Positions 1 to 64,000 of a stretch of 64,000 nt of DNA are shown in pieces. The DNA lies in the NCBI RefSeq assembly GCF_019375475.1, contig NZ_JAHXGQ010000002.1, positions 1 through 64,000 on the forward strand, given 5' to 3'. Position 1 is the first letter of the stretch. Each line of letters opens with the position of its first letter. Source of the stretch: Saccharothrix obliqua. GTDB lineage: Bacteria > Actinomycetota > Actinomycetes > Mycobacteriales > Pseudonocardiaceae. The notes below the pieces were generated by a model that searched no databases, was not told where the DNA came from, and was given only the letters and a program-made list of their open reading frames with translations. The position numbers and the translations under genes were made by a program.

Positions 1-3000
1 ATCACCCACCAACTCGTGCAACCACCACGCCCCGTCCACCTTCGGCCGCAACACCCGCGACACCTGATCAGGGGTGAGACCGGTGAGCGTGCCGTCGTCC
101 ACGACGCCCGCCGTGTGCACGACCGCGGTGGGCCGGTACGTGGCCACGACTTCCGCCAACGCGTCCCGGTCGGCGACGTCGCACGCGACCAGGTGGGCGG
201 TGGCGCCGAGGGCGGCCAGCTCGTCCCGCAGCTCCGCCGCGCCCGGCGCGTCCGGGCCGCGCCTGCCGAGCAGCACCAGCTCGCGGACGCCGTGCCGGGT
301 CGCGAGGTGCCGGGCCAGCACCGCGCCCAGCGCGCCGGTCGCACCGGTGACGAGCACCGGGCCGCTGCCCCACCGCACGGCCACGTCGGCGGACGGGGTG
401 CGGGCCAGGCGCGGCACCAGGACCTCGCCGCCACGCACGGCCACCTCCGGCTCGCCGAGCCGCAGCGCGGCGTCCAGCAGGTCCTCGCCGTTCTCGTCGA
501 CCGCGGCGAGCACGAACCGGCCGGGCTGCTCCGCCTGCGCGGTCCGCACCAGACCGCGCACGGCGGCGTGCGCCACGCCGTCCCGGATGACGATCGCCAC
601 CCGGCCTTCGGCTCCGCGCAACACCTCGAGCACGTGGTGCACGGCCTGTCGCGGGTCGAGGTCGGGCACCCGGTGCACGGCCGGCCCGTGTGCCGGGCCA
701 GGCCCCGTCCCGACCGGCACCGCGCGCCAGGTCAGGGCGTGCAGGCCGGAGCGCGGCCCGCCCCGGCCCAGCGGTCGCAGCGCCAGTTCCGCCACGGTCA
801 GCACCGGGTTGCCGGCGGCGTCCGCGACGACCACCGACACCGCCGAGCCGTGCCGGGTGAGCCTGGCGCGGGCCGCCGGCGCGGTGGAGTGCACGGTGAC
901 GCCGCTCCACGCGAACGGCAGCACCGGTTCCGCGGCGTCGTCCGCGACACCGGGCAGCAGCACGTGCAGCGCCGCGTCCAGGACCGCCGGGTGCACCAGG
1001 AAACCACCGCCCGCCAGCGGTTCCAGCTCGGCGAAGAGGTCGTCTCCCGCGCGGTGCAACGCCGTGAGCCGCCGGAAGGCCGGGCCGTAGTGGTAGCCGT
1101 GGTCGGCCAGCCGGTCGTACGCGCCGGTCAGGTCGACCTCCTCGGCGTGCGCGGGCCGCTCCAGCGGCGTGGCGGCGGGGTGTTCGGCGGTCAGCACCCC
1201 GGACGCGTGCAGCTCCCACGGCGCGGAGTCGTCGGGCCGCGCGTGCACCGCCACCGGGCGGCGGCCGTCCTCCTCCGGGCCCACGGTGACCTGGAGCAGC
1301 GCCGTGCCCAGCACCAGCGGCGCGGCGAGCGTCAGCTCCGCCAGGTGCGGGTGGCCGGTCCGCGCGCCCGCCGCCAGCGCGAGTTCGGCGAACGCCGTGC
1401 CGGGCAGCAGCACCTCGTCACGCACCCGGTGGTCGGCGAGCCAGTCGCCGCCGGACACGCGTCCGGTGAGCACGACCGTGTCGCCGCCCGCCAGCTCCAC
1501 CACCGCGCCGAGCAGGGGGTGCCGCGCGTCGCCCAGGCCGAGCGCGCCGGCGGACCGGGCGGCACGCGGGGCGTCCAGCCAGAACCGGCGGCCCTGGAAG
1601 CGGTAGGTCGGCAGCTCCACCGGTCGGGCGTCGCCGAAGTCCCACGTGACGGCCACGCCCCTGGTGTGCAGGACGCCCAGCGCGGTGAGCGCCGTCTCCA
1701 GCTCGGGTCGGCCGGAGCGCAGCACCGCGACGGCCGAGCCGGGTTCGGCGGTGAGGCACTGGCGGGCCAGGGCGGTCAGCACGCCGTCCGGGCCCAGTTC
1801 CACGAACTCGGTGGCGCCCAGCCGTTCCAGGGTGCGCACGCCGTCCAGGAACCGCACCGCCTCGCGGATGTGCCGGACCCAGTAGTCCGGCGACCGCAGC
1901 TGCTCCGCGGTGGCGGGTTCACCGGTCACGTCGGAGATCACCGTGATGGCGGGTTCCCGGAACGCCACACCCGCCAGGTCGGCGCGGAACCGGTCGAGCA
2001 CCTCGTCCATGTGCGGCGAGTGGAACGCGTGGCTCACCGGCAGCCGCCGGGTGCGCCGACCACGCGCGGACCACTCGGCGATCGCCCGCGCCACCGCCGG
2101 TTCGTCACCGGAGACGACGGTGGAGCGCGGCGCGTTGACGGCCGCGACGGCGAGCACGCCGCGCAGGCTCTCCCGCACCTCCTCCTCGGTCGCCTCGATG
2201 GCGGCCATCGCGCCGTCGTCACGCGCCGACTGCATGGCCCGACCGCGGGCGGCGACCAGCGTGCAGGCGTCGGCCAGGTCGAACACGCCCGCGACGTGCG
2301 CGGCGGCCACCTCGCCCACGGAGTGCCCGAGCAGGAGGTCCGGCCGCACGCCGTGGTGTTCCACGAACCGGTACAGCGCCACCTCGACGGCGAACAACGC
2401 GGCCTGCGTGAAGGCGGTCTGGTCCAGCAGCGCCGAGTCCGCGGTGTCCGCCTCGGCGAACAGGACCGCCTTGAGCGGGCGGTCCAGCACCGGGTCCAGG
2501 TGCTCGCACACCTCGTCCAGCGCGGCCCGGAACACCGGCGACCGCCGGTAGAGGTCGCGGCCCGTGCCGACGCGCTGGCTGCCCTGGCCGGTGAACAGGA
2601 ACGCGGTGCGGCCCCGACCGGAGCCGTCGCCGATCACCGGGTCCAGCAGCCCGTCCCGGCCCAGCACCACCGCGCGGCGCTCCAGGCGGGCGCGGCGGGC
2701 CAGCGTCCAGCCCACGTCGGCCGGGTCCGGGTCGTGCTCGCCCAGGTGGGCGTGCAGGGCGGCGGCCTGGGCACGCAGGGCGTCGTCGTCACGCGCGGAG
2801 AGCACCCACGGCACGACGTCCGGTGTCACGCGGTCGGCCTGCTCCGGTTCGGGGCCCTGCTCCAGGATCACGTGCGCGTTGGTGCCGCTGATGCCGAACG
2901 ACGAGACCGCGGCACGACGGGGCCGGTCGGCGGTCCACTCGCGGGGTTCGGTGAGCAGTTCCACCGCGCCCGACGACCAGTCCACGTGGCTGGTGGGTTC

Positions 3001-4125
3001 CTCGGCGTGCAGGGTGCGCGGCATCACGCCGTGCCGCATCGCCTGCACCACCTTGATGATCCCGCCCACACCCGCCGCCGCCTGCGCGTGCCCGATGTTC
3101 GACTTGAGCGAGCCCAGCCACAGCGGTCGCACGCGGTCCTGCCCGTAGGTGGCGAGCAGGGCCTGCGCCTCGATCGGGTCGCCGAGCCGGGTCCCCGTGC
3201 CGTGCGCCTCCACCAGGTCGACGTCCGCCGTGGTGAGACGGGCCGAGGCCAGCGCGGCGCGGATCACCCGTTCCTGCGACGGGCCGTTCGGCGCGGTGAG
3301 CCCGTTGGACGCGCCATCGGAGTTCACCGCCGAACCACGCAGCACCGCCAGCACCCGGTGGCCGCGCTCGCGCGCGTCGGACAGCCGTTCCACCAGCAGC
3401 AGGCCCACGCCCTCGGACCAACCCGTGCCGTCCGCGCCGTCGGCGAACGACTTGCAGCGCCCGTCGGCGGACAGGCCGCGCTGCCGCGAGAACTCCACGA
3501 ACGTGCCGGGACCCGCCATGACCGTGACCCCGCCCGCCAGCGCCAGGTCGCACTCGCCCTGCCGCAACGCGTTCGCGGCCAGGTGCAACGCCACCAACGA
3601 CGACGAGCACGCCGTGTCGACGGTGATCGCCGGGCCCTCCAGCCCGTAGGTGTAGGCCAGGCGACCGGAGACGACGCTGGAGGTGTTGCCCGCCAGCAGG
3701 AAGCCCTCCACCTCGTCCGGCGTGGCGGGCAGCCGCGAGGCGTAGTCGTCGTACATCACGCCGGTGAACACACCGGTCCGGCTGCCACGCAGCGCGGCGG
3801 GGTCGATGCCCGCGTCCTCGAACGTCTCCCACGCGGTTTCCAGCAGCAGCCGCTGCTGCGGGTCGGTGGCCAGCGCCTCGCGTGGCGACATGCCGAAGAA
3901 GTCCGCGTCGAACAGGTCCGCGTCGTGTAGGAACCCACCGGACTTCGCGTACGTCGTGCCCAGCCGCTCCGGGTCCGGGTCGTACAGGGCGTCGACGTCC
4001 CAGCCGCGGTTGGTCGGGAAACCGGTGATGGCGTCCCGACCTTCGGCCACCAGCCGCCACAGGTCCTCCGGCGACCGCACACCGCCCGGGTACCGGCACG
4101 CCATGCCGACGATCGCGATCGGCTC
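1..4125 (-). other. PKS extension module 2: KS-AT-DH-KR, cut by the window edge
   Basis: KS has DTACSSS with Cys2750. AT has GHSVGE near 2311-2331 and HAFHSPHMD near 2007-2039 (malonyl type). DH reads [10 protein letters not shown] at His3476, with Asp in place of the usual Gly of HxxxGxxxxP; the second catalytic region LDAALH is intact. KR has TGATGALG near 322-358 and VDD in HTAGVVDD near 94-120, which keeps the B-type Asp. The KR catalytic Tyr and the ACP lie beyond base 1. Confidence 0.9.
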
Positions 4126-7100
4126 GTCGGCACGCGTGGTGGCCCGCACCTCCGCCTTCCGGGCGCCCGCCGCCAGGAACGCGGCCAGCGCGACCGGCGT
4201 CGGGTGGTCGAACACCAGCGTGGTGGGCAGCTTCCGGCCGGTCGCGGCGATCAGCCGGTTGCGCAGGTCCACGCCCGCCAGCGAGTCGAAGCCCTGGTCG
4301 CGGAACGCCTTCTCCGGGTCGACGGCGGTGGCGTCGACGTGCCCGAGCGCCGCCGCGGCCAGCGACCGCACCAGGTCCAGCGCGGTGTCGCCGGTGAGCC
4401 CGGCGACGGGTTTGGCGGTCCGCCGCCGCACCAGGCCGCGCAACGGGGCGGGCACCACGTCACCGTCCACCTTGGACGGTTCCAGCGCGGCGGGCACGAG
4501 CAACGCCGCGTCACCCGCCAGCGCCCGGTCGAGCAGGGCCAGCCCGCGTGCCGGGTCCAGCGGCGCCACCCCGGCCCGCGCCCAGCGGGCCAGGTCGGTG
4601 GCCCCGAGCCCGTCGCCCATGCCCGCGCCCCACAGGCCCCACGCCAGCGAGGTCGCCGGGAGGCCACGCGCGTGGCGGTGGGCGGCCAACGCGTCCAGGT
4701 AGGCGTTGGCGGCGGCGTAGTTGGCCTGGCCCGCCGTGCCGAGGATGCCGGAGATCGAGGAGAACAACACGAACGCCCGCACGTCGCCGACCAGCTCGTG
4801 CAGGTGGCGTGCCGCGAGCGCCTTGGGCGCGAGCACCCGGTCCACCTGCTCGCCGGTCAACGCCGTCGTGGTGGCGTCGTCCAGCACGCCCGCGGCGTGG
4901 ATCACGGCGGACAGCCGCTCGCCCGCGAGGAGTTCCGCCAGGGCCGCGCGGTCGGCCACGTCGACGGCGACGACCCGCGCGCCGAGTTCGTCGGCCAGCT
5001 CGCGGGCGCCCGGCGCGTCCAGGCCGCGCCTGCCGACCAGCAGCAGGTCCCGCACGCCGTGGTGCTCGTGCAGGTGCCGCGCGACCAGCGCGCCGAGGCC
5101 GCCCGTGCCGCCGGTGATCAGCACCGTGCCGTCGAGCCGGGTGGGCTCCCCGAGGTCCACGCGGACCAGCCGGGGCACGACGAAACCGCCGTCCCGCACC
5201 GCGACCTGCGGTTCGCCGGTCGCGACCGCGGCGGGCACGGCCGACTCGTCGGCGGCGTCCACCACGACCACGCGGTCCGGGTGCTCCGACTGCACGGTCC
5301 GCACCAGGCCCCACACGGCGGCGTTCGCCAGGTCGTCCACCGGCTCACCGGGCCGGGCCGCGACCGCGTGGCGGGTGTGGAACACCAGCCGGTCACCGTC
5401 GTCGTGCTCCTCGGCCAGCCAGTCCTTGATCAGCCCGAGCGCGCGGCGCACGGCCACGCCCGGGTCGTCGGTGTCGGCGGGCGGCACCACGACCAGGTCG
5501 CCGAGCGGCTCGCCGCCGGGCACACCGGTCCACTCGACGGTGAACGTGGAACTGCCCGCGACGCCGTCCTTGGCGACCGACCGCAGCGTGATGCCGTCGA
5601 TCCGGCCCAGCGGCGCACCCGCGCCGTCCGCCACGTCCACCGCGAACGTGTCCGCGCCGGCCGGTGTGACGCGGACGCGCAACGCCGTGACGCCGGGCGC
5701 GGCCAGTTCCACGCCGCTCCACGCGAACGGCAGCCGGATGTGACCGGGTGCGGCGGGGACCATCACCAGCGGGTGCAGCACCGCGTCCAGCAACGCCGGG
5801 TGCACCACGAACTCCTCGGCGGGCGCGGGCACCGACACCTCGGCGTAGGTGGTGTCGCCGTCCCGCCACAGGCGGCGCAGGCCCCGGAACGGCTCGCCGT
5901 AGTCGTAGCCCAGCGCGGCGAGCCGGTCGTAGGCGTCGTCCAGCGGCTCCTCCGGCACGTCCGGCGGCCACGGGAACGCTTCGGCGGGTGTGGCTGCCGC
6001 GGCGAGCGTGCCGGACGCGTGCCGCTGCCACGCGTCCCGCCGCGAGTGCACGGTGAACCGGCCGTCCCGCACGGCGACCTGCACCTGCACGACGCCGTCC
6101 GCGGGCACCACCAGCGGCGCCTCCAGCGCCAGGTCCTCCACGCGCGGCAGGCCGACCCGCTCCCCCGCCGCGAGCGCCAGCTCCAGGAACGCCGTGCCGG
6201 GCACCAGGACCGCGCCGTTGACGACGTGCCCGGCCAGCCACGGCTGCGCGGTCAGCGACACCTCGCCGGACAGCACGACCTCGTCCCGGTCGGCCAGCTC
6301 CACCGCCGTGGTCACCAGGCCGGCGGTGCCGGTGGCCCGCGACGTGAGCCAGTACCGGTCCCGGCGGAACGGGTAGGTGGGCACGTCGGCCCGCTCCGCG
6401 CCCGGCACGAACGACGCCACGTCCAGCGGCGCGCCGTGGGCGTGCGCGTGGGCCATGCCCCGCACCGCCGTGGTCGCCTCCGGCTTGCCCGCCCGGCCGA
6501 GGGCGACCGCCACGGCGCCGGCGGCCTGCGCGAGCGGCGCGAGGACGGCGTCCGGGCCGATCTCCACGAACACCTTCGCGCCCGCCTGCTCCAAGCCGCG
6601 CACGGCGTCCAGGAACCGCACGGTGGCGCGGATCTGGCGCACCCAGTGCTCGGCGTCGGCTTCGAGGACTTCGCCGGTCACCGTGGAGATGACGGGGACG
6701 CGGGCGGCGTGGTGGGTGACGGTCGCCGCGACCGCGCGGAACTCGTCGAGCACGTCGTCCATGTGCGGCGAGTGGAACGCATGGCTCACCCGGAGCCGAC
6801 GCGTGCGGTCGAACCGGGCGGCGAACGCCGTGACGGCGTCCTCGTCACCCGCCAGCACCACCGAGTCGGGGCTGTTCACGGCCGCCAGCGCGACACCCGC
6901 CGGCAGGTCGCCGAGGTCCTCCTCGGCCGCCTGGACGGCGATCATCACGCCACCGGACCGCGCCCGGTGCATCAGCCGGCCGCGGGCGGCGACCAGCTTC
7001 GCCGCGTCGTCCAGGGTGAGCACGCCCGCCACGTGCGCGGCGACCAGCTCGCCGACGGAGTGTCCCGCCAGCAGGTCCGGCACCAGGCCGTGGTGCTCGG

Positions 7101-10100
7101 CGAGCCGGTGCAGGGCGGTCTCGTACGCGAACAACGCGGGCTGCGTGTAGCGGGTCTCGTGCAACCGGGTGTCGTCGCCGAACACCAGGTCCTCCAGCGG
7201 CACGTCCAGGTGGGGCGCGAACGCGGCCACCGCGGCGTCGAACGCCTCGGCGAACACGGGGTACGCCGCGTGCAGCTCGCGCCCCATGCCGGCGTGCTGC
7301 GCGCCCTGGCCGGTGAACAGGAACGCCGTGCGACCGCCGGGTGCGGCGCGACCGGTCAGCGGCGCGGCCAGGAAGTCGTCGGGTTCGACGCCGACGACCA
7401 CGGCCCGGTGGTCGAACCGGGTGCGCTCGGCGAGCGCGCGGGCGACCTCCGCGACGTCGGCGCGACCACGCACGCCCTCCCAGTGGGCGATCGCGGAGCC
7501 GGGGTCGTGGCCGCTGAACACCCACGGGACCGGCGTGGTCACCGGGGTCTCCGCCGGCTCGTGCGCGTCGCCCTGCTCCAGCACCAGGTGCGCGTTGGTG
7601 CCGCTGATGCCGAACGACGAGATGCCCGCCCGGCGCGGGCGGCCGTGCTCGGGCCACGCGCGGGCCTCGGTGAGGAGTTCCACCCGGCCCGCGGACCAGT
7701 CGACCCGCGGGGTGGGCTCGGCGACGTGCAGCGTGCGCGGCAGCACGCCGTGCCGCATCGCCTCCACCAGCTTGATCACACCGCCCACGCCCGCCGCCGC
7801 CTGCGCGTGGCCGATGTTCGACTTGAGCGAGCCCAGCCACAGCGGCCGGTCGCGGTCCCGGCCGTAGGCGGCGATGATCGCCTCGGCCTCGATCGGGTCG
7901 CCCAGCGACGTGCCGGTGCCGTGCGCCTCGACCGCGTCCACGTCCGCGGGCGCCAGGCCGGCGTCCGCGAGCGCCTGCCGGATGACCCGCTGCTGGGACC
8001 CGCCGTTCGGCGCGGTGAGCCCGTTGGACGCGCCGTCGGAGTTGATCGCGCTGCCCCGGATCGTCGCGAGCACGCGGTGGCCGTTGCGCCGCGCGTCGGA
8101 GAGCCGTTCCAGGACCAGGAGGCCGACGCCCTCCGCCCACACCGTGCCGTCCGCGTCGGCGGAGAACGACTTGCAGCGCGCGTCGGCAGCCAGGCCGTGC
8201 TGGCGGGAGAACTCCAGGAACATGCCCGGCGTGGCCATCACCGCGACACCGCCCGCGATGGCCGTGCTCGACTCGCCGCTGCGCAGCGACCGCACCGCCA
8301 GGTGCAGCGCGACCAGCGACGAGGAGCACGCCGTGTCGACGGTGAGCGCCGGACCGACCAGCCCGAGCTGGTAGGCGATGCGGCCGGACATGACGCTCGG
8401 CGTCGCACCCGTCAGCACGTGGCCCTCGGCCTGCTCGGACGCCTCGTGCATCCGCGGCCCGTAGTCACCCGCCGTGCCGCCGACGAACACGCCGGTCCGG
8501 CTGCCGCGCAACGACTCCGGGTCGATGCCCGCCCGTTCCACCGCCTCCCAGGCGGTGTGCAGCAGGAGGCGTTGCTGGGGGTCCATGGCGAGCGCTTCGC
8601 GGGGCGAGACGCCGAAGAAGGCCGGGTCGAACTCGGCCGCGCCGGCCAGGAAACCCCCCTCACGCACGTAGCTCGCGCCCGAGCGGTCCGGGTCGGGGTG
8701 GTACAGGTCGGCGGGCCAGCCCCGGTCCGCGGGGAACGGCCCGACGGCGTCCCGCTCGTCGACCACGAGCCGCCACAGGTCGTCCGGCGACGCCACGCCG
8801 CCCGGGAACCGGCACGCCATGCCCACGATCGCGATCGGCTCGTCCCCACCGGTGTCCACCACGGGCTCCTCGGTGGTGTCGGCGGCCTTGAGGAAGTCGA
8901 CGACCGCGTTCGGCGTGGGGTGCTCGAACAGCAGGCCGGTCGGCAGCACGCGCCCGGTGGCGGTGGCCAGGTTCTCCCGCAGCTCGACGCCCATCAGGGA
9001 GTCGAAGCCGAGGTCGCGGAACGGGCGACGCGGGTCCACCGCACCCGGTTCCGCGCCCAGCACGGCGGCCACGTGGGCGGTGACCAGCTCCGCGACGTCC
9101 CGGGCGGGCTGACCGGCCGCCGCGGCCGGCCGCTCGTCCAGCCAGTGCCGTTCGCGCTGGAACGCGTAGGTGGGCAGCTTCACGCGACGTCCCCGGAACG
9201 CCGTCCAGTCCACCGCGACGCCACGCGCGTGCACGGCGGCGAACGCGGTGACGGCGGTGGTCGGCTCGTCGTGGTCCTTGCGCATCAACGGGAACGCGCG
9301 GACACCGGCGTCGGCGGCGAGCGCGGAGAGCACCCCGTCCGGTCCGGCCTCGACCAGCGTGGTGACGTCGAGGCGACGCAGCGCGTCGTGGAAGCGCACG
9401 GGTTCGCGGACCTGCCGGACCCAGTATTCGGGGTCGGTCAGGTCGGCGTCGGGCGTGACCGAGGAGACCACGGGTACGCGTGGCGCGTGGAACTCCAGCC
9501 CGCGCACGACGGCGCGGAACTCGTCCAGCATCGGGTCCATCAGGGGCGAGTGGAAGGCATGGCTCACCGCGAGCCGCTTCGTCCGGTACCCGTTGGCGCG
9601 CAACGCTCCGGCGTACTCGACCACGGCTTCTTCCAACCCGGACAACACGACGGCACGCGGCCCGTTGACGGCGGCGAGCGCGACACCGGCGGGGAGTTCG
9701 AGTTCGGCCTCCGCCGCCTCGACCGCGACCATCGCGCCACCGGCGGGCAACGCCCGCATCAGCCTGCCGCGCGCGGCGACCAGGGTGCACGCGTCGGGCA
9801 GCGACAGGACGCCCGCGACGTGCGCGGCGGCGATCTCGCCGATCGAGTGGCCGACCAGCACCGAGGGCGTGAGGCCCCACGACTCGGCGAGCCGGTGCGC
9901 GGCCACCTCGACGGCGAACAGGGCGGGCTGGGTCCACCCGGTGTCGTCCAGCCCCCGGCCGGTGGCGACGACGTCCCGGAGTCGGGGGTCGAACCGGGCG
10001 ATCACCTCGTCGAACGCCCGCGCGTAGGCGGGGAACGCCTGGTGGAGGGCGAGACCCATGCCGGGGCGCTGCGCGCCTTGGCCGGTGAAGAGCACTCCCA

Positions 10101-11856
10101 GCGAGCCGTCGGCGACCGTGCCGCGGACGACGTCGGCGGCCGGCTCACCGGCGGCGAGCGCGGCCAGACCCGCGTCGAGGGAGGCCCGGTCGTGCGCGAC
10201 GACGACGGCCCGGTGCTCGAAGGCGGTGCGCGTGGTGGCCGAGGACCAGGCCAGGTCCCGCAGTGCGCCGGGCACACCGCGCAACCGCTCCGCCTGCCCC
10301 CGCAAAGCCTCCGCACTGCGGCCCGACAGCGGAACCGGCACCACCTCGGCACCACGCACCGGCTCGGGACCCCGCACCGCCGCCGCACCACGCACCGGCC
10401 CCACTTCGGGGCTCGGCACCGCTCCGCCGCTCGACACCGCCCTGTGGTTCAGCACCCCTCCGCCGCTCGGCACCGCCCCGGCGTCCCGCACGACCCCGGC
10501 ACCGCTCTCACCCGAGTCCGCCGACGCCTTCTCCGCCGGCTCGCCGTGGGCGCTCGCGGCCCGACCGGCGGGCACCGCGCCCGCGACCACCGACGGCTCG
10601 GCCACGACCAGGTGGCAGTTGGTCCCACCCATGCCGAACGAGCTGACCCCCGCCACCAGCGGCCGGTCGTCGTGCGGCCACCCCGACAGTCCCGTGTGGA
10701 CGGACAGGTTGTGCTCGTCCAGCCGCACCGCCGGGTTGGGCGTGGCGAAGTTCAGGCTCGCCGGGAGTTCCCGGTGCCGGATCGCGAGCAACGCCTTCAG
10801 CAACCCCGTGACACCCGCCGCGCCCTCCAGGTGCCCGACGTTCGTCTTCACCGAACCCACCGCCAACGGCTCGGCACGCCCGCCGAACACGGCGCCCAGG
10901 CCCGCCGCCTCGACCGGGTCGCCGACCGGCGTGCCGGTGCCGTGCAGCTCCACGTACTGCACCGCCTCCGGCCCGATCCCGGCCCGCCGCTGCGCCGCGC
11001 GCACCACGGCGGCCTGGGATTCCGGACCGGGGACGGTGAGGCCGGGTGTCGCGCCGTCGTTGTTGACCGCGCTGCCCAGCAGCACCCCGTACACGTCGTC
11101 GCCGTCCGCCAACGCCACGCGCAACGGCTTCAGCACCAACACCACCGCGCCCTCGCCACGCACGTAGCCGTTGGCCCGCGCGTCGAACGTGTAGCACCGG
11201 CCGTCCGGCGACAACCCGCCGAACTTGTCCGCGCCCAACGCCCCTTCGGCGAGGATGTTCAGGTTCACGCCCGCCGCGAGAGCCAACGGCGACTCGCCGG
11301 AGCGCACGCTCTCCGCCGCGAGGTGCACGGCGACCAACGACGAGGACTGCGCGGTGTCCACGACGACGCTCGGCCCGCGCAGGTCCAACGCGTACGACAC
11401 CCGGTTGGCGATGATCCCCCGGTGCGTGCCGGTGTTGGTGTGCTGGGTGATCTTCCCCCGCCCCAGCACCAGACCCGCGTAGTCGTCGCGCAACGCGCCC
11501 ACGAACACCGACGTCGCCGTGCCGGCGAGCGCGCCCGGCACGATGCCCGCGTCCTCCAGCGCCGCCCACGCGAGTTCCAGCACCAGGCGTTGCTGCGGGT
11601 CGGTCGCCGCGGCCTCGCGGGGCGAGATGCCGAAGAAGCCGGCGTCGAAATCGCCCACGGCGTCCAGGAACGCGCCGAACCGCGTGCCGCGCACCGCGCG
11701 CGTGGCCGGTGCCAACGCCTCCCAGCGATCGCCCGGCAGCTCCGTCACGGCGTCGCGGCCCTCGCGCAGCAGGCGCCAGAACGCCGCCGGGTCCGCCGCG
11801 CCCGGCAGCTCGCACGAGACGCCGACCACCGCGACCGCGTCGTCCAGGTTCCTCAT
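1..11856 (-). CDS. Modular type I polyketide synthase, first subunit (partial at its C-terminus)
   Basis: One uninterrupted reading frame of 3952 codons starts with ATG at 11856, preceded by GGAGGG seven bases upstream, and is still open at base 1. Visible order: KSQ-AT-ACP, KS-AT-DH-KR-ACP, KS-AT-DH-KR. There is no N-terminal docking helix; the protein opens directly with the loading KS, so it is the first subunit of the line. All three AT domains carry HAFH, the pattern associated with malonyl-CoA. The predicted chain is acetate-primed, with a double bond laid down by each extension module. No TE or reductase domain is visible because the gene leaves the window, so the release mode is unknown. 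The gene is divergent from the SnoaL-like/aminotransferase operon at 12033. Assignment to modular PKS is certain; specificities are from family motifs. Confidence 0.98.
4210..8853 (-). other. PKS extension module 1: KS-AT-DH-KR-ACP
   Basis: KS has DTACSSS with Cys at residue 1177. AT has GHSVGE and HAFHSPHMD (malonyl type). DH has the catalytic pattern [10 protein letters not shown] (His1877, the HxxxGxxxxP motif) and a second-site Asp in LDAVLH. KR has the NADPH motif GGTGGLG, LDD in HAAGVLDD (B-type) and the catalytic Tyr2380 in [14 protein letters not shown] has GFDSLAG near 4280. Expected output is a trans-enoyl thioester. Confidence 0.92.
8890..11856 (-). other. PKS loading module: KSQ-AT-ACP
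   Basis: The first KS reads DTAQSSS at its active site: the nucleophile Cys is Gln170 (codon at 11347-11349). This is the KSQ type, which decarboxylates malonyl-ACP to make the starter instead of condensing. The AT has [12 protein letters not shown] near 10070-10099, GHSIGE near 9840-9859 and HAFHSP near 9545-9562, so malonyl is loaded and acetyl results. The ACP has GFDSLMG near 8991-9010. Between KS and AT lies an unusually long, repetitive linker (about residues 422-508). Confidence 0.93.
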
Positions 11857-12032
11857 CGACCAGCCCTCCGCAGGTGGGTGCCTTCGGATCCGTTCCTACC
11901 CAGTGATTCCGCGGGACCAGTCACGAACCGGTCGTCGCGCGTTCCACCGACAGCCGGATTACCGGTCCGTGACCGCGCTCTGGTTAGCGTCGGCCGCGTT
12001 ACCCGCTCGACCCGGAGAAGAGGATCGCGGCC
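11857..12032. promoter_or_regulatory. Divergent promoter region, PKS versus SnoaL-like/aminotransferase operon
   Basis: This 176-bp spacer must hold both start sites. On the + strand a TAGCGT at 11986-11991 is a candidate -10 for the rightward operon. The element at 11969-11981 reads, on the minus strand, AGAGCGCGGTCAC; a 12/13 match sits upstream of the other SnoaL-like gene (16646-16658), and its AGAGCG core also occurs in the SARP boxes at 17830 and 28409. Exact start sites are not visible. Confidence 0.5.
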
Positions 12033-12407
12033 ATGACGACGAACTTCGCGCTGCCCGAGGAAGCGACCGAGATGACCGCCCTGTACGTCCGCGCGATGAA
12101 CTCGGGCGACGTCGAGGCGGTGCTGTCGCTCTACACCGAGGACGCGGTGTCCGTGTGGGACCCGGAGAAGCCGATCAGCGGCGAGGAGCACGAGCGCGCG
12201 GTGCGCGAGTTCATGGCGCAGAAGCCCGTGATGCGTGCCGAGGTCAAGGAGTCCTACGTGACCGGCGACACGACGCTGCTGGTGGTCGACTGGTCGTTCG
12301 ACGTCCCCGGTTCGGAAACGCTCACCGGCACCGGCCTGGACGTGTTGCGGCGCGGCGAGGACGGCAAGTGGCGGTACGCGATCGACAACCCGTTCGGCGA
12401 CAACTGA
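12033..12407 (+). CDS. NTF2/SnoaL-like protein (first of two in the cluster)
   Basis: 124 residues, one NTF2-like alpha-beta barrel. Visible family features are the helical start with AMNSGDVEAVLSLYTEDAV and a C-terminal strand pattern with RRGEDGKWRYAIDNP. No signal peptide, so cytoplasmic. NTF2/SnoaL-like proteins in polyketide pathways act as cyclases, isomerases or hydrolases; in streptazone-type alkaloid pathways, as I recall, an NTF2-like protein acts as a cyclase. ATG at 12033 follows GGAGAAGAGG. It ends one base before the aminotransferase start, so the two are translationally coupled. A remote homologue lies at 16171-16587. The reaction cannot be read from the sequence. Confidence 0.85.
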   Translation: MTTNFALPEEATEMTALYVRAMNSGDVEAVLSLYTEDAVSVWDPEKPISGEEHERAVREFMAQKPVMRAEVKESYVTGDTTLLVVDWSFDVPGSETLTGTGLDVLRRGEDGKWRYAIDNPFGDN

Positions 12408-12408
12408 C

Positions 12409-13866
12409 ATGGCGCTCGAACTGGCCGAGGCCCACCTGCGGGGCCTGCTGTCCCAGCTCGGGCTGGACGCCGAGTACGTGCGCGGCTCGGGTGACGTGCT
12501 GTGGTGGCGCACCGCGTCCGGCGAGGAAGTCGAGGTGGTCGACTTCGTCGGCGGCTACGGTTCGCTGGTGCTCGGCCACCACCACCCCGGGATCGTGGCG
12601 CGGGCGCGGGAGCTGCTGGACCACGAGGTGCCGGTGCACGCGCAGTTCTCCTACCACCCGTACGCCAACGACCTGGCCGCCGCGCTGAACCGCGTGCTGT
12701 GGCGGGAGTTCGACGTCACCGAACCCTATTCGGCGATCTTCGCCAACACCGGCGCGGAAGCCGTCGAGGTGGCGTTGAAGCACGCCGAGATGGACCGCGG
12801 TGCCCGCGTGGCGGCGTTGCGCGAGGAGATCGAGGCGCACCTGGCGTCCGCGCCGGCCGACGTGGCGGCACGCGTGCGCGAGCACAACGAGGGCCGCTTC
12901 GACACGCCCCCGGTGTTCCTCACCCTGGAGGGCTCGTTCCACGGCAAGCTCGCGGGCAGCGTGCAGCTCACCCACAACGCGGGCTACCGCGTGCCGTTCC
13001 GGGCGCTGGCCGCGCAGGCGCGGTTCGTGGCGGGCGGCGAGGTCGCGAAGGCCGTCGAGGCGGAGCGGGTGACCGTGCTGGACGTCGAGGCGGGTCGGGT
13101 CGTCGAGCGCGACCTGCCCGTGGTGGCGGCGTTCTTCGTGGAACCGGTGCAGGGCGAGGGCGGCATCCGCGTGCTGGACGAGGCCGTGGCGCGGGACATC
13201 CGGGCGGCGGCCGACGCACACGGCTTCCCGGTCGTGGTGGACGAGGTGCAGAGCGGTTTCGGGCGGACGGGCGCGTTCTACGCGGCGTCGCACATCGGGC
13301 TGCTGGGTGACTACGTCGTGCTGGCCAAGGCGCTGGGCGGCGGTCTGGCGAAGGCGTCGGTGCTGCTGGTCCGGCAGTCCCGGTACCTGCCGGACTTCGA
13401 GCTGCTGCACAGCTCCACGTTCGCGAAGGACGCGTTCTCCTGCCACATCGGCACTCGCGTCGTGGAGCTGCTGGAGGCGGACGGGGGCGCGGCGTACCAG
13501 CGGGCCGCCGAGCGCGGCGCGGCCCTGGAGGCGGCGTTGAGGTCTCTCCGGGAGGAGTTCCCGGAGGTCGTCGCGGACGTCCGCGGGCGCGGCCTGATGC
13601 TGGGCCTGGAGTTCGCCGACCAGACCGAAGGCACGGGGCAGTTGGCCGAGTTCGCCCGCCAGGGCCTGCTCGGCTACGTGCTGTCCGGCTACCTGCTCAA
13701 CGCCCACCGCGTGCGCGTGTTCCCGACCGCCAGCGCGTCGCACACGCTGCGGTTCGAACCGTCCATCGGCATCTCGGACGACCAGATCGCCCAGCTCGTC
13801 ACCGGCCTGCGTGCCGTGTGCACGGCGCTGCGCGACAAGGACGATTCCCCCTTCCTGCCAGGCTGA
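12409..13866 (+). CDS. Class III PLP-dependent aminotransferase (first of two)
   Basis: 485 residues, fold-type I class III aminotransferase. Visible are the PLP-phosphate region with FANTGAEAVEVALKHAE, the DEVQSGFGRTG motif with the cofactor Asp, and the Schiff-base Lys307 in VLAKALGGG. The segment between the AEMDRG helix and the SFHGKL motif is about 30 residues longer than I expect for ornithine- or GABA-type aminotransferases. The same insertion, longer still, is present in the paralogue at 23406-24965, so they form a specialised pair. Likely role is amination of an aldehyde or keto intermediate of the polyketide. Amino donor and acceptor are unknown. Confidence 0.9.
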   Translation: MALELAEAHLRGLLSQLGLDAEYVRGSGDVLWWRTASGEEVEVVDFVGGYGSLVLGHHHPGIVARARELLDHEVPVHAQFSYHPYANDLAAALNRVLWREFDVTEPYSAIFANTGAEAVEVALKHAEMDRGARVAALREEIEAHLASAPADVAARVREHNEGRFDTPPVFLTLEGSFHGKLAGSVQLTHNAGYRVPFRALAAQARFVAGGEVAKAVEAERVTVLDVEAGRVVERDLPVVAAFFVEPVQGEGGIRVLDEAVARDIRAAADAHGFPVVVDEVQSGFGRTGAFYAASHIGLLGDYVVLAKALGGGLAKASVLLVRQSRYLPDFELLHSSTFAKDAFSCHIGTRVVELLEADGGAAYQRAAERGAALEAALRSLREEFPEVVADVRGRGLMLGLEFADQTEGTGQLAEFARQGLLGYVLSGYLLNAHRVRVFPTASASHTLRFEPSIGISDDQIAQLVTGLRAVCTALRDKDDSPFLPG

Positions 13867-13884
13867 CCCCCGCTGACAGGACAC

Positions 13885-13918
13885 GAGCCCCGCCGACCAC
13901 CCCCCGTCGGCGGGGCTC
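13885..13918. terminator. Strong hairpin, terminator between convergent operons
   Basis: A perfect 13-bp inverted repeat with an 8-base C-rich loop starts 18 bases after the aminotransferase stop codon. It is one of two hairpins separating this gene from the convergent carboxylase gene. Confidence 0.8.
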
Positions 13919-13950
13919 TCGTGGTTCGAATCCCTTGCCCCGGAATCAGC

Positions 13951-13992
13951 GGAGAACCGCGTCGCCCGGGATTCGGGACGACGCGGTTCTCC
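13951..13992. terminator. Second hairpin, terminator for the leftward carboxylase operon
   Basis: A perfect 14-bp inverted repeat (arms 13951-13964 and 13979-13992) with a 14-base loop that can add CCCG/CGGG pairing. It lies 27 bases beyond the carboxylase stop codon on its transcript. Confidence 0.75.
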
Positions 13993-14019
13993 TGGTCCGG
14001 CGGTTGTTCTCGTCACCTG

Positions 14020-15588
14020 TCACAGGGGCACGTTGCCGTGCTTCCGGGCCGGTGGGCGGCGGCGTTTGTCGCGGAGCATCGCGAGGCCCCTGGCGATTGC
14101 CGAGCGGGTTTCCGCCGGGTCGATCACGTCGTCCACCAGGCCGCGCTCGGCGGCGTAGTACGGGTGCATCAGCTCGTCGGCGTACTGCGCGACCAGCACG
14201 GCCCGCAGCTCGGCCGGGTCGGGCGCGGCGGCGAGCTGCTTGCGGTGCACGACGTTCACGGCGGCTTCCGCGCCCATCACCGCGATTTCGTTCGTCGGCC
14301 ACGCAAGCGACAGGTCGCAGCCGATGGACCGGGAGTCCATCACGATGTACGCCCCGCCGTACGCCTTGCGCAGGATCACCTGCACGCGCGGCACGGACGC
14401 CTCGCAGTACGCGTACAGCAGCTTGGCCCCGTGGCGGATCGCACCGCCGTGCTCCTGCTCCGTGCCGGGCAGGAAGCCGGGCACGTCGACCAGCGTCACC
14501 AGCGGGATGCCGAACGCGTCGCAGAACCGGACGAACCGGGCCGCCTTCTGGGACGCGGACGTGTCCAGCACGCCCGCCAGCACCAGCGGCTGGTTGCCGA
14601 CGACGCCCACCACCTCGCCCGCGATCCGGGCCAGCGCGCACACCACGTTGCCCGCCCAGCCCTCGTGCACCTCCAGGAACTCGCCGTCGTCCACCAGCTC
14701 GCCGATCACGGCCCGCATGTCGTACGGCTGGTTCGGCTCCACCGGCACGAGGTCGGCCAACGCGGGCCGCAGGTCGTCGCCCGGACCGCGATCCGCCGCC
14801 GCCGGCGGCGGCTCCAGGTTGTTGCCGGGCAACAGGGACAGCAGGTAGCGCACGTCGGCGAAGCAGCTCTCCTCGTCGTCGTGCACGAACGACGCCACGC
14901 CCGACCGGCCACCGTGCACGTCGGCGCCGCCCAGTTGGTCGTGGGTGACGCGTTCGCCGGACACGGCCCGCACCACGTCCGGCCCCGTCAGGTACATCTG
15001 CGCGGTGTCGCGGACCATGAACGTGAAGTCGGCCAACGCCGGCGAGTAGGCCGCGCCACCCGCGCACGGGCCGAGCACCACCGCTATCTGCGGGATGACG
15101 CCGGACGCCTCGACCTGGCGGCGGAAGATGCCGCCGTAGCCGTCGAGCGCCAGGACGCCCTCCTGGATGCGCGCGCCGCCGCTGTCGTTGAGGGCGACGA
15201 CCGGCGATCCGGTGTCCAGCGCGAGGTCCAGCACCTTGTGGATCTTGGCGGCGTGTGCCGCGCCGAGCGAGCCGCCCGCGATGGTGAAGTCCTGGGCGTA
15301 GACGAACACGCGCCTGCCCTCGACGGTTCCCGAGCCCGCGACGACACCGTCCGTGGCCGCGCCCGTGGAACCCTTGCGGTGCAGGTCGATCTCGACGAAC
15401 GACCCCTCGTCCAGCAGCAGGTCCAGGCGTTCCCGCGCGGTGCGCTTGCCCAGCCGGTGCTGCCGCTCCACGGCCGCTTGGTCGCCCAGCGCGACCCGGC
15501 TGGTCAGCTCGTCGCGGCGGTCGCGCAACGCGCGCATGGTGCGCCGCGGCGGCGCCGCGGGCCGCACGCCCATCTCGGAGATGCTCAT
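14020..15588 (-). CDS. Acyl-CoA carboxylase beta subunit (carboxyltransferase)
   Basis: 522 residues, full length for the AccD/PccB family. It transfers carboxyl from biotin to acetyl- or propionyl-CoA to supply malonyl- or methylmalonyl-CoA. Recognisable are RLGKRTARERLDLLLDEGSF near the N-terminus, the oxyanion-hole regions GPCAGGAAYSPALADF and RKAYGGAYIVMDS, and IAVMGAEAAVN. The residue equivalent to the specificity position of Streptomyces PccB (Asp422, by memory) is Ile in AYIVM; Ile there goes with acetyl-CoA acceptance, matching the malonyl-type ATs. ATG 15588 overlaps the flavin reductase stop (ATGA). A biotinylated alpha subunit is not in the window and must come from elsewhere. Confidence 0.93.
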   Translation of the reverse strand: MSISEMGVRPAAPPRRTMRALRDRRDELTSRVALGDQAAVERQHRLGKRTARERLDLLLDEGSFVEIDLHRKGSTGAATDGVVAGSGTVEGRRVFVYAQDFTIAGGSLGAAHAAKIHKVLDLALDTGSPVVALNDSGGARIQEGVLALDGYGGIFRRQVEASGVIPQIAVVLGPCAGGAAYSPALADFTFMVRDTAQMYLTGPDVVRAVSGERVTHDQLGGADVHGGRSGVASFVHDDEESCFADVRYLLSLLPGNNLEPPPAAADRGPGDDLRPALADLVPVEPNQPYDMRAVIGELVDDGEFLEVHEGWAGNVVCALARIAGEVVGVVGNQPLVLAGVLDTSASQKAARFVRFCDAFGIPLVTLVDVPGFLPGTEQEHGGAIRHGAKLLYAYCEASVPRVQVILRKAYGGAYIVMDSRSIGCDLSLAWPTNEIAVMGAEAAVNVVHRKQLAAAPDPAELRAVLVAQYADELMHPYYAAERGLVDDVIDPAETRSAIARGLAMLRDKRRRPPARKHGNVPL

Positions 15589-16109
15589 CGTCGCCCTTCG
15601 CTCGTGTCGACCTGCCCGTACGCGCCGTCGAAGAACAGCAACCCCGCCGCGTCCGCGCCACGCCCGGAACCCAGCACCCGGCCGATGAACACGGAGTGGT
15701 CGCCCGCCTCGTGCGCGGCCGTGAGCGCGCATTCCAGCCACGCCAGCGCACCGCTCAGCACGGGTGCGCCGGTGCGTGGTCCGGGCGTCCAGTCGACGGC
15801 GTCGAACTGGGCGCGCCCGACCGGTCTGGAGCGGCTCGCGAAGTGCCGGGCGTGCTCCTCCTGGTCGGCGCGCAGCACGGAGGTGGCGAAGTGCCCGGCG
15901 TCGGTGATCGCCCGGTGCATGGTGGCGGTGCGGGACACGCAGCACAGCACCAGCGGCGGGTCCAGGGAGACGGAGCTGAAGGCGTTCGCGGTCATGCCGT
16001 GCATGTGCTCGCCGCCGACGGTCAGCACGACCACCCCGGTGGCGAAGCGGGCGAGGGTGGAGCGCATCTCGGTCGGGGTCACCCCGGTCAGCTCGGGGGC
16101 CAGGTCCAT
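15585..16109 (-). CDS. Flavin reductase of the HpaC type
   Basis: 174 residues, flavin-reductase-like split barrel: RFATGVVVLTVGG, then GMTANAFSSVSLDPPLVLCCV and ATSVLRADQEEHARHFASR, all typical of small NAD(P)H:flavin oxidoreductases that feed reduced flavin to a separate oxygenase. The expected partner in this cluster is the acyl-CoA-dehydrogenase-fold monooxygenase at 19430-20602. Translationally coupled to the carboxylase subunit (4-base overlap) and 61 bp downstream of the SnoaL-like gene, so the three form one leftward operon. Confidence 0.9.
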   Translation of the reverse strand: MDLAPELTGVTPTEMRSTLARFATGVVVLTVGGEHMHGMTANAFSSVSLDPPLVLCCVSRTATMHRAITDAGHFATSVLRADQEEHARHFASRSRPVGRAQFDAVDWTPGPRTGAPVLSGALAWLECALTAAHEAGDHSVFIGRVLGSGRGADAAGLLFFDGAYGQVDTSEGRR

Positions 16110-16170
16110 CGCACACGTCCTTCCCGCGGCGGGCGCGGACCGCGCGTCCACGCGGCCCGCGCGGGCCGGC

Positions 16171-16587
16171 TCAGCCCTGGATGTCCTCGACGGAGTCGGC
16201 GACCGGGCGGTCGACGGCCATGACCCAGCGGCCGTCCTCGCCACGCACCAGCACGTCGGTGCACTTGCCGAGGATGCGCTGCTCGCGGCCGTCCTCCAGC
16301 GTCACCTGGAGGTCGTACTCGACGATGATCAGCGAGGTGTCGCCGGTGGTGTAGTAGGACTTGACCCTCGACTTGAGCCGCGGGCGGGTCGCGAGCAACG
16401 CCGTGATGGCCTCGGTGCGCGACCGGCCGGACAACGGCTTGCCGGTCAGGTTGGAGATCGAGTCGTCCCGGTACAGGCTGTCGAAGATGGCGCCCTGCCC
16501 CGAGTTGAACGCCGCCAGGAACACGTCGTTCTGCACTTCCGGGTCGTCCGTGAGTTCCAGGTTCTGCAAGTCGATCTGCGCGGTCAT
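16171..16587 (-). CDS. NTF2/SnoaL-like protein (second of two)
   Basis: 138 residues, NTF2-like fold with AAFNSGQGAIFDSLYRDDSI, a central YYTTGDTSLIIVEYDL strand and a terminal RGEDGRWVMAVDRP. No signal peptide. It heads the operon with flavin reductase and carboxylase beta subunit. It shares the layout of the 12033 protein (NSG helix, VTGDTTLLVVDW-like strand, RGEDGKW-like end), so the two are distant paralogues, perhaps sequential cyclisation or isomerisation catalysts. ATG 16587 is preceded by AAAGCGAGGACC. A minus-strand TAGCGT near 16632-16637 is a candidate -10. Confidence 0.85.
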   Translation of the reverse strand: MTAQIDLQNLELTDDPEVQNDVFLAAFNSGQGAIFDSLYRDDSISNLTGKPLSGRSRTEAITALLATRPRLKSRVKSYYTTGDTSLIIVEYDLQVTLEDGREQRILGKCTDVLVRGEDGRWVMAVDRPVADSVEDIQG

Positions 16588-17004
16588 GGAGCGGGTCCTC
16601 GCTTTCCTGCGATTCGGCAGTGCCCGCGTTTCACGCTATAGGCCGGTGATCGCGCTCTTCTCATCGTGGAATAACCGGGCGCTCATCGCCGACTCAGCCC
16701 GGTTTTTCCGCTGCCGCAAGGCATCGCGGGCAGCACGCCCCGGCCACGAGGCGCACCGGCACACCTCTGAGCGCACCGGGACCGACCCGACCCGCACCCG
16801 CCACAGCCTCCGACAACCAGCCCACGGGCACGCCCGCCACACCCGCCAAGCACACCGACCCCGCCCGCACAGCCGACCCGCACCCGCCGCAGCCTCCGAC
16901 AACCAGCCGCGAGCACATCGCCCCACACCGCCGCGCCCGACCACCCCCGAACACGCCGCGGCCCGGACCACCGATCGGTGGTCCGGGCCGCGGTGCGGTT
17001 CCGG
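16588..17004. repeat. Intergenic region with a 34-bp direct repeat (16789-16822 and 16875-16908)
   Basis: No convincing gene. The left part carries the SnoaL-like gene promoter, including the minus-strand element AGAGCGCGATCAC (16646-16658). The middle is a C/A-rich stretch holding two 34-bp copies with 33 identities, 86 bp apart, each containing CAGCCTCCGACAACCAGCC. Short open frames on the minus strand here are repetitive Arg/Gly/Ala-rich strings and were not called. Confidence 0.7.
16956..16993. terminator. 38-bp perfect palindrome, terminator of the SDR gene
   Basis: Arms of 18 bp (16956-16973 and 16976-16993) around a central AT make a perfect palindrome starting 11 bases beyond the SDR stop codon. 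The position suggests a transcription terminator for the leftward SDR transcript; the near-absence of a loop also allows a protein-binding site. Confidence 0.65.
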
Positions 17005-17754
17005 TTACCCGGAGACGACGACCAGGCCGCCGTCCACGACCAGCTCCTGCCCGGTGGTGAAGGTGGCGTCGAAGCCGAGGTACAGCACGGCCGCCGCGAC
17101 CTCCTCCGGCGTGCCGTGCCGCTTCATCGGCGTGATCTGGTCGCCCACCTCGGAGAACTCCTGGCGCTCCTGCGCCGAGGCGTCCACACCCATGCTCGGG
17201 GTGTCGATGAAGCCGGGGCTGACCGCGTTCACCCGGATGTTGCGGCCGACCAGCTCGGCGGCGAACACCTGCGCGAACGACCGCACGGCGGACTTCGCGC
17301 CCGCGTACACGCTCATGCCGGCCGAGCCGCCGACGTTCGCGATGGACGTCGTGAACACGATCGCGCCACCGTCGCGCACCAGCGGCGCGAGCACCTGGGT
17401 GGTGAAGAACGCGCCCTTGGTGTTGACCGCGAACGTCCGGTCGTAGGTCTCCTCGGTGACCACGTCGAACGGCTCCAGCTTGGCGTAGCCCGCGTTGACG
17501 TGGACCAGGTCCACCTCGCCCAGCTTGTCCTTGACCTGCTCGCCCAGCGCACGCACGTCGGCGAGGTCGGCCACGTCGCACGCGACGACGTGGGCCCGCT
17601 CGCCCAGCTCCTGCCGGGCGGCCTCCAGGTTCTTCCCGTCCCGTCCGGTGAGCAGGACCTCGGCCCCGCCAGCCAGCAGCGCCTTCGCCACGGCGAGGCC
17701 CATGCCGTGCGTACCCCCGGAGATGACTGCCTTCTTACCGGCAAACCGGCTCAC
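17005..17754 (-). CDS. Short-chain dehydrogenase/reductase
   Basis: 249 residues, classical SDR. Nucleotide-binding motif SGGTHGMG at about residues 13-20, catalytic Ser in TTSIANVGGSAG and the YAGAK Tyr/Lys pair. No export signal. GTG at 17754 is chosen because GAGAGGGAG lies just upstream; in-frame upstream sequence has no family similarity. The gene has its own promoter in the 107-bp gap after the amine oxidase gene, with a three-repeat SARP box there. Probable role: redox tailoring of a hydroxyl or carbonyl on the polyketide; substrate unknown. Confidence 0.92.
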   Translation of the reverse strand: MSRFAGKKAVISGGTHGMGLAVAKALLAGGAEVLLTGRDGKNLEAARQELGERAHVVACDVADLADVRALGEQVKDKLGEVDLVHVNAGYAKLEPFDVVTEETYDRTFAVNTKGAFFTTQVLAPLVRDGGAIVFTTSIANVGGSAGMSVYAGAKSAVRSFAQVFAAELVGRNIRVNAVSPGFIDTPSMGVDASAQERQEFSEVGDQITPMKRHGTPEEVAAAVLYLGFDATFTTGQELVVDGGLVVVSG

Positions 17755-17815
17755 GAGACTCCCTCTCTTCGTCCTTGCCACACCCTCGGTCCGCACCGGA
17801 GTCGGACCGTCGCCG

Positions 17816-17858
17816 ACGGTAGTGCCGACGCCTCTCCATCGGCTCTCGACGCGCTCTC
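17816..17858 (-). promoter_or_regulatory. SARP box and -10 element of the SDR promoter
   Basis: Reading the minus strand, heptamers GAGAGCG (17852-17858), GAGAGCC (17841-17847) and GAGAGGC (17830-17836) follow one another with 4-base spacers, an exact 11-bp period. Eight bases after the last repeat comes TACCGT (17816-17821), a good actinomycete -10 of the TAnnnT form. Direct heptamers at 11-bp period ending 8 bp from the -10 is the described layout of SARP operators. Either SARP regulator in the window could be the ligand. Confidence 0.75.
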
Positions 17859-17861
17859 ACC

Positions 17862-19277
17862 TCAGCGGAGGAGCTGCCACGCCTGCTCGGCGGCCCGCAG
17901 GCCGGATTCGATGGCGCCGTCCACGAAGGCGCCGTTCCAGCCGGTCGCGATGTCGCCGGTGGCGAACGCCAGCCTGCCGTGCGGCTGCTGGATGGCGGGC
18001 AGCTGGGCGATGAGCTGGTCGGGTCCGCGCATACCCCAGGCGCCCTGCGCGTACGGGTCGCGCCCCCAGGCGCCGACCACGTGGTCCACCAGCCTGACGT
18101 CCGGCGCGATGCCCCGCAACGCGGCCTCCACCTGCGCGCGGTCGCCGATGTCGAGCGCCGGGTCCTCGCTGAACCCGACCGACAGCACGTCCCCGTTCGC
18201 GAGCCGGCGCTGCGGCAGCACCAGCGAGACCGGGTCGCCGGGCTTGCCGGTGGCGTACACGCGCCCGCTGTCGCCGCTGGTGCGGAACCAGAACTTGACC
18301 ACGTTGGGCACGCCGAGGCCGAACCGCGCGGCGGCGGTGTGCACGGCGGGCAGGCCCGCGGTGAAGCGGATCGAGCGCCAGACGTTGGCCGGCACGGCCA
18401 CCACGACCGCCCTGGCGGTGAACCGGCGGCCGTCCTTGGCGGTGACCTCGACCAGGCGGCCGTTGTCGGTGATGGTCGCGACGGGCGTACGAAGCCGCAG
18501 GTCCGGCGCGGCGTCCCCGAGGATGCGGTTCAGCAGCGCGATCATGCCGCCCTCGGGCCGCAACGCGGTCTGGGCGTCCCACCCGGCCTGCGTGTGGCCG
18601 CCCAGCGCCCACCACTGGGCCATGCTGGTCAGGCCGCGGGTGCCGCCGTCACCACCGGAGTAGGAGTCGGTGACGCCCTCCAGCCACAGCCGGTCCTGGG
18701 TGGACAGCCCGAGCTGGTCAACGCGGTCGCGCAGCGACAGCCGGTCGACGCGGGCGATCAGGTCGCGGGCGTGCAGCGGCTCGAACGGGCGCGGGAAGTA
18801 GTCCCGCGTGCCCTCGAACAGCCTGTTCATGAGCACGCCCATGTGCTCGTTGGCGGCCATGAACTCGAACCGCCGGGGTCCGCTGGTGGTCGGGTAGTAG
18901 GACACGTCCGGGAACGCGTCGGGGTCGCCGATCAGCGGGATGCCGTAGCGGCGCAGCTCGGCCATCACCAGCGGCTGCGTGTCGGCGAACCACTGGCCGC
19001 CCAGTTCCACCAGCTCGCCCGCGAACGTGGTGGTCCACGTGCGACCCCCGATCCGGTCACGGGCCTCCAGCACCACGGAGCGCACCCCCTTGGCACGCAG
19101 CGCGCGGGCCGCGGTGAGCCCCGCGAACCCGGCGCCGACGACGACCACGTCGACCGGGTTGGGCCGGGCGGCGGCCGAGCCGGCGACGGCGGTGGTCGCG
19201 ATACCGGCAGCGCCGAGCGCCTTGAGCAGGGTGCGTCGTCCGATCGCACCGGGTCGGGGCATGTCCTGTCTGTTCAT
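17862..19277 (-). CDS. Flavin-containing amine oxidase with Tat signal
   Basis: 471 residues. The N-terminus carries GRRTLLKALGAAGIATTAVA, a twin-arginine signal ending near AGSAAARP. The flavin domain follows: Rossmann motif VVGAGFAGLTAARAL, then EARDRIGGRTWT, and a C-terminal FAD motif in FATGDIATGWNGAFVDGAIESG. This is the monoamine-oxidase/polyamine-oxidase family, which oxidises C-N bonds to imines. Export by Tat implies it folds with FAD inside and acts outside the cytoplasm. ATG 19277 is used; an in-frame ATG at 19262 would still include the twin arginines. Separated by a terminator from the monooxygenase operon upstream. Confidence 0.9.
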   Translation of the reverse strand: MNRQDMPRPGAIGRRTLLKALGAAGIATTAVAGSAAARPNPVDVVVVGAGFAGLTAARALRAKGVRSVVLEARDRIGGRTWTTTFAGELVELGGQWFADTQPLVMAELRRYGIPLIGDPDAFPDVSYYPTTSGPRRFEFMAANEHMGVLMNRLFEGTRDYFPRPFEPLHARDLIARVDRLSLRDRVDQLGLSTQDRLWLEGVTDSYSGGDGGTRGLTSMAQWWALGGHTQAGWDAQTALRPEGGMIALLNRILGDAAPDLRLRTPVATITDNGRLVEVTAKDGRRFTARAVVVAVPANVWRSIRFTAGLPAVHTAAARFGLGVPNVVKFWFRTSGDSGRVYATGKPGDPVSLVLPQRRLANGDVLSVGFSEDPALDIGDRAQVEAALRGIAPDVRLVDHVVGAWGRDPYAQGAWGMRGPDQLIAQLPAIQQPHGRLAFATGDIATGWNGAFVDGAIESGLRAAEQAWQLLR

Positions 19278-19359
19278 CTCATCTCGTTCGTCCAGTCCGC
19301 GGCGGGCGGAATTTCGGTTGGGGCTGGGCAGAACGCGGTAGGGGGAGTGCGCGTTCGGG

Positions 19360-19387
19360 CGAGCGCGCCCCGGTCGGGGCGCGCTCG
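19360..19387. terminator. Terminator of the aminotransferase-P450-GMC-monooxygenase operon
   Basis: A 12-bp GC-rich inverted repeat with a GGTC tetraloop, 43 bases past the monooxygenase stop codon on the leftward transcript. It separates that operon from the amine oxidase gene. Confidence 0.75.
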
Positions 19388-19429
19388 TGTGTGTCCTTCG
19401 TCGTCGCGCGGGGGTGCGCGGTGGGGGGA

Positions 19430-20602
19430 TCAGAGGAAGGGCGTCTCCGGGTCGAGCCCGAGCAGCACGCGGCCCTGCACCTCCAGGTTGGTGCTCGCGA
19501 GCAGCAGCGCGTGCTGCGAGAAGCCCTCGATGTCGCGGAAGAACCGCTGCATCGGCACGGACTTCTGGAGCACGGACGCGCCGGACGCGCCGTACAGGAT
19601 CTCCACGGCCTCCTTGGCGAGCTGGATCGCGAACGCGGTCTCACCCCGGAGCACGGCCCGCTCCTCCGGCGTCAGCTCGCCGCCCTCGTCGGCGCGGCCC
19701 TGGAGCAGCCGCCACCAGCCCTCGGCGAGGCCCTCCGCCGCGGCGATCTTGTTGGCGGCGGTGGCGACCTGGACCTGGGTCAGCGGGTGCTGCCGCTGGT
19801 CGGTCCAGGACGTGTAGGTGATGGGGCGGCCCGGGATGCGCTTGAGGAACAGGTCCAGCGCGCCCCGCGCGATGCCGACGCACGCCATGGCGCACTCGGT
19901 GAACACCACCGGGAACAGGCCGTAGCGGCGGCTCGGGTCCAGGTGCGCGCGGCCCGGCGTGGTGTCGGTCAACGCGTGCTCGAACGTGACCACGCGGTGC
20001 GCGGGCACGAACACGTCGTCCAAAGTGGACGAAGCGCTGCCGGTTCCCGCGGCGGCGAAGGTGTCCCAGTCGTCCGCGATGGTGAACTCGCTCATCGGGA
20101 CGAGGGCCATGACCTCCTCCTCGGTGCCGTCGGCGTGGTGCAGGACGGACGCCGCCATGTTCCAGTCCGCGCCCCGGCAGCCGGAGTTGAACCGCCACGT
20201 GCCGCTGAGCCGGTAGCCGCCGTCGACGGGGGTCAGCACACCGGACGGCGTGAAGCCGCCGGAGATGCGCGCCGACGGGCCGGCGCCGAACACCTCGTCC
20301 TGCGCCTGGTCGGGGAACAACGTCACCAGCCACGTGTTGGACACCCACACCATCGTGACCCAGCCCGTCGAGCCGCAGCCCGACGCGACCTCGGCGACCA
20401 GCTTCGCGGCCTCGCCCAGCGGCAGGTCCAGACCGCCGTACCGCTTCGGCGCGGCGGCACGCAGCACACCGGACTTCTCCAGCAGCCGCACGTTCTCGTC
20501 GACGATCCACCGCTGGTCCTCGGACGCCCGCCCGTTCTCCCGCAGGGTCGGCACGATGTCGCGCGCGGCCTCCAGCACGGCGGTGAACTCGCTCGTGGTC
20601 AT
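19430..20602 (-). CDS. Acyl-CoA dehydrogenase-fold (group D) flavin monooxygenase
   Basis: 390 residues in the acyl-CoA dehydrogenase fold, but closer in motif style to the HpaB/HsaA/ActVA-ORF5 oxygenase branch: KRYGGLDLPL, GCGSTGWVTM and LSGTWRFNSGC, followed by a helical bundle with FFRDIEGFSQHALLLAS. Such proteins hydroxylate substrates with reduced flavin supplied by a separate reductase, and the cluster encodes an HpaC-type reductase at 15585. A true acyl-CoA dehydrogenase role cannot be excluded. Its ATG overlaps the GMC gene stop by four bases; it is the last gene of a four-gene leftward operon. Confidence 0.88.
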   Translation of the reverse strand: MTTSEFTAVLEAARDIVPTLRENGRASEDQRWIVDENVRLLEKSGVLRAAAPKRYGGLDLPLGEAAKLVAEVASGCGSTGWVTMVWVSNTWLVTLFPDQAQDEVFGAGPSARISGGFTPSGVLTPVDGGYRLSGTWRFNSGCRGADWNMAASVLHHADGTEEEVMALVPMSEFTIADDWDTFAAAGTGSASSTLDDVFVPAHRVVTFEHALTDTTPGRAHLDPSRRYGLFPVVFTECAMACVGIARGALDLFLKRIPGRPITYTSWTDQRQHPLTQVQVATAANKIAAAEGLAEGWWRLLQGRADEGGELTPEERAVLRGETAFAIQLAKEAVEILYGASGASVLQKSVPMQRFFRDIEGFSQHALLLASTNLEVQGRVLLGLDPETPFL

Positions 20603-22146
20603 TGCTCCTCCTGGATCAGTTCTGCTCCGCGCTCGCCGATGGCCACGGCGTGCGCGTGCGTGTGACCGCGGGGGACGTGGGGGATCACCGAGGCGTCGAC
20701 CACCCGCAGTCCTTCGACGCCCCGGACTTTCAACCGCGGGTCGACCGCGGCGTCCGGCCCGCGGCCCACCCGGCAGGTGCCGACGGGGTGGAACACGGTC
20801 TCCGCGTGGGACCGGACGAACCCGCCCAGCCCCTCGTCGTCCGCCGGCCACGGTTCGAGCGGGCCGGACACCGCCGACCGCAGCGCCGGCGCGGCCACGA
20901 CCTCCTCCGCGAACCGCACACCGCGCACCAGCGCGGCGACGTCCGCCGGGTCGGCCAGGTAGCCGGGGTCGAGCCGCGGCGGCGTCGCCGGGTCGGCGTC
21001 CACCAGGTCGACCCGGCCCCGGCTGCGTGGTTGCAGCAGCACCACGCCGAGCGTGCGGCCCGGCAGCGGCGCGCCGTCCGCGCCGAACAACGCGGGCACC
21101 CAGATCAGCTCCAGGTCCGGCGGCCCGGCGCCGCCGTCGGCGCGGAAGAACGCCACCGCCTCCGCGAGGTTCGAGCTGAACGGCCCGGTGCGGTCCCGCT
21201 CGTACGCGTGCCGCGCGGCGGGACCGAGGTCGGTGAACCGGGTGGCGGGTTCGGCGGCACGCAGCGGCAGGTCCACCACGAGGTGGTCGTGCAGCCCCGC
21301 GCCGACCGCGGGCAGCGCGACGCGTGGTTCGACGCCCGCGGCGGCCAGCCGGTCCGGGTCGCCGATCCCGGACAGCATCAGCAGGTGCGGCGACCCGACC
21401 GCGCCCGCGCACAGCACGACCTCGCGGCGCGCGGTGAGCACGCCGTCGGCGAGCCGCACACCCGTGGCGCGGTTGCCGGACAGGACGACCCGGTGCACCC
21501 GCGTGCCGGTGATCACGGTCAGGTTCGGCCGGTCCAGCGCCGGGCGCAGGTAGCCGTCCGCCGCGCTCCACCGCCGCCCGTCGAGCTGGGTGAGCGGCGT
21601 CAGGGTCGCGCCCGCGTCCGGCGAGCCGCCCAGGCCGCCCGCCACCGGCTTGAGCCCGACCTCCGCGCACGCCTCGACGAACGCGTGGGAACTCGGGTCC
21701 GGGTCGCGTGGCGGCGAGATCCACAGCGGGCCCGCGTCGCCGTGCGTCCACCCGTCCGCCGGGTCGCCCGCCCAGCGCTCGACCCGCCGGAAGTACGGGC
21801 CGAACCGCTCGGACGTCCACAGCGGACCCGCGTCCCAGGTGTCGACGTCGCCGACCGGGCCGGGCACCCACATCTGGAAGTTGATCGTGGAGGAGCCGCC
21901 CAGCGCCCGGCCGCGCGGCCACGTCACCGACCGGCCCGCGAGCCCGTCCTGCGGCGTGGTCGCCAGGTCCCAGTCCAGTTCGCCGCCGAACAGCTCGGCG
22001 GTGGCGAGCGGTACCGCGACGTCCGGGTGGTCGTCCGCGCCGCCCGCCTCGACCAGGGCGACGCGCACCGACGGGTCCTCCGACAGGCGGGCGGCGACCA
22101 CGCAGCCCGCCGAGCCGGCGCCGACCACGACGTAGTCGAATTCCAT
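20599..22146 (-). CDS. GMC family FAD-dependent oxidoreductase
   Basis: 515 residues, glucose-methanol-choline family. ADP-binding motif VVVGAGSAGCVVAARLSE at the N-terminus, GMC signatures near GRALGGSSTINFQMW and AGAVGSPHLLMLSGIG, and the catalytic His in FHPVGTCRVG. The second active-site segment reads GHTHAHAVAIGERGA, where many family members have GNTNAPTIMIAEKAA, so the usual Asn is replaced by His. No signal peptide. Likely oxidises an alcohol or activated C-H of the polyketide. ATG overlaps the P450 stop (ATGA). Confidence 0.93.
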   Translation of the reverse strand: MEFDYVVVGAGSAGCVVAARLSEDPSVRVALVEAGGADDHPDVAVPLATAELFGGELDWDLATTPQDGLAGRSVTWPRGRALGGSSTINFQMWVPGPVGDVDTWDAGPLWTSERFGPYFRRVERWAGDPADGWTHGDAGPLWISPPRDPDPSSHAFVEACAEVGLKPVAGGLGGSPDAGATLTPLTQLDGRRWSAADGYLRPALDRPNLTVITGTRVHRVVLSGNRATGVRLADGVLTARREVVLCAGAVGSPHLLMLSGIGDPDRLAAAGVEPRVALPAVGAGLHDHLVVDLPLRAAEPATRFTDLGPAARHAYERDRTGPFSSNLAEAVAFFRADGGAGPPDLELIWVPALFGADGAPLPGRTLGVVLLQPRSRGRVDLVDADPATPPRLDPGYLADPADVAALVRGVRFAEEVVAAPALRSAVSGPLEPWPADDEGLGGFVRSHAETVFHPVGTCRVGRGPDAAVDPRLKVRGVEGLRVVDASVIPHVPRGHTHAHAVAIGERGAELIQEEQ

Positions 22147-23378
22147 CAGCCCAACCTCACCGGCAGGCGCGCGTGGCCGTTGGAGATGAACGAGCCCAGC
22201 GGGCGCAGCTCCTCCGGCGGCACGGCCGCGGTCATGCGCGGGAACCGCGTGAACAACGCGGGCAGGCCGATCGCGGCCTCCAGCCGGGCCAGCGGAGCAC
22301 CGAGGCAGTGGTGCGCGCCGTGCCCGAAGGCCACGTGCTCGCGCCGCGTCACGCGGTCCGGGTCGAACCGGTCGGCGTCCGCGCCGTGCACCGCCGGGTC
22401 CCGCCCGGCCGCGCCGAACGCGATGACGATCGGCTCGCCACGCGCGATGACCACGTCGCCGAGGTCGATGTCCTCCACCGCGTACCGCATGGGCAGGTTG
22501 GCGAACGGCGCCTCCAGCCGCAGCGACTCCTCGACCACGTCCTCCCACGGCAGCTCGCCGGAGACGACCCGCGCGCGGTGCCCGGGGTGGGCGAGCAGCA
22601 GCGTGATCGTCTGGTCGAGCAGGTTCACCGTGGTCTCGTGGCCCGCGGTGAACATCAGCAGCACGGTGTCGACCAGCTCGATCTCGGACAACGCGTCGCC
22701 GTCGTCCGCGCGGGCCTGGATGAGGCCGGTGGTGACGTCGTCGCCGGGCCGCGTGCGCTTGATCGCGACCAGCTCGTGCAGCAGCCGGTACAGCTCCTCG
22801 CCGTTGCGCCGCGCCTGTTCCGCCGACACGGCGGTGTCCATGATCGCGTGCACGCCGTGCAGCAGGTCGTCGCGGATCTCGCCGGGTATGCCCAGCAGCT
22901 CCGAGATGACCTCCACCGGCAGCGGGTAGGCGAACTCGGCCCGCAGGTCCACCACCGCGCCGGCCGGGTGCTCGGCGAGCCGGTCCAGCAGCTGCTCGGT
23001 GACGGCCACGACGCGGGGTCGCATGGCGGCCGTGCGGCGGGCCGTGAACGCCTTGGCCACCAGCTTGCGCAGCCGGGTGTGCTCCGCGCCGTAGGCGGTG
23101 ATCATGTTCCGGTCGGCGACCCACACGGCCAGCGGCCACGTGCGCGCCAGCTCGCTGTCGCCGCCTCCCCACGCGGGCCAGTGCCGGTAGGTGTCGCGCG
23201 ACACCCGCGGGTCGGTGAGCAACTGCTTCACCAGCCCCTGGTCGGTCACCCACCAGGCGAGCACGCCGTCCGGCAGCGCCACCTTCGCGGCCCGACCCAG
23301 CGCACGCAGGCGCGCGCCCTCGCCGTGGATGTCACGGCCCTCGATGTCGATGACGGGTGGACTGATCTGGTGCGTCAC
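22146..23378 (-). CDS. Cytochrome P450
   Basis: 410 residues, soluble actinobacterial class I P450. I-helix TAGHETT near residue 243, ExxR in EESLR near 281, and the heme-ligand loop FGHGAHHCLGAPLARLE near 351. It needs a ferredoxin and reductase, neither of which is in the window. It lies 27 bp after the second aminotransferase and is coupled to the GMC gene. Expected function is hydroxylation or epoxidation of the chain or of the cyclised product. Confidence 0.97.
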   Translation of the reverse strand: MTHQISPPVIDIEGRDIHGEGARLRALGRAAKVALPDGVLAWWVTDQGLVKQLLTDPRVSRDTYRHWPAWGGGDSELARTWPLAVWVADRNMITAYGAEHTRLRKLVAKAFTARRTAAMRPRVVAVTEQLLDRLAEHPAGAVVDLRAEFAYPLPVEVISELLGIPGEIRDDLLHGVHAIMDTAVSAEQARRNGEELYRLLHELVAIKRTRPGDDVTTGLIQARADDGDALSEIELVDTVLLMFTAGHETTVNLLDQTITLLLAHPGHRARVVSGELPWEDVVEESLRLEAPFANLPMRYAVEDIDLGDVVIARGEPIVIAFGAAGRDPAVHGADADRFDPDRVTRREHVAFGHGAHHCLGAPLARLEAAIGLPALFTRFPRMTAAVPPEELRPLGSFISNGHARLPVRLG

Positions 23379-23405
23379 AGCGGAACTCCTCAGCCGGGTG
23401 CGCCG

Positions 23406-24965
23406 TCAGCGGGCGAGCTTCGCCGAGTCCTGGTCGCGCACGACCTGCGCCACGTCGCGCAGCGCCGCCGCGAACGCGTCGATCTGCTCGTCGGTGATGA
23501 AGATCGACGGCTCGAACCGCAGCGTGTTCGGGTTGGACGCGGTGGAGAAGATGCGGATGCGCTTCTCGTGCAACAGGTATCCGGCCAGCGCGAAGGCGAA
23601 CACGTGGTGCTCGGACCACTCGCGGAACAGCTCGTCGGCCGAACCGCTCTGGTCGTGGAACTGCACGCCGAGCATCAGGCCCTGGCCACGCACCTCCAGC
23701 AGCACGTCCGGGAACTCCGCGACCACGGCCTCGATGGCGGACCTGGCCCGCGCGCCGCGCTCGGCCGCGCGGCGGTAGGCGGCGCCGTCGTCGGCCTCCA
23801 GCATCTCCAGCACCTTCAGCGCGACCCGGCTGGAGAAGCCGTCCTTGCCGAACGTGGAGGTGTGCAGCAGCTCGAACTCCTTGCGGTACCGGCTTTCCCG
23901 GACCAGCACGACACCGGTCTTCACGATGCCGCCGCCCAGGCTCTTGGCCAGCACGACGTAGTCGGGGCGCAGTCCGGAGTGCACCGAGGCGAGGAAGCTG
24001 CCCGACCGGCCCATGCCGCTCTGGATCTCGTCGGCGACCAGCGGCACGCCCACCGCGTCGCACACCTCGCGCAGCTTGCGCGCGGTGTCGGCGGTCAGCG
24101 GCTTGATGCCCGCCTCGCCCATGATCGGCTCGGCGAAGAACGCCGCGAACACCGGGAAGTCGCGCTCCACCAGCTCCACCGCGCCGGCCCGCACCTCGAC
24201 GTCGAGCAGCGCGACCCGCTCCTCCTCCACGATCTTCGCCGCGAGGTCGACCCGGTCGGCGGGCACGAACCGCGCCTGCGCGGCCAGCGCCTTGAACGGC
24301 GTGCGGAAGTCGGCGTTGTAGGTGAGCTGGATGCTGCTGACGAGCTTGCCGTGGAAACCGCCCTCCAGGGCGAGGAACAGCGGCTGCCGCGCGGCGGTCA
24401 CCGCGTTGCGGCGGCGCACCTCCTCGGCGAGCGCGTCGAACGTGTCGACGCCCAGCGCCGCCAGCGCGGCGGCGGACGGCGCGGCGCCGCCCGCGACCGC
24501 CTCGGCCGCCGTCGCGAGGTTCGCCTCGATGCCGTCGAGGAGTTCCGCGACCTTCATGCCGCGGTCCATCTCGGCGTGCTTGATCGCGATCTCCACGGCC
24601 TCCGCGCCGGAGTTGCCGAACAACCCGTAGAACTTCTCCTCGGTGCCCAGCTCCCGCCGCAGGATCCGGTTGAGGGCGGCGGCGACGTCGATGCCGAACG
24701 AGTAGCCGGAGAACTGCGCGTGCACCGGCACCTGCTCGTCCAGCAGCTGCTTGGCGTGCGCGACGATCTCCGGGTTGTGGTGCCCGAGGATCAGCGAGCC
24801 GAACCCGCTGGCGAGGTCGAGCACGCCGATCTCGCCGCCCGCGCCGTCGTCGTGGTAGAGCGTGTCGCCCTCGGCGCGGACGTACTTCACGGCCAGCCCG
24901 AACCCGTCCAGCAGCTCGATCAGGTGGGAGTCCGCGAATTCGGGCGCACCAGGAGAAAGACTCAT
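23406..24965 (-). CDS. Class III PLP-dependent aminotransferase (second of two)
   Basis: 519 residues. Fold-type I motifs: GNSGAEAVEIAIKHAEMDRG, DEIQSGMGRSG and Schiff-base Lys341 in VLAKSLGGG. It is a clear paralogue of the 12409 enzyme, with shared strings such as PVHAQFS, KALAAQARFV and LRFEPSI. The insertion between AEMDRG and GFHGKL is about 25 residues longer than in that paralogue. ATG 24965 is chosen for the GAGG 5 bases upstream; the frame is open further but with no family sequence. First gene of the operon with P450, GMC oxidoreductase and monooxygenase. Confidence 0.9.
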   Translation of the reverse strand: MSLSPGAPEFADSHLIELLDGFGLAVKYVRAEGDTLYHDDGAGGEIGVLDLASGFGSLILGHHNPEIVAHAKQLLDEQVPVHAQFSGYSFGIDVAAALNRILRRELGTEEKFYGLFGNSGAEAVEIAIKHAEMDRGMKVAELLDGIEANLATAAEAVAGGAAPSAAALAALGVDTFDALAEEVRRRNAVTAARQPLFLALEGGFHGKLVSSIQLTYNADFRTPFKALAAQARFVPADRVDLAAKIVEEERVALLDVEVRAGAVELVERDFPVFAAFFAEPIMGEAGIKPLTADTARKLREVCDAVGVPLVADEIQSGMGRSGSFLASVHSGLRPDYVVLAKSLGGGIVKTGVVLVRESRYRKEFELLHTSTFGKDGFSSRVALKVLEMLEADDGAAYRRAAERGARARSAIEAVVAEFPDVLLEVRGQGLMLGVQFHDQSGSADELFREWSEHHVFAFALAGYLLHEKRIRIFSTASNPNTLRFEPSIFITDEQIDAFAAALRDVAQVVRDQDSAKLAR

Positions 24966-25163
24966 GAGGTCCTCGACTTCCGTACGGCGGGAAATCGCGC
25001 TCCGGGGTTTCGGCGCGCTGGGTGCAGATATATCCCAGGGCACCCTCCGCCGTGGTCATCGGCGGTTCACGGGCACGCCGAAGAATGGCCGGTGAGCGAC
25101 CGATTACCGATCAGTGGAAATGCGCGGGAAAAGCCTCGTCCGGTTGCGGCGGGTAACTCGCGG
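24966..25163. promoter_or_regulatory. Promoter region of the second aminotransferase operon
   Basis: No gene. On the minus strand GATATATC at 25027-25034 is the only AT-rich block and a plausible -10 about 60 bases ahead of the ATG. No SARP-type repeats comparable to those at 17830 or 28409 were found, so this operon may be controlled differently. Confidence 0.4.
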
Positions 25164-28100
25164 TCACCGTTCGGTGAGCGCGTGGGCGCGTACCGGGTCG
25201 AGCGCGCGGCCCCGCGTGAAGTGCGCCTCGTACGCGTCGCCGAGCGCGGACCGCAGCACCGCCCCGATCCGCTCCACGTCGCCGCGCTCGGCGGGCGGCA
25301 GCGGCGCGCCGACCGCCTCCCGCGCGGCGGTCGCCGCGCCCAGCAGCCGCGCCGCCTCGGTCGACCGGCCCGCGATGGCCAGCGCGCCCGCCAACCCCTC
25401 CAGCGCGAGCGCCACGGACCGCGGGTCGCCGGTGGCCTTCGCCGCCGCGTAACCCTCCTGGTGCAGGGCGAGCGCGGTCTCGGCGTCACCGCGCTGCTCG
25501 GCGACGAAACCCAGCTCGGCCAGGATCAACGCCTCGCCCGCGTCGCCGTCGAGCTGGCGGCACCAGTCGAGCCAGCGCCGCAGGTGCGCCTCCGCCGCGT
25601 CGAGCCTGCCCTGCCGCCGCGCGCCGAGCCCCAAGCCGACCTCGGCGAACTGCTCGCCGAACGTGAAGCTCTGCTCCGCGGCCAACCGCATGGCGCGCTC
25701 GTGCAGCTCGCGGGCCTGGCCGTGGTCGCCGTCCAGCAACGCGATGCGGGCCAGCCCGGACAGCTTCGTGGACACCTCCGACCACAGGCCGAGCGTCTCG
25801 GCGATGCGCAACCCGTCGCGGTGCAACCGCACCGCGTGCTCGTAGTCGCCACGCACCTCGGCGAGCTGCGCGAGCGCGTCGGTCGCGAGGAGCCGGCCCC
25901 AGCCGTCGCCGACGTCCTGGAACAGGGCCGCGCTCTCCTCGCCGCACTGCCGCGTGGTGGCCAGGTCGCCACGCAGCACGGCCTGCGTGGCGAGCGCCGC
26001 CAGCGCCGCCGCCGTGCCCCACCGGTCGCCCAGCGCGCGGAACTCCGCCAGCGCCCGGTCGATGCGCTTCTCGCTGCTGTCCTGGTCGCCGAACCCGATC
26101 CGGGCGAAACCCAGGAACCAGCGCGCGGTGGCCCGCCCGACCGGTTCGGCGATCTCGTCGGCCAGCGCGTCGTAGTGCTCCAGCGGGTACCCCGCCTCGC
26201 CCGCGCGCAACTGGAAACCGGCCCGCCAGGCGAGGGCCTTCGCCCGCTCCGAGGGGTCCGCCTGGCCGGACACGTGCAGCGCCAGCGCGAACGAGCGGTT
26301 GGCCTCGCCGAGCCGCCCGCGCAGGAACCAGTACCAGGCCAGGCGGTTCACGATGCGCAACGCGAGGTCCGCGCGGCCCTGGCCCGCCGCCGTGTCCAGC
26401 GCGACCCGCAGGTTCGCCGCCTCCAGGTCCGTCAGCTCCAGCCAGCGCCGCTGGTCGGGACCACGCAGGTGGGACAACGCGCGGGCGGCGAACTCCGCGT
26501 GGTGCGCGGCGTGCCGGGCCCGCACCGCGTCCGCCTCGCCCGCCTCGCGCAACCGCTCCGCGCAGTACGCGGCCACCGACTCGGGCAGCCGGTACCGCCG
26601 CACGCCGCCCACGTCGGCGACACCCACCAGGCTGCGGTCCACCAGCCGCGCCACCAGGTCCAGCACGTCGGCGTGCGCCACGCCGCCACCCGCGCACACC
26701 TCCTCGGCCGCGTGCAGCGGGCACCCGCCGCTGAACACCGACAGCCGCCGCAACACCACCCGCTCGGGCTCGCCGAGCAGGTCCCAGCTCCAGTCGATCG
26801 CCGCGCGCAGCGTCTGCTGCCGGGCGGGCGCGCCGCGCTTGCCCTGGGTGAGCAGCGCGAACCGGTTCTCCAGGCGTGCGGCGACCTCGTGCACGCCCAG
26901 GGCGCGCACCCGGGTCGCGGCCAGCTCCAGCGCGAACGGGATGCCGTCCAGCCGGCGGCAGATCGAGCGCACCGCGTCGGCGGTCGAACCGTCCAGCGCG
27001 AAGTCCGGCGCGGCGGCGGTGGCGCGGGCGACGAACAGCTCCACCGCCGTGGACGGCCCGTCGTCGTCGGGCAGGGTCAGCGGCGGCACCGTCCACAGCC
27101 GCTCACCCGTGATGCCCAGCGGTTCCTGGCTGGTGGCCAGCACCCGCACGCCGGGCGCGGCCATCAGCAGCAGCTCCGCCACGTCCGCGACCCTGGCCAC
27201 CACGTGCTCGCAGTTGTCCAGCACCAGCAGCAGCTGCTTGGTGCGCAGCGCGTCCGCGAGCCGGGTCGCGAGCGACACCGGCTTCGCGCCGCTCACCTCG
27301 TCCCGCACGCCGAGCACGGTCGCCACCAGGTCCACCACGCCCGCCTCGGACTCCAGCGTCGCCAGCTCCGCGAGCCACACCCCGTCCGGGTGCTGGTCGG
27401 CGACCTCCGCCGCGGCGGCCAGCGCGAGCCGCGTCTTGCCGACGCCGCCGATGCCGTTCAACGTCACCAGCCTGCTCGCGTCCAGCAGCGCCCGCACCTG
27501 CCCGATCGCCGCGTCCCGCCCGATCAGCGGGGTCAGCGCGGCGGGCAGGTTGGTCAGCGGGCGGGCCGCCGTGGTGATCGGCGTCGGGGTCGGCGCGAGG
27601 TGCGGGTCGCGCTCCAAGATCGCCTGCCGCAACGCCACCAGCTCCGCGCTCGGCTCCAGCCCCAGCTGCTCGGCCAGCGCCACCCGCAGGCGGTCGAAAT
27701 CGGCCAGCGCCTCGCTCTGCCTGCCCGCGCCGTACAACGCACGCATGTGCGCGGCACGCAGCCGCTCCCGCAACGGGTGCCGGGCGAGCAGGTCGCCCAG
27801 CTCGCCCACCAGCAGCCGGTGCTCGCCCAGCCCGAGCATCACCTCGGCCCGGTCCTCCAGCGCGGTGAGCCGCTGCTCCTCCAGCCGCGCCACGACCGGG
27901 CGGGCGAACTCGGCGTCGGCGAAATCGGCCAGCGCCGGGCCGCGCCACAACGCCAGCGCGTCACCGAGCAGCGCCGCCCGCGCCCGCAGGTCCGCCGTGC
28001 CGTGGGACGCGGCGAGCAGCGCGGCGAACCGGCGCGCGTCCACGTCGTCGTCCCGCACGGCCAGCAGGTAACCCGGCGGGCGCGACACCACCAGCTCACC

Positions 28101-28343
28101 CGCGCCCGGTTCGGCGTCCTCCAGCGCCCGCCGCAGCTGCCACACCTTCGTGTGCAGCGCGCCGGTCGGGTTGCCCGGCGGCGAGTCGCCCCACAGGTCG
28201 TCCCCCAACCGGTCCGCCGAGACCGCCTCGCCCTCGTGCGCCAGCAGGTCCGCCAGCAGGGCGCGGGCCTTCGCGCCCGGCACCGGGACGACGCGGTCGT
28301 CCGCGGTCCAGACCGTGAGCGGACCCAGGATCCCGAAGCGCAC
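25164..28343 (-). CDS. AfsR-type regulator: SARP-NB-ARC-TPR
   Basis: 1059 residues from GTG 28343. Winged-helix DNA-binding domain first (VRFGILGPLTVW onward, to about 95), then a BTAD domain to about 245. The STAND ATPase has an intact Walker A GIGGVGKTRLALA and Walker B QLLLVLDNCEHV, with a TSQEPLGI sensor motif. Next come a winged-helix-like segment and a long TPR-rich C-terminus. This is the AfsR/RedD-like activator family with full signalling apparatus. Upstream in-frame sequence shows no similarity, and no ribosome-binding site precedes the GTG, so the message may be leaderless. Divergent from the imine reductase/MFS operon, sharing the region that carries a SARP box. Confidence 0.93.
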   Translation of the reverse strand: MRFGILGPLTVWTADDRVVPVPGAKARALLADLLAHEGEAVSADRLGDDLWGDSPPGNPTGALHTKVWQLRRALEDAEPGAGELVVSRPPGYLLAVRDDDVDARRFAALLAASHGTADLRARAALLGDALALWRGPALADFADAEFARPVVARLEEQRLTALEDRAEVMLGLGEHRLLVGELGDLLARHPLRERLRAAHMRALYGAGRQSEALADFDRLRVALAEQLGLEPSAELVALRQAILERDPHLAPTPTPITTAARPLTNLPAALTPLIGRDAAIGQVRALLDASRLVTLNGIGGVGKTRLALAAAAEVADQHPDGVWLAELATLESEAGVVDLVATVLGVRDEVSGAKPVSLATRLADALRTKQLLLVLDNCEHVVARVADVAELLLMAAPGVRVLATSQEPLGITGERLWTVPPLTLPDDDGPSTAVELFVARATAAAPDFALDGSTADAVRSICRRLDGIPFALELAATRVRALGVHEVAARLENRFALLTQGKRGAPARQQTLRAAIDWSWDLLGEPERVVLRRLSVFSGGCPLHAAEEVCAGGGVAHADVLDLVARLVDRSLVGVADVGGVRRYRLPESVAAYCAERLREAGEADAVRARHAAHHAEFAARALSHLRGPDQRRWLELTDLEAANLRVALDTAAGQGRADLALRIVNRLAWYWFLRGRLGEANRSFALALHVSGQADPSERAKALAWRAGFQLRAGEAGYPLEHYDALADEIAEPVGRATARWFLGFARIGFGDQDSSEKRIDRALAEFRALGDRWGTAAALAALATQAVLRGDLATTRQCGEESAALFQDVGDGWGRLLATDALAQLAEVRGDYEHAVRLHRDGLRIAETLGLWSEVSTKLSGLARIALLDGDHGQARELHERAMRLAAEQSFTFGEQFAEVGLGLGARRQGRLDAAEAHLRRWLDWCRQLDGDAGEALILAELGFVAEQRGDAETALALHQEGYAAAKATGDPRSVALALEGLAGALAIAGRSTEAARLLGAATAAREAVGAPLPPAERGDVERIGAVLRSALGDAYEAHFTRGRALDPVRAHALTER

Positions 28344-28408
28344 GACGCAACCATATCGCCTGGACAGGCACCCTGAGGGCGTTGGCGAGCCCTCCTCGGC
28401 GGTACACC

Positions 28409-28451
28409 GAGAGCGCGTCGAGAGCCGATCGGGAGCGTGCTCGGCGAGGGT
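28409..28451 (+). promoter_or_regulatory. SARP box upstream of the imine reductase-exporter operon
   Basis: Heptamers GAGAGCG (28409-28415), GAGAGCC (28420-28426) and GGGAGCG (28431-28437) follow an 11-bp period. The first 21 bases are identical, in matching orientation relative to transcription, to the box before the SDR gene. Eight bases downstream is GAGGGT (28446-28451), a weaker -10 candidate than that of the SDR promoter. The site also lies upstream of the divergent AfsR-type gene, so autoregulation is possible. Confidence 0.7.
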
Positions 28452-28479
28452 GTGGTGCGCAGTGCAGAGGAGGATGCGG

Positions 28480-29364
28480 ATGACGGCGCACCACCGCGCC
28501 CCCGTGACGGTCATCGGGCTGGGGGCGATGGGTTCCGCGCTGACGCGGGCGCTCGTGGCCGCGGGACACCCCACGACGGTGTGGCACCGGCTGCCCGGCC
28601 CGGTCGACGAGCCGGTCGCGACGGGCGCCGTGCACGCCGCCACCCTGGTCGAGGCGGTCTCGGCGAGCCCGCTGGTCGTGGTGTGCGTGATGGACCACCG
28701 GGCGATGCGGGAGATCGTGAACTCGCTCGGCGACGCGCCCGCGGACCGGGTCGTCGTGAACCTCACCCCGGGTTCCGCCGAGGAGGCCCGGCAGACCGCG
28801 GAGTGGGTGGCCGCGCGTGGCGTCGCCTACCTGGACGGCGCGTTGCTCACCCCGCCCGCCGAGGTCGGCGGTGAGCAGGCGCTCGCCTTCTACGCCGGCC
28901 CCAAGCAGGTCTACCGGGAGCACGAGGCGACGTTGGCCGCGCTCGGCGGTTCCGCCACCTACCTCGGCGAGGACGTGGGGCTGCCCGCGTTGTACGAGGT
29001 GGCGTTGTGCGGCGTGCTGTGGAGCGCGTGGGCCGGGCTGCTGCACGCGCTGGCGCTGGTGTCGGCCGAACGCGTCGCCACCGCCGACTTCCTGCCGCAC
29101 GCGACCCGCTGGCTGGAGCAGGTGGTCGCGCCGTGCGTGCCCGGCCTGACCGCCGACGTCGAGCGGCGCGACTACCCGGGCACCACGCTCGGGCGGGAGG
29201 CCGTGGCGATCGAGCGGCTGGTGGCGGCGAGCCGCGCGCGCGGCGTGGACGAGGGCCTGCCCGGCTACTTGCTCGCGCGGACCGAGCAGGCGATCCGGCA
29301 CGGCCACGCGGGCGACGGGTTCGCGAGCCTCATCGAGGTGCTGCGGTCGCCGGCCGCCGAGTGA
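28480..29364 (+). CDS. Imine reductase-like NAD(P)-dependent oxidoreductase
   Basis: 294 residues. Rossmann start VTVIGLGAMGSALTRALVAAGHPTT is split here only by length: motif GLGAMG, then HR for NADPH. NLTPGSAEEA and VAYLDGALLTPP follow, the patterns of the imine reductase branch of the beta-hydroxyacid dehydrogenase superfamily. A helical C-terminal dimerisation domain follows. Such enzymes reduce cyclic imines to amines, which fits a cluster with transaminases. ATG 28480 is taken over 28474 because AGAGGAGG lies 6 bases before it. A second family member is at 46072. Substrate is inferred only. Confidence 0.88.
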   Translation: MTAHHRAPVTVIGLGAMGSALTRALVAAGHPTTVWHRLPGPVDEPVATGAVHAATLVEAVSASPLVVVCVMDHRAMREIVNSLGDAPADRVVVNLTPGSAEEARQTAEWVAARGVAYLDGALLTPPAEVGGEQALAFYAGPKQVYREHEATLAALGGSATYLGEDVGLPALYEVALCGVLWSAWAGLLHALALVSAERVATADFLPHATRWLEQVVAPCVPGLTADVERRDYPGTTLGREAVAIERLVAASRARGVDEGLPGYLLARTEQAIRHGHAGDGFASLIEVLRSPAAE

Positions 29365-29391
29365 ACTTCGCAACTGGGGAAAGGGAAGAGC

Positions 29392-30900
29392 ATGGAGCGC
29401 ACAGACCGCGCGGGCGCCCGGGAGTGGCTCGGGCTGGCCGTCCTCGCGCTGCCGACGCTGCTGCTGTCGGTGGACGCGACCGTCCTGTACCTGGCGCTGC
29501 CGCACCTGGGCGCCGACCTGCGCCCCACCGGCGCCGAGACGCTGTGGATCATCGACATCTACGGCTTCATGATCGCGGGCTTCCTGATCACCATGGGCAC
29601 GCTCGGTGACCGGATCGGTCGCCGGCGGCTGCTCGTGGTGGGCGCGCTCGCGTTCGGCGCGGCGTCCGTGGCCGCCGCCTACGCGAGCGACCCGGCGGTG
29701 TTGATCGCGGCGCGGGCGCTGCTCGGCGTGGCGGGCGCGACGCTGATGCCGTCCACGCTCGCGCTGATCACCAACATGTTCCACGACGCCACGCAGCGCG
29801 GCGTGGCGATCGGCGTGTGGGCGGCGTGCTTCTCGGCCGGGGTGGCGGCGGGTCCGCTGATCGGCGGCGCGTTGCTGGAGCTGTTCTGGTGGGGTTCGGT
29901 GTTCCTGCTCGCCGTGCCGGTGATGGTGGTGCTGCTGGTCGCCGCGCCGCTGCTGCTGCCCGAGTCGCGCGACCCCGCGCCGGGCAGGCTCGACCTGGCG
30001 AGCGTCGCCCTGTCGCTGGCGGCGATCCTGCCGGTGATCTACGGCCTGAAGGCGGTCGCGGCCGACGGCGTCGGTCTCGTCGCCGCGGCGGCGATCGCGG
30101 TCGGGCTCGGGTTCGGCGCGTGGTTCGTGCGGCGGCAGCGGTCGCTGCCCGACCCGCTGCTGGACGTCCGGCTGTTCACGCGGCCCGCGTTCGCCGGCGC
30201 GCTGCTGGCGCTGCTGGTCGGCCTCGCGGTGGTGGGCGCGGTGTATCTGTTCGTCACCCAGTACCTCCAAATGGTCGCGGGCCTCTCACCGCTGGCGGCG
30301 GGGTTGTGGCTGCTGCCCTCGGCGGTGGCGATGATCGTCTCGTCGATGGTCGCGCCCGTGGTGGCCCGCCGGGTCGCGCCGGGTGTGCTGGTGGCCGTCG
30401 CGCTCGGCATCTCGGCCGTCGGGTACCTGCTGCTCGCGTTCGTGTCGGGGCCCGACGGGTTGGCGCTGGTGGTGACCGGTCTGGTGGTGGTGTACGCCGG
30501 TATCGGGCCGATGATGGCGCTGGGCACCGACCTGGTGGTGGGCGCCGCGCCCGCGGAGCGCGCGGGTTCGGCGGCGGCCATGTCGGAGACCAGCATGGAG
30601 TTCGGGTTGGCGCTGGGGGTGGCGGTGCTGGGCAGCGTGGGCACGGCCGTGTACCGGTCGGAATTGCCGCCGGGCACGCCGGCGGACGCCGTGGAATCGC
30701 TCGCCGGCGCGTTGGCCGTCGGCGGCGCGGATGTGGTCGCCGCGGCGCGGTCGGCGTTCACCAGCGGGTTGACCGCGGTGGGGGTGGTGAGCGCCGTCGC
30801 CACGGTGCTGGTCGCTTTCGCGACGTTGTTCCTGGTGCGCGTTCCCGCAGCGGGCACCGAAGAAATCACGCCGGCGGAAGGGCGGACATCTCGGGCATAA
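29392..30900 (+). CDS. MFS multidrug exporter, DHA2 (14-helix) type
   Basis: 502 residues with many hydrophobic segments. Motif A-like GTLGDRIGRRRLL between TM2 and TM3, the antiporter motif C region FSAGVAAGPLIGG, and an N-terminal VDATVLYLALPHLGADL, as in SmvA/QacA-type proton-driven exporters. It begins 27 bp after the imine reductase gene with GGGGAAAGGGAAGAG before the ATG, so it is in the same SARP-box-controlled operon. Probable role: export of, and self-resistance to, the cluster product. Confidence 0.92.
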   Translation: MERTDRAGAREWLGLAVLALPTLLLSVDATVLYLALPHLGADLRPTGAETLWIIDIYGFMIAGFLITMGTLGDRIGRRRLLVVGALAFGAASVAAAYASDPAVLIAARALLGVAGATLMPSTLALITNMFHDATQRGVAIGVWAACFSAGVAAGPLIGGALLELFWWGSVFLLAVPVMVVLLVAAPLLLPESRDPAPGRLDLASVALSLAAILPVIYGLKAVAADGVGLVAAAAIAVGLGFGAWFVRRQRSLPDPLLDVRLFTRPAFAGALLALLVGLAVVGAVYLFVTQYLQMVAGLSPLAAGLWLLPSAVAMIVSSMVAPVVARRVAPGVLVAVALGISAVGYLLLAFVSGPDGLALVVTGLVVVYAGIGPMMALGTDLVVGAAPAERAGSAAAMSETSMEFGLALGVAVLGSVGTAVYRSELPPGTPADAVESLAGALAVGGADVVAAARSAFTSGLTAVGVVSAVATVLVAFATLFLVRVPAAGTEEITPAEGRTSRA

Positions 30901-31148
30901 CCGGCCGCTCACCCGGTTGGGCGATGAACCGCACTTCGCGGGCCGGCAGCCTCGTCGGCGGGTGCGCCGATCGGCCGCCGAGGGCACGGCCGCCGAGGAT
31001 TGGACACCGAGCGTTGGACGTCGGGGAACCACGCGCCGAGGGATCGGCCGCACACCGCCCCGACCCGATTCGCCACTGATTCCGGTGGATTCGCGGATGT
31101 GCCGCCGGCGAGCCCCGGCGGCGCTCCGCCAGAACTGGGGGAGAGAAG
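30901..31148. promoter_or_regulatory. Leader/promoter region of the second SARP gene with repeats and a hairpin
   Basis: No gene. Two copies of CGGCCGCCGAGG (30972-30983 and 30987-30998) with a 15-bp period are followed by TTGGAC repeated 14 bp apart. An 8-bp stem with a 6-base loop (31101-31122) lies 26 bases before the ATG and would fold in the 5' leader. A function is not established. Confidence 0.4.
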
Positions 31149-33260
31149 ATGGAGTTCCGATTACTGGGCCCGTTGGAAGTGCTGCACGAGGGCCGTCCCG
31201 TGGCCCTGGGCGGCATCAAGCAGCGCGCCACGCTCGGGTTCCTGTTGCTCAAGGCGAACCAGGTGGTGCCGACCAGTCGGCTGCTGGGTGCGCTGTGGCC
31301 GGGTGAGGACCCGCCCGCGTCGGCGCGCAAGATGCTCCAGAACGCCGTGTGGAGCCTGCGGGCGGCGTTGTCGGTGACCGAGGGGCCGGGTGCGCCCAAG
31401 CTGTCCACGCAGGCGCCCGGCTACGTGCTCCAGGTGGACCAGGAGCAGGTCGACCTGTTCCGGTTCCACCAGCGCGCCGAGCGCGGGCGGGCCGAGCGGT
31501 CCACACCGGAACTCGCGGCGAAGCTGCTGCGGGAGGCGCTCGGCACGTGGCGCGGCGCGGCGCTCGCCGACCTGGTGGAGAGCGGGATCTCCTGGCCGGA
31601 GCTGGCGGTGGTGGAGAACGCGCGGCTGGACGCGATGGAGGACTACTTCGACGCGGAGCTGGCGTGCGGCAGGCACCGGTCGGTGCTGGGCGTGCTGGAG
31701 GCGATGGTCGAGGCCGAGCGGTTGCGCGAGCGGTCCTGCGGCCAGCTGATGCTGGCCCTGTACCGGTGCGGGCGGCACGCGGACGCGCTCACCGTCTACA
31801 GCAGGCTGCGCACGTCCCTGGTGGAGGACCTGGGCCTGGAGCCGGGGCCCGGGTTGCAGAAGCTCCAGCACGCGATCCTCACCCACGACCCGGCGCTCGC
31901 GGTCGCGCCGGCGCGGGAGGAGGCCGAGGTGCCGCGGTTGCGGTCGGTGGAGCCCATCCCCGTGCCGCGGGCGGGCGTGCGGCGGCGGCACCTGACGGTG
32001 GCGCTGGTGCGGGTCCGGCCGGCGACGGGTGACGCCGATCCGGCCGAAGTGGACCACGCGCTCGCGGCGGTGACCGCGATGGTGCGGTCCGGCATAGAGG
32101 AGCTGGGCGGCACCGTCGCCACGTCCATCGGGTCGGCGTCGCTGGCGTTGTTCGGCGGCCCGTTCGCGCGGGGCGGCGACGAGGAGCGGGCCGTGCGGGC
32201 GGCGTTGGCGTTGCGGGACTGCTTCGCCGACGGCATCGGCCGCAGCCTCGTGGTGCGCATCGCGGTCGTGACCGGCGAGGCGCTGGTGCTGACCGAGCCG
32301 GGCGCGCCGCCCACCGTCACCGGGACCCTGGTGGACGAGTGCCAGCACGTGCTGTCGGCCGTGCCGGAGGGTGCGGTGTGGATCTGCTCGCGGACCCGTG
32401 AGCTGACCGGTGGCGCGTTCCACGGGGCGGAGGCGGTGAACGGGGCGTGGGAGATCTCCGGCGCCGCCGGGCAGGTCGACGAGCACGACAGCGAACTCGC
32501 CGTCGTGCGCGGGTTCCTGGACCGCGCGCTGCGCCGCGACACGCCGCACCTGGTGACGTTGCTGGGTGAGGCGGACGCGTTCCTGGAGCGGTTCGGCGGG
32601 TTGGTCGACGGGCCGCGGCTGGTGTGCGGTCGGGTCGTGGCGGGCGATCCGCTGCGCGTGGTGACCGACGTGCTGGCCGGGTACTGCGGTGTGCGGCCGG
32701 ACGACGTGGGCGGGTTGCGCGGCAAGCTGGGCGCCGCGCTGCGCGCCATCGGGCCCGCCGAGGCGGACGACCTGCTGCCGAGGCTGGCGCCGGACACGCG
32801 GGCCGACCACGCCGACGTGGCCGGCGCGTGGCGGCGGTTCCTGGAGCTGGCGGCCCAGGACCGGCCGTTGGTCGTGGTGCTGCGGGACGTGCACCTGGCC
32901 GGCGAGGAGGTGTTGGACGCCGTGGAGACCCTGGCCGACTCGTCCCGGCCGGTGCCGTTGCTGGTCGTGGTGGCGGCGAAGCCGGCGTTGCTCGACCGGA
33001 GGCCGAGCTGGGGTGGCGGCAAGCCGCACGCCGCGTCGATCACCCTGGATCCCCCGCGGGACGGGACGGCGGACCGCCTGCGCCGCCTGGTGCTGTCCAC
33101 GGCGGACCGGGGCGCGTTGTTCGGCGCGGAGGAAGGCGAACCGGCCGGCAGATGGCCCACCCGTGAGCCCGCGCGGCGGAAGTCGTTGTGGCGAGACGAA
33201 TCCTGGCGGCCGAGGGTGGTGAAACTGCCGAAGCTCTCCGCCGGGGCCAACCGAGCCTGA
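31149..33260 (+). CDS. SARP regulator with degenerate cyclase-like and AAA-like domains; TTA codon 5
   Basis: 703 residues. Winged-helix domain MEFRLLGPLEVLHEGRPV to about 95, BTAD domain to about 250, then a class III nucleotidyl-cyclase-like domain (about 278-434) with RRRHLTVALVRVRP and GGTVATSIGSASLALFGGP. Both metal-binding Asp positions are lost, including the Asp of the usual GD motif, which reads GS. An AAA/STAND-like segment follows in which the P-loop position reads GEADAFLERF (about 471), so no Walker A, while a Walker-B-like VVVLRDVHLAGEEVLD (about 574) persists. The protein ends without TPRs. Codon 5 (31161-31163) is TTA, the rare leucine codon read by bldA tRNA. A probable pathway-specific activator. 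Confidence 0.88.
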   Translation: MEFRLLGPLEVLHEGRPVALGGIKQRATLGFLLLKANQVVPTSRLLGALWPGEDPPASARKMLQNAVWSLRAALSVTEGPGAPKLSTQAPGYVLQVDQEQVDLFRFHQRAERGRAERSTPELAAKLLREALGTWRGAALADLVESGISWPELAVVENARLDAMEDYFDAELACGRHRSVLGVLEAMVEAERLRERSCGQLMLALYRCGRHADALTVYSRLRTSLVEDLGLEPGPGLQKLQHAILTHDPALAVAPAREEAEVPRLRSVEPIPVPRAGVRRRHLTVALVRVRPATGDADPAEVDHALAAVTAMVRSGIEELGGTVATSIGSASLALFGGPFARGGDEERAVRAALALRDCFADGIGRSLVVRIAVVTGEALVLTEPGAPPTVTGTLVDECQHVLSAVPEGAVWICSRTRELTGGAFHGAEAVNGAWEISGAAGQVDEHDSELAVVRGFLDRALRRDTPHLVTLLGEADAFLERFGGLVDGPRLVCGRVVAGDPLRVVTDVLAGYCGVRPDDVGGLRGKLGAALRAIGPAEADDLLPRLAPDTRADHADVAGAWRRFLELAAQDRPLVVVLRDVHLAGEEVLDAVETLADSSRPVPLLVVVAAKPALLDRRPSWGGGKPHAASITLDPPRDGTADRLRRLVLSTADRGALFGAEEGEPAGRWPTREPARRKSLWRDESWRPRVVKLPKLSAGANRA

Positions 33261-33400
33261 CCCCCGGTGGACCGGACGCGCGCCCGCCGCCCGCGTACCG
33301 GTCCACCCCAATGCCCGGCACCCCGCCCACACCGCACTCCTCAGACCACTCCACCCGTCCCCCTCGGCCCGGCACGCCTCCCCCGCACGTCGCCCCCGCG

Positions 33401-33476
33401 CCTCCCCCGCGCCTCCCCCGCGCGCCTCCCCCGCGCGCCTCCCCCGCGCGCCTCCCCCGCGCGCCTCCCCCGCGCG
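33401..33476. repeat. GC-rich tandem repeat, 13-bp unit
   Basis: Five perfect copies of CCTCCCCCGCGCG run from 33412 to 33476, preceded by an 11-bp partial copy at 33401. They lie in the 609-bp gap between the SARP gene and the PadR gene, which has no convincing ORF; frames read here encode only Pro/Ala/Arg strings. Variable copy number between strains would be expected. Confidence 0.9.
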
Positions 33477-33814
33477 TCGCCCCCGGCACGTCGCCGGGAC
33501 TGCCCCGGCACACCGCGCCACCTCCTCGGCTCGCACTCCGCACAGGCATCGGCCGTCCACGCCCCGCCACTCCCCCCGCCACTCCCCCCGCCGGCCGCCC
33601 CCACCGGCACCCGGCCCGTTCGCGCTTGGCGCGCCACCCGCGCCCCGCCCCCGCGCGTCGCCCTGTCGCTCGCCGGCTTCGAGCCCTCGCCGCGGCAGGC
33701 CGCGCCGTCCGTCCCCGCGCCCCGCACCGGGCACCTCGCAAGCGCGGTGGCAGGGTCTTCCGCAGTTCGTCGCCGCACGCACCCGAACACCGGGCCTCGT
33801 TCGGCGACCCATAG

Positions 33815-33855
33815 TTGACACTGACTAGTCAGACATGGATAGTCAGTAATGACTA
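33815..33855 (+). promoter_or_regulatory. PadR promoter with two overlapping operator palindromes
   Basis: TTGACA (33815-33820) and GATAGT (33838-33843) are spaced by 17 bases. A perfect 12-bp palindrome CTGACTAGTCAG (33821-33832) fills the spacer and a second inverted repeat TAGTCA-N4-TGACTA (33840-33855) covers the -10 and start. Sharing of the TGACTA half-site and overlap with the promoter point to autorepression by PadR. Confidence 0.75.
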
Positions 33856-33869
33856 CAGGAGGACGAGGG

Positions 33870-34469
33870 ATGGCGGGCAAGCGCAAGGTCGGCAACCTGC
33901 TGGCGCTGGCCGTGCTGAGCTACCTGGTGCGGCAGCCGGCGCACCCCTACGAGTTGAGCCGGATGCTGCGCGAGCACGGCGACGACCGCAGCATCAAGTT
34001 CACCCACGGCTCGCTCTACATGGTGGTCGGCCAGCTCGCGAAGGCCGGTTTCATCACCGAGCACGAGACCTCGCGCGACGGCCAACGGCCCGAGCGCACC
34101 GTCTACGCGCTCACCCCGGCCGGTCGGGCGGAGTTGCGGGACTGGATGCGTGAACTGGTCGCCGAACCCCGGCACGAGTACCCGCACTTCGTGGCGGCGC
34201 TGTCGTTGATCGGCGCGCTGCACCCGGACGAGGTGGTGGGCCTGCTCCACGACCGGCTCACCCGGCTCGCCCGGCAACGCGTCGAGATCCGGGACCTGCT
34301 CGACGGCACCGACGTCCACCCGCTCTTCCTGGTCGAAGAGGAGTACCGACTGGCCCTGCTCGACGCCGAGACGGCGTTCGTGCGCGGCTTCATCGACCGG
34401 ATCGAGGACCCGGCGACCGGCTGGGGGCCGCTGTGGGCCGGGTTCCACGAACCACAGGAGGGGACATGA
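33870..34469 (+). CDS. PadR family transcriptional regulator
   Basis: 199 residues. N-terminal winged helix with NLLALAVLSYLVRQPAHPYE and GSLYMVVGQLAKAGFI, the PadR signature, then a C-terminal helical dimerisation region. Start at 33870 is preferred: AGGAGG sits at 33857-33862, whereas the earlier in-frame ATG at 33849 lies inside the operator. The stop overlaps the start of the flavin monooxygenase gene, so PadR and its likely target are co-transcribed. Confidence 0.93.
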   Translation: MAGKRKVGNLLALAVLSYLVRQPAHPYELSRMLREHGDDRSIKFTHGSLYMVVGQLAKAGFITEHETSRDGQRPERTVYALTPAGRAELRDWMRELVAEPRHEYPHFVAALSLIGALHPDEVVGLLHDRLTRLARQRVEIRDLLDGTDVHPLFLVEEEYRLALLDAETAFVRGFIDRIEDPATGWGPLWAGFHEPQEGT

Positions 34470-35638
34470 GAGCACTGGTGATCGGCGGCGGCATCGGGGG
34501 GCCGGTGGCCGCGATGGCGTTGCGGCAGGCGGGGATCGAGGCGGTCGTGCACGAGGCGTACGACCGCACCGCGGAAGGGGTCGGCGGCGCGTTGAGCATC
34601 GCGCCGAACGGGCTCGCGGCGCTCGCGGTCGTCGGGCTGGACGACGCGGTGCGCGCGATCGGCTCGCCCATCACGTCCATGGCGATGCGCAGTTGGACCG
34701 GCAAGACGCTCGGTGCCTTCCGCAGCGACCCGCCGCAGCTGATGGTGTGGCGTGCCGACCTGTACCGGGTGCTGCACGAGGAGGCCGCGCGGCGCGGCGT
34801 GGAAACGCTGCTGGGCAAGCGTTTCGTGGGCGCGCGGTCGACCGGTGGCGGCGTGGTGGCCGAGTTCGCGGACGGCACGGCGGCGACCGGTGACGTGCTG
34901 ATCGGCGCGGACGGCATCAGGTCCGCCGTGCGGGGCGTCATCGACCCCGCCGCGCCACGACCCCGGCACGCGGGTCTGCTCGGCTTCGGCGCACGCGTCG
35001 AGCACAGCGGGCTGCCGTCCACCGGGGGCCGGATGGACCTGGTGTTCGGCAAGCGCGCGTTCTTCGGCTACCAGGTGCTGGACGACTCGTCCGGCGGCTG
35101 GTTCGCGAACCTCCCGCACCGCACCCCGATGACCGCCGCCGAGGCGCGGGCCACCGACTCGCGGGAGTGGCTGCGGGTGTTGCGCGAGGCGTTCGCCGGT
35201 GACCGCGTGCCGGCCCTGGCCATGATCGACCGGGTGGCGCCGGAGGACCTGGTGGTGACCGGGTCGCTGGAGGACATCCCGTCCGTGCCGGTGTGGAGCC
35301 GGGACCGGGTGGTGTTGATCGGCGACGCGGCGCACGCCACGTCGCCGAGTTCCGGGCAGGGCGCCTCGCTCGCGGTGGAGAGCGCCGTCGAGTTGGCGAA
35401 GTGCTTGCGGGACTTGCCTTATCCGGAGGCGTTCGCCGCGTACGAGCGGCTGCGGCGCGCGCGGGTGGAGCGGATCATCGCCATGGCGGCCCGCACCAAC
35501 CAGGACAAGGCGGCCGGCCCCGTCGCCCGCGTCTTCCGCGACCTGCTGATGCCGGTGGCGATGAAGTTCGCCAAGCCGGACCGCTTCACGTGGCAGTTCG
35601 AGCACCGCATCGACTGGGACGCGCCGGTCGCCGCGTAA
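34466..35638 (+). CDS. FAD-dependent (group A) monooxygenase
   Basis: 390 residues. ADP-binding motif GGGIGGPVAAMALRQAG, the DG motif in LIGADGIRSAVRG, and the second FAD motif GDAAHATSPSSGQGASLA: class A aromatic or antibiotic hydroxylase fold (PHBH/TetX-like). Coupled to PadR by an ATGA overlap, with CAGGAGGGG before the ATG. PadR-linked members often oxidise phenolic compounds or inactivate drugs; substrate unknown. No sign that it belongs to the PKS cluster besides proximity. Confidence 0.92.
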   Translation: MRALVIGGGIGGPVAAMALRQAGIEAVVHEAYDRTAEGVGGALSIAPNGLAALAVVGLDDAVRAIGSPITSMAMRSWTGKTLGAFRSDPPQLMVWRADLYRVLHEEAARRGVETLLGKRFVGARSTGGGVVAEFADGTAATGDVLIGADGIRSAVRGVIDPAAPRPRHAGLLGFGARVEHSGLPSTGGRMDLVFGKRAFFGYQVLDDSSGGWFANLPHRTPMTAAEARATDSREWLRVLREAFAGDRVPALAMIDRVAPEDLVVTGSLEDIPSVPVWSRDRVVLIGDAAHATSPSSGQGASLAVESAVELAKCLRDLPYPEAFAAYERLRRARVERIIAMAARTNQDKAAGPVARVFRDLLMPVAMKFAKPDRFTWQFEHRIDWDAPVAA

Positions 35639-35645
35639 CGCCCCC

Positions 35646-36728
35646 TCACCTCTCGGCCGGCGCGGGTGGCCGGTCCGGGGCCGGGTCGGTCAGGGCCGCC
35701 CGGGTGGTGGTCCTGGTCGCCGACAGGAGGCCGAGGAGGCTGCGCCGGTCCTCGGTGAACCGGGCCAGCAGGCCGATCGCGAGCGCGGCCAGGAGCAGCA
35801 ACCCGGTGTGCCCGGACAACGCCAGCCACAGGACCGGCAGCCACCAGAGCACGAACCGCACCAGCACCGACCAGCGCCTCGCCGGTCCGCCGCGGGTGCG
35901 TTGCAGGGCCAGGTTGAAGACGAACTGACCCGGCGTGGCCCGGTCGGCGCGCACCGTGGGCAGCACGAGGGTGTAGCCGGTCGTCACGGCCACCGCGAGG
36001 GCGGTGGTGAAGCGCCCGTCCGTCGTCCACGCCCGCGTTGTCGCACCGGCCAGCGCGAGCACGGCCAGCACCGTGAACCGGGTCAGCTCGATCACCAGCA
36101 GGTCACCCGCGAACGCCAGCCCGCGGCGGATCAGGCCCGGTGGCGCGGTGTCCGCCACCGGCGCGGCCGTCGCGGGCGGGAGCACGCGGGTCAGCGGCTT
36201 GGACAGCAGCCAGCCCACGAGCGCGCCCGCGGTGTTGGTCATGACGTCGTCCACGTCGGCCAGCCGGTACGGGCACGGGTAGAGGCCGAACAACGCCGTG
36301 CCCTGCGTGACCTCGACCGCGACCGACGTCAGCAGACCGATCCCGACCGCCGCGAGCAGTGGTTCGCGGAAGCGGTACCCGGCCAGGAAACCCAGTGGCA
36401 GGAACAGGACCACGTTCAACGCCAGCTGCCACACCGCCGGGCCGCCGTCGCGCGCGACGTCGTTCAGCGATTCGAGCGGTTGGAGCTGCCAGTAGTCCAG
36501 CAGCCGCCGCTTGGTGCAGAAGTCGCTGTCCACCACCGGCAACGGGAACAGGGTGAACGCCACCAGCCCGCACCCGTACAGCACACCCGCCGCCGCCACG
36601 AACGCCGACCAGCCGCGCAGCCTGCCGAACCGCCGGTACTGGACGTGCACCCACGGCAGCACCGCGAGCGGCACCACCAGCGCGAACAGCACTAACGCGA
36701 TGATCGACTCAGTCAGTCGCACCGACAT
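35646..36728 (-). CDS. VanZ-RDD fusion membrane protein
   Basis: 360 residues. An N-terminal VanZ-like part holds several membrane segments and the core LNVVLFLPLGFLAGYRFR and VAVEVTQG, then DVDDVMTNTAGALVGWLL. An RDD-like membrane domain starts near GLIRRGLAFAGDLLVIE and ends before a polar, Pro-rich tail. VanZ proteins are linked with low-level glycopeptide tolerance and envelope functions. The gene is convergent with the monooxygenase (7 bp between stops) and 11 bp downstream of a small membrane-protein gene on the same strand. Function not known. Confidence 0.85.
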   Translation of the reverse strand: MSVRLTESIIALVLFALVVPLAVLPWVHVQYRRFGRLRGWSAFVAAAGVLYGCGLVAFTLFPLPVVDSDFCTKRRLLDYWQLQPLESLNDVARDGGPAVWQLALNVVLFLPLGFLAGYRFREPLLAAVGIGLLTSVAVEVTQGTALFGLYPCPYRLADVDDVMTNTAGALVGWLLSKPLTRVLPPATAAPVADTAPPGLIRRGLAFAGDLLVIELTRFTVLAVLALAGATTRAWTTDGRFTTALAVAVTTGYTLVLPTVRADRATPGQFVFNLALQRTRGGPARRWSVLVRFVLWWLPVLWLALSGHTGLLLLAALAIGLLARFTEDRRSLLGLLSATRTTTRAALTDPAPDRPPAPAER

Positions 36729-36739
36729 GGACACGGCCG

Positions 36740-37120
36740 TCAGACCACCACCCGACGACGACGACCCACGGCGAGGGCCGCCCCGGCGGCCACCACGAGC
36801 ACCACCACGACCACCACCGGCCACCACGGCATGGAGGTGCGCTCGGCCACCGGGTCGGTCGGGACCAGCGGATCGGAACTCGGCGAGCACACCACCGCCC
36901 ACGACTCGCCGCCCTGGTGGGCGCACGCGGGACTCGCCGGCCGGCCTCCGCCACCCGCGGGAGGCTCGACCACCACCCGCGCACCGGAACCGCCCCCCTC
37001 CACCGGATCGGCCGCCAACCACGCGGTACCTGCCGGTGGCCGGCTGTCCTGTTCGGCGGCGGGCGGCTCGTGCACAGCGGGGGTCGGCCCGGCGGCATGT
37101 GCGTGATCGGGAGAGGTCAA
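36740..37120 (-). CDS. Small protein with C-terminal membrane anchor
   Basis: About 126 residues. Pro/Gly-rich polar body followed by a single hydrophobic segment PWWPVVVVVVLVVAAGAA and a basic tail GRRRRVVV, so probably anchored with the body facing one side of the membrane. No signal peptide. TTG 37120 has AGGAG five bases upstream; GTG 37135 is the alternative and adds five residues. It ends 11 bp before the VanZ-RDD gene and probably shares its transcript. Family not recognised. Confidence 0.6.
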   Translation of the reverse strand: MTSPDHAHAAGPTPAVHEPPAAEQDSRPPAGTAWLAADPVEGGGSGARVVVEPPAGGGGRPASPACAHQGGESWAVVCSPSSDPLVPTDPVAERTSMPWWPVVVVVVLVVAAGAALAVGRRRRVVV

Positions 37121-37550
37121 CGGATCTCCTGTCACCGCGGTGCCCCCGTCTCAGGAATCCGGCTCGACGGACCCCGCCACCACCGACACTCCACAACGGA
37201 CAGTCGTGTGCCGCGCAGGGGTCGGCGCACCGGTGGCGCACCTCTCGCGGCGACCGACCGCCGACCGGGAGGAGTGCGAGCGGCAGGGCGGGATTCCCCC
37301 CGGCCGAACAGCGGGGGTGGCGGGTGGTCGCGGGCGCGCCGACCGGACAACAGGGCGGACGACGGCGAACCGTGGGCGAGCGGGGACGGGTGGGGTGCCG
37401 GTGTCGTCGGGGAGGACATCGTGCTCCTTCGGGGACGGAGGTGCGTTCGAGATCAAGCTAGGCCGCACCACCGACAATCCATTCGACAGCCCCGGAGAGG
37501 TTCACCTGAAGGAGTGGCATCGGACCGCGTGGTCCCTTGTGGACAGCGGA
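37121..37550. other. Intergenic region without a convincing gene
   Basis: About 430 bases between the small membrane-protein gene and the Rpf terminator. Open frames on both strands have no recognisable protein character. A minus-strand TAGCTT near 37457-37462 could be a -10 for the leftward pair, which would give a leader of over 300 bases. Nothing else is supported. Confidence 0.5.
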
Positions 37551-37588
37551 CCGCGCGGCCACCGGGGGTTTCCCGGACGGCCGCGCGG
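37551..37588. terminator. Terminator of the Rpf-LysM gene
   Basis: Perfect 10-bp arms (37551-37560 and 37579-37588) with an inner CCGGG/CCCGG stem, beginning 10 bases past the stop codon on the leftward transcript. Confidence 0.8.
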
Positions 37589-37598
37589 CGCGTCGTGG

Positions 37599-38654
<1,056 letters not shown>

Positions 38655-40655
38655 TCACTCCCCGCGGCGGGACAGGCGCGACGGCCACCAGATCCGGCGG
38701 CCGATGTCCACCGCCAGCGCGGGCACCAGCAGCGACCGGACGACGAAGGTGTCCAGCAGCACGCCGAACGCCACGATGAACGCGATCTGCGCCAGGAACA
38801 GGATCGGCAGCACGGCCAGCGCCGAGAACGTGGCCGCCAGCACCACACCCGCCGACGTGATCACGCCACCGGTGACGGTCAGCCCGCGCAGCACGCCTTC
38901 ACGCGCGCCCAGTTCACGCGTCTCCTCGCGGACACGGGTCATCAGGAAGATGTTGTAGTCGATGCCCAGGGCCACCAGGAACACGAACCCGAACAACGGC
39001 ACCACGGGATCCGCGCCGGGGAAGTCGAAGATGCCGTTGAAGACCAGCGCCGACACGCCCATCGTCGCGCCGAACGACAGCACGACGGTGGCGATCAGCA
39101 GCAGCGGCGCGAGCAGGGACCTCAGCAGCAGCGCCAGCACGAGGAAGATCACCACCAGCACGATCGGGATGATCACCGCCCGGTCCCGCTCGGACGTGCG
39201 CTGCGTGTCGAGCTGGGTGGCGGTCGGGCCGCCGACGAGCGCGTCCGCGTCCGGCACGGCCCGCACGGCGGTCCGCAGGCGCTCCACGGTGGCGACGGCG
39301 GCCTCCGAGTCCGCCGCGTCGGCCAGCACCACGTCGATCCGCGCGAGGCCGTCCGCCTCGCCCCGGCGCTCCACAGTGGACGTCCCGGGCACCGCGGCGG
39401 CCCGCGCCACGGCGTCGGCCTGCGGCGCGCGGGCCAGGACGACGGCGGGCGAGCCGCTGCCGCCGGGGAAGTGCCGGGACAGCAGCCGCTGGCCCGCGAC
39501 GGAGTCCACCTCGCCGAGGAACACGTCCGACGCGGCCGTCCCGGACGCCTTGAGCTGCGGCACGAACGCCACGCCGACCAGCAGCACCAGGGCCGTCACC
39601 ACCCAGGTCGCGCGTGGTCGGGCGGCGATCAGCCGCGCCACCCGACCCCACCCGCCGCTCGCCTCCGGGTGCGGCGAGCCGAGCGCGGGGCGACGCGGCC
39701 AGAACGCGGCGCGGCCCAGCAGGACCAGCACGGCGGGCAGGAACGTGAGGGACGCCAGCAGCGCCGCGCCGATGCCGATGGCGGCGACGGGGCCGAGGCC
39801 CTTGTTCGAGTTCAGGTCGCTGAACAGCAGGCACAGCACGCCGAGCACGACGGTGCCCGCGCTCGCGGTGATCGGTTCGACGGTGCCGCGCCACGCCAGG
39901 CGCATGGCCTCGAACCGGTCCCCGGTGTCGCGCAGCTGCTCGCGGTACCGGGACACCAGCAGCAGGGCGTAGTCGGTGGCCGCGCCGAACACCAGGATGG
40001 ACAGGATGCCCTGGCTCTGGCCGTTGAGGTCGATCACCTGGCGGTCGGCCAGCAGGTACACGGCGAGGCTGGCCGTGCCCAGCGCGAACACGCCCGACAG
40101 CAGCACGACCAGCGGCAGCAGCGGGCTGCGGTAGACCAGGACCAGGATGACCGCCACGACCGCGCCCGCGACCAGCAGCAGGATGCCGTCGATGCCGCCG
40201 AACGCGGCCTTGAGGTCGGCGACCTGCGCGGCGGGCCCGGTGACCAGGGCGGTAAGGCCGGCCGGCGGGTCGGCGAGGCGCTCACGCAGCAGGACCACCT
40301 CGGCGGCGGGGTCGGCGGCGTCCACCGCGACGACGACCTGCGCGGCCTGGTCGTCCTGGCGCGACGGGAGGACCGGTGACGCCTGGCCGGGGTAGTCGAT
40401 GCCGGCCAGCCACGCCCGGTCGGCGTCCGTCATGCCGGATTCGCGCTCGGCGACGACGATGGCGGGGAGGCTGCGCTGGTCGCCGAACGACCGCAGCCGC
40501 TCGGCCACCTCGGTGGCCTCGGCGGAGGCGGGCAGGAACGCGGTGTTGTCGTTGACGGCGACCTGGCTCAGCTTCCCGGTGTACGGGCCGGCGAACCCGC
40601 CCAGGGCCAACCAGGCGACCGCGATCAGGGCGGGGAGGATCAGGCGGGCGCGCAC
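38655..40655 (-). CDS. MmpL/RND-superfamily exporter
   Basis: 666 residues, a compact MmpL-type transporter with two repeats of membrane segments and two extracytoplasmic loops. The proton-relay Asp-Tyr pairs are visible in both halves: GAATDYALLLVSRYRE and LGIDYNIFLMTRVRE. The first extracytoplasmic domain starts near YTGKLSQVAVND. Substrates of this family are lipids or drugs. It is divergent from a MarR gene across 76 bp containing a clear operator, so drug-responsive derepression is likely. Confidence 0.94.
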   Translation of the reverse strand: MRARLILPALIAVAWLALGGFAGPYTGKLSQVAVNDNTAFLPASAEATEVAERLRSFGDQRSLPAIVVAERESGMTDADRAWLAGIDYPGQASPVLPSRQDDQAAQVVVAVDAADPAAEVVLLRERLADPPAGLTALVTGPAAQVADLKAAFGGIDGILLLVAGAVVAVILVLVYRSPLLPLVVLLSGVFALGTASLAVYLLADRQVIDLNGQSQGILSILVFGAATDYALLLVSRYREQLRDTGDRFEAMRLAWRGTVEPITASAGTVVLGVLCLLFSDLNSNKGLGPVAAIGIGAALLASLTFLPAVLVLLGRAAFWPRRPALGSPHPEASGGWGRVARLIAARPRATWVVTALVLLVGVAFVPQLKASGTAASDVFLGEVDSVAGQRLLSRHFPGGSGSPAVVLARAPQADAVARAAAVPGTSTVERRGEADGLARIDVVLADAADSEAAVATVERLRTAVRAVPDADALVGGPTATQLDTQRTSERDRAVIIPIVLVVIFLVLALLLRSLLAPLLLIATVVLSFGATMGVSALVFNGIFDFPGADPVVPLFGFVFLVALGIDYNIFLMTRVREETRELGAREGVLRGLTVTGGVITSAGVVLAATFSALAVLPILFLAQIAFIVAFGVLLDTFVVRSLLVPALAVDIGRRIWWPSRLSRRGE

Positions 40656-40684
40656 GGGAGAATGACCTCCGGAGGGCTACGTTC

Positions 40685-40713
40685 TTCGATGATCTGATAG
40701 TTCGATCATCGAA
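40685..40713. promoter_or_regulatory. MarR operator between the exporter and its regulator
   Basis: Perfect 10-bp inverted repeat TTCGATGATC (40685-40694) and GATCATCGAA (40704-40713), spacer 9, in the middle of the 76-bp divergent spacer. It is AT-rich against the background and positioned to block both promoters. Confidence 0.8.
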
Positions 40714-40731
40714 ATACTAACCGGAGGGCGG

Positions 40732-41223
40732 ATGGTCGACAACGCGACACTGGTCCGGCTGCTGCGCCAGCTGCTGGTGGAGTCGGACCACTTCGTTGGG
40801 ATGTTCGGCGACGCCCACGGGATGCACCGCACCGACCTCAACGCGCTCGCCCTGATCATGGACGCGCGGTGGCGCGGCGAACCCCTGTCACCGGGCAAGC
40901 TGGCCGAGGCGATGCACCTGAGCGCGTCGGCGACCACGTCCGTGCTGGACCGGCTGGAGGCGTCCGGCCACGTGGAACGCGCCCGCAGCACCCGCGACCG
41001 GCGCAAGGTCGAGCTGCGCATGTCGGACAAGGCCATGGAGTTCGGCAAGTTGTTCTTCGCGCCGCTGAGCACCGCCTACAGCGCGGCGTGGGAGGGGTTC
41101 ACCGACGTCGAGCGGGACGCGATCGCGCGGTTCCTCGCCGCCAGCGTTCACGCGACCGTGGCGGTGCGCGGCGAGTTCGCCCAGCGGCGGGGCGGGACGA
41201 CCCAAAGCCCGCCGCACCGCTGA
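40732..41223 (+). CDS. MarR family transcriptional regulator
   Basis: 163 residues. Winged helix with LAEAMHLSASATTSVLDRLEASGHVERAR and the wing pattern STRDRRKVELRMSD, given here as two motifs of the MarR fold. CCGGAGGG precedes the ATG. Divergent from the MmpL-type exporter; most likely its repressor and its own. Ligand unknown. Confidence 0.93.
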   Translation: MVDNATLVRLLRQLLVESDHFVGMFGDAHGMHRTDLNALALIMDARWRGEPLSPGKLAEAMHLSASATTSVLDRLEASGHVERARSTRDRRKVELRMSDKAMEFGKLFFAPLSTAYSAAWEGFTDVERDAIARFLAASVHATVAVRGEFAQRRGGTTQSPPHR

Positions 41224-41289
41224 TCTGCGGACCGGGTGCGGGCGGACGTCCCTAGGGTCGGACGGACCGCGAGGACTCGGGGGTGGGCT

Positions 41290-42540
41290 GTGCGGGCACG
41301 GCGCTACTGGGCGTTCATCTCCTACTCCCGGGCGGACGCGGACCGCGCCGCGGCGGTGCACCGCCGGTTGGAGCGGTTCGTCGTCCCGCGCCGCGCCCGC
41401 GGCCTGGTGGACCCGCGCGGACCGGGCGCGCGGCGGGTCCGGCCGGTGTTCCGGGACGTGGACGAGATGGTCGCCGCCGGCCGGTTGACGCGGCGGTTGA
41501 CCGACGCGATCGAGGACTCCGTCGCGATGGTGCTGGTGGCGTCACCGGCCTCGGCCGCCTCCCGGTACGTCGACCTGGAGGTCCGGCACTTCCTCGCCAC
41601 GCACGGGGAGGACCGGTTGGTGATCCTGGCGGTGCACGACGGGACCGACCACCCGCCGCTGCCACCCGGCATGGCGGGGATCGAGGAACCGGTGTGGGTC
41701 GACCTGCGTGGTGGCGCGCGACTCGGGCAGCGGGACCTGGTCCGCGTCGCGGCGACGGTGGTCGGGGTCGCGTTCGACGAGCTGTGGCGCAGGCACGTGC
41801 GCCGGATGCGCAAGCTGGTCGCCCTGTGGTGCGCGGCGGCGGTGGTCGCGGCCACCGTGGTCGGATACTCCGCCTGGCAGGCCCGGACCGCCGCGGCACG
41901 CAGCCCGGAGCAGCAGCGCGCGCAGTTCCTGGAGTGGTACCAGCGGGACCGCTCGGTGCCCGAGGTGACCCGTCCCTTCGAGCTGGACGTCGTCCGGGTC
42001 GACGACCTGGACAACGACGGGCTGATGGACTTCTTCGTGGTCAACCGGACGCCCGAGTTCTGCGGGTCCGGCGGTTGCCTGCTGGAGGTGTTCCTGACCA
42101 CCGCGCCCGGCCGGTACGCGCCGGTCCTCCAGCAGTTGGGCGGTTCGGACCCGCGGGTCCGCCCCGCGGCGAACGGCGCCAAGGAGATCATCACCGTCGA
42201 CAACTTCGTCAGCCGCGAACCCCTCTACTCCGTGCACGCGCTGCGAGGTCAGGCGTTCGCGCTCGACCACTACGAGTTCTGCGACGGCGTCATCTTCGAG
42301 ATGTGCCAGCCGACGGTCATCTCCCCCGTCTCCGCTCCGGGCCGGGTGGCCGGCGGCACGGCGTTCCGGGAACGACCCGACCCGTCCGGGAGGGAGGTGA
42401 CGGTGGGCGCCGGGCAGACCGTGGACGGCGGGTCGTGGGACCCCACCGTGATCGGCGCGGTCGAGGGCGTCGAGTGGTACCTGGCGGAGATATGGAAGGG
42501 CTACTGCGGTTTCGTGCCGAAGAACGCCGTCGGGCGCTGA
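41290..42540 (+). CDS. TIR domain protein with one TM helix and an extracytoplasmic sensor-like region
   Basis: 416 residues from GTG 41290. A TIR domain (YWAFISYSRADADRAAAVHR to about 165) includes the SRYVDLEVRHFLA segment with the Glu expected for NAD-cleaving TIRs. A single TM helix (LVALWCAAAVVAATVVGYSA) follows near 185-205. The exported part has a DDLDNDGLMDFFVV motif like calcium-binding FG-GAP or dockerin loops, then three to four Cys, and an SH3-like end (GTAFRERPD and GYCGFVPKNAVG). Orientation predicts TIR inside and sensor outside. No neighbouring effector or cyclase gene was seen. Function unknown; could be defence, stress or surface sensing. Confidence 0.85.
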   Translation: MRARRYWAFISYSRADADRAAAVHRRLERFVVPRRARGLVDPRGPGARRVRPVFRDVDEMVAAGRLTRRLTDAIEDSVAMVLVASPASAASRYVDLEVRHFLATHGEDRLVILAVHDGTDHPPLPPGMAGIEEPVWVDLRGGARLGQRDLVRVAATVVGVAFDELWRRHVRRMRKLVALWCAAAVVAATVVGYSAWQARTAAARSPEQQRAQFLEWYQRDRSVPEVTRPFELDVVRVDDLDNDGLMDFFVVNRTPEFCGSGGCLLEVFLTTAPGRYAPVLQQLGGSDPRVRPAANGAKEIITVDNFVSREPLYSVHALRGQAFALDHYEFCDGVIFEMCQPTVISPVSAPGRVAGGTAFRERPDPSGREVTVGAGQTVDGGSWDPTVIGAVEGVEWYLAEIWKGYCGFVPKNAVGR

Positions 42541-42541
42541 G

Positions 42542-42570
42542 CCCCGCCGTCCCCAGTGGACACGGCGGGG
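42542..42570 (+). terminator. Terminator of the TIR gene
   Basis: 9-bp arms CCCCGCCGT and ACGGCGGGG around an 11-base loop, starting directly after the stop codon. Confidence 0.7.
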
Positions 42571-42696
42571 TGACGGGGCCGCCACATCCGGTGAATCCGC
42601 GGCCGGCCGGTTTCAACCCCGGCGGGCCGGGGTAACCACGCGGAGCGTCAAAGAGGCGGCGCGGTGCGTCGGTCGGGTGGAAGAGGGCGGTTGAGG

Positions 42697-43035
42697 ATGG
42701 ATCTGGATTTCGACGACGTCGCGGCGAGGTCGCTCCGGGAGTACGTCCGACGCGTCACCGCGGCGCTGGGGTTGAACGGTGAGTCCTCGTACGTGGACAC
42801 CGGGTCACCGTTGAGCGCGTACCTCGCCCTGGACGGCCACCTGCCCGAACGGCCCGGCCGTGACGTCGCGCTGCTCTGGGACGAGCTGCACGGGTGGTCC
42901 GCCGCCGTGGAGACGGACGGCGGGACCGACCTGGTCCCGCACGCGCGCCTCGAAGGCGACATCCAGCCGCCGCCGCACGTCGTGGCGGCCTGGGCGCGGT
43001 CGGTGCTCGGGGCCGAACGCAGCGCCGCCGCGTGA
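42697..43035 (+). CDS. DUF6292-like small protein
   Basis: 112 residues. Resembles the DUF6292 family of actinobacteria, as I recall it: LREYVRRVTAALGL, then AYLALDGHLPERPGRDVALLWDE and HGWSAAVE in two motifs. No signal peptide or membrane segment. ATG 42697 is chosen over in-frame codons upstream because TTGAGG immediately precedes it. Function unknown. Confidence 0.75.
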   Translation: MDLDFDDVAARSLREYVRRVTAALGLNGESSYVDTGSPLSAYLALDGHLPERPGRDVALLWDELHGWSAAVETDGGTDLVPHARLEGDIQPPPHVVAAWARSVLGAERSAAA

Positions 43036-43295
43036 CCCGGGGCACCCGGCCGAGAACCGGGTGCTGTCGACGCGAACACGCGTTCCCGACCGGCTGACCC
43101 GGTTGCCGCGGCATCCCGCTCGCTGATCCGCCAACGGGGTCGACCCGCGCACGAATCGCGCTGCCGCGTGCGACGGTGGAGCGAGCGTCGCCACACGCGA
43201 TCGACCGGCGGTGCGGGCCGCGCCGTACGACCGCAGCACCGCGGCCCCGATCTCGGCCTGATCGAGGAAGAGCACGTCACGCACTACGAATCCTC
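43036..43295. other. Intergenic region without a supported gene
   Basis: 260 bases. A leftward frame here (from 43284) begins VRDVLFLDQAEIGAAVL and then becomes low-complexity Arg/Ala/Gly; it was not called. No repeats or terminators stood out. Confidence 0.4.
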
Positions 43296-43598
43296 GTGGA
43301 CCCCGGCGAGACGTGGTGGGAGCGGCTGGACGCCCAGATCGACCTGACCACCCTGGGCACCGGCTACGTCCAGGAGGCCCACGAGCGGTTCGAGGCCGTG
43401 CAGGACGCGCTCATGGGCGGTGAAGCGCCGCCGAGCGAGCGGGTCGTCGACCTGCACCGCGCGGAGCGCACCGCGCCCACCCACCCGCACCCCGGTGCGG
43501 AATCCACCACCGCGAACCTGGCGGCGGGGCCGGTGGCCACCCTGTTCGACCGCGTCAAGGACGCCGTGCGGGCGGCCGTCCCCGACGACCGGAGGTGA
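43296..43598 (+). CDS. Hypothetical small protein
   Basis: About 100 residues from GTG 43296, with a plausible amphipathic start DPGETWWERLDAQIDLTT, a polar middle and a helical end ATLFDRVKDAVRAAVP. No family recognised. The reading frame is open upstream to 43176, but that part is Arg/Pro-rich and unlike protein. No strong ribosome-binding site, so the start is uncertain. Confidence 0.5.
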   Translation: MDPGETWWERLDAQIDLTTLGTGYVQEAHERFEAVQDALMGGEAPPSERVVDLHRAERTAPTHPHPGAESTTANLAAGPVATLFDRVKDAVRAAVPDDRR

Positions 43599-43602
43599 CG
43601 GT

Positions 43603-43851
43603 TCACAGGCGCAGCCAGCCCACGAGTTGGGCGATGACGAACGCCACCACCAGCAGGGTCGCCACGCCGATCGCGATGAACGTGATGATCGGCGCCTTGC
43701 GCGACGGCATCGGTTGCGGGTGGGACAGGCCGGACGTCTGACCGGAGTCGGGAGGGGTGTCGCCCGGCGCGACACCACCGCCCGGCTCCAGACCCGGCGT
43801 GCGGGCCGGGTCCGGGTCGGGCGGCGTGTCGCGCGGCTCGGGTGTGGTCAT
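43603..43851 (-). CDS. DUF6480-like single-pass membrane protein
   Basis: 82 residues. N-terminal DPDPARTPGLEPGGGVAPGD, which I recognise as the DUF6480 pattern, then a polar linker and one TM segment APIITFIAIGVATLLVVAFV near the C-terminus. Convergent with the gene at 43296, 4 bp apart. Function unknown. Confidence 0.8.
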   Translation of the reverse strand: MTTPEPRDTPPDPDPARTPGLEPGGGVAPGDTPPDSGQTSGLSHPQPMPSRKAPIITFIAIGVATLLVVAFVIAQLVGWLRL

Positions 43852-44079
43852 GCGTCCCGAGTACCCGGCACGGGACGGCGGACACCTCCCCCGATCGGGA
43901 ACGCGCCCCACCGGACGGGCCGCCCGGCCGGTGGTCACCACGAGCCGGGCGAACAGCCGGCGCGAGATGCGCTGATGCCCCCGGATCACGCGGCGGTGCG
44001 CACCCGGGCGCGAACCCCTCCTTCGTTCCCGCCGGGTCAGCCGCTCGGCGAAGCGGCTCGCGTCAACGCGGACACGCCC

Positions 44080-44565
44080 TCAGCCGAACTGGGCGGCGAA
44101 CATGCCGGGCTCGTAGGAGCCGCCCTTCTGGTGCACGATCACGGCGAGCCGGTTGGCGGCGTTGATCATGGCCACCACGCACACCATGGCGGCGAGCTGG
44201 TCGTCGTCGTAGTGCTCCCGGGCCGCGGCCCACGTCGCGTCGGACACACCGGTGCCGAGGTCGGCGAGCCGGGTGCCCTCCTCGGTGAACGCCAGCGCGG
44301 CGCGCTCCGCCGCGGTGAACACGGTGGTCTCCCGCCAGGCGGCGACCAGGTGGAGCCGGACCGCGCTCTCCCCCGCCGCCGCGGCGTCCTTGGTGTGCAT
44401 GTCGATGCACCAACCGCAGCCGTTGATCTGACTGGCGCGCAACGCCATCAGCTCCTGCGTCGACCTGGGCAGCGGCGACTGCTGGATCACCCCGGCGGCG
44501 TTGGCGAACCGCTTGAAGAACTTGGCGGCGATCGGGTTGTCGAACATGTCGAACCTGGCTTCCAC
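44080..44565 (-). CDS. Carboxymuconolactone decarboxylase/AhpD-like protein
   Basis: 161 residues. All-helical AhpD-like fold with the redox motif NGCGWCIDMHT (CxxC and His), then AALAFTEEGTRL. Start GTG 44565 has GAGG eight bases upstream. Divergent from an ECF41-type sigma factor, whose family characteristically neighbours COE-type genes (carboxymuconolactone decarboxylase, oxidoreductase or epimerase); the spacer has matching promoters. Probable role in detoxification of peroxides or reactive compounds. Confidence 0.9.
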   Translation of the reverse strand: MEARFDMFDNPIAAKFFKRFANAAGVIQQSPLPRSTQELMALRASQINGCGWCIDMHTKDAAAAGESAVRLHLVAAWRETTVFTAAERAALAFTEEGTRLADLGTGVSDATWAAAREHYDDDQLAAMVCVVAMINAANRLAVIVHQKGGSYEPGMFAAQFG

Positions 44566-44606
44566 GGCTTCGTCCTCACTCGTGTTGTCCTGTTGAACGA
44601 CCACAA

Positions 44607-44633
44607 GATGCCGACGCCCCAACCGCTGTGACA
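44607..44633 (-). promoter_or_regulatory. ECF41-type promoter of the AhpD-like gene
   Basis: On the minus strand TGTCACA (44633-44627), 16 bases, then CATC (44610-44607). From memory the ECF41 consensus is TGTCACA for the -35 and CGTC for the -10. The start would fall about 35 bases before the GTG. Confidence 0.65.
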
Positions 44634-44656
44634 GCTCGTGACACGTGCCACACACC

Positions 44657-44683
44657 GGTCACAAAAGGGCGGTCGCCGGCATC
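44657..44683 (+). promoter_or_regulatory. ECF41-type promoter of the sigma factor gene
   Basis: GGTCACA (44657-44663), 16 bases, CATC (44680-44683): same spacing and -10 as the divergent promoter, implying autoregulation. A near-palindrome with a CACGTG core (44638-44651) lies between the two -35 elements. Confidence 0.6.
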
Positions 44684-44721
44684 TGGTGGGCGACACAGGC
44701 CGAGCAGAAGAGGAGCCGTCC

Positions 44722-45639
44722 ATGGCCGGCACGTCCCGCACCGCACCCGCCGACAGCCGACCGGACCCCGCCACCGAGGCGTTCCTCGCGCACCGCAACC
44801 TCCTCTTCACCGTCGCCTACGAGATGCTCGGCTCGGCGGCGGACGCGGAGGACGTGCTCCAGGAGACCTGGCTGCGGTGGGTGGGCGTCGACCTCGACGC
44901 GGTGCGCGACCAGCGGGCGTACCTGGTCCGCGTCACCACCCGCCAGGCGCTCGGCAGGCTGCGCGTGCTCGGCCGCCGCAAGGAGTCCTACGTCGGGTCG
45001 TGGCTGCCCGAGCCGCTGCTGACCGCGCCCGACGTGGCCGAGGACGTCGAGCTGGCCGACAGCGTGTCCATGGCGATGCTGCTGGTGCTGGAAACCCTGG
45101 CGCCGACCGAGCGCGCGGTGTTCGTGCTGCGCGAGGTCTTCGACCTGCCCTACGAGGAGATCGCCGAAGCCGTCGACAAGAGCCCGGCCGCGGTGCGCCA
45201 GATCGCCCACCGGGCACGCGCGCACGTCGCCGCCCGCCGACCACGCGGCCCGGTCTCGCCGACCACGACGCGCGACGCGCTCCGGGCGTTCCAACGGGCG
45301 ACCGAGACCGGCGACCTGCGTGGCCTGCTCGACGTCCTCGCGCCCGACGTCGTGCTCCTCGGCGACGGCGGCGGGATCAGGCAGACCATCCCGCGGCCGG
45401 TCGTGGGCGCCGACCGGGTGGCCCGCCTGCTGATCGCCGGGATGGGACGGCTCCCGGCCGACTCGGTGCTGCGGCTCGCCGAGGTCAACGGCCACCCGGC
45501 ACTGGTCCTGCGACTGGACGGCGGGCTCGACTCCGTCATCGCGGTGCACGTCGAGGACGGCCTCATCACCGGCCTCTACGCCGTGCGCAACCCCGACAAG
45601 CTCTCGCACATGGGGCGGGAGGTCGCGTTGCGCCGCTGA
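44722..45639 (+). CDS. ECF sigma factor of the ECF41 type (SigJ-like) with NTF2-like C-terminus
   Basis: 305 residues. Sigma region 2 (FTVAYEMLGSAADAEDVLQE), region 4 (AVFVLREVFDLPYEEIAEAV) and a fused NTF2-like regulatory domain. The three ECF41 signatures as I recall them are all present: WLPEP in the linker, DGGG near 217 and NPDKL near the C-terminus. Such factors lack a separate anti-sigma; the C-terminal domain modulates activity. RBS AGAGGAG precedes the ATG. Confidence 0.93.
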   Translation: MAGTSRTAPADSRPDPATEAFLAHRNLLFTVAYEMLGSAADAEDVLQETWLRWVGVDLDAVRDQRAYLVRVTTRQALGRLRVLGRRKESYVGSWLPEPLLTAPDVAEDVELADSVSMAMLLVLETLAPTERAVFVLREVFDLPYEEIAEAVDKSPAAVRQIAHRARAHVAARRPRGPVSPTTTRDALRAFQRATETGDLRGLLDVLAPDVVLLGDGGGIRQTIPRPVVGADRVARLLIAGMGRLPADSVLRLAEVNGHPALVLRLDGGLDSVIAVHVEDGLITGLYAVRNPDKLSHMGREVALRR

Positions 45640-45671
45640 GGAATCAGGCGCTGGGAATCAGGGGTCGGGAA

Positions 45672-46019
45672 TCAGGCGCCGGTGATGATGGCGTCGAGGT
45701 TGGCGCGCGTGGCCTCCAGGTCGCCGATGGCCGTGTCGATCCGGCGGCGTTGCGCCAGCAACCCGTCGACCAGCTCCGGGCAGTCGGGCTTGAGCAGGCC
45801 GTCGTCGTCGACGATGCACGGCAACACGGTCACGATCTGAGCGGTGCTCAGACCGGCGGCCAGCAGGACCTTGATCCGCCGCACCGCCGCCACGTCCTCC
45901 TCGCGGTACACGCGATAACCGCTCGGGCGTCGCTCAGGGGTCAGCAGGCCCTGCTCCTCGTAGTACCGCAGCGCGCGCTCGCTGACACCCGCGCGCCGCG
46001 CCAGTTCCCCGATCCGCAT
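45672..46019 (-). CDS. MerR family transcriptional regulator
   Basis: 115 residues. MRIGELARRAGVSERALRYY, then the wing GYRVYREEDVAAVRRI, and a dimerisation helix. A single Cys in VLPCIVDDDG and another in KPDCPEL do not form a known metal site. Divergent from the imine-reductase-like gene at 46072 with 52 bp between starts; it should activate that promoter by DNA distortion. Inducer unknown. Confidence 0.92.
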   Translation of the reverse strand: MRIGELARRAGVSERALRYYEEQGLLTPERRPSGYRVYREEDVAAVRRIKVLLAAGLSTAQIVTVLPCIVDDDGLLKPDCPELVDGLLAQRRRIDTAIGDLEATRANLDAIITGA

Positions 46020-46031
46020 CGCCGCTCCCGA

Positions 46032-46064
46032 GTTGACCCTCACGCCGACGTCAACGTTTAGCTT
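46032..46064 (+). promoter_or_regulatory. MerR-type promoter with long spacer and operator
   Basis: TTGACC (46033-46038) and TAGCTT (46059-46064) are spaced 20 bp, too long for unaided sigma use and typical of MerR control. An inverted repeat GTTGAC-N12-GTCAAC (46032-46055) covers the spacer. The -10 ends 7 bases before the ATG at 46072, so the transcript is probably leaderless. Confidence 0.65.
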
Positions 46065-46071
46065 AGCCGGC

Positions 46072-46905
46072 ATGACCGCAGTGACCGTCCTCGGACTCGG
46101 CCCCATGGGACACGCCCTGGCCGCCGCGCTCGCCGCCGAGCACCACGTGACCGTGTGGAACCGCACCCCCGGGAAGGAGAACGACCTCGCCGCCACCACC
46201 GCCGGCACCGCCGCCGAAGCCGTCGCCGCGAGCCCGCTCGTGATCGCCTGCGTGCGGGATTACGCGGCGGTGCGGTCGGTTCTCGACGCCGAGGCGTTGA
46301 AAGGCCGCACCCTGGTGAACTTCAGCGGCGGCACGCCGCAGGAGGCCCGCGCCATGGCGGCGTGGGCGGCGGACCGCGGCATCGACTACGTCGACGGCGT
46401 GATCGTGGCGACGCCGGACGCCATCGGCAGCGCCGGGGCCACGTTCTTCTACAGCGGGCCGCGTGACGCGTACGAGGCGCACCGGCCCGCACTGGCCGCG
46501 CTCGGCGGGAACGCCCACCACGTCGGCGAGGACCCGGGCCGGGCCGCCGGTTTCGACGCGTCCCTGCAAGACCTGCTCTGGACCGCGATGAGCGGTGTGG
46601 TGCACGCGTTCGCGCTCGCCACCGCCGAGAACATCGGCGCGGCGGACCTCGTCGGGCACATGAAGGCGTTGCTCGCCTTCTTCCCGGACATGATCGACCA
46701 CATCGCCGAGCAGGTCGCCGCCGACAGCTTCCCGGGCGACCTGCTGACGATCGACGCGGCGGCGGCGACCATGGACCACGTGCTGCGGACGATCCGGTCC
46801 AACGACCTGGACAACGGCGTGCTGAGCGCAGCGCGGGCCGAGGCGCGACGCGCGATCGACGCCGGGCACGGAGGGGCGGGCTACGCCCGGCTCGCCGCGC
46901 TCTGA
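46072..46905 (+). CDS. Imine reductase-like NAD(P)-binding protein
   Basis: 277 residues. GLGPMGHALAAALAAEHHVT with NR for NADPH, NFSGGTPQEARAMAAWA, and IDYVDGVIVATP, the imine-reductase branch of the beta-hydroxyacid dehydrogenase superfamily. C-terminal helical domain includes LLWTAMSGVVHAFALA. A distant paralogue of the cluster enzyme at 28480 but controlled by MerR, so more likely a detoxification enzyme. Leaderless start probable. Confidence 0.88.
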   Translation: MTAVTVLGLGPMGHALAAALAAEHHVTVWNRTPGKENDLAATTAGTAAEAVAASPLVIACVRDYAAVRSVLDAEALKGRTLVNFSGGTPQEARAMAAWAADRGIDYVDGVIVATPDAIGSAGATFFYSGPRDAYEAHRPALAALGGNAHHVGEDPGRAAGFDASLQDLLWTAMSGVVHAFALATAENIGAADLVGHMKALLAFFPDMIDHIAEQVAADSFPGDLLTIDAAAATMDHVLRTIRSNDLDNGVLSAARAEARRAIDAGHGGAGYARLAAL

Positions 46906-46927
46906 ACGCCTGCGCCACAACGGAAAA

Positions 46928-46962
46928 CGGCGGTGGGAGCGGCATGTCCGCCCCCACCGCCG
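46928..46962. terminator. Bidirectional terminator between convergent genes
   Basis: 10-bp arms with an additional inner GCGG/CCGC stem and a 5-base loop, between the imine-reductase-like stop (46905) and the leftward secreted-protein stop (46970). Confidence 0.75.
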
Positions 46963-46969
46963 GCCGCGC

Positions 46970-47596
46970 CTAGTTGACCACGCAGCGCACGTTCGCCTGG
47001 TTCATCGGCTTCTCGGGGGTGTCGATCTGCCCGTCCACGTCGACGTCGACGTGGTTGCGCCAGGAGATCGGCCGATCAGTGGAGTTGCACCTCGCGCGGG
47101 CCACGGTCCGCTGCCCGCTCCCGGTGTACGGCTTCAACTTCTTCTTCTCCGAGCACGCCTTCTGCCGCCACGTGGCATCGGTGTAATACTCGTAGAGGCA
47201 GTTGTAGACGTGCGCGGTGTTGGCGGTGCAGTTGCCCTTCTTCCACCAACCGTGACCCGAGACGTCGCCGCCCGAGTAGTGCGGGTTGTCCCGACCGCTC
47301 TCCGGCGTGCACCCGATGGCGGCCGGTTCGGCCGAATCCGGTCGCACACCGGCCACGCGGTCGGCGTCCTCGCCGACCGGGAGCCCGCCCGGTTCGGAGA
47401 TCACCTGGCCGTTGAGGTCCAGGTAGACCGCGTTGGCCGGATCGGCAGGCGCGAGCCCCGGTTCGGCGCTCTCCCGCGTCGCGCCCGCCGCGCCATTCGG
47501 TGCCGCCGCGGCCAGAGCGGGCGCAGCGGAGATCGACAACGTGAACGCGGCGAGCACCACCAGGGCGCCACGCCCCCCGAAAACAATGGGTTTCAT
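46970..47596 (-). CDS. Secreted cysteine-containing protein
   Basis: 208 residues. Signal peptide ALVVLAAFTLSISAAPALA near the N-terminus. The mature part has an acidic spacer and then a basic C-terminal domain with six Cys (in GCTPESG, GNCTAN, YNCLYEY, KACSEKK, ARCNSTD and VRCVVN), likely three disulfides. Family not recognised; a host-interaction, bacteriocin-like or cell-wall role is possible. Upstream at 47624-47637 is GTGAC-N4-GTCAC, a possible operator. Confidence 0.8.
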   Translation of the reverse strand: MKPIVFGGRGALVVLAAFTLSISAAPALAAAAPNGAAGATRESAEPGLAPADPANAVYLDLNGQVISEPGGLPVGEDADRVAGVRPDSAEPAAIGCTPESGRDNPHYSGGDVSGHGWWKKGNCTANTAHVYNCLYEYYTDATWRQKACSEKKKLKPYTGSGQRTVARARCNSTDRPISWRNHVDVDVDGQIDTPEKPMNQANVRCVVN

Positions 47597-47623
47597 CGCA
47601 CATCCCCCGTTTCCCCCGGATTT

Positions 47624-47637
47624 GTGACAGCGGTCAC
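47624..47637. promoter_or_regulatory. Inverted repeat upstream of the secreted-protein gene
   Basis: GTGAC-N4-GTCAC, 28 bases before the ATG at 47596 on the leftward strand. Could be an operator; the regulator is unknown. Confidence 0.35.
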
Positions 47638-47751
47638 TCTGCTCCCGCGTTGCTCCGCCGTCAAGACCCGGTACACCCGTTCAGAGCAACCGGCGATCCG
47701 AGGATGATCGTCCGTTCAGCCGGCACCGACAACGCCGAACGGCCGCCGGGC

Positions 47752-48330
47752 TCAGGAGTACGCGGGGGGCGTCTCGCCGGGCGAGGCCGGGACGACGTCG
47801 AGCCCCGGTTCGCGCACGAGAGCGTCGACGGCGGCCCGGCTCGCGCCGATCCCGGCCCAGTGCGGGTCGACGTCGGCGGTGAAGCACCAGCTCCGGTCGG
47901 CGGGCCAGGCGAACGCGGGCGGCGGGCAGGGCTCCGCCGTGCCGAGCGCCTCCGCCCAGCCGTCGAAATCACGCAATGCGCCGCGCAGCAAGGCGTACTG
48001 CCGGTGCGGCAGCTCCACCCGGGCGGCACCGGCCGGCAGCCGCACGTCCGAGTAGCCGTCCCAGACGCAGAAGTAGCACTCCTCCGGTGTGCCGGTGAAC
48101 CGGGAGAGCAGGCGCAGCGCGTGCCGCGCCTGGACGAGGTCGGGCAGGTGGTCGTCCGGCAGGTCGACATCCGCTTCGGCCTGACCGGGTCGGACCGGGT
48201 CGGGGATGAAGCGCAACCGGGCGTGTGCTTCGAAACCCGTCGGGCCGAAGGTGATCAACCGCGGCCACGGCGTGCGGGATCGGACGAGCCAGTCCGCGGC
48301 GGACGTGTCCACGCAGTAGCCGAGTCCCAT
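47752..48330 (-). CDS. Conserved hypothetical protein
   Basis: 192 residues, no signal peptide. Segments such as CYFCVWDGYSDVRLPAGAAR, HRQYALLRGAL and FAWPADRSWCFTADVDP look like a conserved actinobacterial family I have seen without a function. Start ATG 48330 is the first in frame. Stands alone between a secreted-protein gene and DUF3072. Confidence 0.75.
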   Translation of the reverse strand: MGLGYCVDTSAADWLVRSRTPWPRLITFGPTGFEAHARLRFIPDPVRPGQAEADVDLPDDHLPDLVQARHALRLLSRFTGTPEECYFCVWDGYSDVRLPAGAARVELPHRQYALLRGALRDFDGWAEALGTAEPCPPPAFAWPADRSWCFTADVDPHWAGIGASRAAVDALVREPGLDVVPASPGETPPAYS

Positions 48331-48458
48331 GCGGCCAGATTACGCAGCATTTCCCGCGCATTGGCGGCGGTTCTGTTCCGTCACGCTTTCGAGGCGGGAC
48401 GGTTGGGGCAGGGCCGGGGCGGGTATGTCGAACGGGCGTTCGAGGAAAGGAGACAACC

Positions 48459-48647
48459 GTGGACCGCACACCCGAGAAGGACCCGGAGGACTGGACGACC
48501 GGCGACGAGCCCATGACCGGGCCGCAGGAGTCCTACCTGCACACCCTGGCGCAGGAGGCCGGTGAGCAGGTGCCCGACGGCCTCACCAAGGTGGAGGCGT
48601 CGCAGCTGATCGACCGGCTCCAGCAGAAAACCGGTCGCGGCACGTGA
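48459..48647 (+). CDS. DUF3072 protein
   Basis: 62 residues from GTG 48459 with GAGGAAAGGAG upstream. The family pattern is complete: DPEDWTTGDEPMTGPQESYL followed by LAQEAGEQVP and LTKVEASQLIDRLQ. Function unknown. Confidence 0.9.
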   Translation: MDRTPEKDPEDWTTGDEPMTGPQESYLHTLAQEAGEQVPDGLTKVEASQLIDRLQQKTGRGT

Positions 48648-48651
48648 ACCG

Positions 48652-49512
48652 TCACGGCCCGAAGAACCCGGCGAGGGCGTCGGCCAGCGCTTCGGGGGCT
48701 TCCTCCGCCACGTGGTGCCCCGAGTCGATGCCGTGGCCGCGCACGTCGTCCGCCCAGTCGCGCCAGATCGCCAGCGGGTCGCCGTAGAGGTCTTCCAGGT
48801 CGTCGCGCAACGACCACAGGACGAGGGTCGGGCAGCGCAGCCGCACGCCCGCCGCCCGGTCCGCCTCCTCGTCCCACCGGTCGACGGTCAGCCCGGCCCG
48901 GTAGTCCTCCAGCATCGCCCGCACGACGTCCGGGTTCCCCGTGGCGGCGCGGAACTCCGCGTGGTTCTCGGGCCCCATGCGGTCCGGGTCGCCGCGGTAC
49001 CAGCTCACCGGGTCGGCGTTGATCACGCGTTCCGGCGTGCCCGGCTGGGCGAAGAAGAACCAGTGCCACCACCGCGTGGCGAACTCCGGGGTGATGCGTG
49101 CCAGGTGTTCGCTGATCGGCAGGCAGTCCAGCACCGCCACCCGCTCGACCGCGTCGGGGTGGTCCAGCGCCAGCCGCAACGCGACCGCACCGCCGCGGTC
49201 GTGCCCGGCGAGCCGGAACCTGTGGTGCCCCAACGCCTTCATCACGGCGACGAGATCACTCGCGACGGCCCGCTTGGCGTGGGCGCGGTGGTCCGCCGTG
49301 GGCGCGGGACCCCGCGACCGCCCGTAGCCGCGCAGGTCCGGGCACACCACCGTGAACCCGCGCGCCACCAGCAGCGGCGCCACGCGGTGCCAGGTGGCGG
49401 ACGTCCTCGGGTGGCCGTGCGCCAGCAGCACCGGCGGTCCCCCTCCCCCGTGCCGCACGAAAATCGTTGCCTCGCCGACGGAAATCCGCTCTTCCTCGAA
49501 TCCCTCGAACAC
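48652..49512 (-). CDS. Alpha/beta hydrolase, haloacetate-dehalogenase type
   Basis: 286 residues from GTG 49512. HGHP oxyanion motif, then the nucleophile elbow GHDRGGAVALRLALDHP, in which the nucleophile is Asp rather than Ser, as in fluoroacetate dehalogenases and epoxide hydrolases. The cap segment WWHWFFFAQPGTPERVI is close in style to fluoroacetate dehalogenases; the catalytic His is in DSGHHVAEEAPE. Probably cleaves a halogenated acid or an epoxide; the exact substrate is not determinable. Confidence 0.88.
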   Translation of the reverse strand: MFEGFEEERISVGEATIFVRHGGGGPPVLLAHGHPRTSATWHRVAPLLVARGFTVVCPDLRGYGRSRGPAPTADHRAHAKRAVASDLVAVMKALGHHRFRLAGHDRGGAVALRLALDHPDAVERVAVLDCLPISEHLARITPEFATRWWHWFFFAQPGTPERVINADPVSWYRGDPDRMGPENHAEFRAATGNPDVVRAMLEDYRAGLTVDRWDEEADRAAGVRLRCPTLVLWSLRDDLEDLYGDPLAIWRDWADDVRGHGIDSGHHVAEEAPEALADALAGFFGP

Positions 49513-49573
49513 CGTTCGAGCCTCACACACCGGTGCGGGCCGCGCGACTCGGCGCGGCCCGCACCGCCCCCGG

Positions 49574-50095
49574 TCAGTCCACCCACTCGTAGGGCGAGTT
49601 GACGCTGCCGCCGACCCAGCCGCCGTTGTTGTCGTGCTCGACGGTCGCCACCGCCCGGTAGTAACCCGCGCCGCACGACGCGGAGCCGCCGTAGTCCAGG
49701 ATCTTCTTGGGGCCGTAGGGACCGCCCAGCTCACCACCGGTCCAGCCGAACGCGCCGTACGCCCAGTCCGAGCCCCGGCAGTGCGACCACCCGCTGTCGG
49801 TCCACACCTGGACGTCGACGCGGGCCCGGCCCTGCCCGGTCGCCGGCCGGGTGCACGCGCCGTTGAGGTCGCGGCTGTACAGGTAGGCGTCGGCGTAACC
49901 GAGGTTGCCGGAGAAGACGCCCGGCGACCAGTGGTCGATCGTGGCCACGCCCACCACGCAGTGGATGAACCCGCTGTTCACCACCTTCGGGCCGGACCCG
50001 GACATCGCCGAGGCGGGTTGCCCGGCCACCAGCACCAGACCGCCGAGCAGCAACCCGCACAACGCCGTGTGGAGCGATCGTCGCCACCAGGACAT
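49574..50095 (-). CDS. Secreted hypothetical protein
   Basis: 173 residues. Signal peptide SLHTALCGLLLGGLVLVAGQ cleaved near ASAMS. The mature part has four Cys (FIHCVVG, GACTRP, SHCRGSD, ASCGAGY) and is rich in Gly, Trp and Tyr, suggesting a small beta-rich extracellular domain. Family not recognised. Upstream 50096-50318 has no further gene. Confidence 0.75.
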   Translation of the reverse strand: MSWWRRSLHTALCGLLLGGLVLVAGQPASAMSGSGPKVVNSGFIHCVVGVATIDHWSPGVFSGNLGYADAYLYSRDLNGACTRPATGQGRARVDVQVWTDSGWSHCRGSDWAYGAFGWTGGELGGPYGPKKILDYGGSASCGAGYYRAVATVEHDNNGGWVGGSVNSPYEWVD

Positions 50096-50318
50096 GGTTG
50101 TCCCACATTCGAATCGCGGACGACACGCGCCGGTCGGGATGCCGGAGAACCGGCACGTCGGATGCCTTTCGAGGCTATGTCGGAGCGGCGTTCGCGGTAC
50201 CGCGCGTCGGCCGACGCGGACCTGGGTGAGAACACCCACGCCGGTCGACCGGGCCAGACCCGTGACGGCGCGGGAACGCCGTTGCGCCACGACATCGCGC
50301 TCACGTAGCGTCCGCGAG

Positions 50319-50642
50319 GTGCGCACCGACCTCCGCCGCGAGCTGACGCGGGCCATCAAGGGCAAGGACCGGATCGCCGTGTCGGCGTTGCGATCCGCCC
50401 TCGCGGCCATCGAGAACTCCGAGGCGGTGCCCGACGACTCCCCGGCGAGCGGTTCGGTCGGCGTGGGCTCCACCGAGGTCGAACGCCGGCAGCTCACCGA
50501 CGAGGACGTGCACGCGATCGTCACGGCGGAGGTGCGGCAGCGGATCACCGCGGCCGAGGAGTACGACCGGTTGGCGCGGGCGGACGTCGCCGAACGCCTG
50601 CGCGCGGAAGCCGACGTGCTGCGGCGGCACCTGGAGCGCTGA
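50319..50642 (+). CDS. GatB/YqeY-like protein
   Basis: 107 residues from GTG 50319. LRRELTRAIKGKDRIAVSAL and the C-terminal EDVHAIVTAEVRQRITAAEE match the GatB/YqeY helical domain, associated in some cases with tRNA-dependent amidation. TAGCGT at 50307-50312 lies just before the GTG, so the transcript is likely leaderless. No gat genes nearby. Confidence 0.85.
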   Translation: MRTDLRRELTRAIKGKDRIAVSALRSALAAIENSEAVPDDSPASGSVGVGSTEVERRQLTDEDVHAIVTAEVRQRITAAEEYDRLARADVAERLRAEADVLRRHLER

Positions 50643-50646
50643 CCCC

Positions 50647-50682
50647 CGGCGGCGACCGTCCGACGTGGTCGGCGCGCCGCCG
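50647..50682. terminator. Hairpin between convergent genes
   Basis: 8-bp arms CGGCGGCG and CGCCGCCG around a 20-base loop with some inner pairing, between the YqeY-like stop and the leftward operon end. Confidence 0.5.
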
Positions 50683-51321
50683 TCAGAGGTTGGCGTGGAT
50701 GGTGCGCACGGTCTGCTCGGCCTGCTCGTCACGCAGGTCGAAGGCCGAGCCGTCGGCGAACTCCAGGCGCAGGAACCACTCCGGGCGCACGTGGCGGCCC
50801 AGCGGGACCGGGGTGAAGGCCCGCACCACCGACCGCGGCGCCTCCCACCACGTGACCAGGGGCGGCACGTCGCGGGACTGACCCAGGGCGCGCACGCGGC
50901 CGAGCAGGCCGCCCGCGGCCGGTTCCGGCGCGACGGCCACCTCGCCCTCGACCACCAGGCCGACGCGCCGGTCGGTGACCAGCAGCCAGCACTCGTCGCG
51001 GCCCGCGGTGAACAGGTCGGCGCAGCGCACCGCGGCCTGGTCCGGGTGCTGGGCGTGCGCCCAGCCCCAGATCGCCGGGTCGTGGGCCCATTCGTCGTTG
51101 TGCACGCGGTTCTCGGACACGGCACGCGTCGGCAGCGGCCACGCCGGTTCGGGCGCCGCCGGGCTGGGCACGTCGTGCACGACCCGGTGCGGCGCGGTGC
51201 GGACCGCGCCGACGGTGCTGCCGACGTGGCCCCGACCGCCGGCCACCCACGCCAGCCGCTCGCCCTCGCCCAGCCAGTGCCGCTGGGCGATCCCGGCCAG
51301 TTTCTCCCTGCTCTTGGGCAC
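50683..51321 (-). CDS. Hypothetical protein, PH-like C-terminal region (last gene of the ESX-type operon)
   Basis: 212 residues, no signal peptide. N-terminal GEGERLAWVAGGRGHVG and a C-terminal WFLRLEFADGSAFDLRDEQA are reminiscent of PH-like domains. It shares this layout with the next gene upstream (51329-52012), so the two are probably distant paralogues. Starts 7 bp after that gene. Possibly an accessory, chaperone or immunity partner of the WXG-type protein; not established. Confidence 0.7.
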   Translation of the reverse strand: MPKSREKLAGIAQRHWLGEGERLAWVAGGRGHVGSTVGAVRTAPHRVVHDVPSPAAPEPAWPLPTRAVSENRVHNDEWAHDPAIWGWAHAQHPDQAAVRCADLFTAGRDECWLLVTDRRVGLVVEGEVAVAPEPAAGGLLGRVRALGQSRDVPPLVTWWEAPRSVVRAFTPVPLGRHVRPEWFLRLEFADGSAFDLRDEQAEQTVRTIHANL

Positions 51322-51328
51322 GGTGCTC

Positions 51329-52012
51329 CTATCGACCGCTCGCCAGCGCCACCAGCCGCGGCAGGTCCTCCGCGCGCGCGGCGACGACGTCCACGCCCGA
51401 CCCGTCCACGAACGACACCCGCAGCACGTGCGCCTGCCGGGGCACGGCGCCGCTGGGCAGCTTGCGCTCGGCCGCGCCCACCCCGCTGATCTCCGCCCGG
51501 GGCACCTCGACCACCGGCAGCACGTCGGCGGTGGGCACCGGTTCGGCGGGCGGGTACGGGTCGCGGTCGGCGAACACGTCGCGGGCGAACCCGCCGACGC
51601 GGTCCAGCAACGACTTCTCCGGTCCGGGTTCGGACTCGGCTTCCGGCGCGTCCCGCAGCCAGGCCAGGCGGTGCGGTGTGAGCACCAGCCAGGCCAGCGG
51701 CACGCCGCGGACCTGGAGCGCGGCCCGCGCCGCGATGGAGTCCGGCGACGGGCCGAAGACCACGACGTCCGGGCGCTGCCGGGCGTCGACGTGGTCGTCC
51801 GCCAACGCGCCCGCCACGCCGGCGGCGACGTTGGCCACGCCCCACAACGCCCTGCCCGCGAACCCCGGTGCCGGTTTGCCCGACCACTCCAGGCCCCGCA
51901 CGTCGAACCGGGTCGCGCTGCCGCCCGCGTCGGCGCACAGCAGGACCGGCTCGTCGGGACGGGCCCAGCCCGCCCGGATCGCGGCCACGCCGCGCAGGCG
52001 CGTGCCGGTCAC
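51329..52012 (-). CDS. Hypothetical protein of the ESX-type operon
   Basis: 227 residues from GTG 52012, overlapping the stop of the WXG-type gene (GTGA). N-terminal [20 protein letters not shown], a middle segment [16 protein letters not shown] and a C-terminal [20 protein letters not shown] suggest a PH-like fold. No membrane segment. Function unknown; fixed operon position suggests a partner of the secreted protein. Confidence 0.7.
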
Positions 52013-53148
52013 CAGGAGAAGCCCTTCTCCTGCGCCTCGCGGCGCTCCTGCTCCGACGGCGGGTTCCGCGCGGCGTCGTAGGCGGCGTCGGCGCCGAACT
52101 TGATGCCGCCGTCGACGGCCGCGTCCACACCGGCGCTGAACGCCGCGCCGCCGACGCGGGTCTGCCCGCCGAGCATCCCGGTCAGCACGGTCTGGCTGAT
52201 GTTGCCTGCCAGCGCGCCCTCGCCGGTGACGCCCTGCATGAAGCGGTTGGCCGTGGTCGACGCGAGCGTCGTGTCGTCGGCCCGCGTCACGATGTTCACC
52301 AGCGGGTTGGCCCCGAGGCGGCGGCCCGCGTACTGCTGGGCCATGTTGCCGCCGCGCAGGCCGTTCATGCGCTGGATGACCTGCCGCAACGGACCACGCA
52401 GCCGGGTCAGCAGCTCCTCCAGCCGCTTGACGATCTTGAACAGCTCCATCTGGAGCTTCGAGACGCGCATGGTGATCCGCATACCGGTGCTGCCCACCTG
52501 CACCGTGGTGGTCATCCCGGCCGCGGCCACCGAACCGCCCGCCGTGATCCACGACGCGGCCAGCGCCGCCAGCCACTGCACGATCAGGCCGATGATCAGC
52601 TCGGTGATGAGCTGGACCACGAACTCGACGAACATGTCGAACAGGTCGGCGATCATGTCGAGGGTCTGCTTCAACCCCCGGACGTCCTCCGCGAGCGCAC
52701 GCACACCACCGCTGAACTCGGTGACCTGGTTGCGGAACGCGTCGCCGGCAGCGCCCTCCCACACCGCGCGGGTCGCCTCGCCGCGCTTGACCTCGGCGTC
52801 GGCGACCTCGTCCAACCAGGAGGCGACCTGCGCCCAGCCGTCGCCCGTCGCCCGCATCTGCTCGGGGTCGCCGATGGCGAATTCCGCCAGCTCCACCAGC
52901 GGGCTGAGCACGATCGAGACGAGGAAGCCCAGGCCGTTGTCCAACAACGCCTGACCGGGGCTCGCGATCGTCTCCAGCAGCTCCAGCCGCCCCGACACGC
53001 CCGCCGCGGCCATCTCCGGCGGGCTGGTGGCGTCGGCGAGGTCCTGCAACGCGCCGACGGCCGAGCTGCCGCGCCCCGCCGCCTGCTCGAACCAGTTCTT
53101 CTGGTCGCCGCCGTTGAGGTCGGCGAAGGAACCCGGACCGTCGTTCAC
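52009..53148 (-). CDS. WXG100/ESX-type large secreted protein
   Basis: 379 residues. An N-terminal helical region carries [14 protein letters not shown], the WxG turn of type VII substrates, near residues 129-142. A hydrophobic stretch near 170-205 ([20 protein letters not shown]) follows, then a C-terminal region of about 130 residues with no recognised toxin motif, ending in GFSW. Coupled at both ends to neighbouring genes. Role as a type VII substrate is likely; activity of the C-terminal part is unknown. No ESX secretion core genes in the window. Confidence 0.82.
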
Positions 53149-53471
53149 CGGCCACCACCCAGTCCGTCACCGAGCTGGGTCAACGCCTGCGAGACGCCGT
53201 CGTCCACGCCCTGGTACACCTCGAAGCTCTGCCGCAGCTGGTCACCGGTCTGCTCCAGGAACCCGGCGGCGTCGGTCGCGAGCTGCCGGCACTCGTCCAG
53301 GCTGGAGAAGTACCCGCTGCTCAACCCGACCAGGTCCCCGATGGGGCCGAAGCACTGGTCGTCCACCCTCGCCTGCTCCAGCAGGTCCGCGAGCTGCCCG
53401 AACTTGCCGGCCAGGCTCTCGCTGCCACCGGCGAAGGCCGTCAACGCCTCCGGCACGATCCTGAAAGTCAT
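53145..53471 (-). CDS. EspC-like ESX-associated small protein
   Basis: 108 residues, helical, beginning [20 protein letters not shown] and with a [20 protein letters not shown] centre, in the manner of the type VII secretion EspC/ESX-1-associated family. No signal peptide. It overlaps the WXG-type gene start (ATGA), so the two products are probably made in equal amounts and may dimerise. Confidence 0.82.
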
Positions 53472-53481
53472 CCCGCCCCCG

Positions 53482-54075
53482 TCACGTCAGGTAGGAACTC
53501 GGTGGTTCCTCGTCGTCCGGTTGGACCGGCGGACGCGGGACCTGGTTCCCGCGCGCCGGACCCGGCGGCGGGTAGGCGGACGGCTGCGGGTAGGCGGACG
53601 GCTGCGGGTGGCCCGGCGGCTGCGCGTGGCCGGGTGCCTGCGGGTACGCGGGCGGCTGGTGGGTCCCGGGCCGCGGGTGGGCGGGCGGCGGAGCCGGTGG
53701 TCCGGGCGGCGGCGCGGCGGTCGGTGCGAGCGGTTCCACGCCGGAAGCGGCCATGCCCTGCTTGAACTGCTCCAACCGGTCACCCAGCAGCGGCGCCACG
53801 GCGGCGTCGAGCTGCTGCGCCGCGTTCTGCGTCGCCAGCCGGATCGCGTCGAGGATCTCCTGCTGCAAGGCCACGTGGGACCGCGCCATCGCGGCCGGCG
53901 ACAGCTGCAACCCCAGCACCGCGCCCGATGGCGCGGCGGTGACCGTGACGGAGCCGTCCCGGCTGCGCCCGACGCCACGCAGATCCTTGACCACCTCTTG
54001 GAGCTGACCGGCCTTCGCCGCCTGCTCCTGGAACGACTTCATCATCTCCTGAAGCCGTCGTTGCCGGTCGACCAC
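53482..54075 (-). CDS. YbaB/EbfC-like protein with Pro-rich repeat tail
   Basis: 197 residues from GTG 54075. The N-terminal 100 residues match the YbaB/EbfC DNA-binding fold ([19 protein letters not shown] and the [18 protein letters not shown] strand). The rest is Pro/Tyr/Gln-rich with short repeats of QPSAYP and GHPQP. YbaB-like genes often head type VII substrate operons in actinomycetes. First gene of the five-gene leftward operon; 10 bp before the EspC-like gene. Confidence 0.82.
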
Positions 54076-54298
54076 GACACCCCCGCAACGCTCTTGCCGA
54101 ACCAAACCGCTCCCACCGTACGGGACGGGTGGACCGGGGCCGACCACCCGGTCCCTCCACACCGGATTCGCGGGGCACGTCGGCCGGAAATCGAGGAGCG
54201 GTGTCCCGGGGCCGCCCATAGCATGACCCGATGCGCGGGTTCCGCCCGTCGGGCCGGCGCGGACGGCGACCCCGCCCCCGCGCGGCGGATGGAGGCGG

Positions 54299-56569
54299 AT
54301 GAGCATGGTGTCGCACGTCGCCGACGGGCACGACCTGATCCGCGTGCGCGGCGCGCGGGAGAACAACCTCAAGGGCATCAGCGTCGAGATACCCAAGCGC
54401 AGGCTGACCGTCTTCACCGGCGTCTCCGGCGCGGGCAAGAGTTCGCTGGTGTTCGCCACGATCGCCGCCGAGTCGCTGCGGCTGGTCGACGAGGCACGCG
54501 CCGCGCCGACGCCCGCCCGGCCCGAGGTCGACGCCCTGGAGGGGTTGACCGCCGCGATCGTGGTGGACCAGCGGCGGATGGACGCCGACCCGCGCTCCAC
54601 GGTCGGCACCGCCACCAACGCCGACGCGGTGCTGCGCGTCCTCTTCAGCCGGCTCGGGCAGCCGCACGTCGGTCCGCCGCAGGCGTTCTCCCCCACCGCG
54701 CCCGCGGTCCGGGCGAGCGGCGCGTGCCCGCACTGCGAGGGCCGGGGCACGGTGTCCGTCATCGACCCGACGCAGCTCTACGACGACGCCAAGGCGATCT
54801 CCGAGGGCGCGATCACCATCCCCGGCTGGAAGGCGGACAGCTTCTGGACGGTCCGGGTCTACGCCGAGTCGGGTTTCATCGACCCGGACAAGCCGATCCG
54901 CCGGTACACCAGGCAGGAGCTGCACGACTTCCTGCACCGGGAGCCGACCAGGGTGACCGTGGACGGCGTCGCCCTCACCTACGAGGGCCTGGTGCCGAAG
55001 GTGCGCAAGTCGTTGCTGGCCAAGGACCCGGAGGCGATGCCACCGCACATCCGGGCGTTCGTGGAGCGCGCGGTGACCTTCGCGCCCTGCCCGGCGTGCG
55101 GCGGCACGCGGCTCGGCGCGGCGGCCCGGTCCGCGCGGATCAACGGCGCGAACATCGCCGAGCTGAGCGCGATGCAGGTCAGCGACCTCGCCGAGTGGGT
55201 GCGGGACCTGGTCGCGCCCTCGGCGACCCCGCTGCTCGCGGCGCTGCGGCGGACCCTCGACTCGTTCACCGAGATCGGGCTGGGCTACCTCTCGCTCGAC
55301 CGGCCCGCGGGCACGCTGTCGGGCGGCGAGGCCCAGCGCGTCAAGATGGTGCGCCACCTCGGTTCCACGCTCACCGACGTCACCTACGTGTTCGACGAGC
55401 CCACCACGGGCCTGCACCCGCACGACGTCCAGCGCGTGAACAGGTTGCTGCTCCGGTTACGGGACAAGGGGAACACGGTTCTCGTGGTGGAGCACGAGCC
55501 CGAGACGATCGCGATCGCGGACCACGTCGTGGACCTCGGTCCCGGCGCGGGCGCGGCCGGTGGCGAGGTCTGCTTCACGGGTGGCGTCGAGGGCCTGCGG
55601 GCCAGCGGCACCACCACCGGCCGCCACCTCGGCCACCGCACCCCGCTCAAGGGCCGGGTGCGTGCACCCAGGGGTGCGCTGGAGATCCGCGGCGCGTCGA
55701 AGCACAACCTGCGTGGTGTCGACGTCGACGTCCCGCTGGGTGTGCTGGTCGTCGTCACGGGTGTCGCGGGTGCCGGCAAGAGTTCCCTGATCCGCGGTTC
55801 GATCCCGGCGGAGCGGGGCGTGGTGGCGGTGGACCAGACGCCCATCCGCGGTCCGCGGCGCGGCAACCCGGCCACGTACACCGGGCTGCTCGACCCGATC
55901 CGCAAGGCGTTCGCCAGGGCCAACGGCGTGAAACCCGCGTTGTTCGGCGCTTCGGGGGCGTGTCCGGCCTGTCAAGGCGCGGGCGTCCACGCCGACCCGG
56001 CGATCGCGGTCGTCTGCGAGGAGTGCGACGGCAGGCGGTTCCGGGCGTCGGTGCTGGCGCACCGCCTGGGCGGGCACGACATCGGCGAGGTGCTGGCGAT
56101 GTCGGTCGCCGAGGCCGAGGCGTTCTTCGGCGCGGGCGGGGCACGCACACCCGCGGCGCACGCGATCCTCCGCCGGCTCACCGAGGCCGGCCTGGGCCAC
56201 CTCGCTCTCGACCGGCCGCTGACCACGCTGTCCGGCGGCGAGCGGCAGCGGCTCAAGCTGGCCACGCGCATGGCCGACGACGGCGGTGTCTACGTGCTGG
56301 ACGAACCGACCACGGGCCTGCACCTCGCCGACGTCGCCCGGCTGCTGGACCTGCTCGACCGGCTCGTGGACGACGGCAAGTCGGTCATCGTGATCGAGCA
56401 CCACCAAGCCGTCGTCGCGCACGCCGACTGGGTCATCGACCTCGGCCCCGGCGCGGGTCACCACGGTGGCCGCGTCGTCTTCGAAGGCACCCCGACCGCC
56501 CTCGCCGCCGCCCGCTCCACGCTCACCGGCGAACACCTCGCCGACTACGCGCACCGGTGGATAAGGTGA
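54299..56569 (+). CDS. UvrA-like ABC ATPase (UvrA2/DrrC type)
   Basis: 756 residues, shorter than housekeeping UvrA (about 950). Two ABC halves with Walker [13 protein letters not shown] and [13 protein letters not shown], signatures [12 protein letters not shown] and [12 protein letters not shown], and CxxC zinc modules ([16 protein letters not shown] and CPACQGAG). The length difference fits the paralogue class that lacks the UvrB-binding insertion. Such proteins release DNA-bound drugs and give self-resistance in some producers. GGAGGCGG precedes the ATG. Not the repair uvrA itself. Confidence 0.92.
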
Positions 56570-56573
56570 TCAC

Positions 56574-57344
56574 ATGGACGAAAGGCGGCTCCTCGGCTCG
56601 TCGTTCGGCAGCGCGGCCGCGGCGTACGCCGAGCACCGCCCGGACTACGCGCGAGCCGCGGCGCGCTGGGCGGTGGAGTTCGCGCCCGGCCCGCGGGTGC
56701 TGGACCTCGGTGCCGGCACCGGCAAGCTGACCGCCACGCTGGTCGCGCTGGGCGTCGACGTCGTCGCGGTGGAGCCCGACCCGGCGATGGTGGCCGAACT
56801 GCGGCACGCGCTGCCGGGGGTCCGCGCCCTGGCGGGCAGCGCCGAGGAGATACCGCTGCCCGACGCGTCCGTGGACGCCGTGCTGGCCGGCAACGCCCTG
56901 CACTGGTTCGACATGGCCGTCGCGGGTCCGGAGATCGCCCGGGTCCTCGCGCCCGGCGGCGTCCTGGCCGGCCTGTGGAACGTCCTGGACGACCGGGTCG
57001 ACTGGGTCGCGGAACTGGAGCGGATCAGCGGGAGCGCGGCCATCGGCCCGCGTGACACGCTGCGTGAGTGGCGTGCGGCGACGGCGGACCTGCACCTCCC
57101 GGGCAGCGGACCCGCCCGGTTCGGCTCGCCGGAGCAGGCCGAGTTCCCGCACGGTCAGCGCCGGACCGCCGATTCCCTCGTCGCGACGCTCGCGACGCGG
57201 GCCGGGGTGCTGGTCATGCCGGCCGGGGACCGGGAGGCCCTGCTCGGCGGTGTCCGCGCTTTCCTCGCGGGCAGGCCGGAAACCGGCCGCGGCGAGTTCA
57301 CCCTGCCGATGCTGACCGGCGTGCTGCGCGCCCGGCGGCGTTGA
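56574..57344 (+). CDS. SAM-dependent methyltransferase
   Basis: 256 residues. Class I methyltransferase fold: motif [16 protein letters not shown] near residues 41-55, acidic EPD after strand 2, and [15 protein letters not shown] for motif IV/post I, as in the methyltransferase-11-type family. Begins 4 bp after the UvrA-like stop, so co-transcribed. Substrate unknown. Confidence 0.9.
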
Positions 57345-57356
57345 GGCCGCCGGACC

Positions 57357-58133
57357 TCACAGCGCGGGCACCACCATCGGCGTACCCGTCACGGGATCGG
57401 GGACGACGACGCTCGGCAGCTCGAAGACCTCCTTCATCAGCACCGAGTCCACCACGTCGGACGGCTTGCCCTCGGCGACGACCCGCCCGTCCTTCATCGC
57501 CACCAGGTGATCGGCGTAGCGGGACGCCTGGTTGATGTCGTGCAGCACGGCGACCACCGTGCGACCCCGGTCGCGCAGTCCCGCCAGCAGGGACAGCAGC
57601 TGGTACTGGTGGGTGATGTCGAGGAACGAGGTCGGCTCGTCGAGCAGCAGGTGGGAGGTGTCCTGGGCGAGCACCAGCGCCACCCACACGCGTTGCCGCT
57701 GGCCGCCGGACAGCTCCCGCACCAGCCGGTCGGCCAGGTCCGCGACGCCCGCGACGCGCATCGCGCCGGTCACCGCGTCCTCGTCGGCCGCCGACCAGGT
57801 GGACAGCAGCGACTGGTGCGGGAACCGGCCGCGCGCCACGAGCTGCCGGACGCGGATGTCCTCCGGCGCGACGGGTTCCTGCGGCAGGAACCCGAGCCGG
57901 CGGGCCAGCGCCTTGCTCTGGTAGGAGCCGATCTCGCGGTCGTCGAAGACCACCTGCCCCTCGGCCGGGCGCAGCAGCCGGACGAACGTCCGCAACAGCG
58001 TCGACTTGCCGCACGCGTTGGGGCCGACGATGGCGGTGAACGCGCCGTCCGGGACGTCGACGCTCAACCGCGTCGACACGACGCGTTCGCCATAGCGCAG
58101 GGTGACGTCCTGCGCGGACAACAACGCGGTCAC
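57357..58133 (-). CDS. ABC transporter ATPase for ferric siderophore uptake (FecE/FepC-like)
   Basis: 258 residues from GTG 58133. Walker A VGPNACGKSTLL, Q-loop FLPQEP, signature ELSGGQRQRVWVAL, Walker B HLLLDEPTSFLD, H-loop VLHDINQA. It powers uptake through the two FecCD permeases. Last gene of the leftward operon; overlaps the permease stop (GTGA). Convergent with the methyltransferase (12 bp between stops). Confidence 0.96.
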   Translation of the reverse strand: MTALLSAQDVTLRYGERVVSTRLSVDVPDGAFTAIVGPNACGKSTLLRTFVRLLRPAEGQVVFDDREIGSYQSKALARRLGFLPQEPVAPEDIRVRQLVARGRFPHQSLLSTWSAADEDAVTGAMRVAGVADLADRLVRELSGGQRQRVWVALVLAQDTSHLLLDEPTSFLDITHQYQLLSLLAGLRDRGRTVVAVLHDINQASRYADHLVAMKDGRVVAEGKPSDVVDSVLMKEVFELPSVVVPDPVTGTPMVVPAL

Positions 58134-59152
58134 GAGCGCCGCACCTCCTTTGCGAGCAACCACATCAGGTAGCAGCCGCCGATGGCGGTGCTCACCACGC
58201 CGACCGGCAGGGCGACGGGCGCGAGCAGCAGCTGCGCCACGAGGTCCGCGCCGAGCAGCAGGACGGCGCCGGTCAGCGCGGCGGGCAGCAGCGGGATGCC
58301 GGGCGCGCCGGCCAGCCGCCTGCCGATCTGCGGTGCCGCCAGCGCGATGAACGCGATGGGCCCGGCGACGGCGGTCACGGTGGCCGTGCAGCCGACGCCG
58401 ATGAGCACGAGCTGCACGCGCAGCGGTTCCAGGCGGACGCCGGTGGTGACCGCGAGGGCCGGGTCCAGCGCCGCCTGCCGCGCGTCGAGCGACCGCACGG
58501 ACAACAGCACCAGCAGGACGGCGATGATCGCGAACGGGATGGCCAGGTCGTCCCAGTCGACGCCGTTGAGGGAACCCGCGTTCCACCCGACGGCCGCCAT
58601 CGCGACCTCCAGCTCGGCCCGCAGCACGATCCACGAGTTGAGGGCGGTGAGCGTCGCGTTGACGGCGATGCCGATCACCACCAGCCGCAGCCCGGACACG
58701 CCGCCGCCCAGCGACAGCACGTACACGACGGCCGCCGTGAGCACACCGCCCAGCACGGAGCTGAACGCCAGTTGCGCGGACGTCCCGGACAGCACGGTGA
58801 TGGCGATGAGCGCACCGGTGTACGCGCCCGCGTCCAGGCCGATCACGTCGGGGCTGCCCATCGGGTTGCGGGTGGTGCCCTGGAAGATCGCACCCGCCAC
58901 GCCCAGCGCCACGCCGAACACGACCGCCGCCAGCACGCGTGGCAGCCGCCAGTCGCGGATCACCACGTTCGAACCGCCCCGCGCGCCGGTCAGCGCGTCG
59001 AACACCTTCGCCGGGCTCGCCCACGTCGGCCCGTAGCAGAGCCCGAGCAGCGCCAGCACCGCGATCGCCAGCACCAGGGCGGCGACCACCACCAGGGGCC
59101 GCCGTTCGAGGCGGGCCGAGAACGGGCCCTTGCGCACCACGAGAGCGTTCAC
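58130..59152 (-). CDS. FecCD family siderophore permease (second)
   Basis: 340 residues from GTG 59152, about ten hydrophobic segments. Family signatures RLPRVLAAVVFGVALGVAG and GPIAFIALAAPQIGRRLAG are present. It forms the membrane channel with the paralogue at 59149-60147. Overlapping starts and stops (4 bases) keep the operon tightly coupled. Confidence 0.96.
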   Translation of the reverse strand: MNALVVRKGPFSARLERRPLVVVAALVLAIAVLALLGLCYGPTWASPAKVFDALTGARGGSNVVIRDWRLPRVLAAVVFGVALGVAGAIFQGTTRNPMGSPDVIGLDAGAYTGALIAITVLSGTSAQLAFSSVLGGVLTAAVVYVLSLGGGVSGLRLVVIGIAVNATLTALNSWIVLRAELEVAMAAVGWNAGSLNGVDWDDLAIPFAIIAVLLVLLSVRSLDARQAALDPALAVTTGVRLEPLRVQLVLIGVGCTATVTAVAGPIAFIALAAPQIGRRLAGAPGIPLLPAALTGAVLLLGADLVAQLLLAPVALPVGVVSTAIGGCYLMWLLAKEVRRS

Positions 59153-60147
59153 AGCGGCGCCGCCCCGTACCGCCGGACGGCCCAGATCAGCACCGGACCG
59201 CCGAGGAACGCGGTCACCACCGCCACCGGCACCTCGCCGGTGGGCAGCAGGACGCGCGCGCCGATGTCGGACACCAGCAGCAGCACCGGACCGAGCACGG
59301 CGGCGAACGCCACCATCCACGGCACCGACGCGCCCGCCAGCCGCCGCGCCAGGTGCGGCACCATCAGGCCGACGAACAGGATCGGCCCGGCGATCGCGGT
59401 CGCCGCGCCGGCCAGCACGGTGATCAGCGCCAGCGCCGCCAACCGCACGCGGGCCACGTTGGCGCCCAGGCCGTGCGCGGTGCTCTCGCCCAGCGCGACC
59501 ACGTCGAGGTGCCTGCTCAGCAGCAGCGCGCACACCACGGCGACGGCGATCACCGCCAGCGGCAGCCCGTTCGGCGACTGCTCCCGGCCGGCCAGCGAGC
59601 CGACCGCCCAGAACCGGTACACGTCGAACACGTTCGGCATCAGCAGGCGCATCCCGAGGGACACGCCCGCCAGCACCGAGCTGAGCGCCACGCCGGTCAG
59701 CACCAGGCGCAGCGGCGAACCCCGGCCGACCGAGTAGACCAGCAGGGTCGCCGCGACCGCGCCGAGCACGGCCACCAGCAGCTCGCCCAACGAGGACGAG
59801 GCCAGCCCGACGGCCGAGCCGACCGTGATCGCGAAACCCGCGCCCGCCGTCACGCCGAGCACACCCGGCTCGGCGAGCGGGTTGCGCGACAACACCTGCA
59901 CGAGCACGCCCGCCACGGCGAGCGCGGCGCCCGCGCCGAGGGCCAGGACGGCACGCGGCACCCGGATGTCGCGGACCACCAGGTGGTCGCTCGACCCGTC
60001 GAAGTCCAGCAGTGCCCGGACGACGTCGGCGGGTGCGACGGCGTGCGCGCCGACGCCGATGCTCAGCACCGCCACCCCGGCCAGGACGGCCAGGGCGACG
60101 AGCAGCCCGACGACGAGCGCGCCCGGCCCGCGGCGCGGACGCGTCAC
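59149..60147 (-). CDS. FecCD family siderophore permease (first)
   Basis: 332 residues from GTG 60147. Hydrophobic throughout with VRDIRVPRAVLALGAGAAL, SRNPLAEPGVLGVTAGAG and GPILFVGLMVPHLARRLAG, the FecCD pattern. The frame is open further upstream into the binding-protein gene but without membrane character, so GTG at the overlap is preferred. Confidence 0.96.
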   Translation of the reverse strand: MTRPRRGPGALVVGLLVALAVLAGVAVLSIGVGAHAVAPADVVRALLDFDGSSDHLVVRDIRVPRAVLALGAGAALAVAGVLVQVLSRNPLAEPGVLGVTAGAGFAITVGSAVGLASSSLGELLVAVLGAVAATLLVYSVGRGSPLRLVLTGVALSSVLAGVSLGMRLLMPNVFDVYRFWAVGSLAGREQSPNGLPLAVIAVAVVCALLLSRHLDVVALGESTAHGLGANVARVRLAALALITVLAGAATAIAGPILFVGLMVPHLARRLAGASVPWMVAFAAVLGPVLLLVSDIGARVLLPTGEVPVAVVTAFLGGPVLIWAVRRYGAAPL

Positions 60148-61142
60148 CGGTTCAGCAGCGGCGTGAGCGCCTCGTCCGCCGCGTCCAGGGTCCTCATCGC
60201 CGACCGGTAGGTGGCCGCCTCGGTGTAGCGCAGCGGGAACACCTTCCCCGCCTTGACCGCGGGCAGCTCCTTCCACAGCGGCGAGTCGAGCGCGTACTGG
60301 ACCGGCGGCGGCACCGAGCCGTCGGGCTTGACCGAGTAGGTGATGACCTCGGCGTCGGCGAACGCGGCGGGCAGCTCCTCGATCGACGGGTACTCGCTGA
60401 CGTCCTTCGAGCCGCCGCCCTTGACCTTGACCTCGCCGTAGTAGGTCGCGCCCATGTCCTGCACCACGTTCGTGCCCCAGGAACCGTTGAACTCGCGCTG
60501 GAAGTTGCCCTTGGCGACCTCGCCGTACGCGCCGACGTGACCCAGCTTCAGGCCGGGCAGCACCGCGGCGTACTTCTCCGCGAGCTTCTTGGCCTTGGCC
60601 TGGTACTCGTCGCGGACGGCGTCGAACGCCGCGAGCGAGCCCGCCGCGTCGGCCTGCTTGCGGGACAGCTCACGCCACATCGACGGCACCGACGGGCCGA
60701 TGGCGACGACGGGCGCGATCTGCTCCAGCCGCTTGAGGTCGATGTCGGCCAGCACGGGCTTGGGCACGCCGATCACGATCAGGTCGGGGTCGGCCTGCGC
60801 GACCGCCTCGTAGTTGGTCTCGGCGGCCGTCTCGCCCGCGATCTTCGGCAGCTCCTCGTACCGCTTGCGGTCCTCGTCGCTCATCAGCGGGATGCCGCGC
60901 TGCCACGTCGAGATCCCGACCAGCGGCGCGTCGGCCTCCAGCATGGCGGGCACGGCGTACCCGGTGGCGACGACGCGCTTCGGCGCGACCGGGATCGTGA
61001 TGTCGCCGTTGTCGGCGGTGAACACCCGGGTCTGCGCTTCGGCCGCCGGTGCCTGCTCGGCATCACCGGAGCCGCAGCCGGCGACCACGGCGAGGGCGAG
61101 CGCGAGCGCGCCGGCGATTTTGGGGGATCTGGCGATGGGCAT
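60144..61142 (-). CDS. Ferric siderophore-binding lipoprotein
   Basis: 332 residues. Lipoprotein signal with lipobox AVVAGC (Cys 23), then a periplasmic-binding domain of the FecB/FhuD type (PKRVVATGYAVPAMLEADAP, DPDLIVIGVPKPVL, LGHVGAYGE). It captures ferri-siderophore outside the membrane. AAGGAAAAG precedes the ATG. No siderophore biosynthesis genes are in the window, so it may import a xenosiderophore or one made elsewhere. Confidence 0.95.
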   Translation of the reverse strand: MPIARSPKIAGALALALAVVAGCGSGDAEQAPAAEAQTRVFTADNGDITIPVAPKRVVATGYAVPAMLEADAPLVGISTWQRGIPLMSDEDRKRYEELPKIAGETAAETNYEAVAQADPDLIVIGVPKPVLADIDLKRLEQIAPVVAIGPSVPSMWRELSRKQADAAGSLAAFDAVRDEYQAKAKKLAEKYAAVLPGLKLGHVGAYGEVAKGNFQREFNGSWGTNVVQDMGATYYGEVKVKGGGSKDVSEYPSIEELPAAFADAEVITYSVKPDGSVPPPVQYALDSPLWKELPAVKAGKVFPLRYTEAATYRSAMRTLDAADEALTPLLNR

Positions 61143-61174
61143 GGCTTTTCCTTGCTGTTGTTGCCGTTGGAGGT

Positions 61175-62098
61175 CTAGTGGTCGTGGTGCTCGTGGTCGT
61201 CGTCGTCGAAGTCGGCGACCCCGCGCTTCCAGTAGCCGGTGATGTCGTGGTCGGCCTTGGCGAGGCCGAGTTCGTCGCGCACCCACCGGCGCAGCGGTTT
61301 GATCGAGCCCGCTTCGCCCGCGACCCACGCGTACACCCGTTCCCCGTCCGGGACGCGGACCGCGCGCACCGCGTCGGCCAGGAGGCCGCTCGCACCGGCC
61401 GGCACGTCGCCGCGGTGCAGCCAGCGCACCTCGAACCCGGTGGGCGCGGCCAGCTCGATCTCCTCGTCGGGACCGGCGACCTCGATGAACGCCCAGCCGG
61501 CCGCGTCGCGCGGCAGCTCCTCCAGCCACCGGGCGATGGCGGGCAGCGCGGTGATGTCGCCCGCGAGCAGGTAGCGGTCGTAGTTGTGCGGCACGATCAG
61601 GCCACCGGGCGGCCCGGCGACGTGCACGGTGTCGCCCGGCCGGGCGGCGAGCGCCCAGTCCGAGCCGAGCCCGCCCTCGTGCAGGGCGACGTCGACGTCC
61701 AGCTCACCGGTCTCCGGGTCGTAGCGGCGCACCGTGTACTCGCGGGAGGTGGGCGACGGCTTGGGCCAGCGCAGCATGTGGCCGTCCGGCACGGGCAGGC
61801 GCAGCGTGCCGTCCGGTTCCGGGAACAGGAACTTCACGTGCTCGTCGGGCGAGTGGGCCTCGAACCCCGCCGTCCCGGGCCCGCCGAGGGTGACGCGCAG
61901 CAGCCCCGAGCCGACCATCGCGGTGCGGACCACGGCCGCCTCCCGGACGTGGATCGGGTAGCCGACCTTCTCCGCACCCCGGCCCGCGCGCACCTCGGCG
62001 ATGCGCTCCAGGTGCCGGTGGCGGTGGTCGGTCCGCCCCCGGCGCGCGGTGTCGGCGGGCGGCGAGGACTCCGGTGGCATCCCCTGGGTGGTGCTCAA
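61175..62098 (-). CDS. Siderophore-interacting protein (ferric-siderophore reductase)
   Basis: 307 residues. FAD-binding ferredoxin-reductase fold with SREYTVRRYDPETGELDVDV (the RxYT flavin motif) and VAGPPGGLIVPHNYDRYLLA. It reduces imported ferri-siderophore to release iron, using NAD(P)H. The C-terminus ends in an Asp/His tail, DFDDDDHEHHDH. Start uncertain: TTG 62098 has GGGAG upstream, ATG 62080 is possible, and GTG 62227 with GGAAGGG would add 43 low-complexity residues. First gene of the uptake operon, under the iron box at 62323. Confidence 0.9.
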   Translation of the reverse strand: MSTTQGMPPESSPPADTARRGRTDHRHRHLERIAEVRAGRGAEKVGYPIHVREAAVVRTAMVGSGLLRVTLGGPGTAGFEAHSPDEHVKFLFPEPDGTLRLPVPDGHMLRWPKPSPTSREYTVRRYDPETGELDVDVALHEGGLGSDWALAARPGDTVHVAGPPGGLIVPHNYDRYLLAGDITALPAIARWLEELPRDAAGWAFIEVAGPDEEIELAAPTGFEVRWLHRGDVPAGASGLLADAVRAVRVPDGERVYAWVAGEAGSIKPLRRWVRDELGLAKADHDITGYWKRGVADFDDDDHEHHDH

Positions 62099-62411
62099 CG
62101 TGGTGCTCCCGCGTGGTTTCGGGGCCGGCGCGCGCCGGCGGGTGGTGTCGCCGCGGTGGTGCGGTCGACCGGGTGCCGCCCGGGTCGCGGCCTCGCACGG
62201 GCCGGCGACCCGCGTCCGGGCGGTCACGGCAATCCCTTCCAGCCAAGCGAAAGCGTTGCCGCGGTGCCGCACCCGGACGCACGCGGTGCCACCGTTCGGC
62301 GGTACCCGCGGCGGTGCTCGGTTTAGGGGAACCTAACCTAAGGAAGCGGTCTGGTCCAGCCTCCGCGATCTCTCCCACACCGATCACCGGCAGGCTCAGT
62401 ACCCTCCGGAC
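62099..62411. promoter_or_regulatory. Iron box (62323-62341) and operon leader
   Basis: On the minus strand the 19-mer at 62341-62323 starts TTAGGTTAG and ends CCCTAA; it matches the DtxR/IdeR consensus at about 16 of 19 positions. It lies upstream of the uptake operon and also upstream of the divergent gene at 62412. Iron-replete repression of the operon is expected. The remaining leader has no other recognised element. Confidence 0.8.
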
Positions 62412-62897
62412 ATGTCCGATGACGGTCTGGTCGAACTGCGCCCCGTGGGCCGCGGCCCGAACCTGCTGTGGCGGCTGCTCAGCGTGGCGGCGGCGGCGAC
62501 CGGTCCGGTCATCGCGTGGTTCGGCCACCGCGAGGCGGGCACCGACTCGGCGCAGTTCTACGTGGGCGGTGTGCTGGCGTTGTTCCTCGTGCCGACGGGG
62601 ATCGGCATGTGGCGCGCCACCAGCCGCGCCCGGCGGCGGCTGCTGCGGCTCGACGCCGTCGGGTTACCCGCCGTCGGCGAGGTGCTGACGGCGGAGAGCG
62701 ACGGCGGAGAGATGCCGGACGTGGTCATGGCGGTGCGGATCAGCGGCCCGGACGTGCCGCCGTTCGAGGTCACCGTCACCGCCCGACCCGGGCCCACCAC
62801 CACACCGGGCTCCCGGCTCACCGTCCTGGTCGACCCGGCCGACGGCTCGTACCTGATCCGCGACTTCGACGACGCGGACTTCTTCCCCGGCGACTGA
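62412..62897 (+). CDS. Two-helix membrane protein, DUF3592-like
   Basis: 161 residues. Two membrane segments (LLSVAAAATGPVIAW and YVGGVLALFLVPTGIGMW), then a soluble beta-rich domain with VGEVLTAESDGGEMPD and RLTVLVDPADGSYLIRD, like DUF3592-type proteins. Divergent from the siderophore operon across the iron box, but not obviously iron-related. Function unknown. Confidence 0.7.
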   Translation: MSDDGLVELRPVGRGPNLLWRLLSVAAAATGPVIAWFGHREAGTDSAQFYVGGVLALFLVPTGIGMWRATSRARRRLLRLDAVGLPAVGEVLTAESDGGEMPDVVMAVRISGPDVPPFEVTVTARPGPTTTPGSRLTVLVDPADGSYLIRDFDDADFFPGD

Positions 62898-62904
62898 GCC
62901 GGGC

Positions 62905-63303
62905 TCAGAGCGCCGGGGTCGGGCTGAGCACCCAGCGGCCGTCGTGCTCGACGACGTTGCAGGCGAAGGCGAAGACCCGATCGGCGTCCGACACCACGAC
63001 CTGCTGACGCCCCGTGGCACCCGTGCGCAGCGACACGGAGACATCGTGCAACCCGACGGCGTCCAACTCCGCGAGGTACGCGGCGGTGAACCGGTCCAGG
63101 TCCGCGGGCGCGTGGTCGAACAGGCCGCCCAGGGCGTCCGCGTCCCGGGAGTCGAGCGCGGCCTCCAACGCGGACGCCAGCGCCTCCGGCGACGCGGCGC
63201 CGGGCTCCGGCGCACCGGAGATCATCACCGCGAGGGCCAGGACCCAGCCCGCGATCACGGTGATCGAGACCAGCAGCACCACCTTCCGGCGCACGGGCTT
63301 CAC
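62905..63303 (-). CDS. Membrane-anchored NTF2-like hypothetical protein
   Basis: 132 residues. One N-terminal membrane segment (VVLLVSITVIAGWVLALAVM) and an extracytoplasmic domain starting LASALEAALDSRDADALGGL, in the style of secreted NTF2-like or lumazine-type domains, with VVVSDADRVFAFACNVVEHD. Convergent with 62412-62897. Function unknown. Confidence 0.7.
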   Translation of the reverse strand: MKPVRRKVVLLVSITVIAGWVLALAVMISGAPEPGAASPEALASALEAALDSRDADALGGLFDHAPADLDRFTAAYLAELDAVGLHDVSVSLRTGATGRQQVVVSDADRVFAFACNVVEHDGRWVLSPTPAL

Positions 63304-63333
63304 CTCCTGCCGTGATCGGGTCGTCCGCGGTGC

Positions 63334-63999
63334 TCAGTCGCCGGGGGCCGACCTCCGGGCGAGTTCGGCCTCCAGGCGGCCGATGCGCTCCTCGTAGGCG
63401 GCGAGCGCGCCGAACCGGGCCCGGATGCGCGCGTGCTCGGCCATGACCTCGCGCACGAGGGACCGCGCGGCGGCGTCCTCCACCGGCGGCGGCACGTGGT
63501 GCTCGGCCGGCGGCTCGTCGGCGTGCGACCGCGCGCGGTCTCCCGCCGGCGACCCGTCCCCGGCCGGCGCACCCTCGACAGGCGGCTGCGGGCGACGGGC
63601 GACGGGCACCTCCTCCGCGGACGGTTGTTCGCGATCCCCTGCCGGCGACCCGCCTGCCGGGGATCGCCGGCGGTGGTCGGCCTCCAGGCCCGCCAGTCGC
63701 ACCTCCACCGCAGCCACCTGCTCCGGCACCAGCCGGGTGTGGTGCTCCAGGTTCTCCACCCGCACGCGCGTCTCCGCCAGCGCCGCCCGCAGCTCCGCGA
63801 TCTCGTCGCGCAGTTCGGCGACGTCCGCGCGCAGCGGGTCCGCCAGGCGCTCGGCGTGCTCGACCGCCCGCGCCGCGGCGTGGTCGGCCGCTCGCGCGGC
63901 GATGACCTCCACGCGCGGGCGGAGCCGCCGCCAGACCGGTGCGCCCGCGCGGGCGGCGGCGTGGCGCAGCGCGTCCTTGACCTTGTCCGGGTTGGTCAT
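63334..63999 (-). CDS. Coiled-coil hypothetical protein
   Basis: 221 residues. Two predicted coiled coils (about 45-110, with ELRDEIAELRAALAETRVRV, and about 175-215, with ALAAYEERIGRLEAELARR) flank a Pro/Gly-rich linker with the repeated string SPAGD. No signal peptide. ATG 63999 sits one base from the window edge, so whether it is the true start cannot be judged. Function unknown. Confidence 0.75.
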   Translation of the reverse strand: MTNPDKVKDALRHAAARAGAPVWRRLRPRVEVIAARAADHAAARAVEHAERLADPLRADVAELRDEIAELRAALAETRVRVENLEHHTRLVPEQVAAVEVRLAGLEADHRRRSPAGGSPAGDREQPSAEEVPVARRPQPPVEGAPAGDGSPAGDRARSHADEPPAEHHVPPPVEDAAARSLVREVMAEHARIRARFGALAAYEERIGRLEAELARRSAPGD

Positions 64000-64000
64000 G

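Follow-up and report, generated by a model that had tools for sequence, protein, structure and literature searches.

A probable argimycin/streptazone-type alkaloid gene cluster of Saccharothrix obliqua carrying a putative oxidative-amination cassette

The 64,000-nucleotide stretch of the Saccharothrix obliqua genome analysed here, hereafter the window, begins inside a polyketide synthase (PKS) gene cluster whose left side runs off the contig. The gene cut by the contig edge, PKS A (1..11856, reverse strand), encodes a KSQ loading unit (KS-AT-ACP), module 1 (KS-AT-DH-KR-ACP) and module 2 (KS-AT-DH-KR...), as read from Pfam matches and a domain and motif map, and its product shares 80-81% identity with PKS A of three relatives (G018, G013 and G019). 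An earlier note made from the letters of this DNA had described a KSQ-primed, all-malonyl synthase, and this description holds within 1-11856, where the KSQ motif reads DTAQSSS and the AT motifs (GHSxG and HAFH) are of the malonyl type. The final part of PKS B lies on a second contig, C7, together with PKS C, the latter bearing a C-terminal thioester reductase (TR) domain (PF07993, 224.5 bits) that is likewise present in PKS C of relatives. The PKS on C7 follows the order of PKS A-B-C in three relatives whose three-subunit synthases are intact, and by homology the synthase appears to continue on C7 and to end in a thioester reductase, the release domain for which the earlier note had proposed a search; the terminal thioesterase that it named as contrary evidence did not appear. 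The connection of the window to C7 is one of homology and orientation, with approximately 7 kb of PKS (the end of A and most of B) absent from the assembly. A 5.9-kb PKS contig, C18, was considered as the missing link and rejected, as it is only about 47-53% identical to the PKSs of the relatives and has ER-type domains.

Every AT was scored as malonyl-type in our motif reading. In module 4 the DH lacks its His segment and KR motifs are not recognisable, and in module 5 the KR is intact and the DH core is absent, a state comparable to that published for ArpP (PMC5300972, PMC5820336). The motifs of modules 1, 2, 4 and 5 were read in this genome, while module 3, the KR end of module 2 and the start of subunit B were taken from relatives. 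With the missing parts supplied in this way, the synthase displays the features of argimycin/streptazone-type programming, namely KSQ, six malonyl units, three subunits and an unreduced module 4. As module 4 is read to leave a keto group and module 5 a hydroxyl, the programming matches that published for argimycin, and the predicted chain is a C12 3-hydroxy-5-oxo-6,8,10-triene with a methyl group beside the triene.

Adjacent to PKS A on the forward strand are SnoaLb (12033..12407; PF12680), a putative NTF2-like cyclase with 49% identity to an arp-type NTF2 protein, and AT2 (12409..13866; PF00202), a core class III transaminase in the CpkG/ArpN role that forms its own tree group (100/99 support). 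SnoaLb adjoins AT2 in 11 of the 12 clusters of the AT2 group, while in the remaining one, G040, the contig start truncates that side, and AT2 adjoins SnoaLb and PKS A in all 11 in which that side is covered; a class III omega-transaminase next to the PKS is a trait of TR/transaminase alkaloid clusters. The reverse strand then encodes a CpkK-like acyl-CoA carboxyltransferase beta (14020..15588; PF01039), whose start we place at the ATG at 15588 rather than at 16116, the position at which its alignment with the cpk-type carboxylase begins (61% over 531 residues). This is followed by an ArpK-like flavin reductase (15585..16109; PF01613, 144.5 bits; 60% to the arp-type enzyme) found in 12 of 12 AT2-group clusters, a second putative NTF2-like cyclase, SnoaLa (16171..16587; PF12680, 28.3 bits, cut-off 27; 48% to an arp-type NTF2 protein), an SDR oxidoreductase that is not an imine reductase (17005..17796; PF13561), and a flavin amine oxidase (17862..19277; PF01593) with a Tat-like signal, whose RRTLLKAL motif was spotted by eye. 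Among solved structures the latter best matches entries titled amine oxidase (224 bits), with MAO-N and 6-hydroxynicotine oxidase behind. An ArpDHI-like acyl-CoA-dehydrogenase-like (ACAD-like) enzyme (19430..20602, reverse strand; PF08028; 49-53% to two arp-type ACADs) and, on the forward strand, an ArpDHII-like imine-reductase-like enzyme (28480..29364; PF21761/PF03446) complete the argimycin/streptazone tailoring set of two NTF2-like proteins, ACAD-like oxidase, imine reductase and flavin reductase. The imine-reductase-like enzyme is 72% identical to the imine reductase of the G013 cluster and 39% to the arp-type one. A second imine reductase in the window (46033-46905) was set aside as a cluster enzyme, as it is 39% identical to the cluster gene compared with 72% for the G013 enzyme.

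Situated between the ACAD-like gene and the regulator gene SARP2 are three reverse-strand genes: AT1, a second class III transaminase (23406..25043; PF00202), a cytochrome P450 (22146..23378; PF00067) and a GMC alcohol oxidase (20599..22146; PF00732/PF05199). The distance from AT1 to the P450 gene is 27 bp, the P450 stop and GMC start have one base in common (TGATG), and the ATG of the ACAD-like gene at 20602 overlaps the GMC stop. Among solved structures, AT1 is by far closest to CrmG, the omega-transaminase of caerulomycin biosynthesis (5DDS; PMC7438487; 490 bits, next 137), with which it shares Phe55 and which is also the nearest solved relative of AT2 (452 bits); the CrmG pathway yields an NRPS/PKS bipyridine, unlike that of the window. 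The P450 is nearest to CYP154A1 (393 bits). The GMC enzyme matches ShAAO of Streptomyces hiroshimensis (8RPG; PMC11522167) over almost its full length with 621.8 bits, compared with 289 for the next solved GMC enzyme, a likeness of sequence only. ShAAO is reported to act best on 2,4-hexadien-1-ol out of 15 alcohols, and to oxidise some secondary alcohols at a low rate (PMC11522167).

Both aminotransferases, both NTF2-like proteins, the imine-reductase-like enzyme and the several oxidases listed in the earlier note, among which we count the amine oxidase, GMC enzyme and P450, are at the locus as described. That note had singled out the second transaminase, the GMC oxidoreductase and the exported amine oxidase as an unfamiliar combination. 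The amine oxidase is probably no oddity, because ArpO of the argimycin pathway has been likened to oxidases 'including amino oxidases' (PMC5820336); the second transaminase and GMC enzyme do constitute a real addition, within the AT1-P450-GMC trio. The ACAD-like enzyme, flavin reductase, CpkK-like carboxyltransferase and SDR are genes beyond those it named.

The remaining genes are regulatory or involved in export. SARP2, a SARP-NB-ARC-TPR regulator, lies on the reverse strand (25164..28343, its start at 28343 rather than 28766), and a CpkF-like MFS exporter (29392..30900; PF07690; 50% to the cpk-type MFS and 28% to that of the arp-type plasmid) and the SARP1 regulator (31149..33260; BTAD) lie on the forward strand. 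SARP1 is found in the clusters of relatives and is the probable right border of the cluster, beyond 30900; the PadR and FAD monooxygenase genes that lie further on (33849-35638) had no match at E<=1e-10 in stretches from 12 relatives.

Cluster comparison grouped the locus with coelimycin-, argimycin- and streptazone-type clusters, in support of the coelimycin/streptazone-type logic that the earlier note had read from gene content, and the non-alkaloid placement that would have spoken against it did not appear. The published arp and stz clusters, for argimycin P of S. argillaceus and streptazone E, respectively, comprise a hexamodular all-malonyl PKS of three subunits with KSQ, TR, an impaired KR4 and inactive DH4 and DH5, along with one core class III transaminase, two NTF2-like cyclases, an ACAD-like oxidase, an imine reductase, a flavin reductase, an amine-oxidase-like flavoenzyme and a SARP (PMC5300972, PMC5820336). 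By these descriptions the window shares both the PKS programming and the tailoring set, to which it adds AT1-P450-GMC, the CpkK-like carboxyltransferase and the CpkF-like exporter; the arp-type type II thioesterase, ArpT, had no match at E<=1e-3 in the window and positions 1-20000 of C7. An arp-type stand-in on a plasmid of Streptomyces sp. NBC_00250, shorter by one PKS module, shows 48-60% identity for PKS A, the transaminase, both NTF2-like proteins, the ACAD, the flavin reductase and the TR, with a less similar imine reductase (39%). The coelimycin (cpk) cluster (PMC11632069), for which a cluster on a plasmid of Streptomyces sp. RerS4, read as having cpk gene order, served as representative, has the same PKS/TR/transaminase logic, an MFS exporter (50%), a carboxyltransferase (61%) and a SARP. 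Searching the window with the FAD enzymes at the CpkD, CpkH and ScF positions of RerS4 gave no hit at E<=1e-8; the window instead encodes the two NTF2-like proteins, an imine reductase and a flavin reductase, as well as the second transaminase with its P450 and GMC enzyme. Assignment of an alkaloid core is well supported, and the product is very probably a polyketide with a nitrogen-containing ring, akin to argimycin and streptazone.

The gene set largely recurs in seven further AT2-group clusters with two transaminases (G018, G013, G019, G010, G022, G012 and G040, the last from another genus), at gene-by-gene identities to the window proteins of about 40-89%, and so the cluster is more than a chance assembly. 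The SDR had no match within the clusters of G013, G019, G010, G022 and G012, and the carboxyltransferase was not found in that of G012. AT1 lies directly next to a P450 gene, and a GMC gene is present in the cluster, in all nine two-transaminase clusters examined (the window, these seven and G004), although these do not represent nine independent events because the relatives are close kin. The P450 and GMC genes occur without AT1 in G015 and G023. G017 and G018 share their gene order between SARP2 and the carboxylase, apart from the AT1-P450-GMC genes, which G017 lacks. A 15-kb stretch of the two is collinear at 82-87% save for about 4.3 kb in which the trio lies; no GMC homologue was found in the whole G017 genome at E<=1e-60. 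G017 also has no MFS exporter, so the cassette is not the sole difference between the two. Outside the two-transaminase clusters, a P450 gene lies directly next to AT1 in none of the three AT1-group members: in G006 and G014 P450s are two or more genes away, and in G087 the window's P450 gives no match. Collectively, the relatives show that AT1-P450-GMC is a linked, separable trio and the new element with respect to the argimycin-like set.

We therefore favour, as the probable reading, an argimycin/streptazone-type alkaloid cluster carrying an extra oxidative-amination cassette. The hexamodular KSQ-primed malonyl PKS would build the predicted C12 chain, which the terminal TR would free as an aldehyde. 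By analogy with argimycin, AT2 would aminate C1 and supply the ring nitrogen, the amine closing on the C5 ketone to give a piperideine. The imine reductase, ACAD-like oxidase, flavin reductase, NTF2 pair and exported amine oxidase would act after ring closure, in reduction, epoxidation, five-membered ring closure and re-oxidation of the ring amine, as argimycin mutants suggest, although epoxidation is assigned in the literature to the streptazone homologue of ArpO instead. In the best reading of the cassette, the P450 would hydroxylate C12, the terminal methyl of the triene, the ShAAO-like GMC oxidase would produce a polyenal, and AT1 would transaminate this to a second amine. We consider a second amination likely on balance, and its position at the terminal methyl more tentative. 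The product may accordingly be an alpha,omega-dinitrogen C12 polyketide alkaloid, with nitrogens at the TR-released aldehyde and the opposite chain end, a structure we likewise put forward only tentatively.

The choice of C12 draws on analogy with one homologue, and the P450 could oxidise elsewhere. AT1 might then add the second amine at another oxidised carbon, in the ring or at an internal ketone: the P450 has CYP154A1 (393 bits) as its nearest solved relative, and a ketone should remain from module 4. We regard this as unlikely, given that ShAAO prefers conjugated primary alcohols and that C12 alone could give one in the predicted chain, which counts against other positions; ring closure is moreover expected to use up the C5 ketone.

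It is slightly less probable still that the two transaminases are redundant, both aminating the TR-released C1 aldehyde while the P450 and GMC enzyme merely oxidise a product with one nitrogen. Both are class III enzymes about equally near to the cpk- and arp-type transaminases (53-55%), and G015 and G023 retain the P450 and GMC genes without AT1. In an unrooted tree, however, which was built without CrmG and does not settle the attachment point of the AT1 group, the AT1 and AT2 groups fall on opposite sides of a branch with 100% bootstrap, and we thus reject AT1 as a recent copy of AT2. AT1 falls in a group of 12 rows (100/98 support) that is also represented near a PKS ending in a thioesterase (G006) and in a caerulomycin-like NRPS/PKS cluster (G087); this last member and F55 may link the group with the CrmG type. 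The column of CrmG F55 holds Phe in 12 of 12 AT1-group rows and Tyr in all 11 AT2-group rows covering this position, as well as in the cpk- and arp-type enzymes, but it is not a unique marker, with Phe in two and Trp in one of 24 other rows. The comparison with named genomes used four of the 80 loci listed, which were mostly unrelated transaminases. The close spacing of AT1 and the P450 gene, the coupling of the latter to the GMC gene and the joint absence of the trio from G017 also argue against redundancy and for a second amination. Least probable is that AT1 works in reverse, taking the amino group off a shunt product or repairing an over-oxidised aldehyde: transaminases are reversible and the caerulomycin pathway is reported to have a substrate-recycling flavoenzyme, but CrmG with L-Glu as donor aminated about 90% of its aldehyde substrate (PMC7438487), and AT1 is linked to enzymes able to generate its aldehyde.

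The argimycin/streptazone-type core is already known, and the AT1-P450-GMC cassette and apparent second nitrogen seem to be new. The argimycin and coelimycin papers describe a single transamination per pathway (PMC5300972, PMC5820336, PMC11632069), and no family member with a second transaminase was apparent in the open-access literature from the titles and abstract openings among the matches listed. A conserved, separable cassette for apparent amination at the distal chain end would widen the chemistry of this alkaloid family and would offer a three-enzyme route from methyl to amine. Should the dinitrogen reading be true, strains like G017 would be natural cassette-minus makers of the one-nitrogen parent, and the existence of near relatives with and without the cassette makes the idea directly testable through metabolite comparison.

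The locus combines a polyketide-alkaloid cluster of a known (argimycin/streptazone) type with a new element, a cassette of transaminase, P450 and GMC genes that is conserved and separable; among the papers listed in an open-access library, we recognised none that describes this cassette. All of the gene classes named in the earlier note, which had proposed a polyketide alkaloid, were found in the window by Pfam and ORF evidence, along with an acyl-CoA-dehydrogenase-like (ACAD) gene (19430-20602), a flavin reductase (15585-16109), a carboxyltransferase and an SDR that is a separate enzyme from the imine reductase (28480-29364). We compared the cluster with two named clusters, both plasmid-borne: one from Streptomyces sp. 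RerS4, read from its gene order as coelimycin (cpk)-type, and one of argimycin P (arp; PMC5300972, PMC5820336) type from Streptomyces sp. NBC_00250, whose tailoring genes encode an imine reductase, an ACAD, a flavin reductase, two NTF2 proteins and a transaminase. The NBC_00250 PKS has one module fewer than the arp PKS. On the linear Streptomyces plasmid NZ_CP108089.1 (L218, L221), an arp-like cluster has a PKS with only four extension modules and should yield a C10 chain.

PKS A, the thioester reductase (TR) and the class III transaminases AT1 (23406-25043) and AT2 (12409-13866) were 57%, 60%, 55% and 55% identical to the arp-type proteins, and 55%, 59%, 54% and 53% identical to the cpk-type proteins, respectively. 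Identity to the arp-type cluster was 48-49% for the NTF2 pair, 49-53% for the ACAD, 60% for the flavin reductase, which occurs in 12/12 clusters of the AT2 group, and 39% for the imine reductase. The carboxyltransferase was 61% identical to its cpk-type counterpart, and the MFS protein was 50% identical to the cpk-type protein versus 28% to an MFS of the arp-type plasmid. Gene by gene, these identities indicate a core that is arp-like with some parts that are cpk-like. By analogy, the imine reductase, ACAD, NTF2 pair and the ArpK and ArpO counterparts may have the roles assigned from the arp mutants in PMC5820336.

As the window starts where contig C12 of the 8.04 Mb genome starts, its left-hand PKS is truncated. 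Another contig, C7, opens with the final 813 residues of a subunit that matches PKS B of three relatives at 70-71%; PKS C (78%), with a TR domain at its end, comes next. PKS A, B and C are uninterrupted in the relatives G018, G013 and G019 (~4.2, 3.0 and 2.0 thousand residues), with a TR end in each. Judged against these genomes, ~7 kb would be missing from the assembly between C12 and C7, and we infer that the two are linked. With C7 joined to the window by this comparison, the PKS would terminate in the TR domain of PKS C, and this ending and the arp-like core uphold the polyketide-alkaloid reading. The orphan 5.9-kb contig C18 (L010), whose PKS domains are DH, KR and ER-type, is not part of the cluster. 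Two more strong PF07993 reductase domains (200 and 184.5 bits) lie in long open frames elsewhere in the genome (C23:568636-569349 and C33:692187-692888).

The KSQ loading motif is DTAQSSS, and GHSxG and HAFH were present in all PKS AT domains scored, five from S. obliqua and six from G018. In module 1 the motifs of both DH and KR are intact, and the module 2 DH keeps its His and Asp/His motifs with one glycine altered. The module 2 KR is truncated in the window; its G018 counterpart has the catalytic motif, and the cofactor-motif pattern missed this domain as it did in module 2 of both comparators. For module 3 the G018 sequence was used, in which the DH motifs and the catalytic motif of the KR are conserved. 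Module 4 has neither the His segment of its DH nor recognisable KR motifs (KR, 28.6 bits only), and module 5 pairs a KR with a DH that is missing a central segment. The PKS is predicted to make a C12 3-hydroxy-5-oxo-6,8,10-triene aldehyde. The argimycin paper describes the same subunit layout, in which KR4 probably malfunctions and DH4 and DH5 are inactive, and has the piperideine nigrifactin made by the PKS and one transaminase. Two above-threshold Rfam ASpks (RF01782) matches (3103-3171 and 7822-7890, plus strand), spaced by about one module on the strand opposite the PKS, are probably conserved PKS coding sequence and not sRNA.

In 9/9 two-transaminase clusters examined, the P450 gene adjoins AT1 and a GMC gene is present; the P450s of the eight relatives match that of the window at 67-84%. 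In the window, AT1 and the P450 are 27 bp apart, the P450 and GMC genes have one base in common (TGATG), and the GMC and ACAD genes overlap by ATGA. AT2-group enzymes are common to eight of the nine clusters, that of G004 being divergent; the PKS lies outside the data for G004 (PKS end) and for G040, whose contig begins at AT2. The G040 locus (C31, L225-L226) is the same kind of two-transaminase cluster in another genus. Viewed from AT2, the complete cassette is found in 8 of 12 AT2-group clusters, G015 and G023 have the P450 and GMC genes with AT1 missing, and all three genes are absent from the 80 kb examined in each of G017 and G020. In whole-genome searches (E<=1e-100), AT2 was the sole transaminase match in G015, G020 and G023, and G017 yielded AT2, one enzyme of another group and nothing else.

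G017 is a natural cassette-minus strain. Between SARP2 and the carboxyltransferase of G018, a stretch of 15 kb, the G017 sequence aligns at 84%, 82% (short segment) and 87%, and ~4.3 kb is found in G018 only. This part begins roughly at the start of AT1 and ends some five codons ahead of the GMC stop; the AT1 leader is retained in G017 and the ACAD start is untouched. No GMC homologue was found in the G017 genome at E<=1e-60, and its P450s match at 57-58% only. A second difference from G018 is that the stretch examined gave no MFS exporter match. The G017 AT2 pairs with that of G018 (92/86), and both belong to a group of six rows (100/100) in which all the others come from cassette-positive clusters, which makes loss the simpler reading of these sequences; insertion of the cassette may also account for the difference.

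In an unrooted tree of 50 transaminases, one branch (100/99) separates the 12 AT2-group rows from all others, and another (100/98) separates a 12-row set that includes the nine AT1 rows from two-transaminase clusters. The other three rows of that set are from G006, G014 and G087. In G006 (C1 6245001-6285000, L107 and L108), a thioesterase-terminated PKS lies ~8 kb from the AT1-type gene, with three P450 genes, an O-methyltransferase and a DUF2867 protein also encoded and the P450s and O-methyltransferase in between; the PKS/P450/AT1 order in G014 is similar. Among eight proteins scanned around the G087 gene (C117 30001-70000, L227-L228) were a one-module NRPS, a PKS-NRPS hybrid and an ACAD-like protein, a neighbourhood that resembles collismycin clusters and the caerulomycin assembly line presented in PMC8149447. 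The G006 and G087 contexts thus indicate that AT1-type enzymes occur in settings that should provide no TR aldehyde. In the caerulomycin transaminase CrmG, F55 touches the aldehyde substrate, according to PMC7438487. At this column, located by eye, the AT1-group rows have Phe (12/12) and those of the AT2 group have Tyr in 11 cases, the remaining row being a fragment without the column; Tyr is also found in cpk- and arp-type transaminases. The 24 other rows comprise 21 Tyr, two Phe (G011b, Nocardia) and one Trp, and Phe here is suggestive only as an AT1 marker.

The GMC protein scored 621.8 bits against ShAAO, an alcohol oxidase of Streptomyces hiroshimensis, and 289 against the next solved GMC. 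PMC11522167 reports trans,trans-2,4-hexadien-1-ol as the best ShAAO substrate among 15 alcohols tested, and in the predicted chain a conjugated primary alcohol could arise at carbon C12 only. From these two points we propose that the cassette acts at C12, where the P450 would hydroxylate, the GMC enzyme would oxidise the alcohol to a polyenal, and AT1 would transaminate the polyenal.

Among solved proteins, the amine oxidase is matched best by entries of that name (224 bits), with MAO-N and 6-hydroxynicotine oxidase scoring lower. Some of these entries we take to be nicotine oxidases. A Tat-like twin-arginine motif was seen by eye in the window protein and in 7/8 relatives, G004 lacking it. 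By analogy with ArpO, extracellular re-oxidation of a ring amine is plausible. StzK of the streptazone cluster, 80% identical to ArpO, is assigned epoxidation in PMC5820336, and epoxidation may instead be the step of this enzyme.

Outside the cluster, the window encodes a second imine-reductase/reductive-aminase-like protein (46033-46905, plus strand; PF21761) directly after a sigma-70-family gene (44638-45639). The gene for a 434-residue TIR_2-domain protein (41236-42540, plus strand) is flanked by those for a MarR regulator and a DUF6292 protein, with an MMPL transporter nearby.
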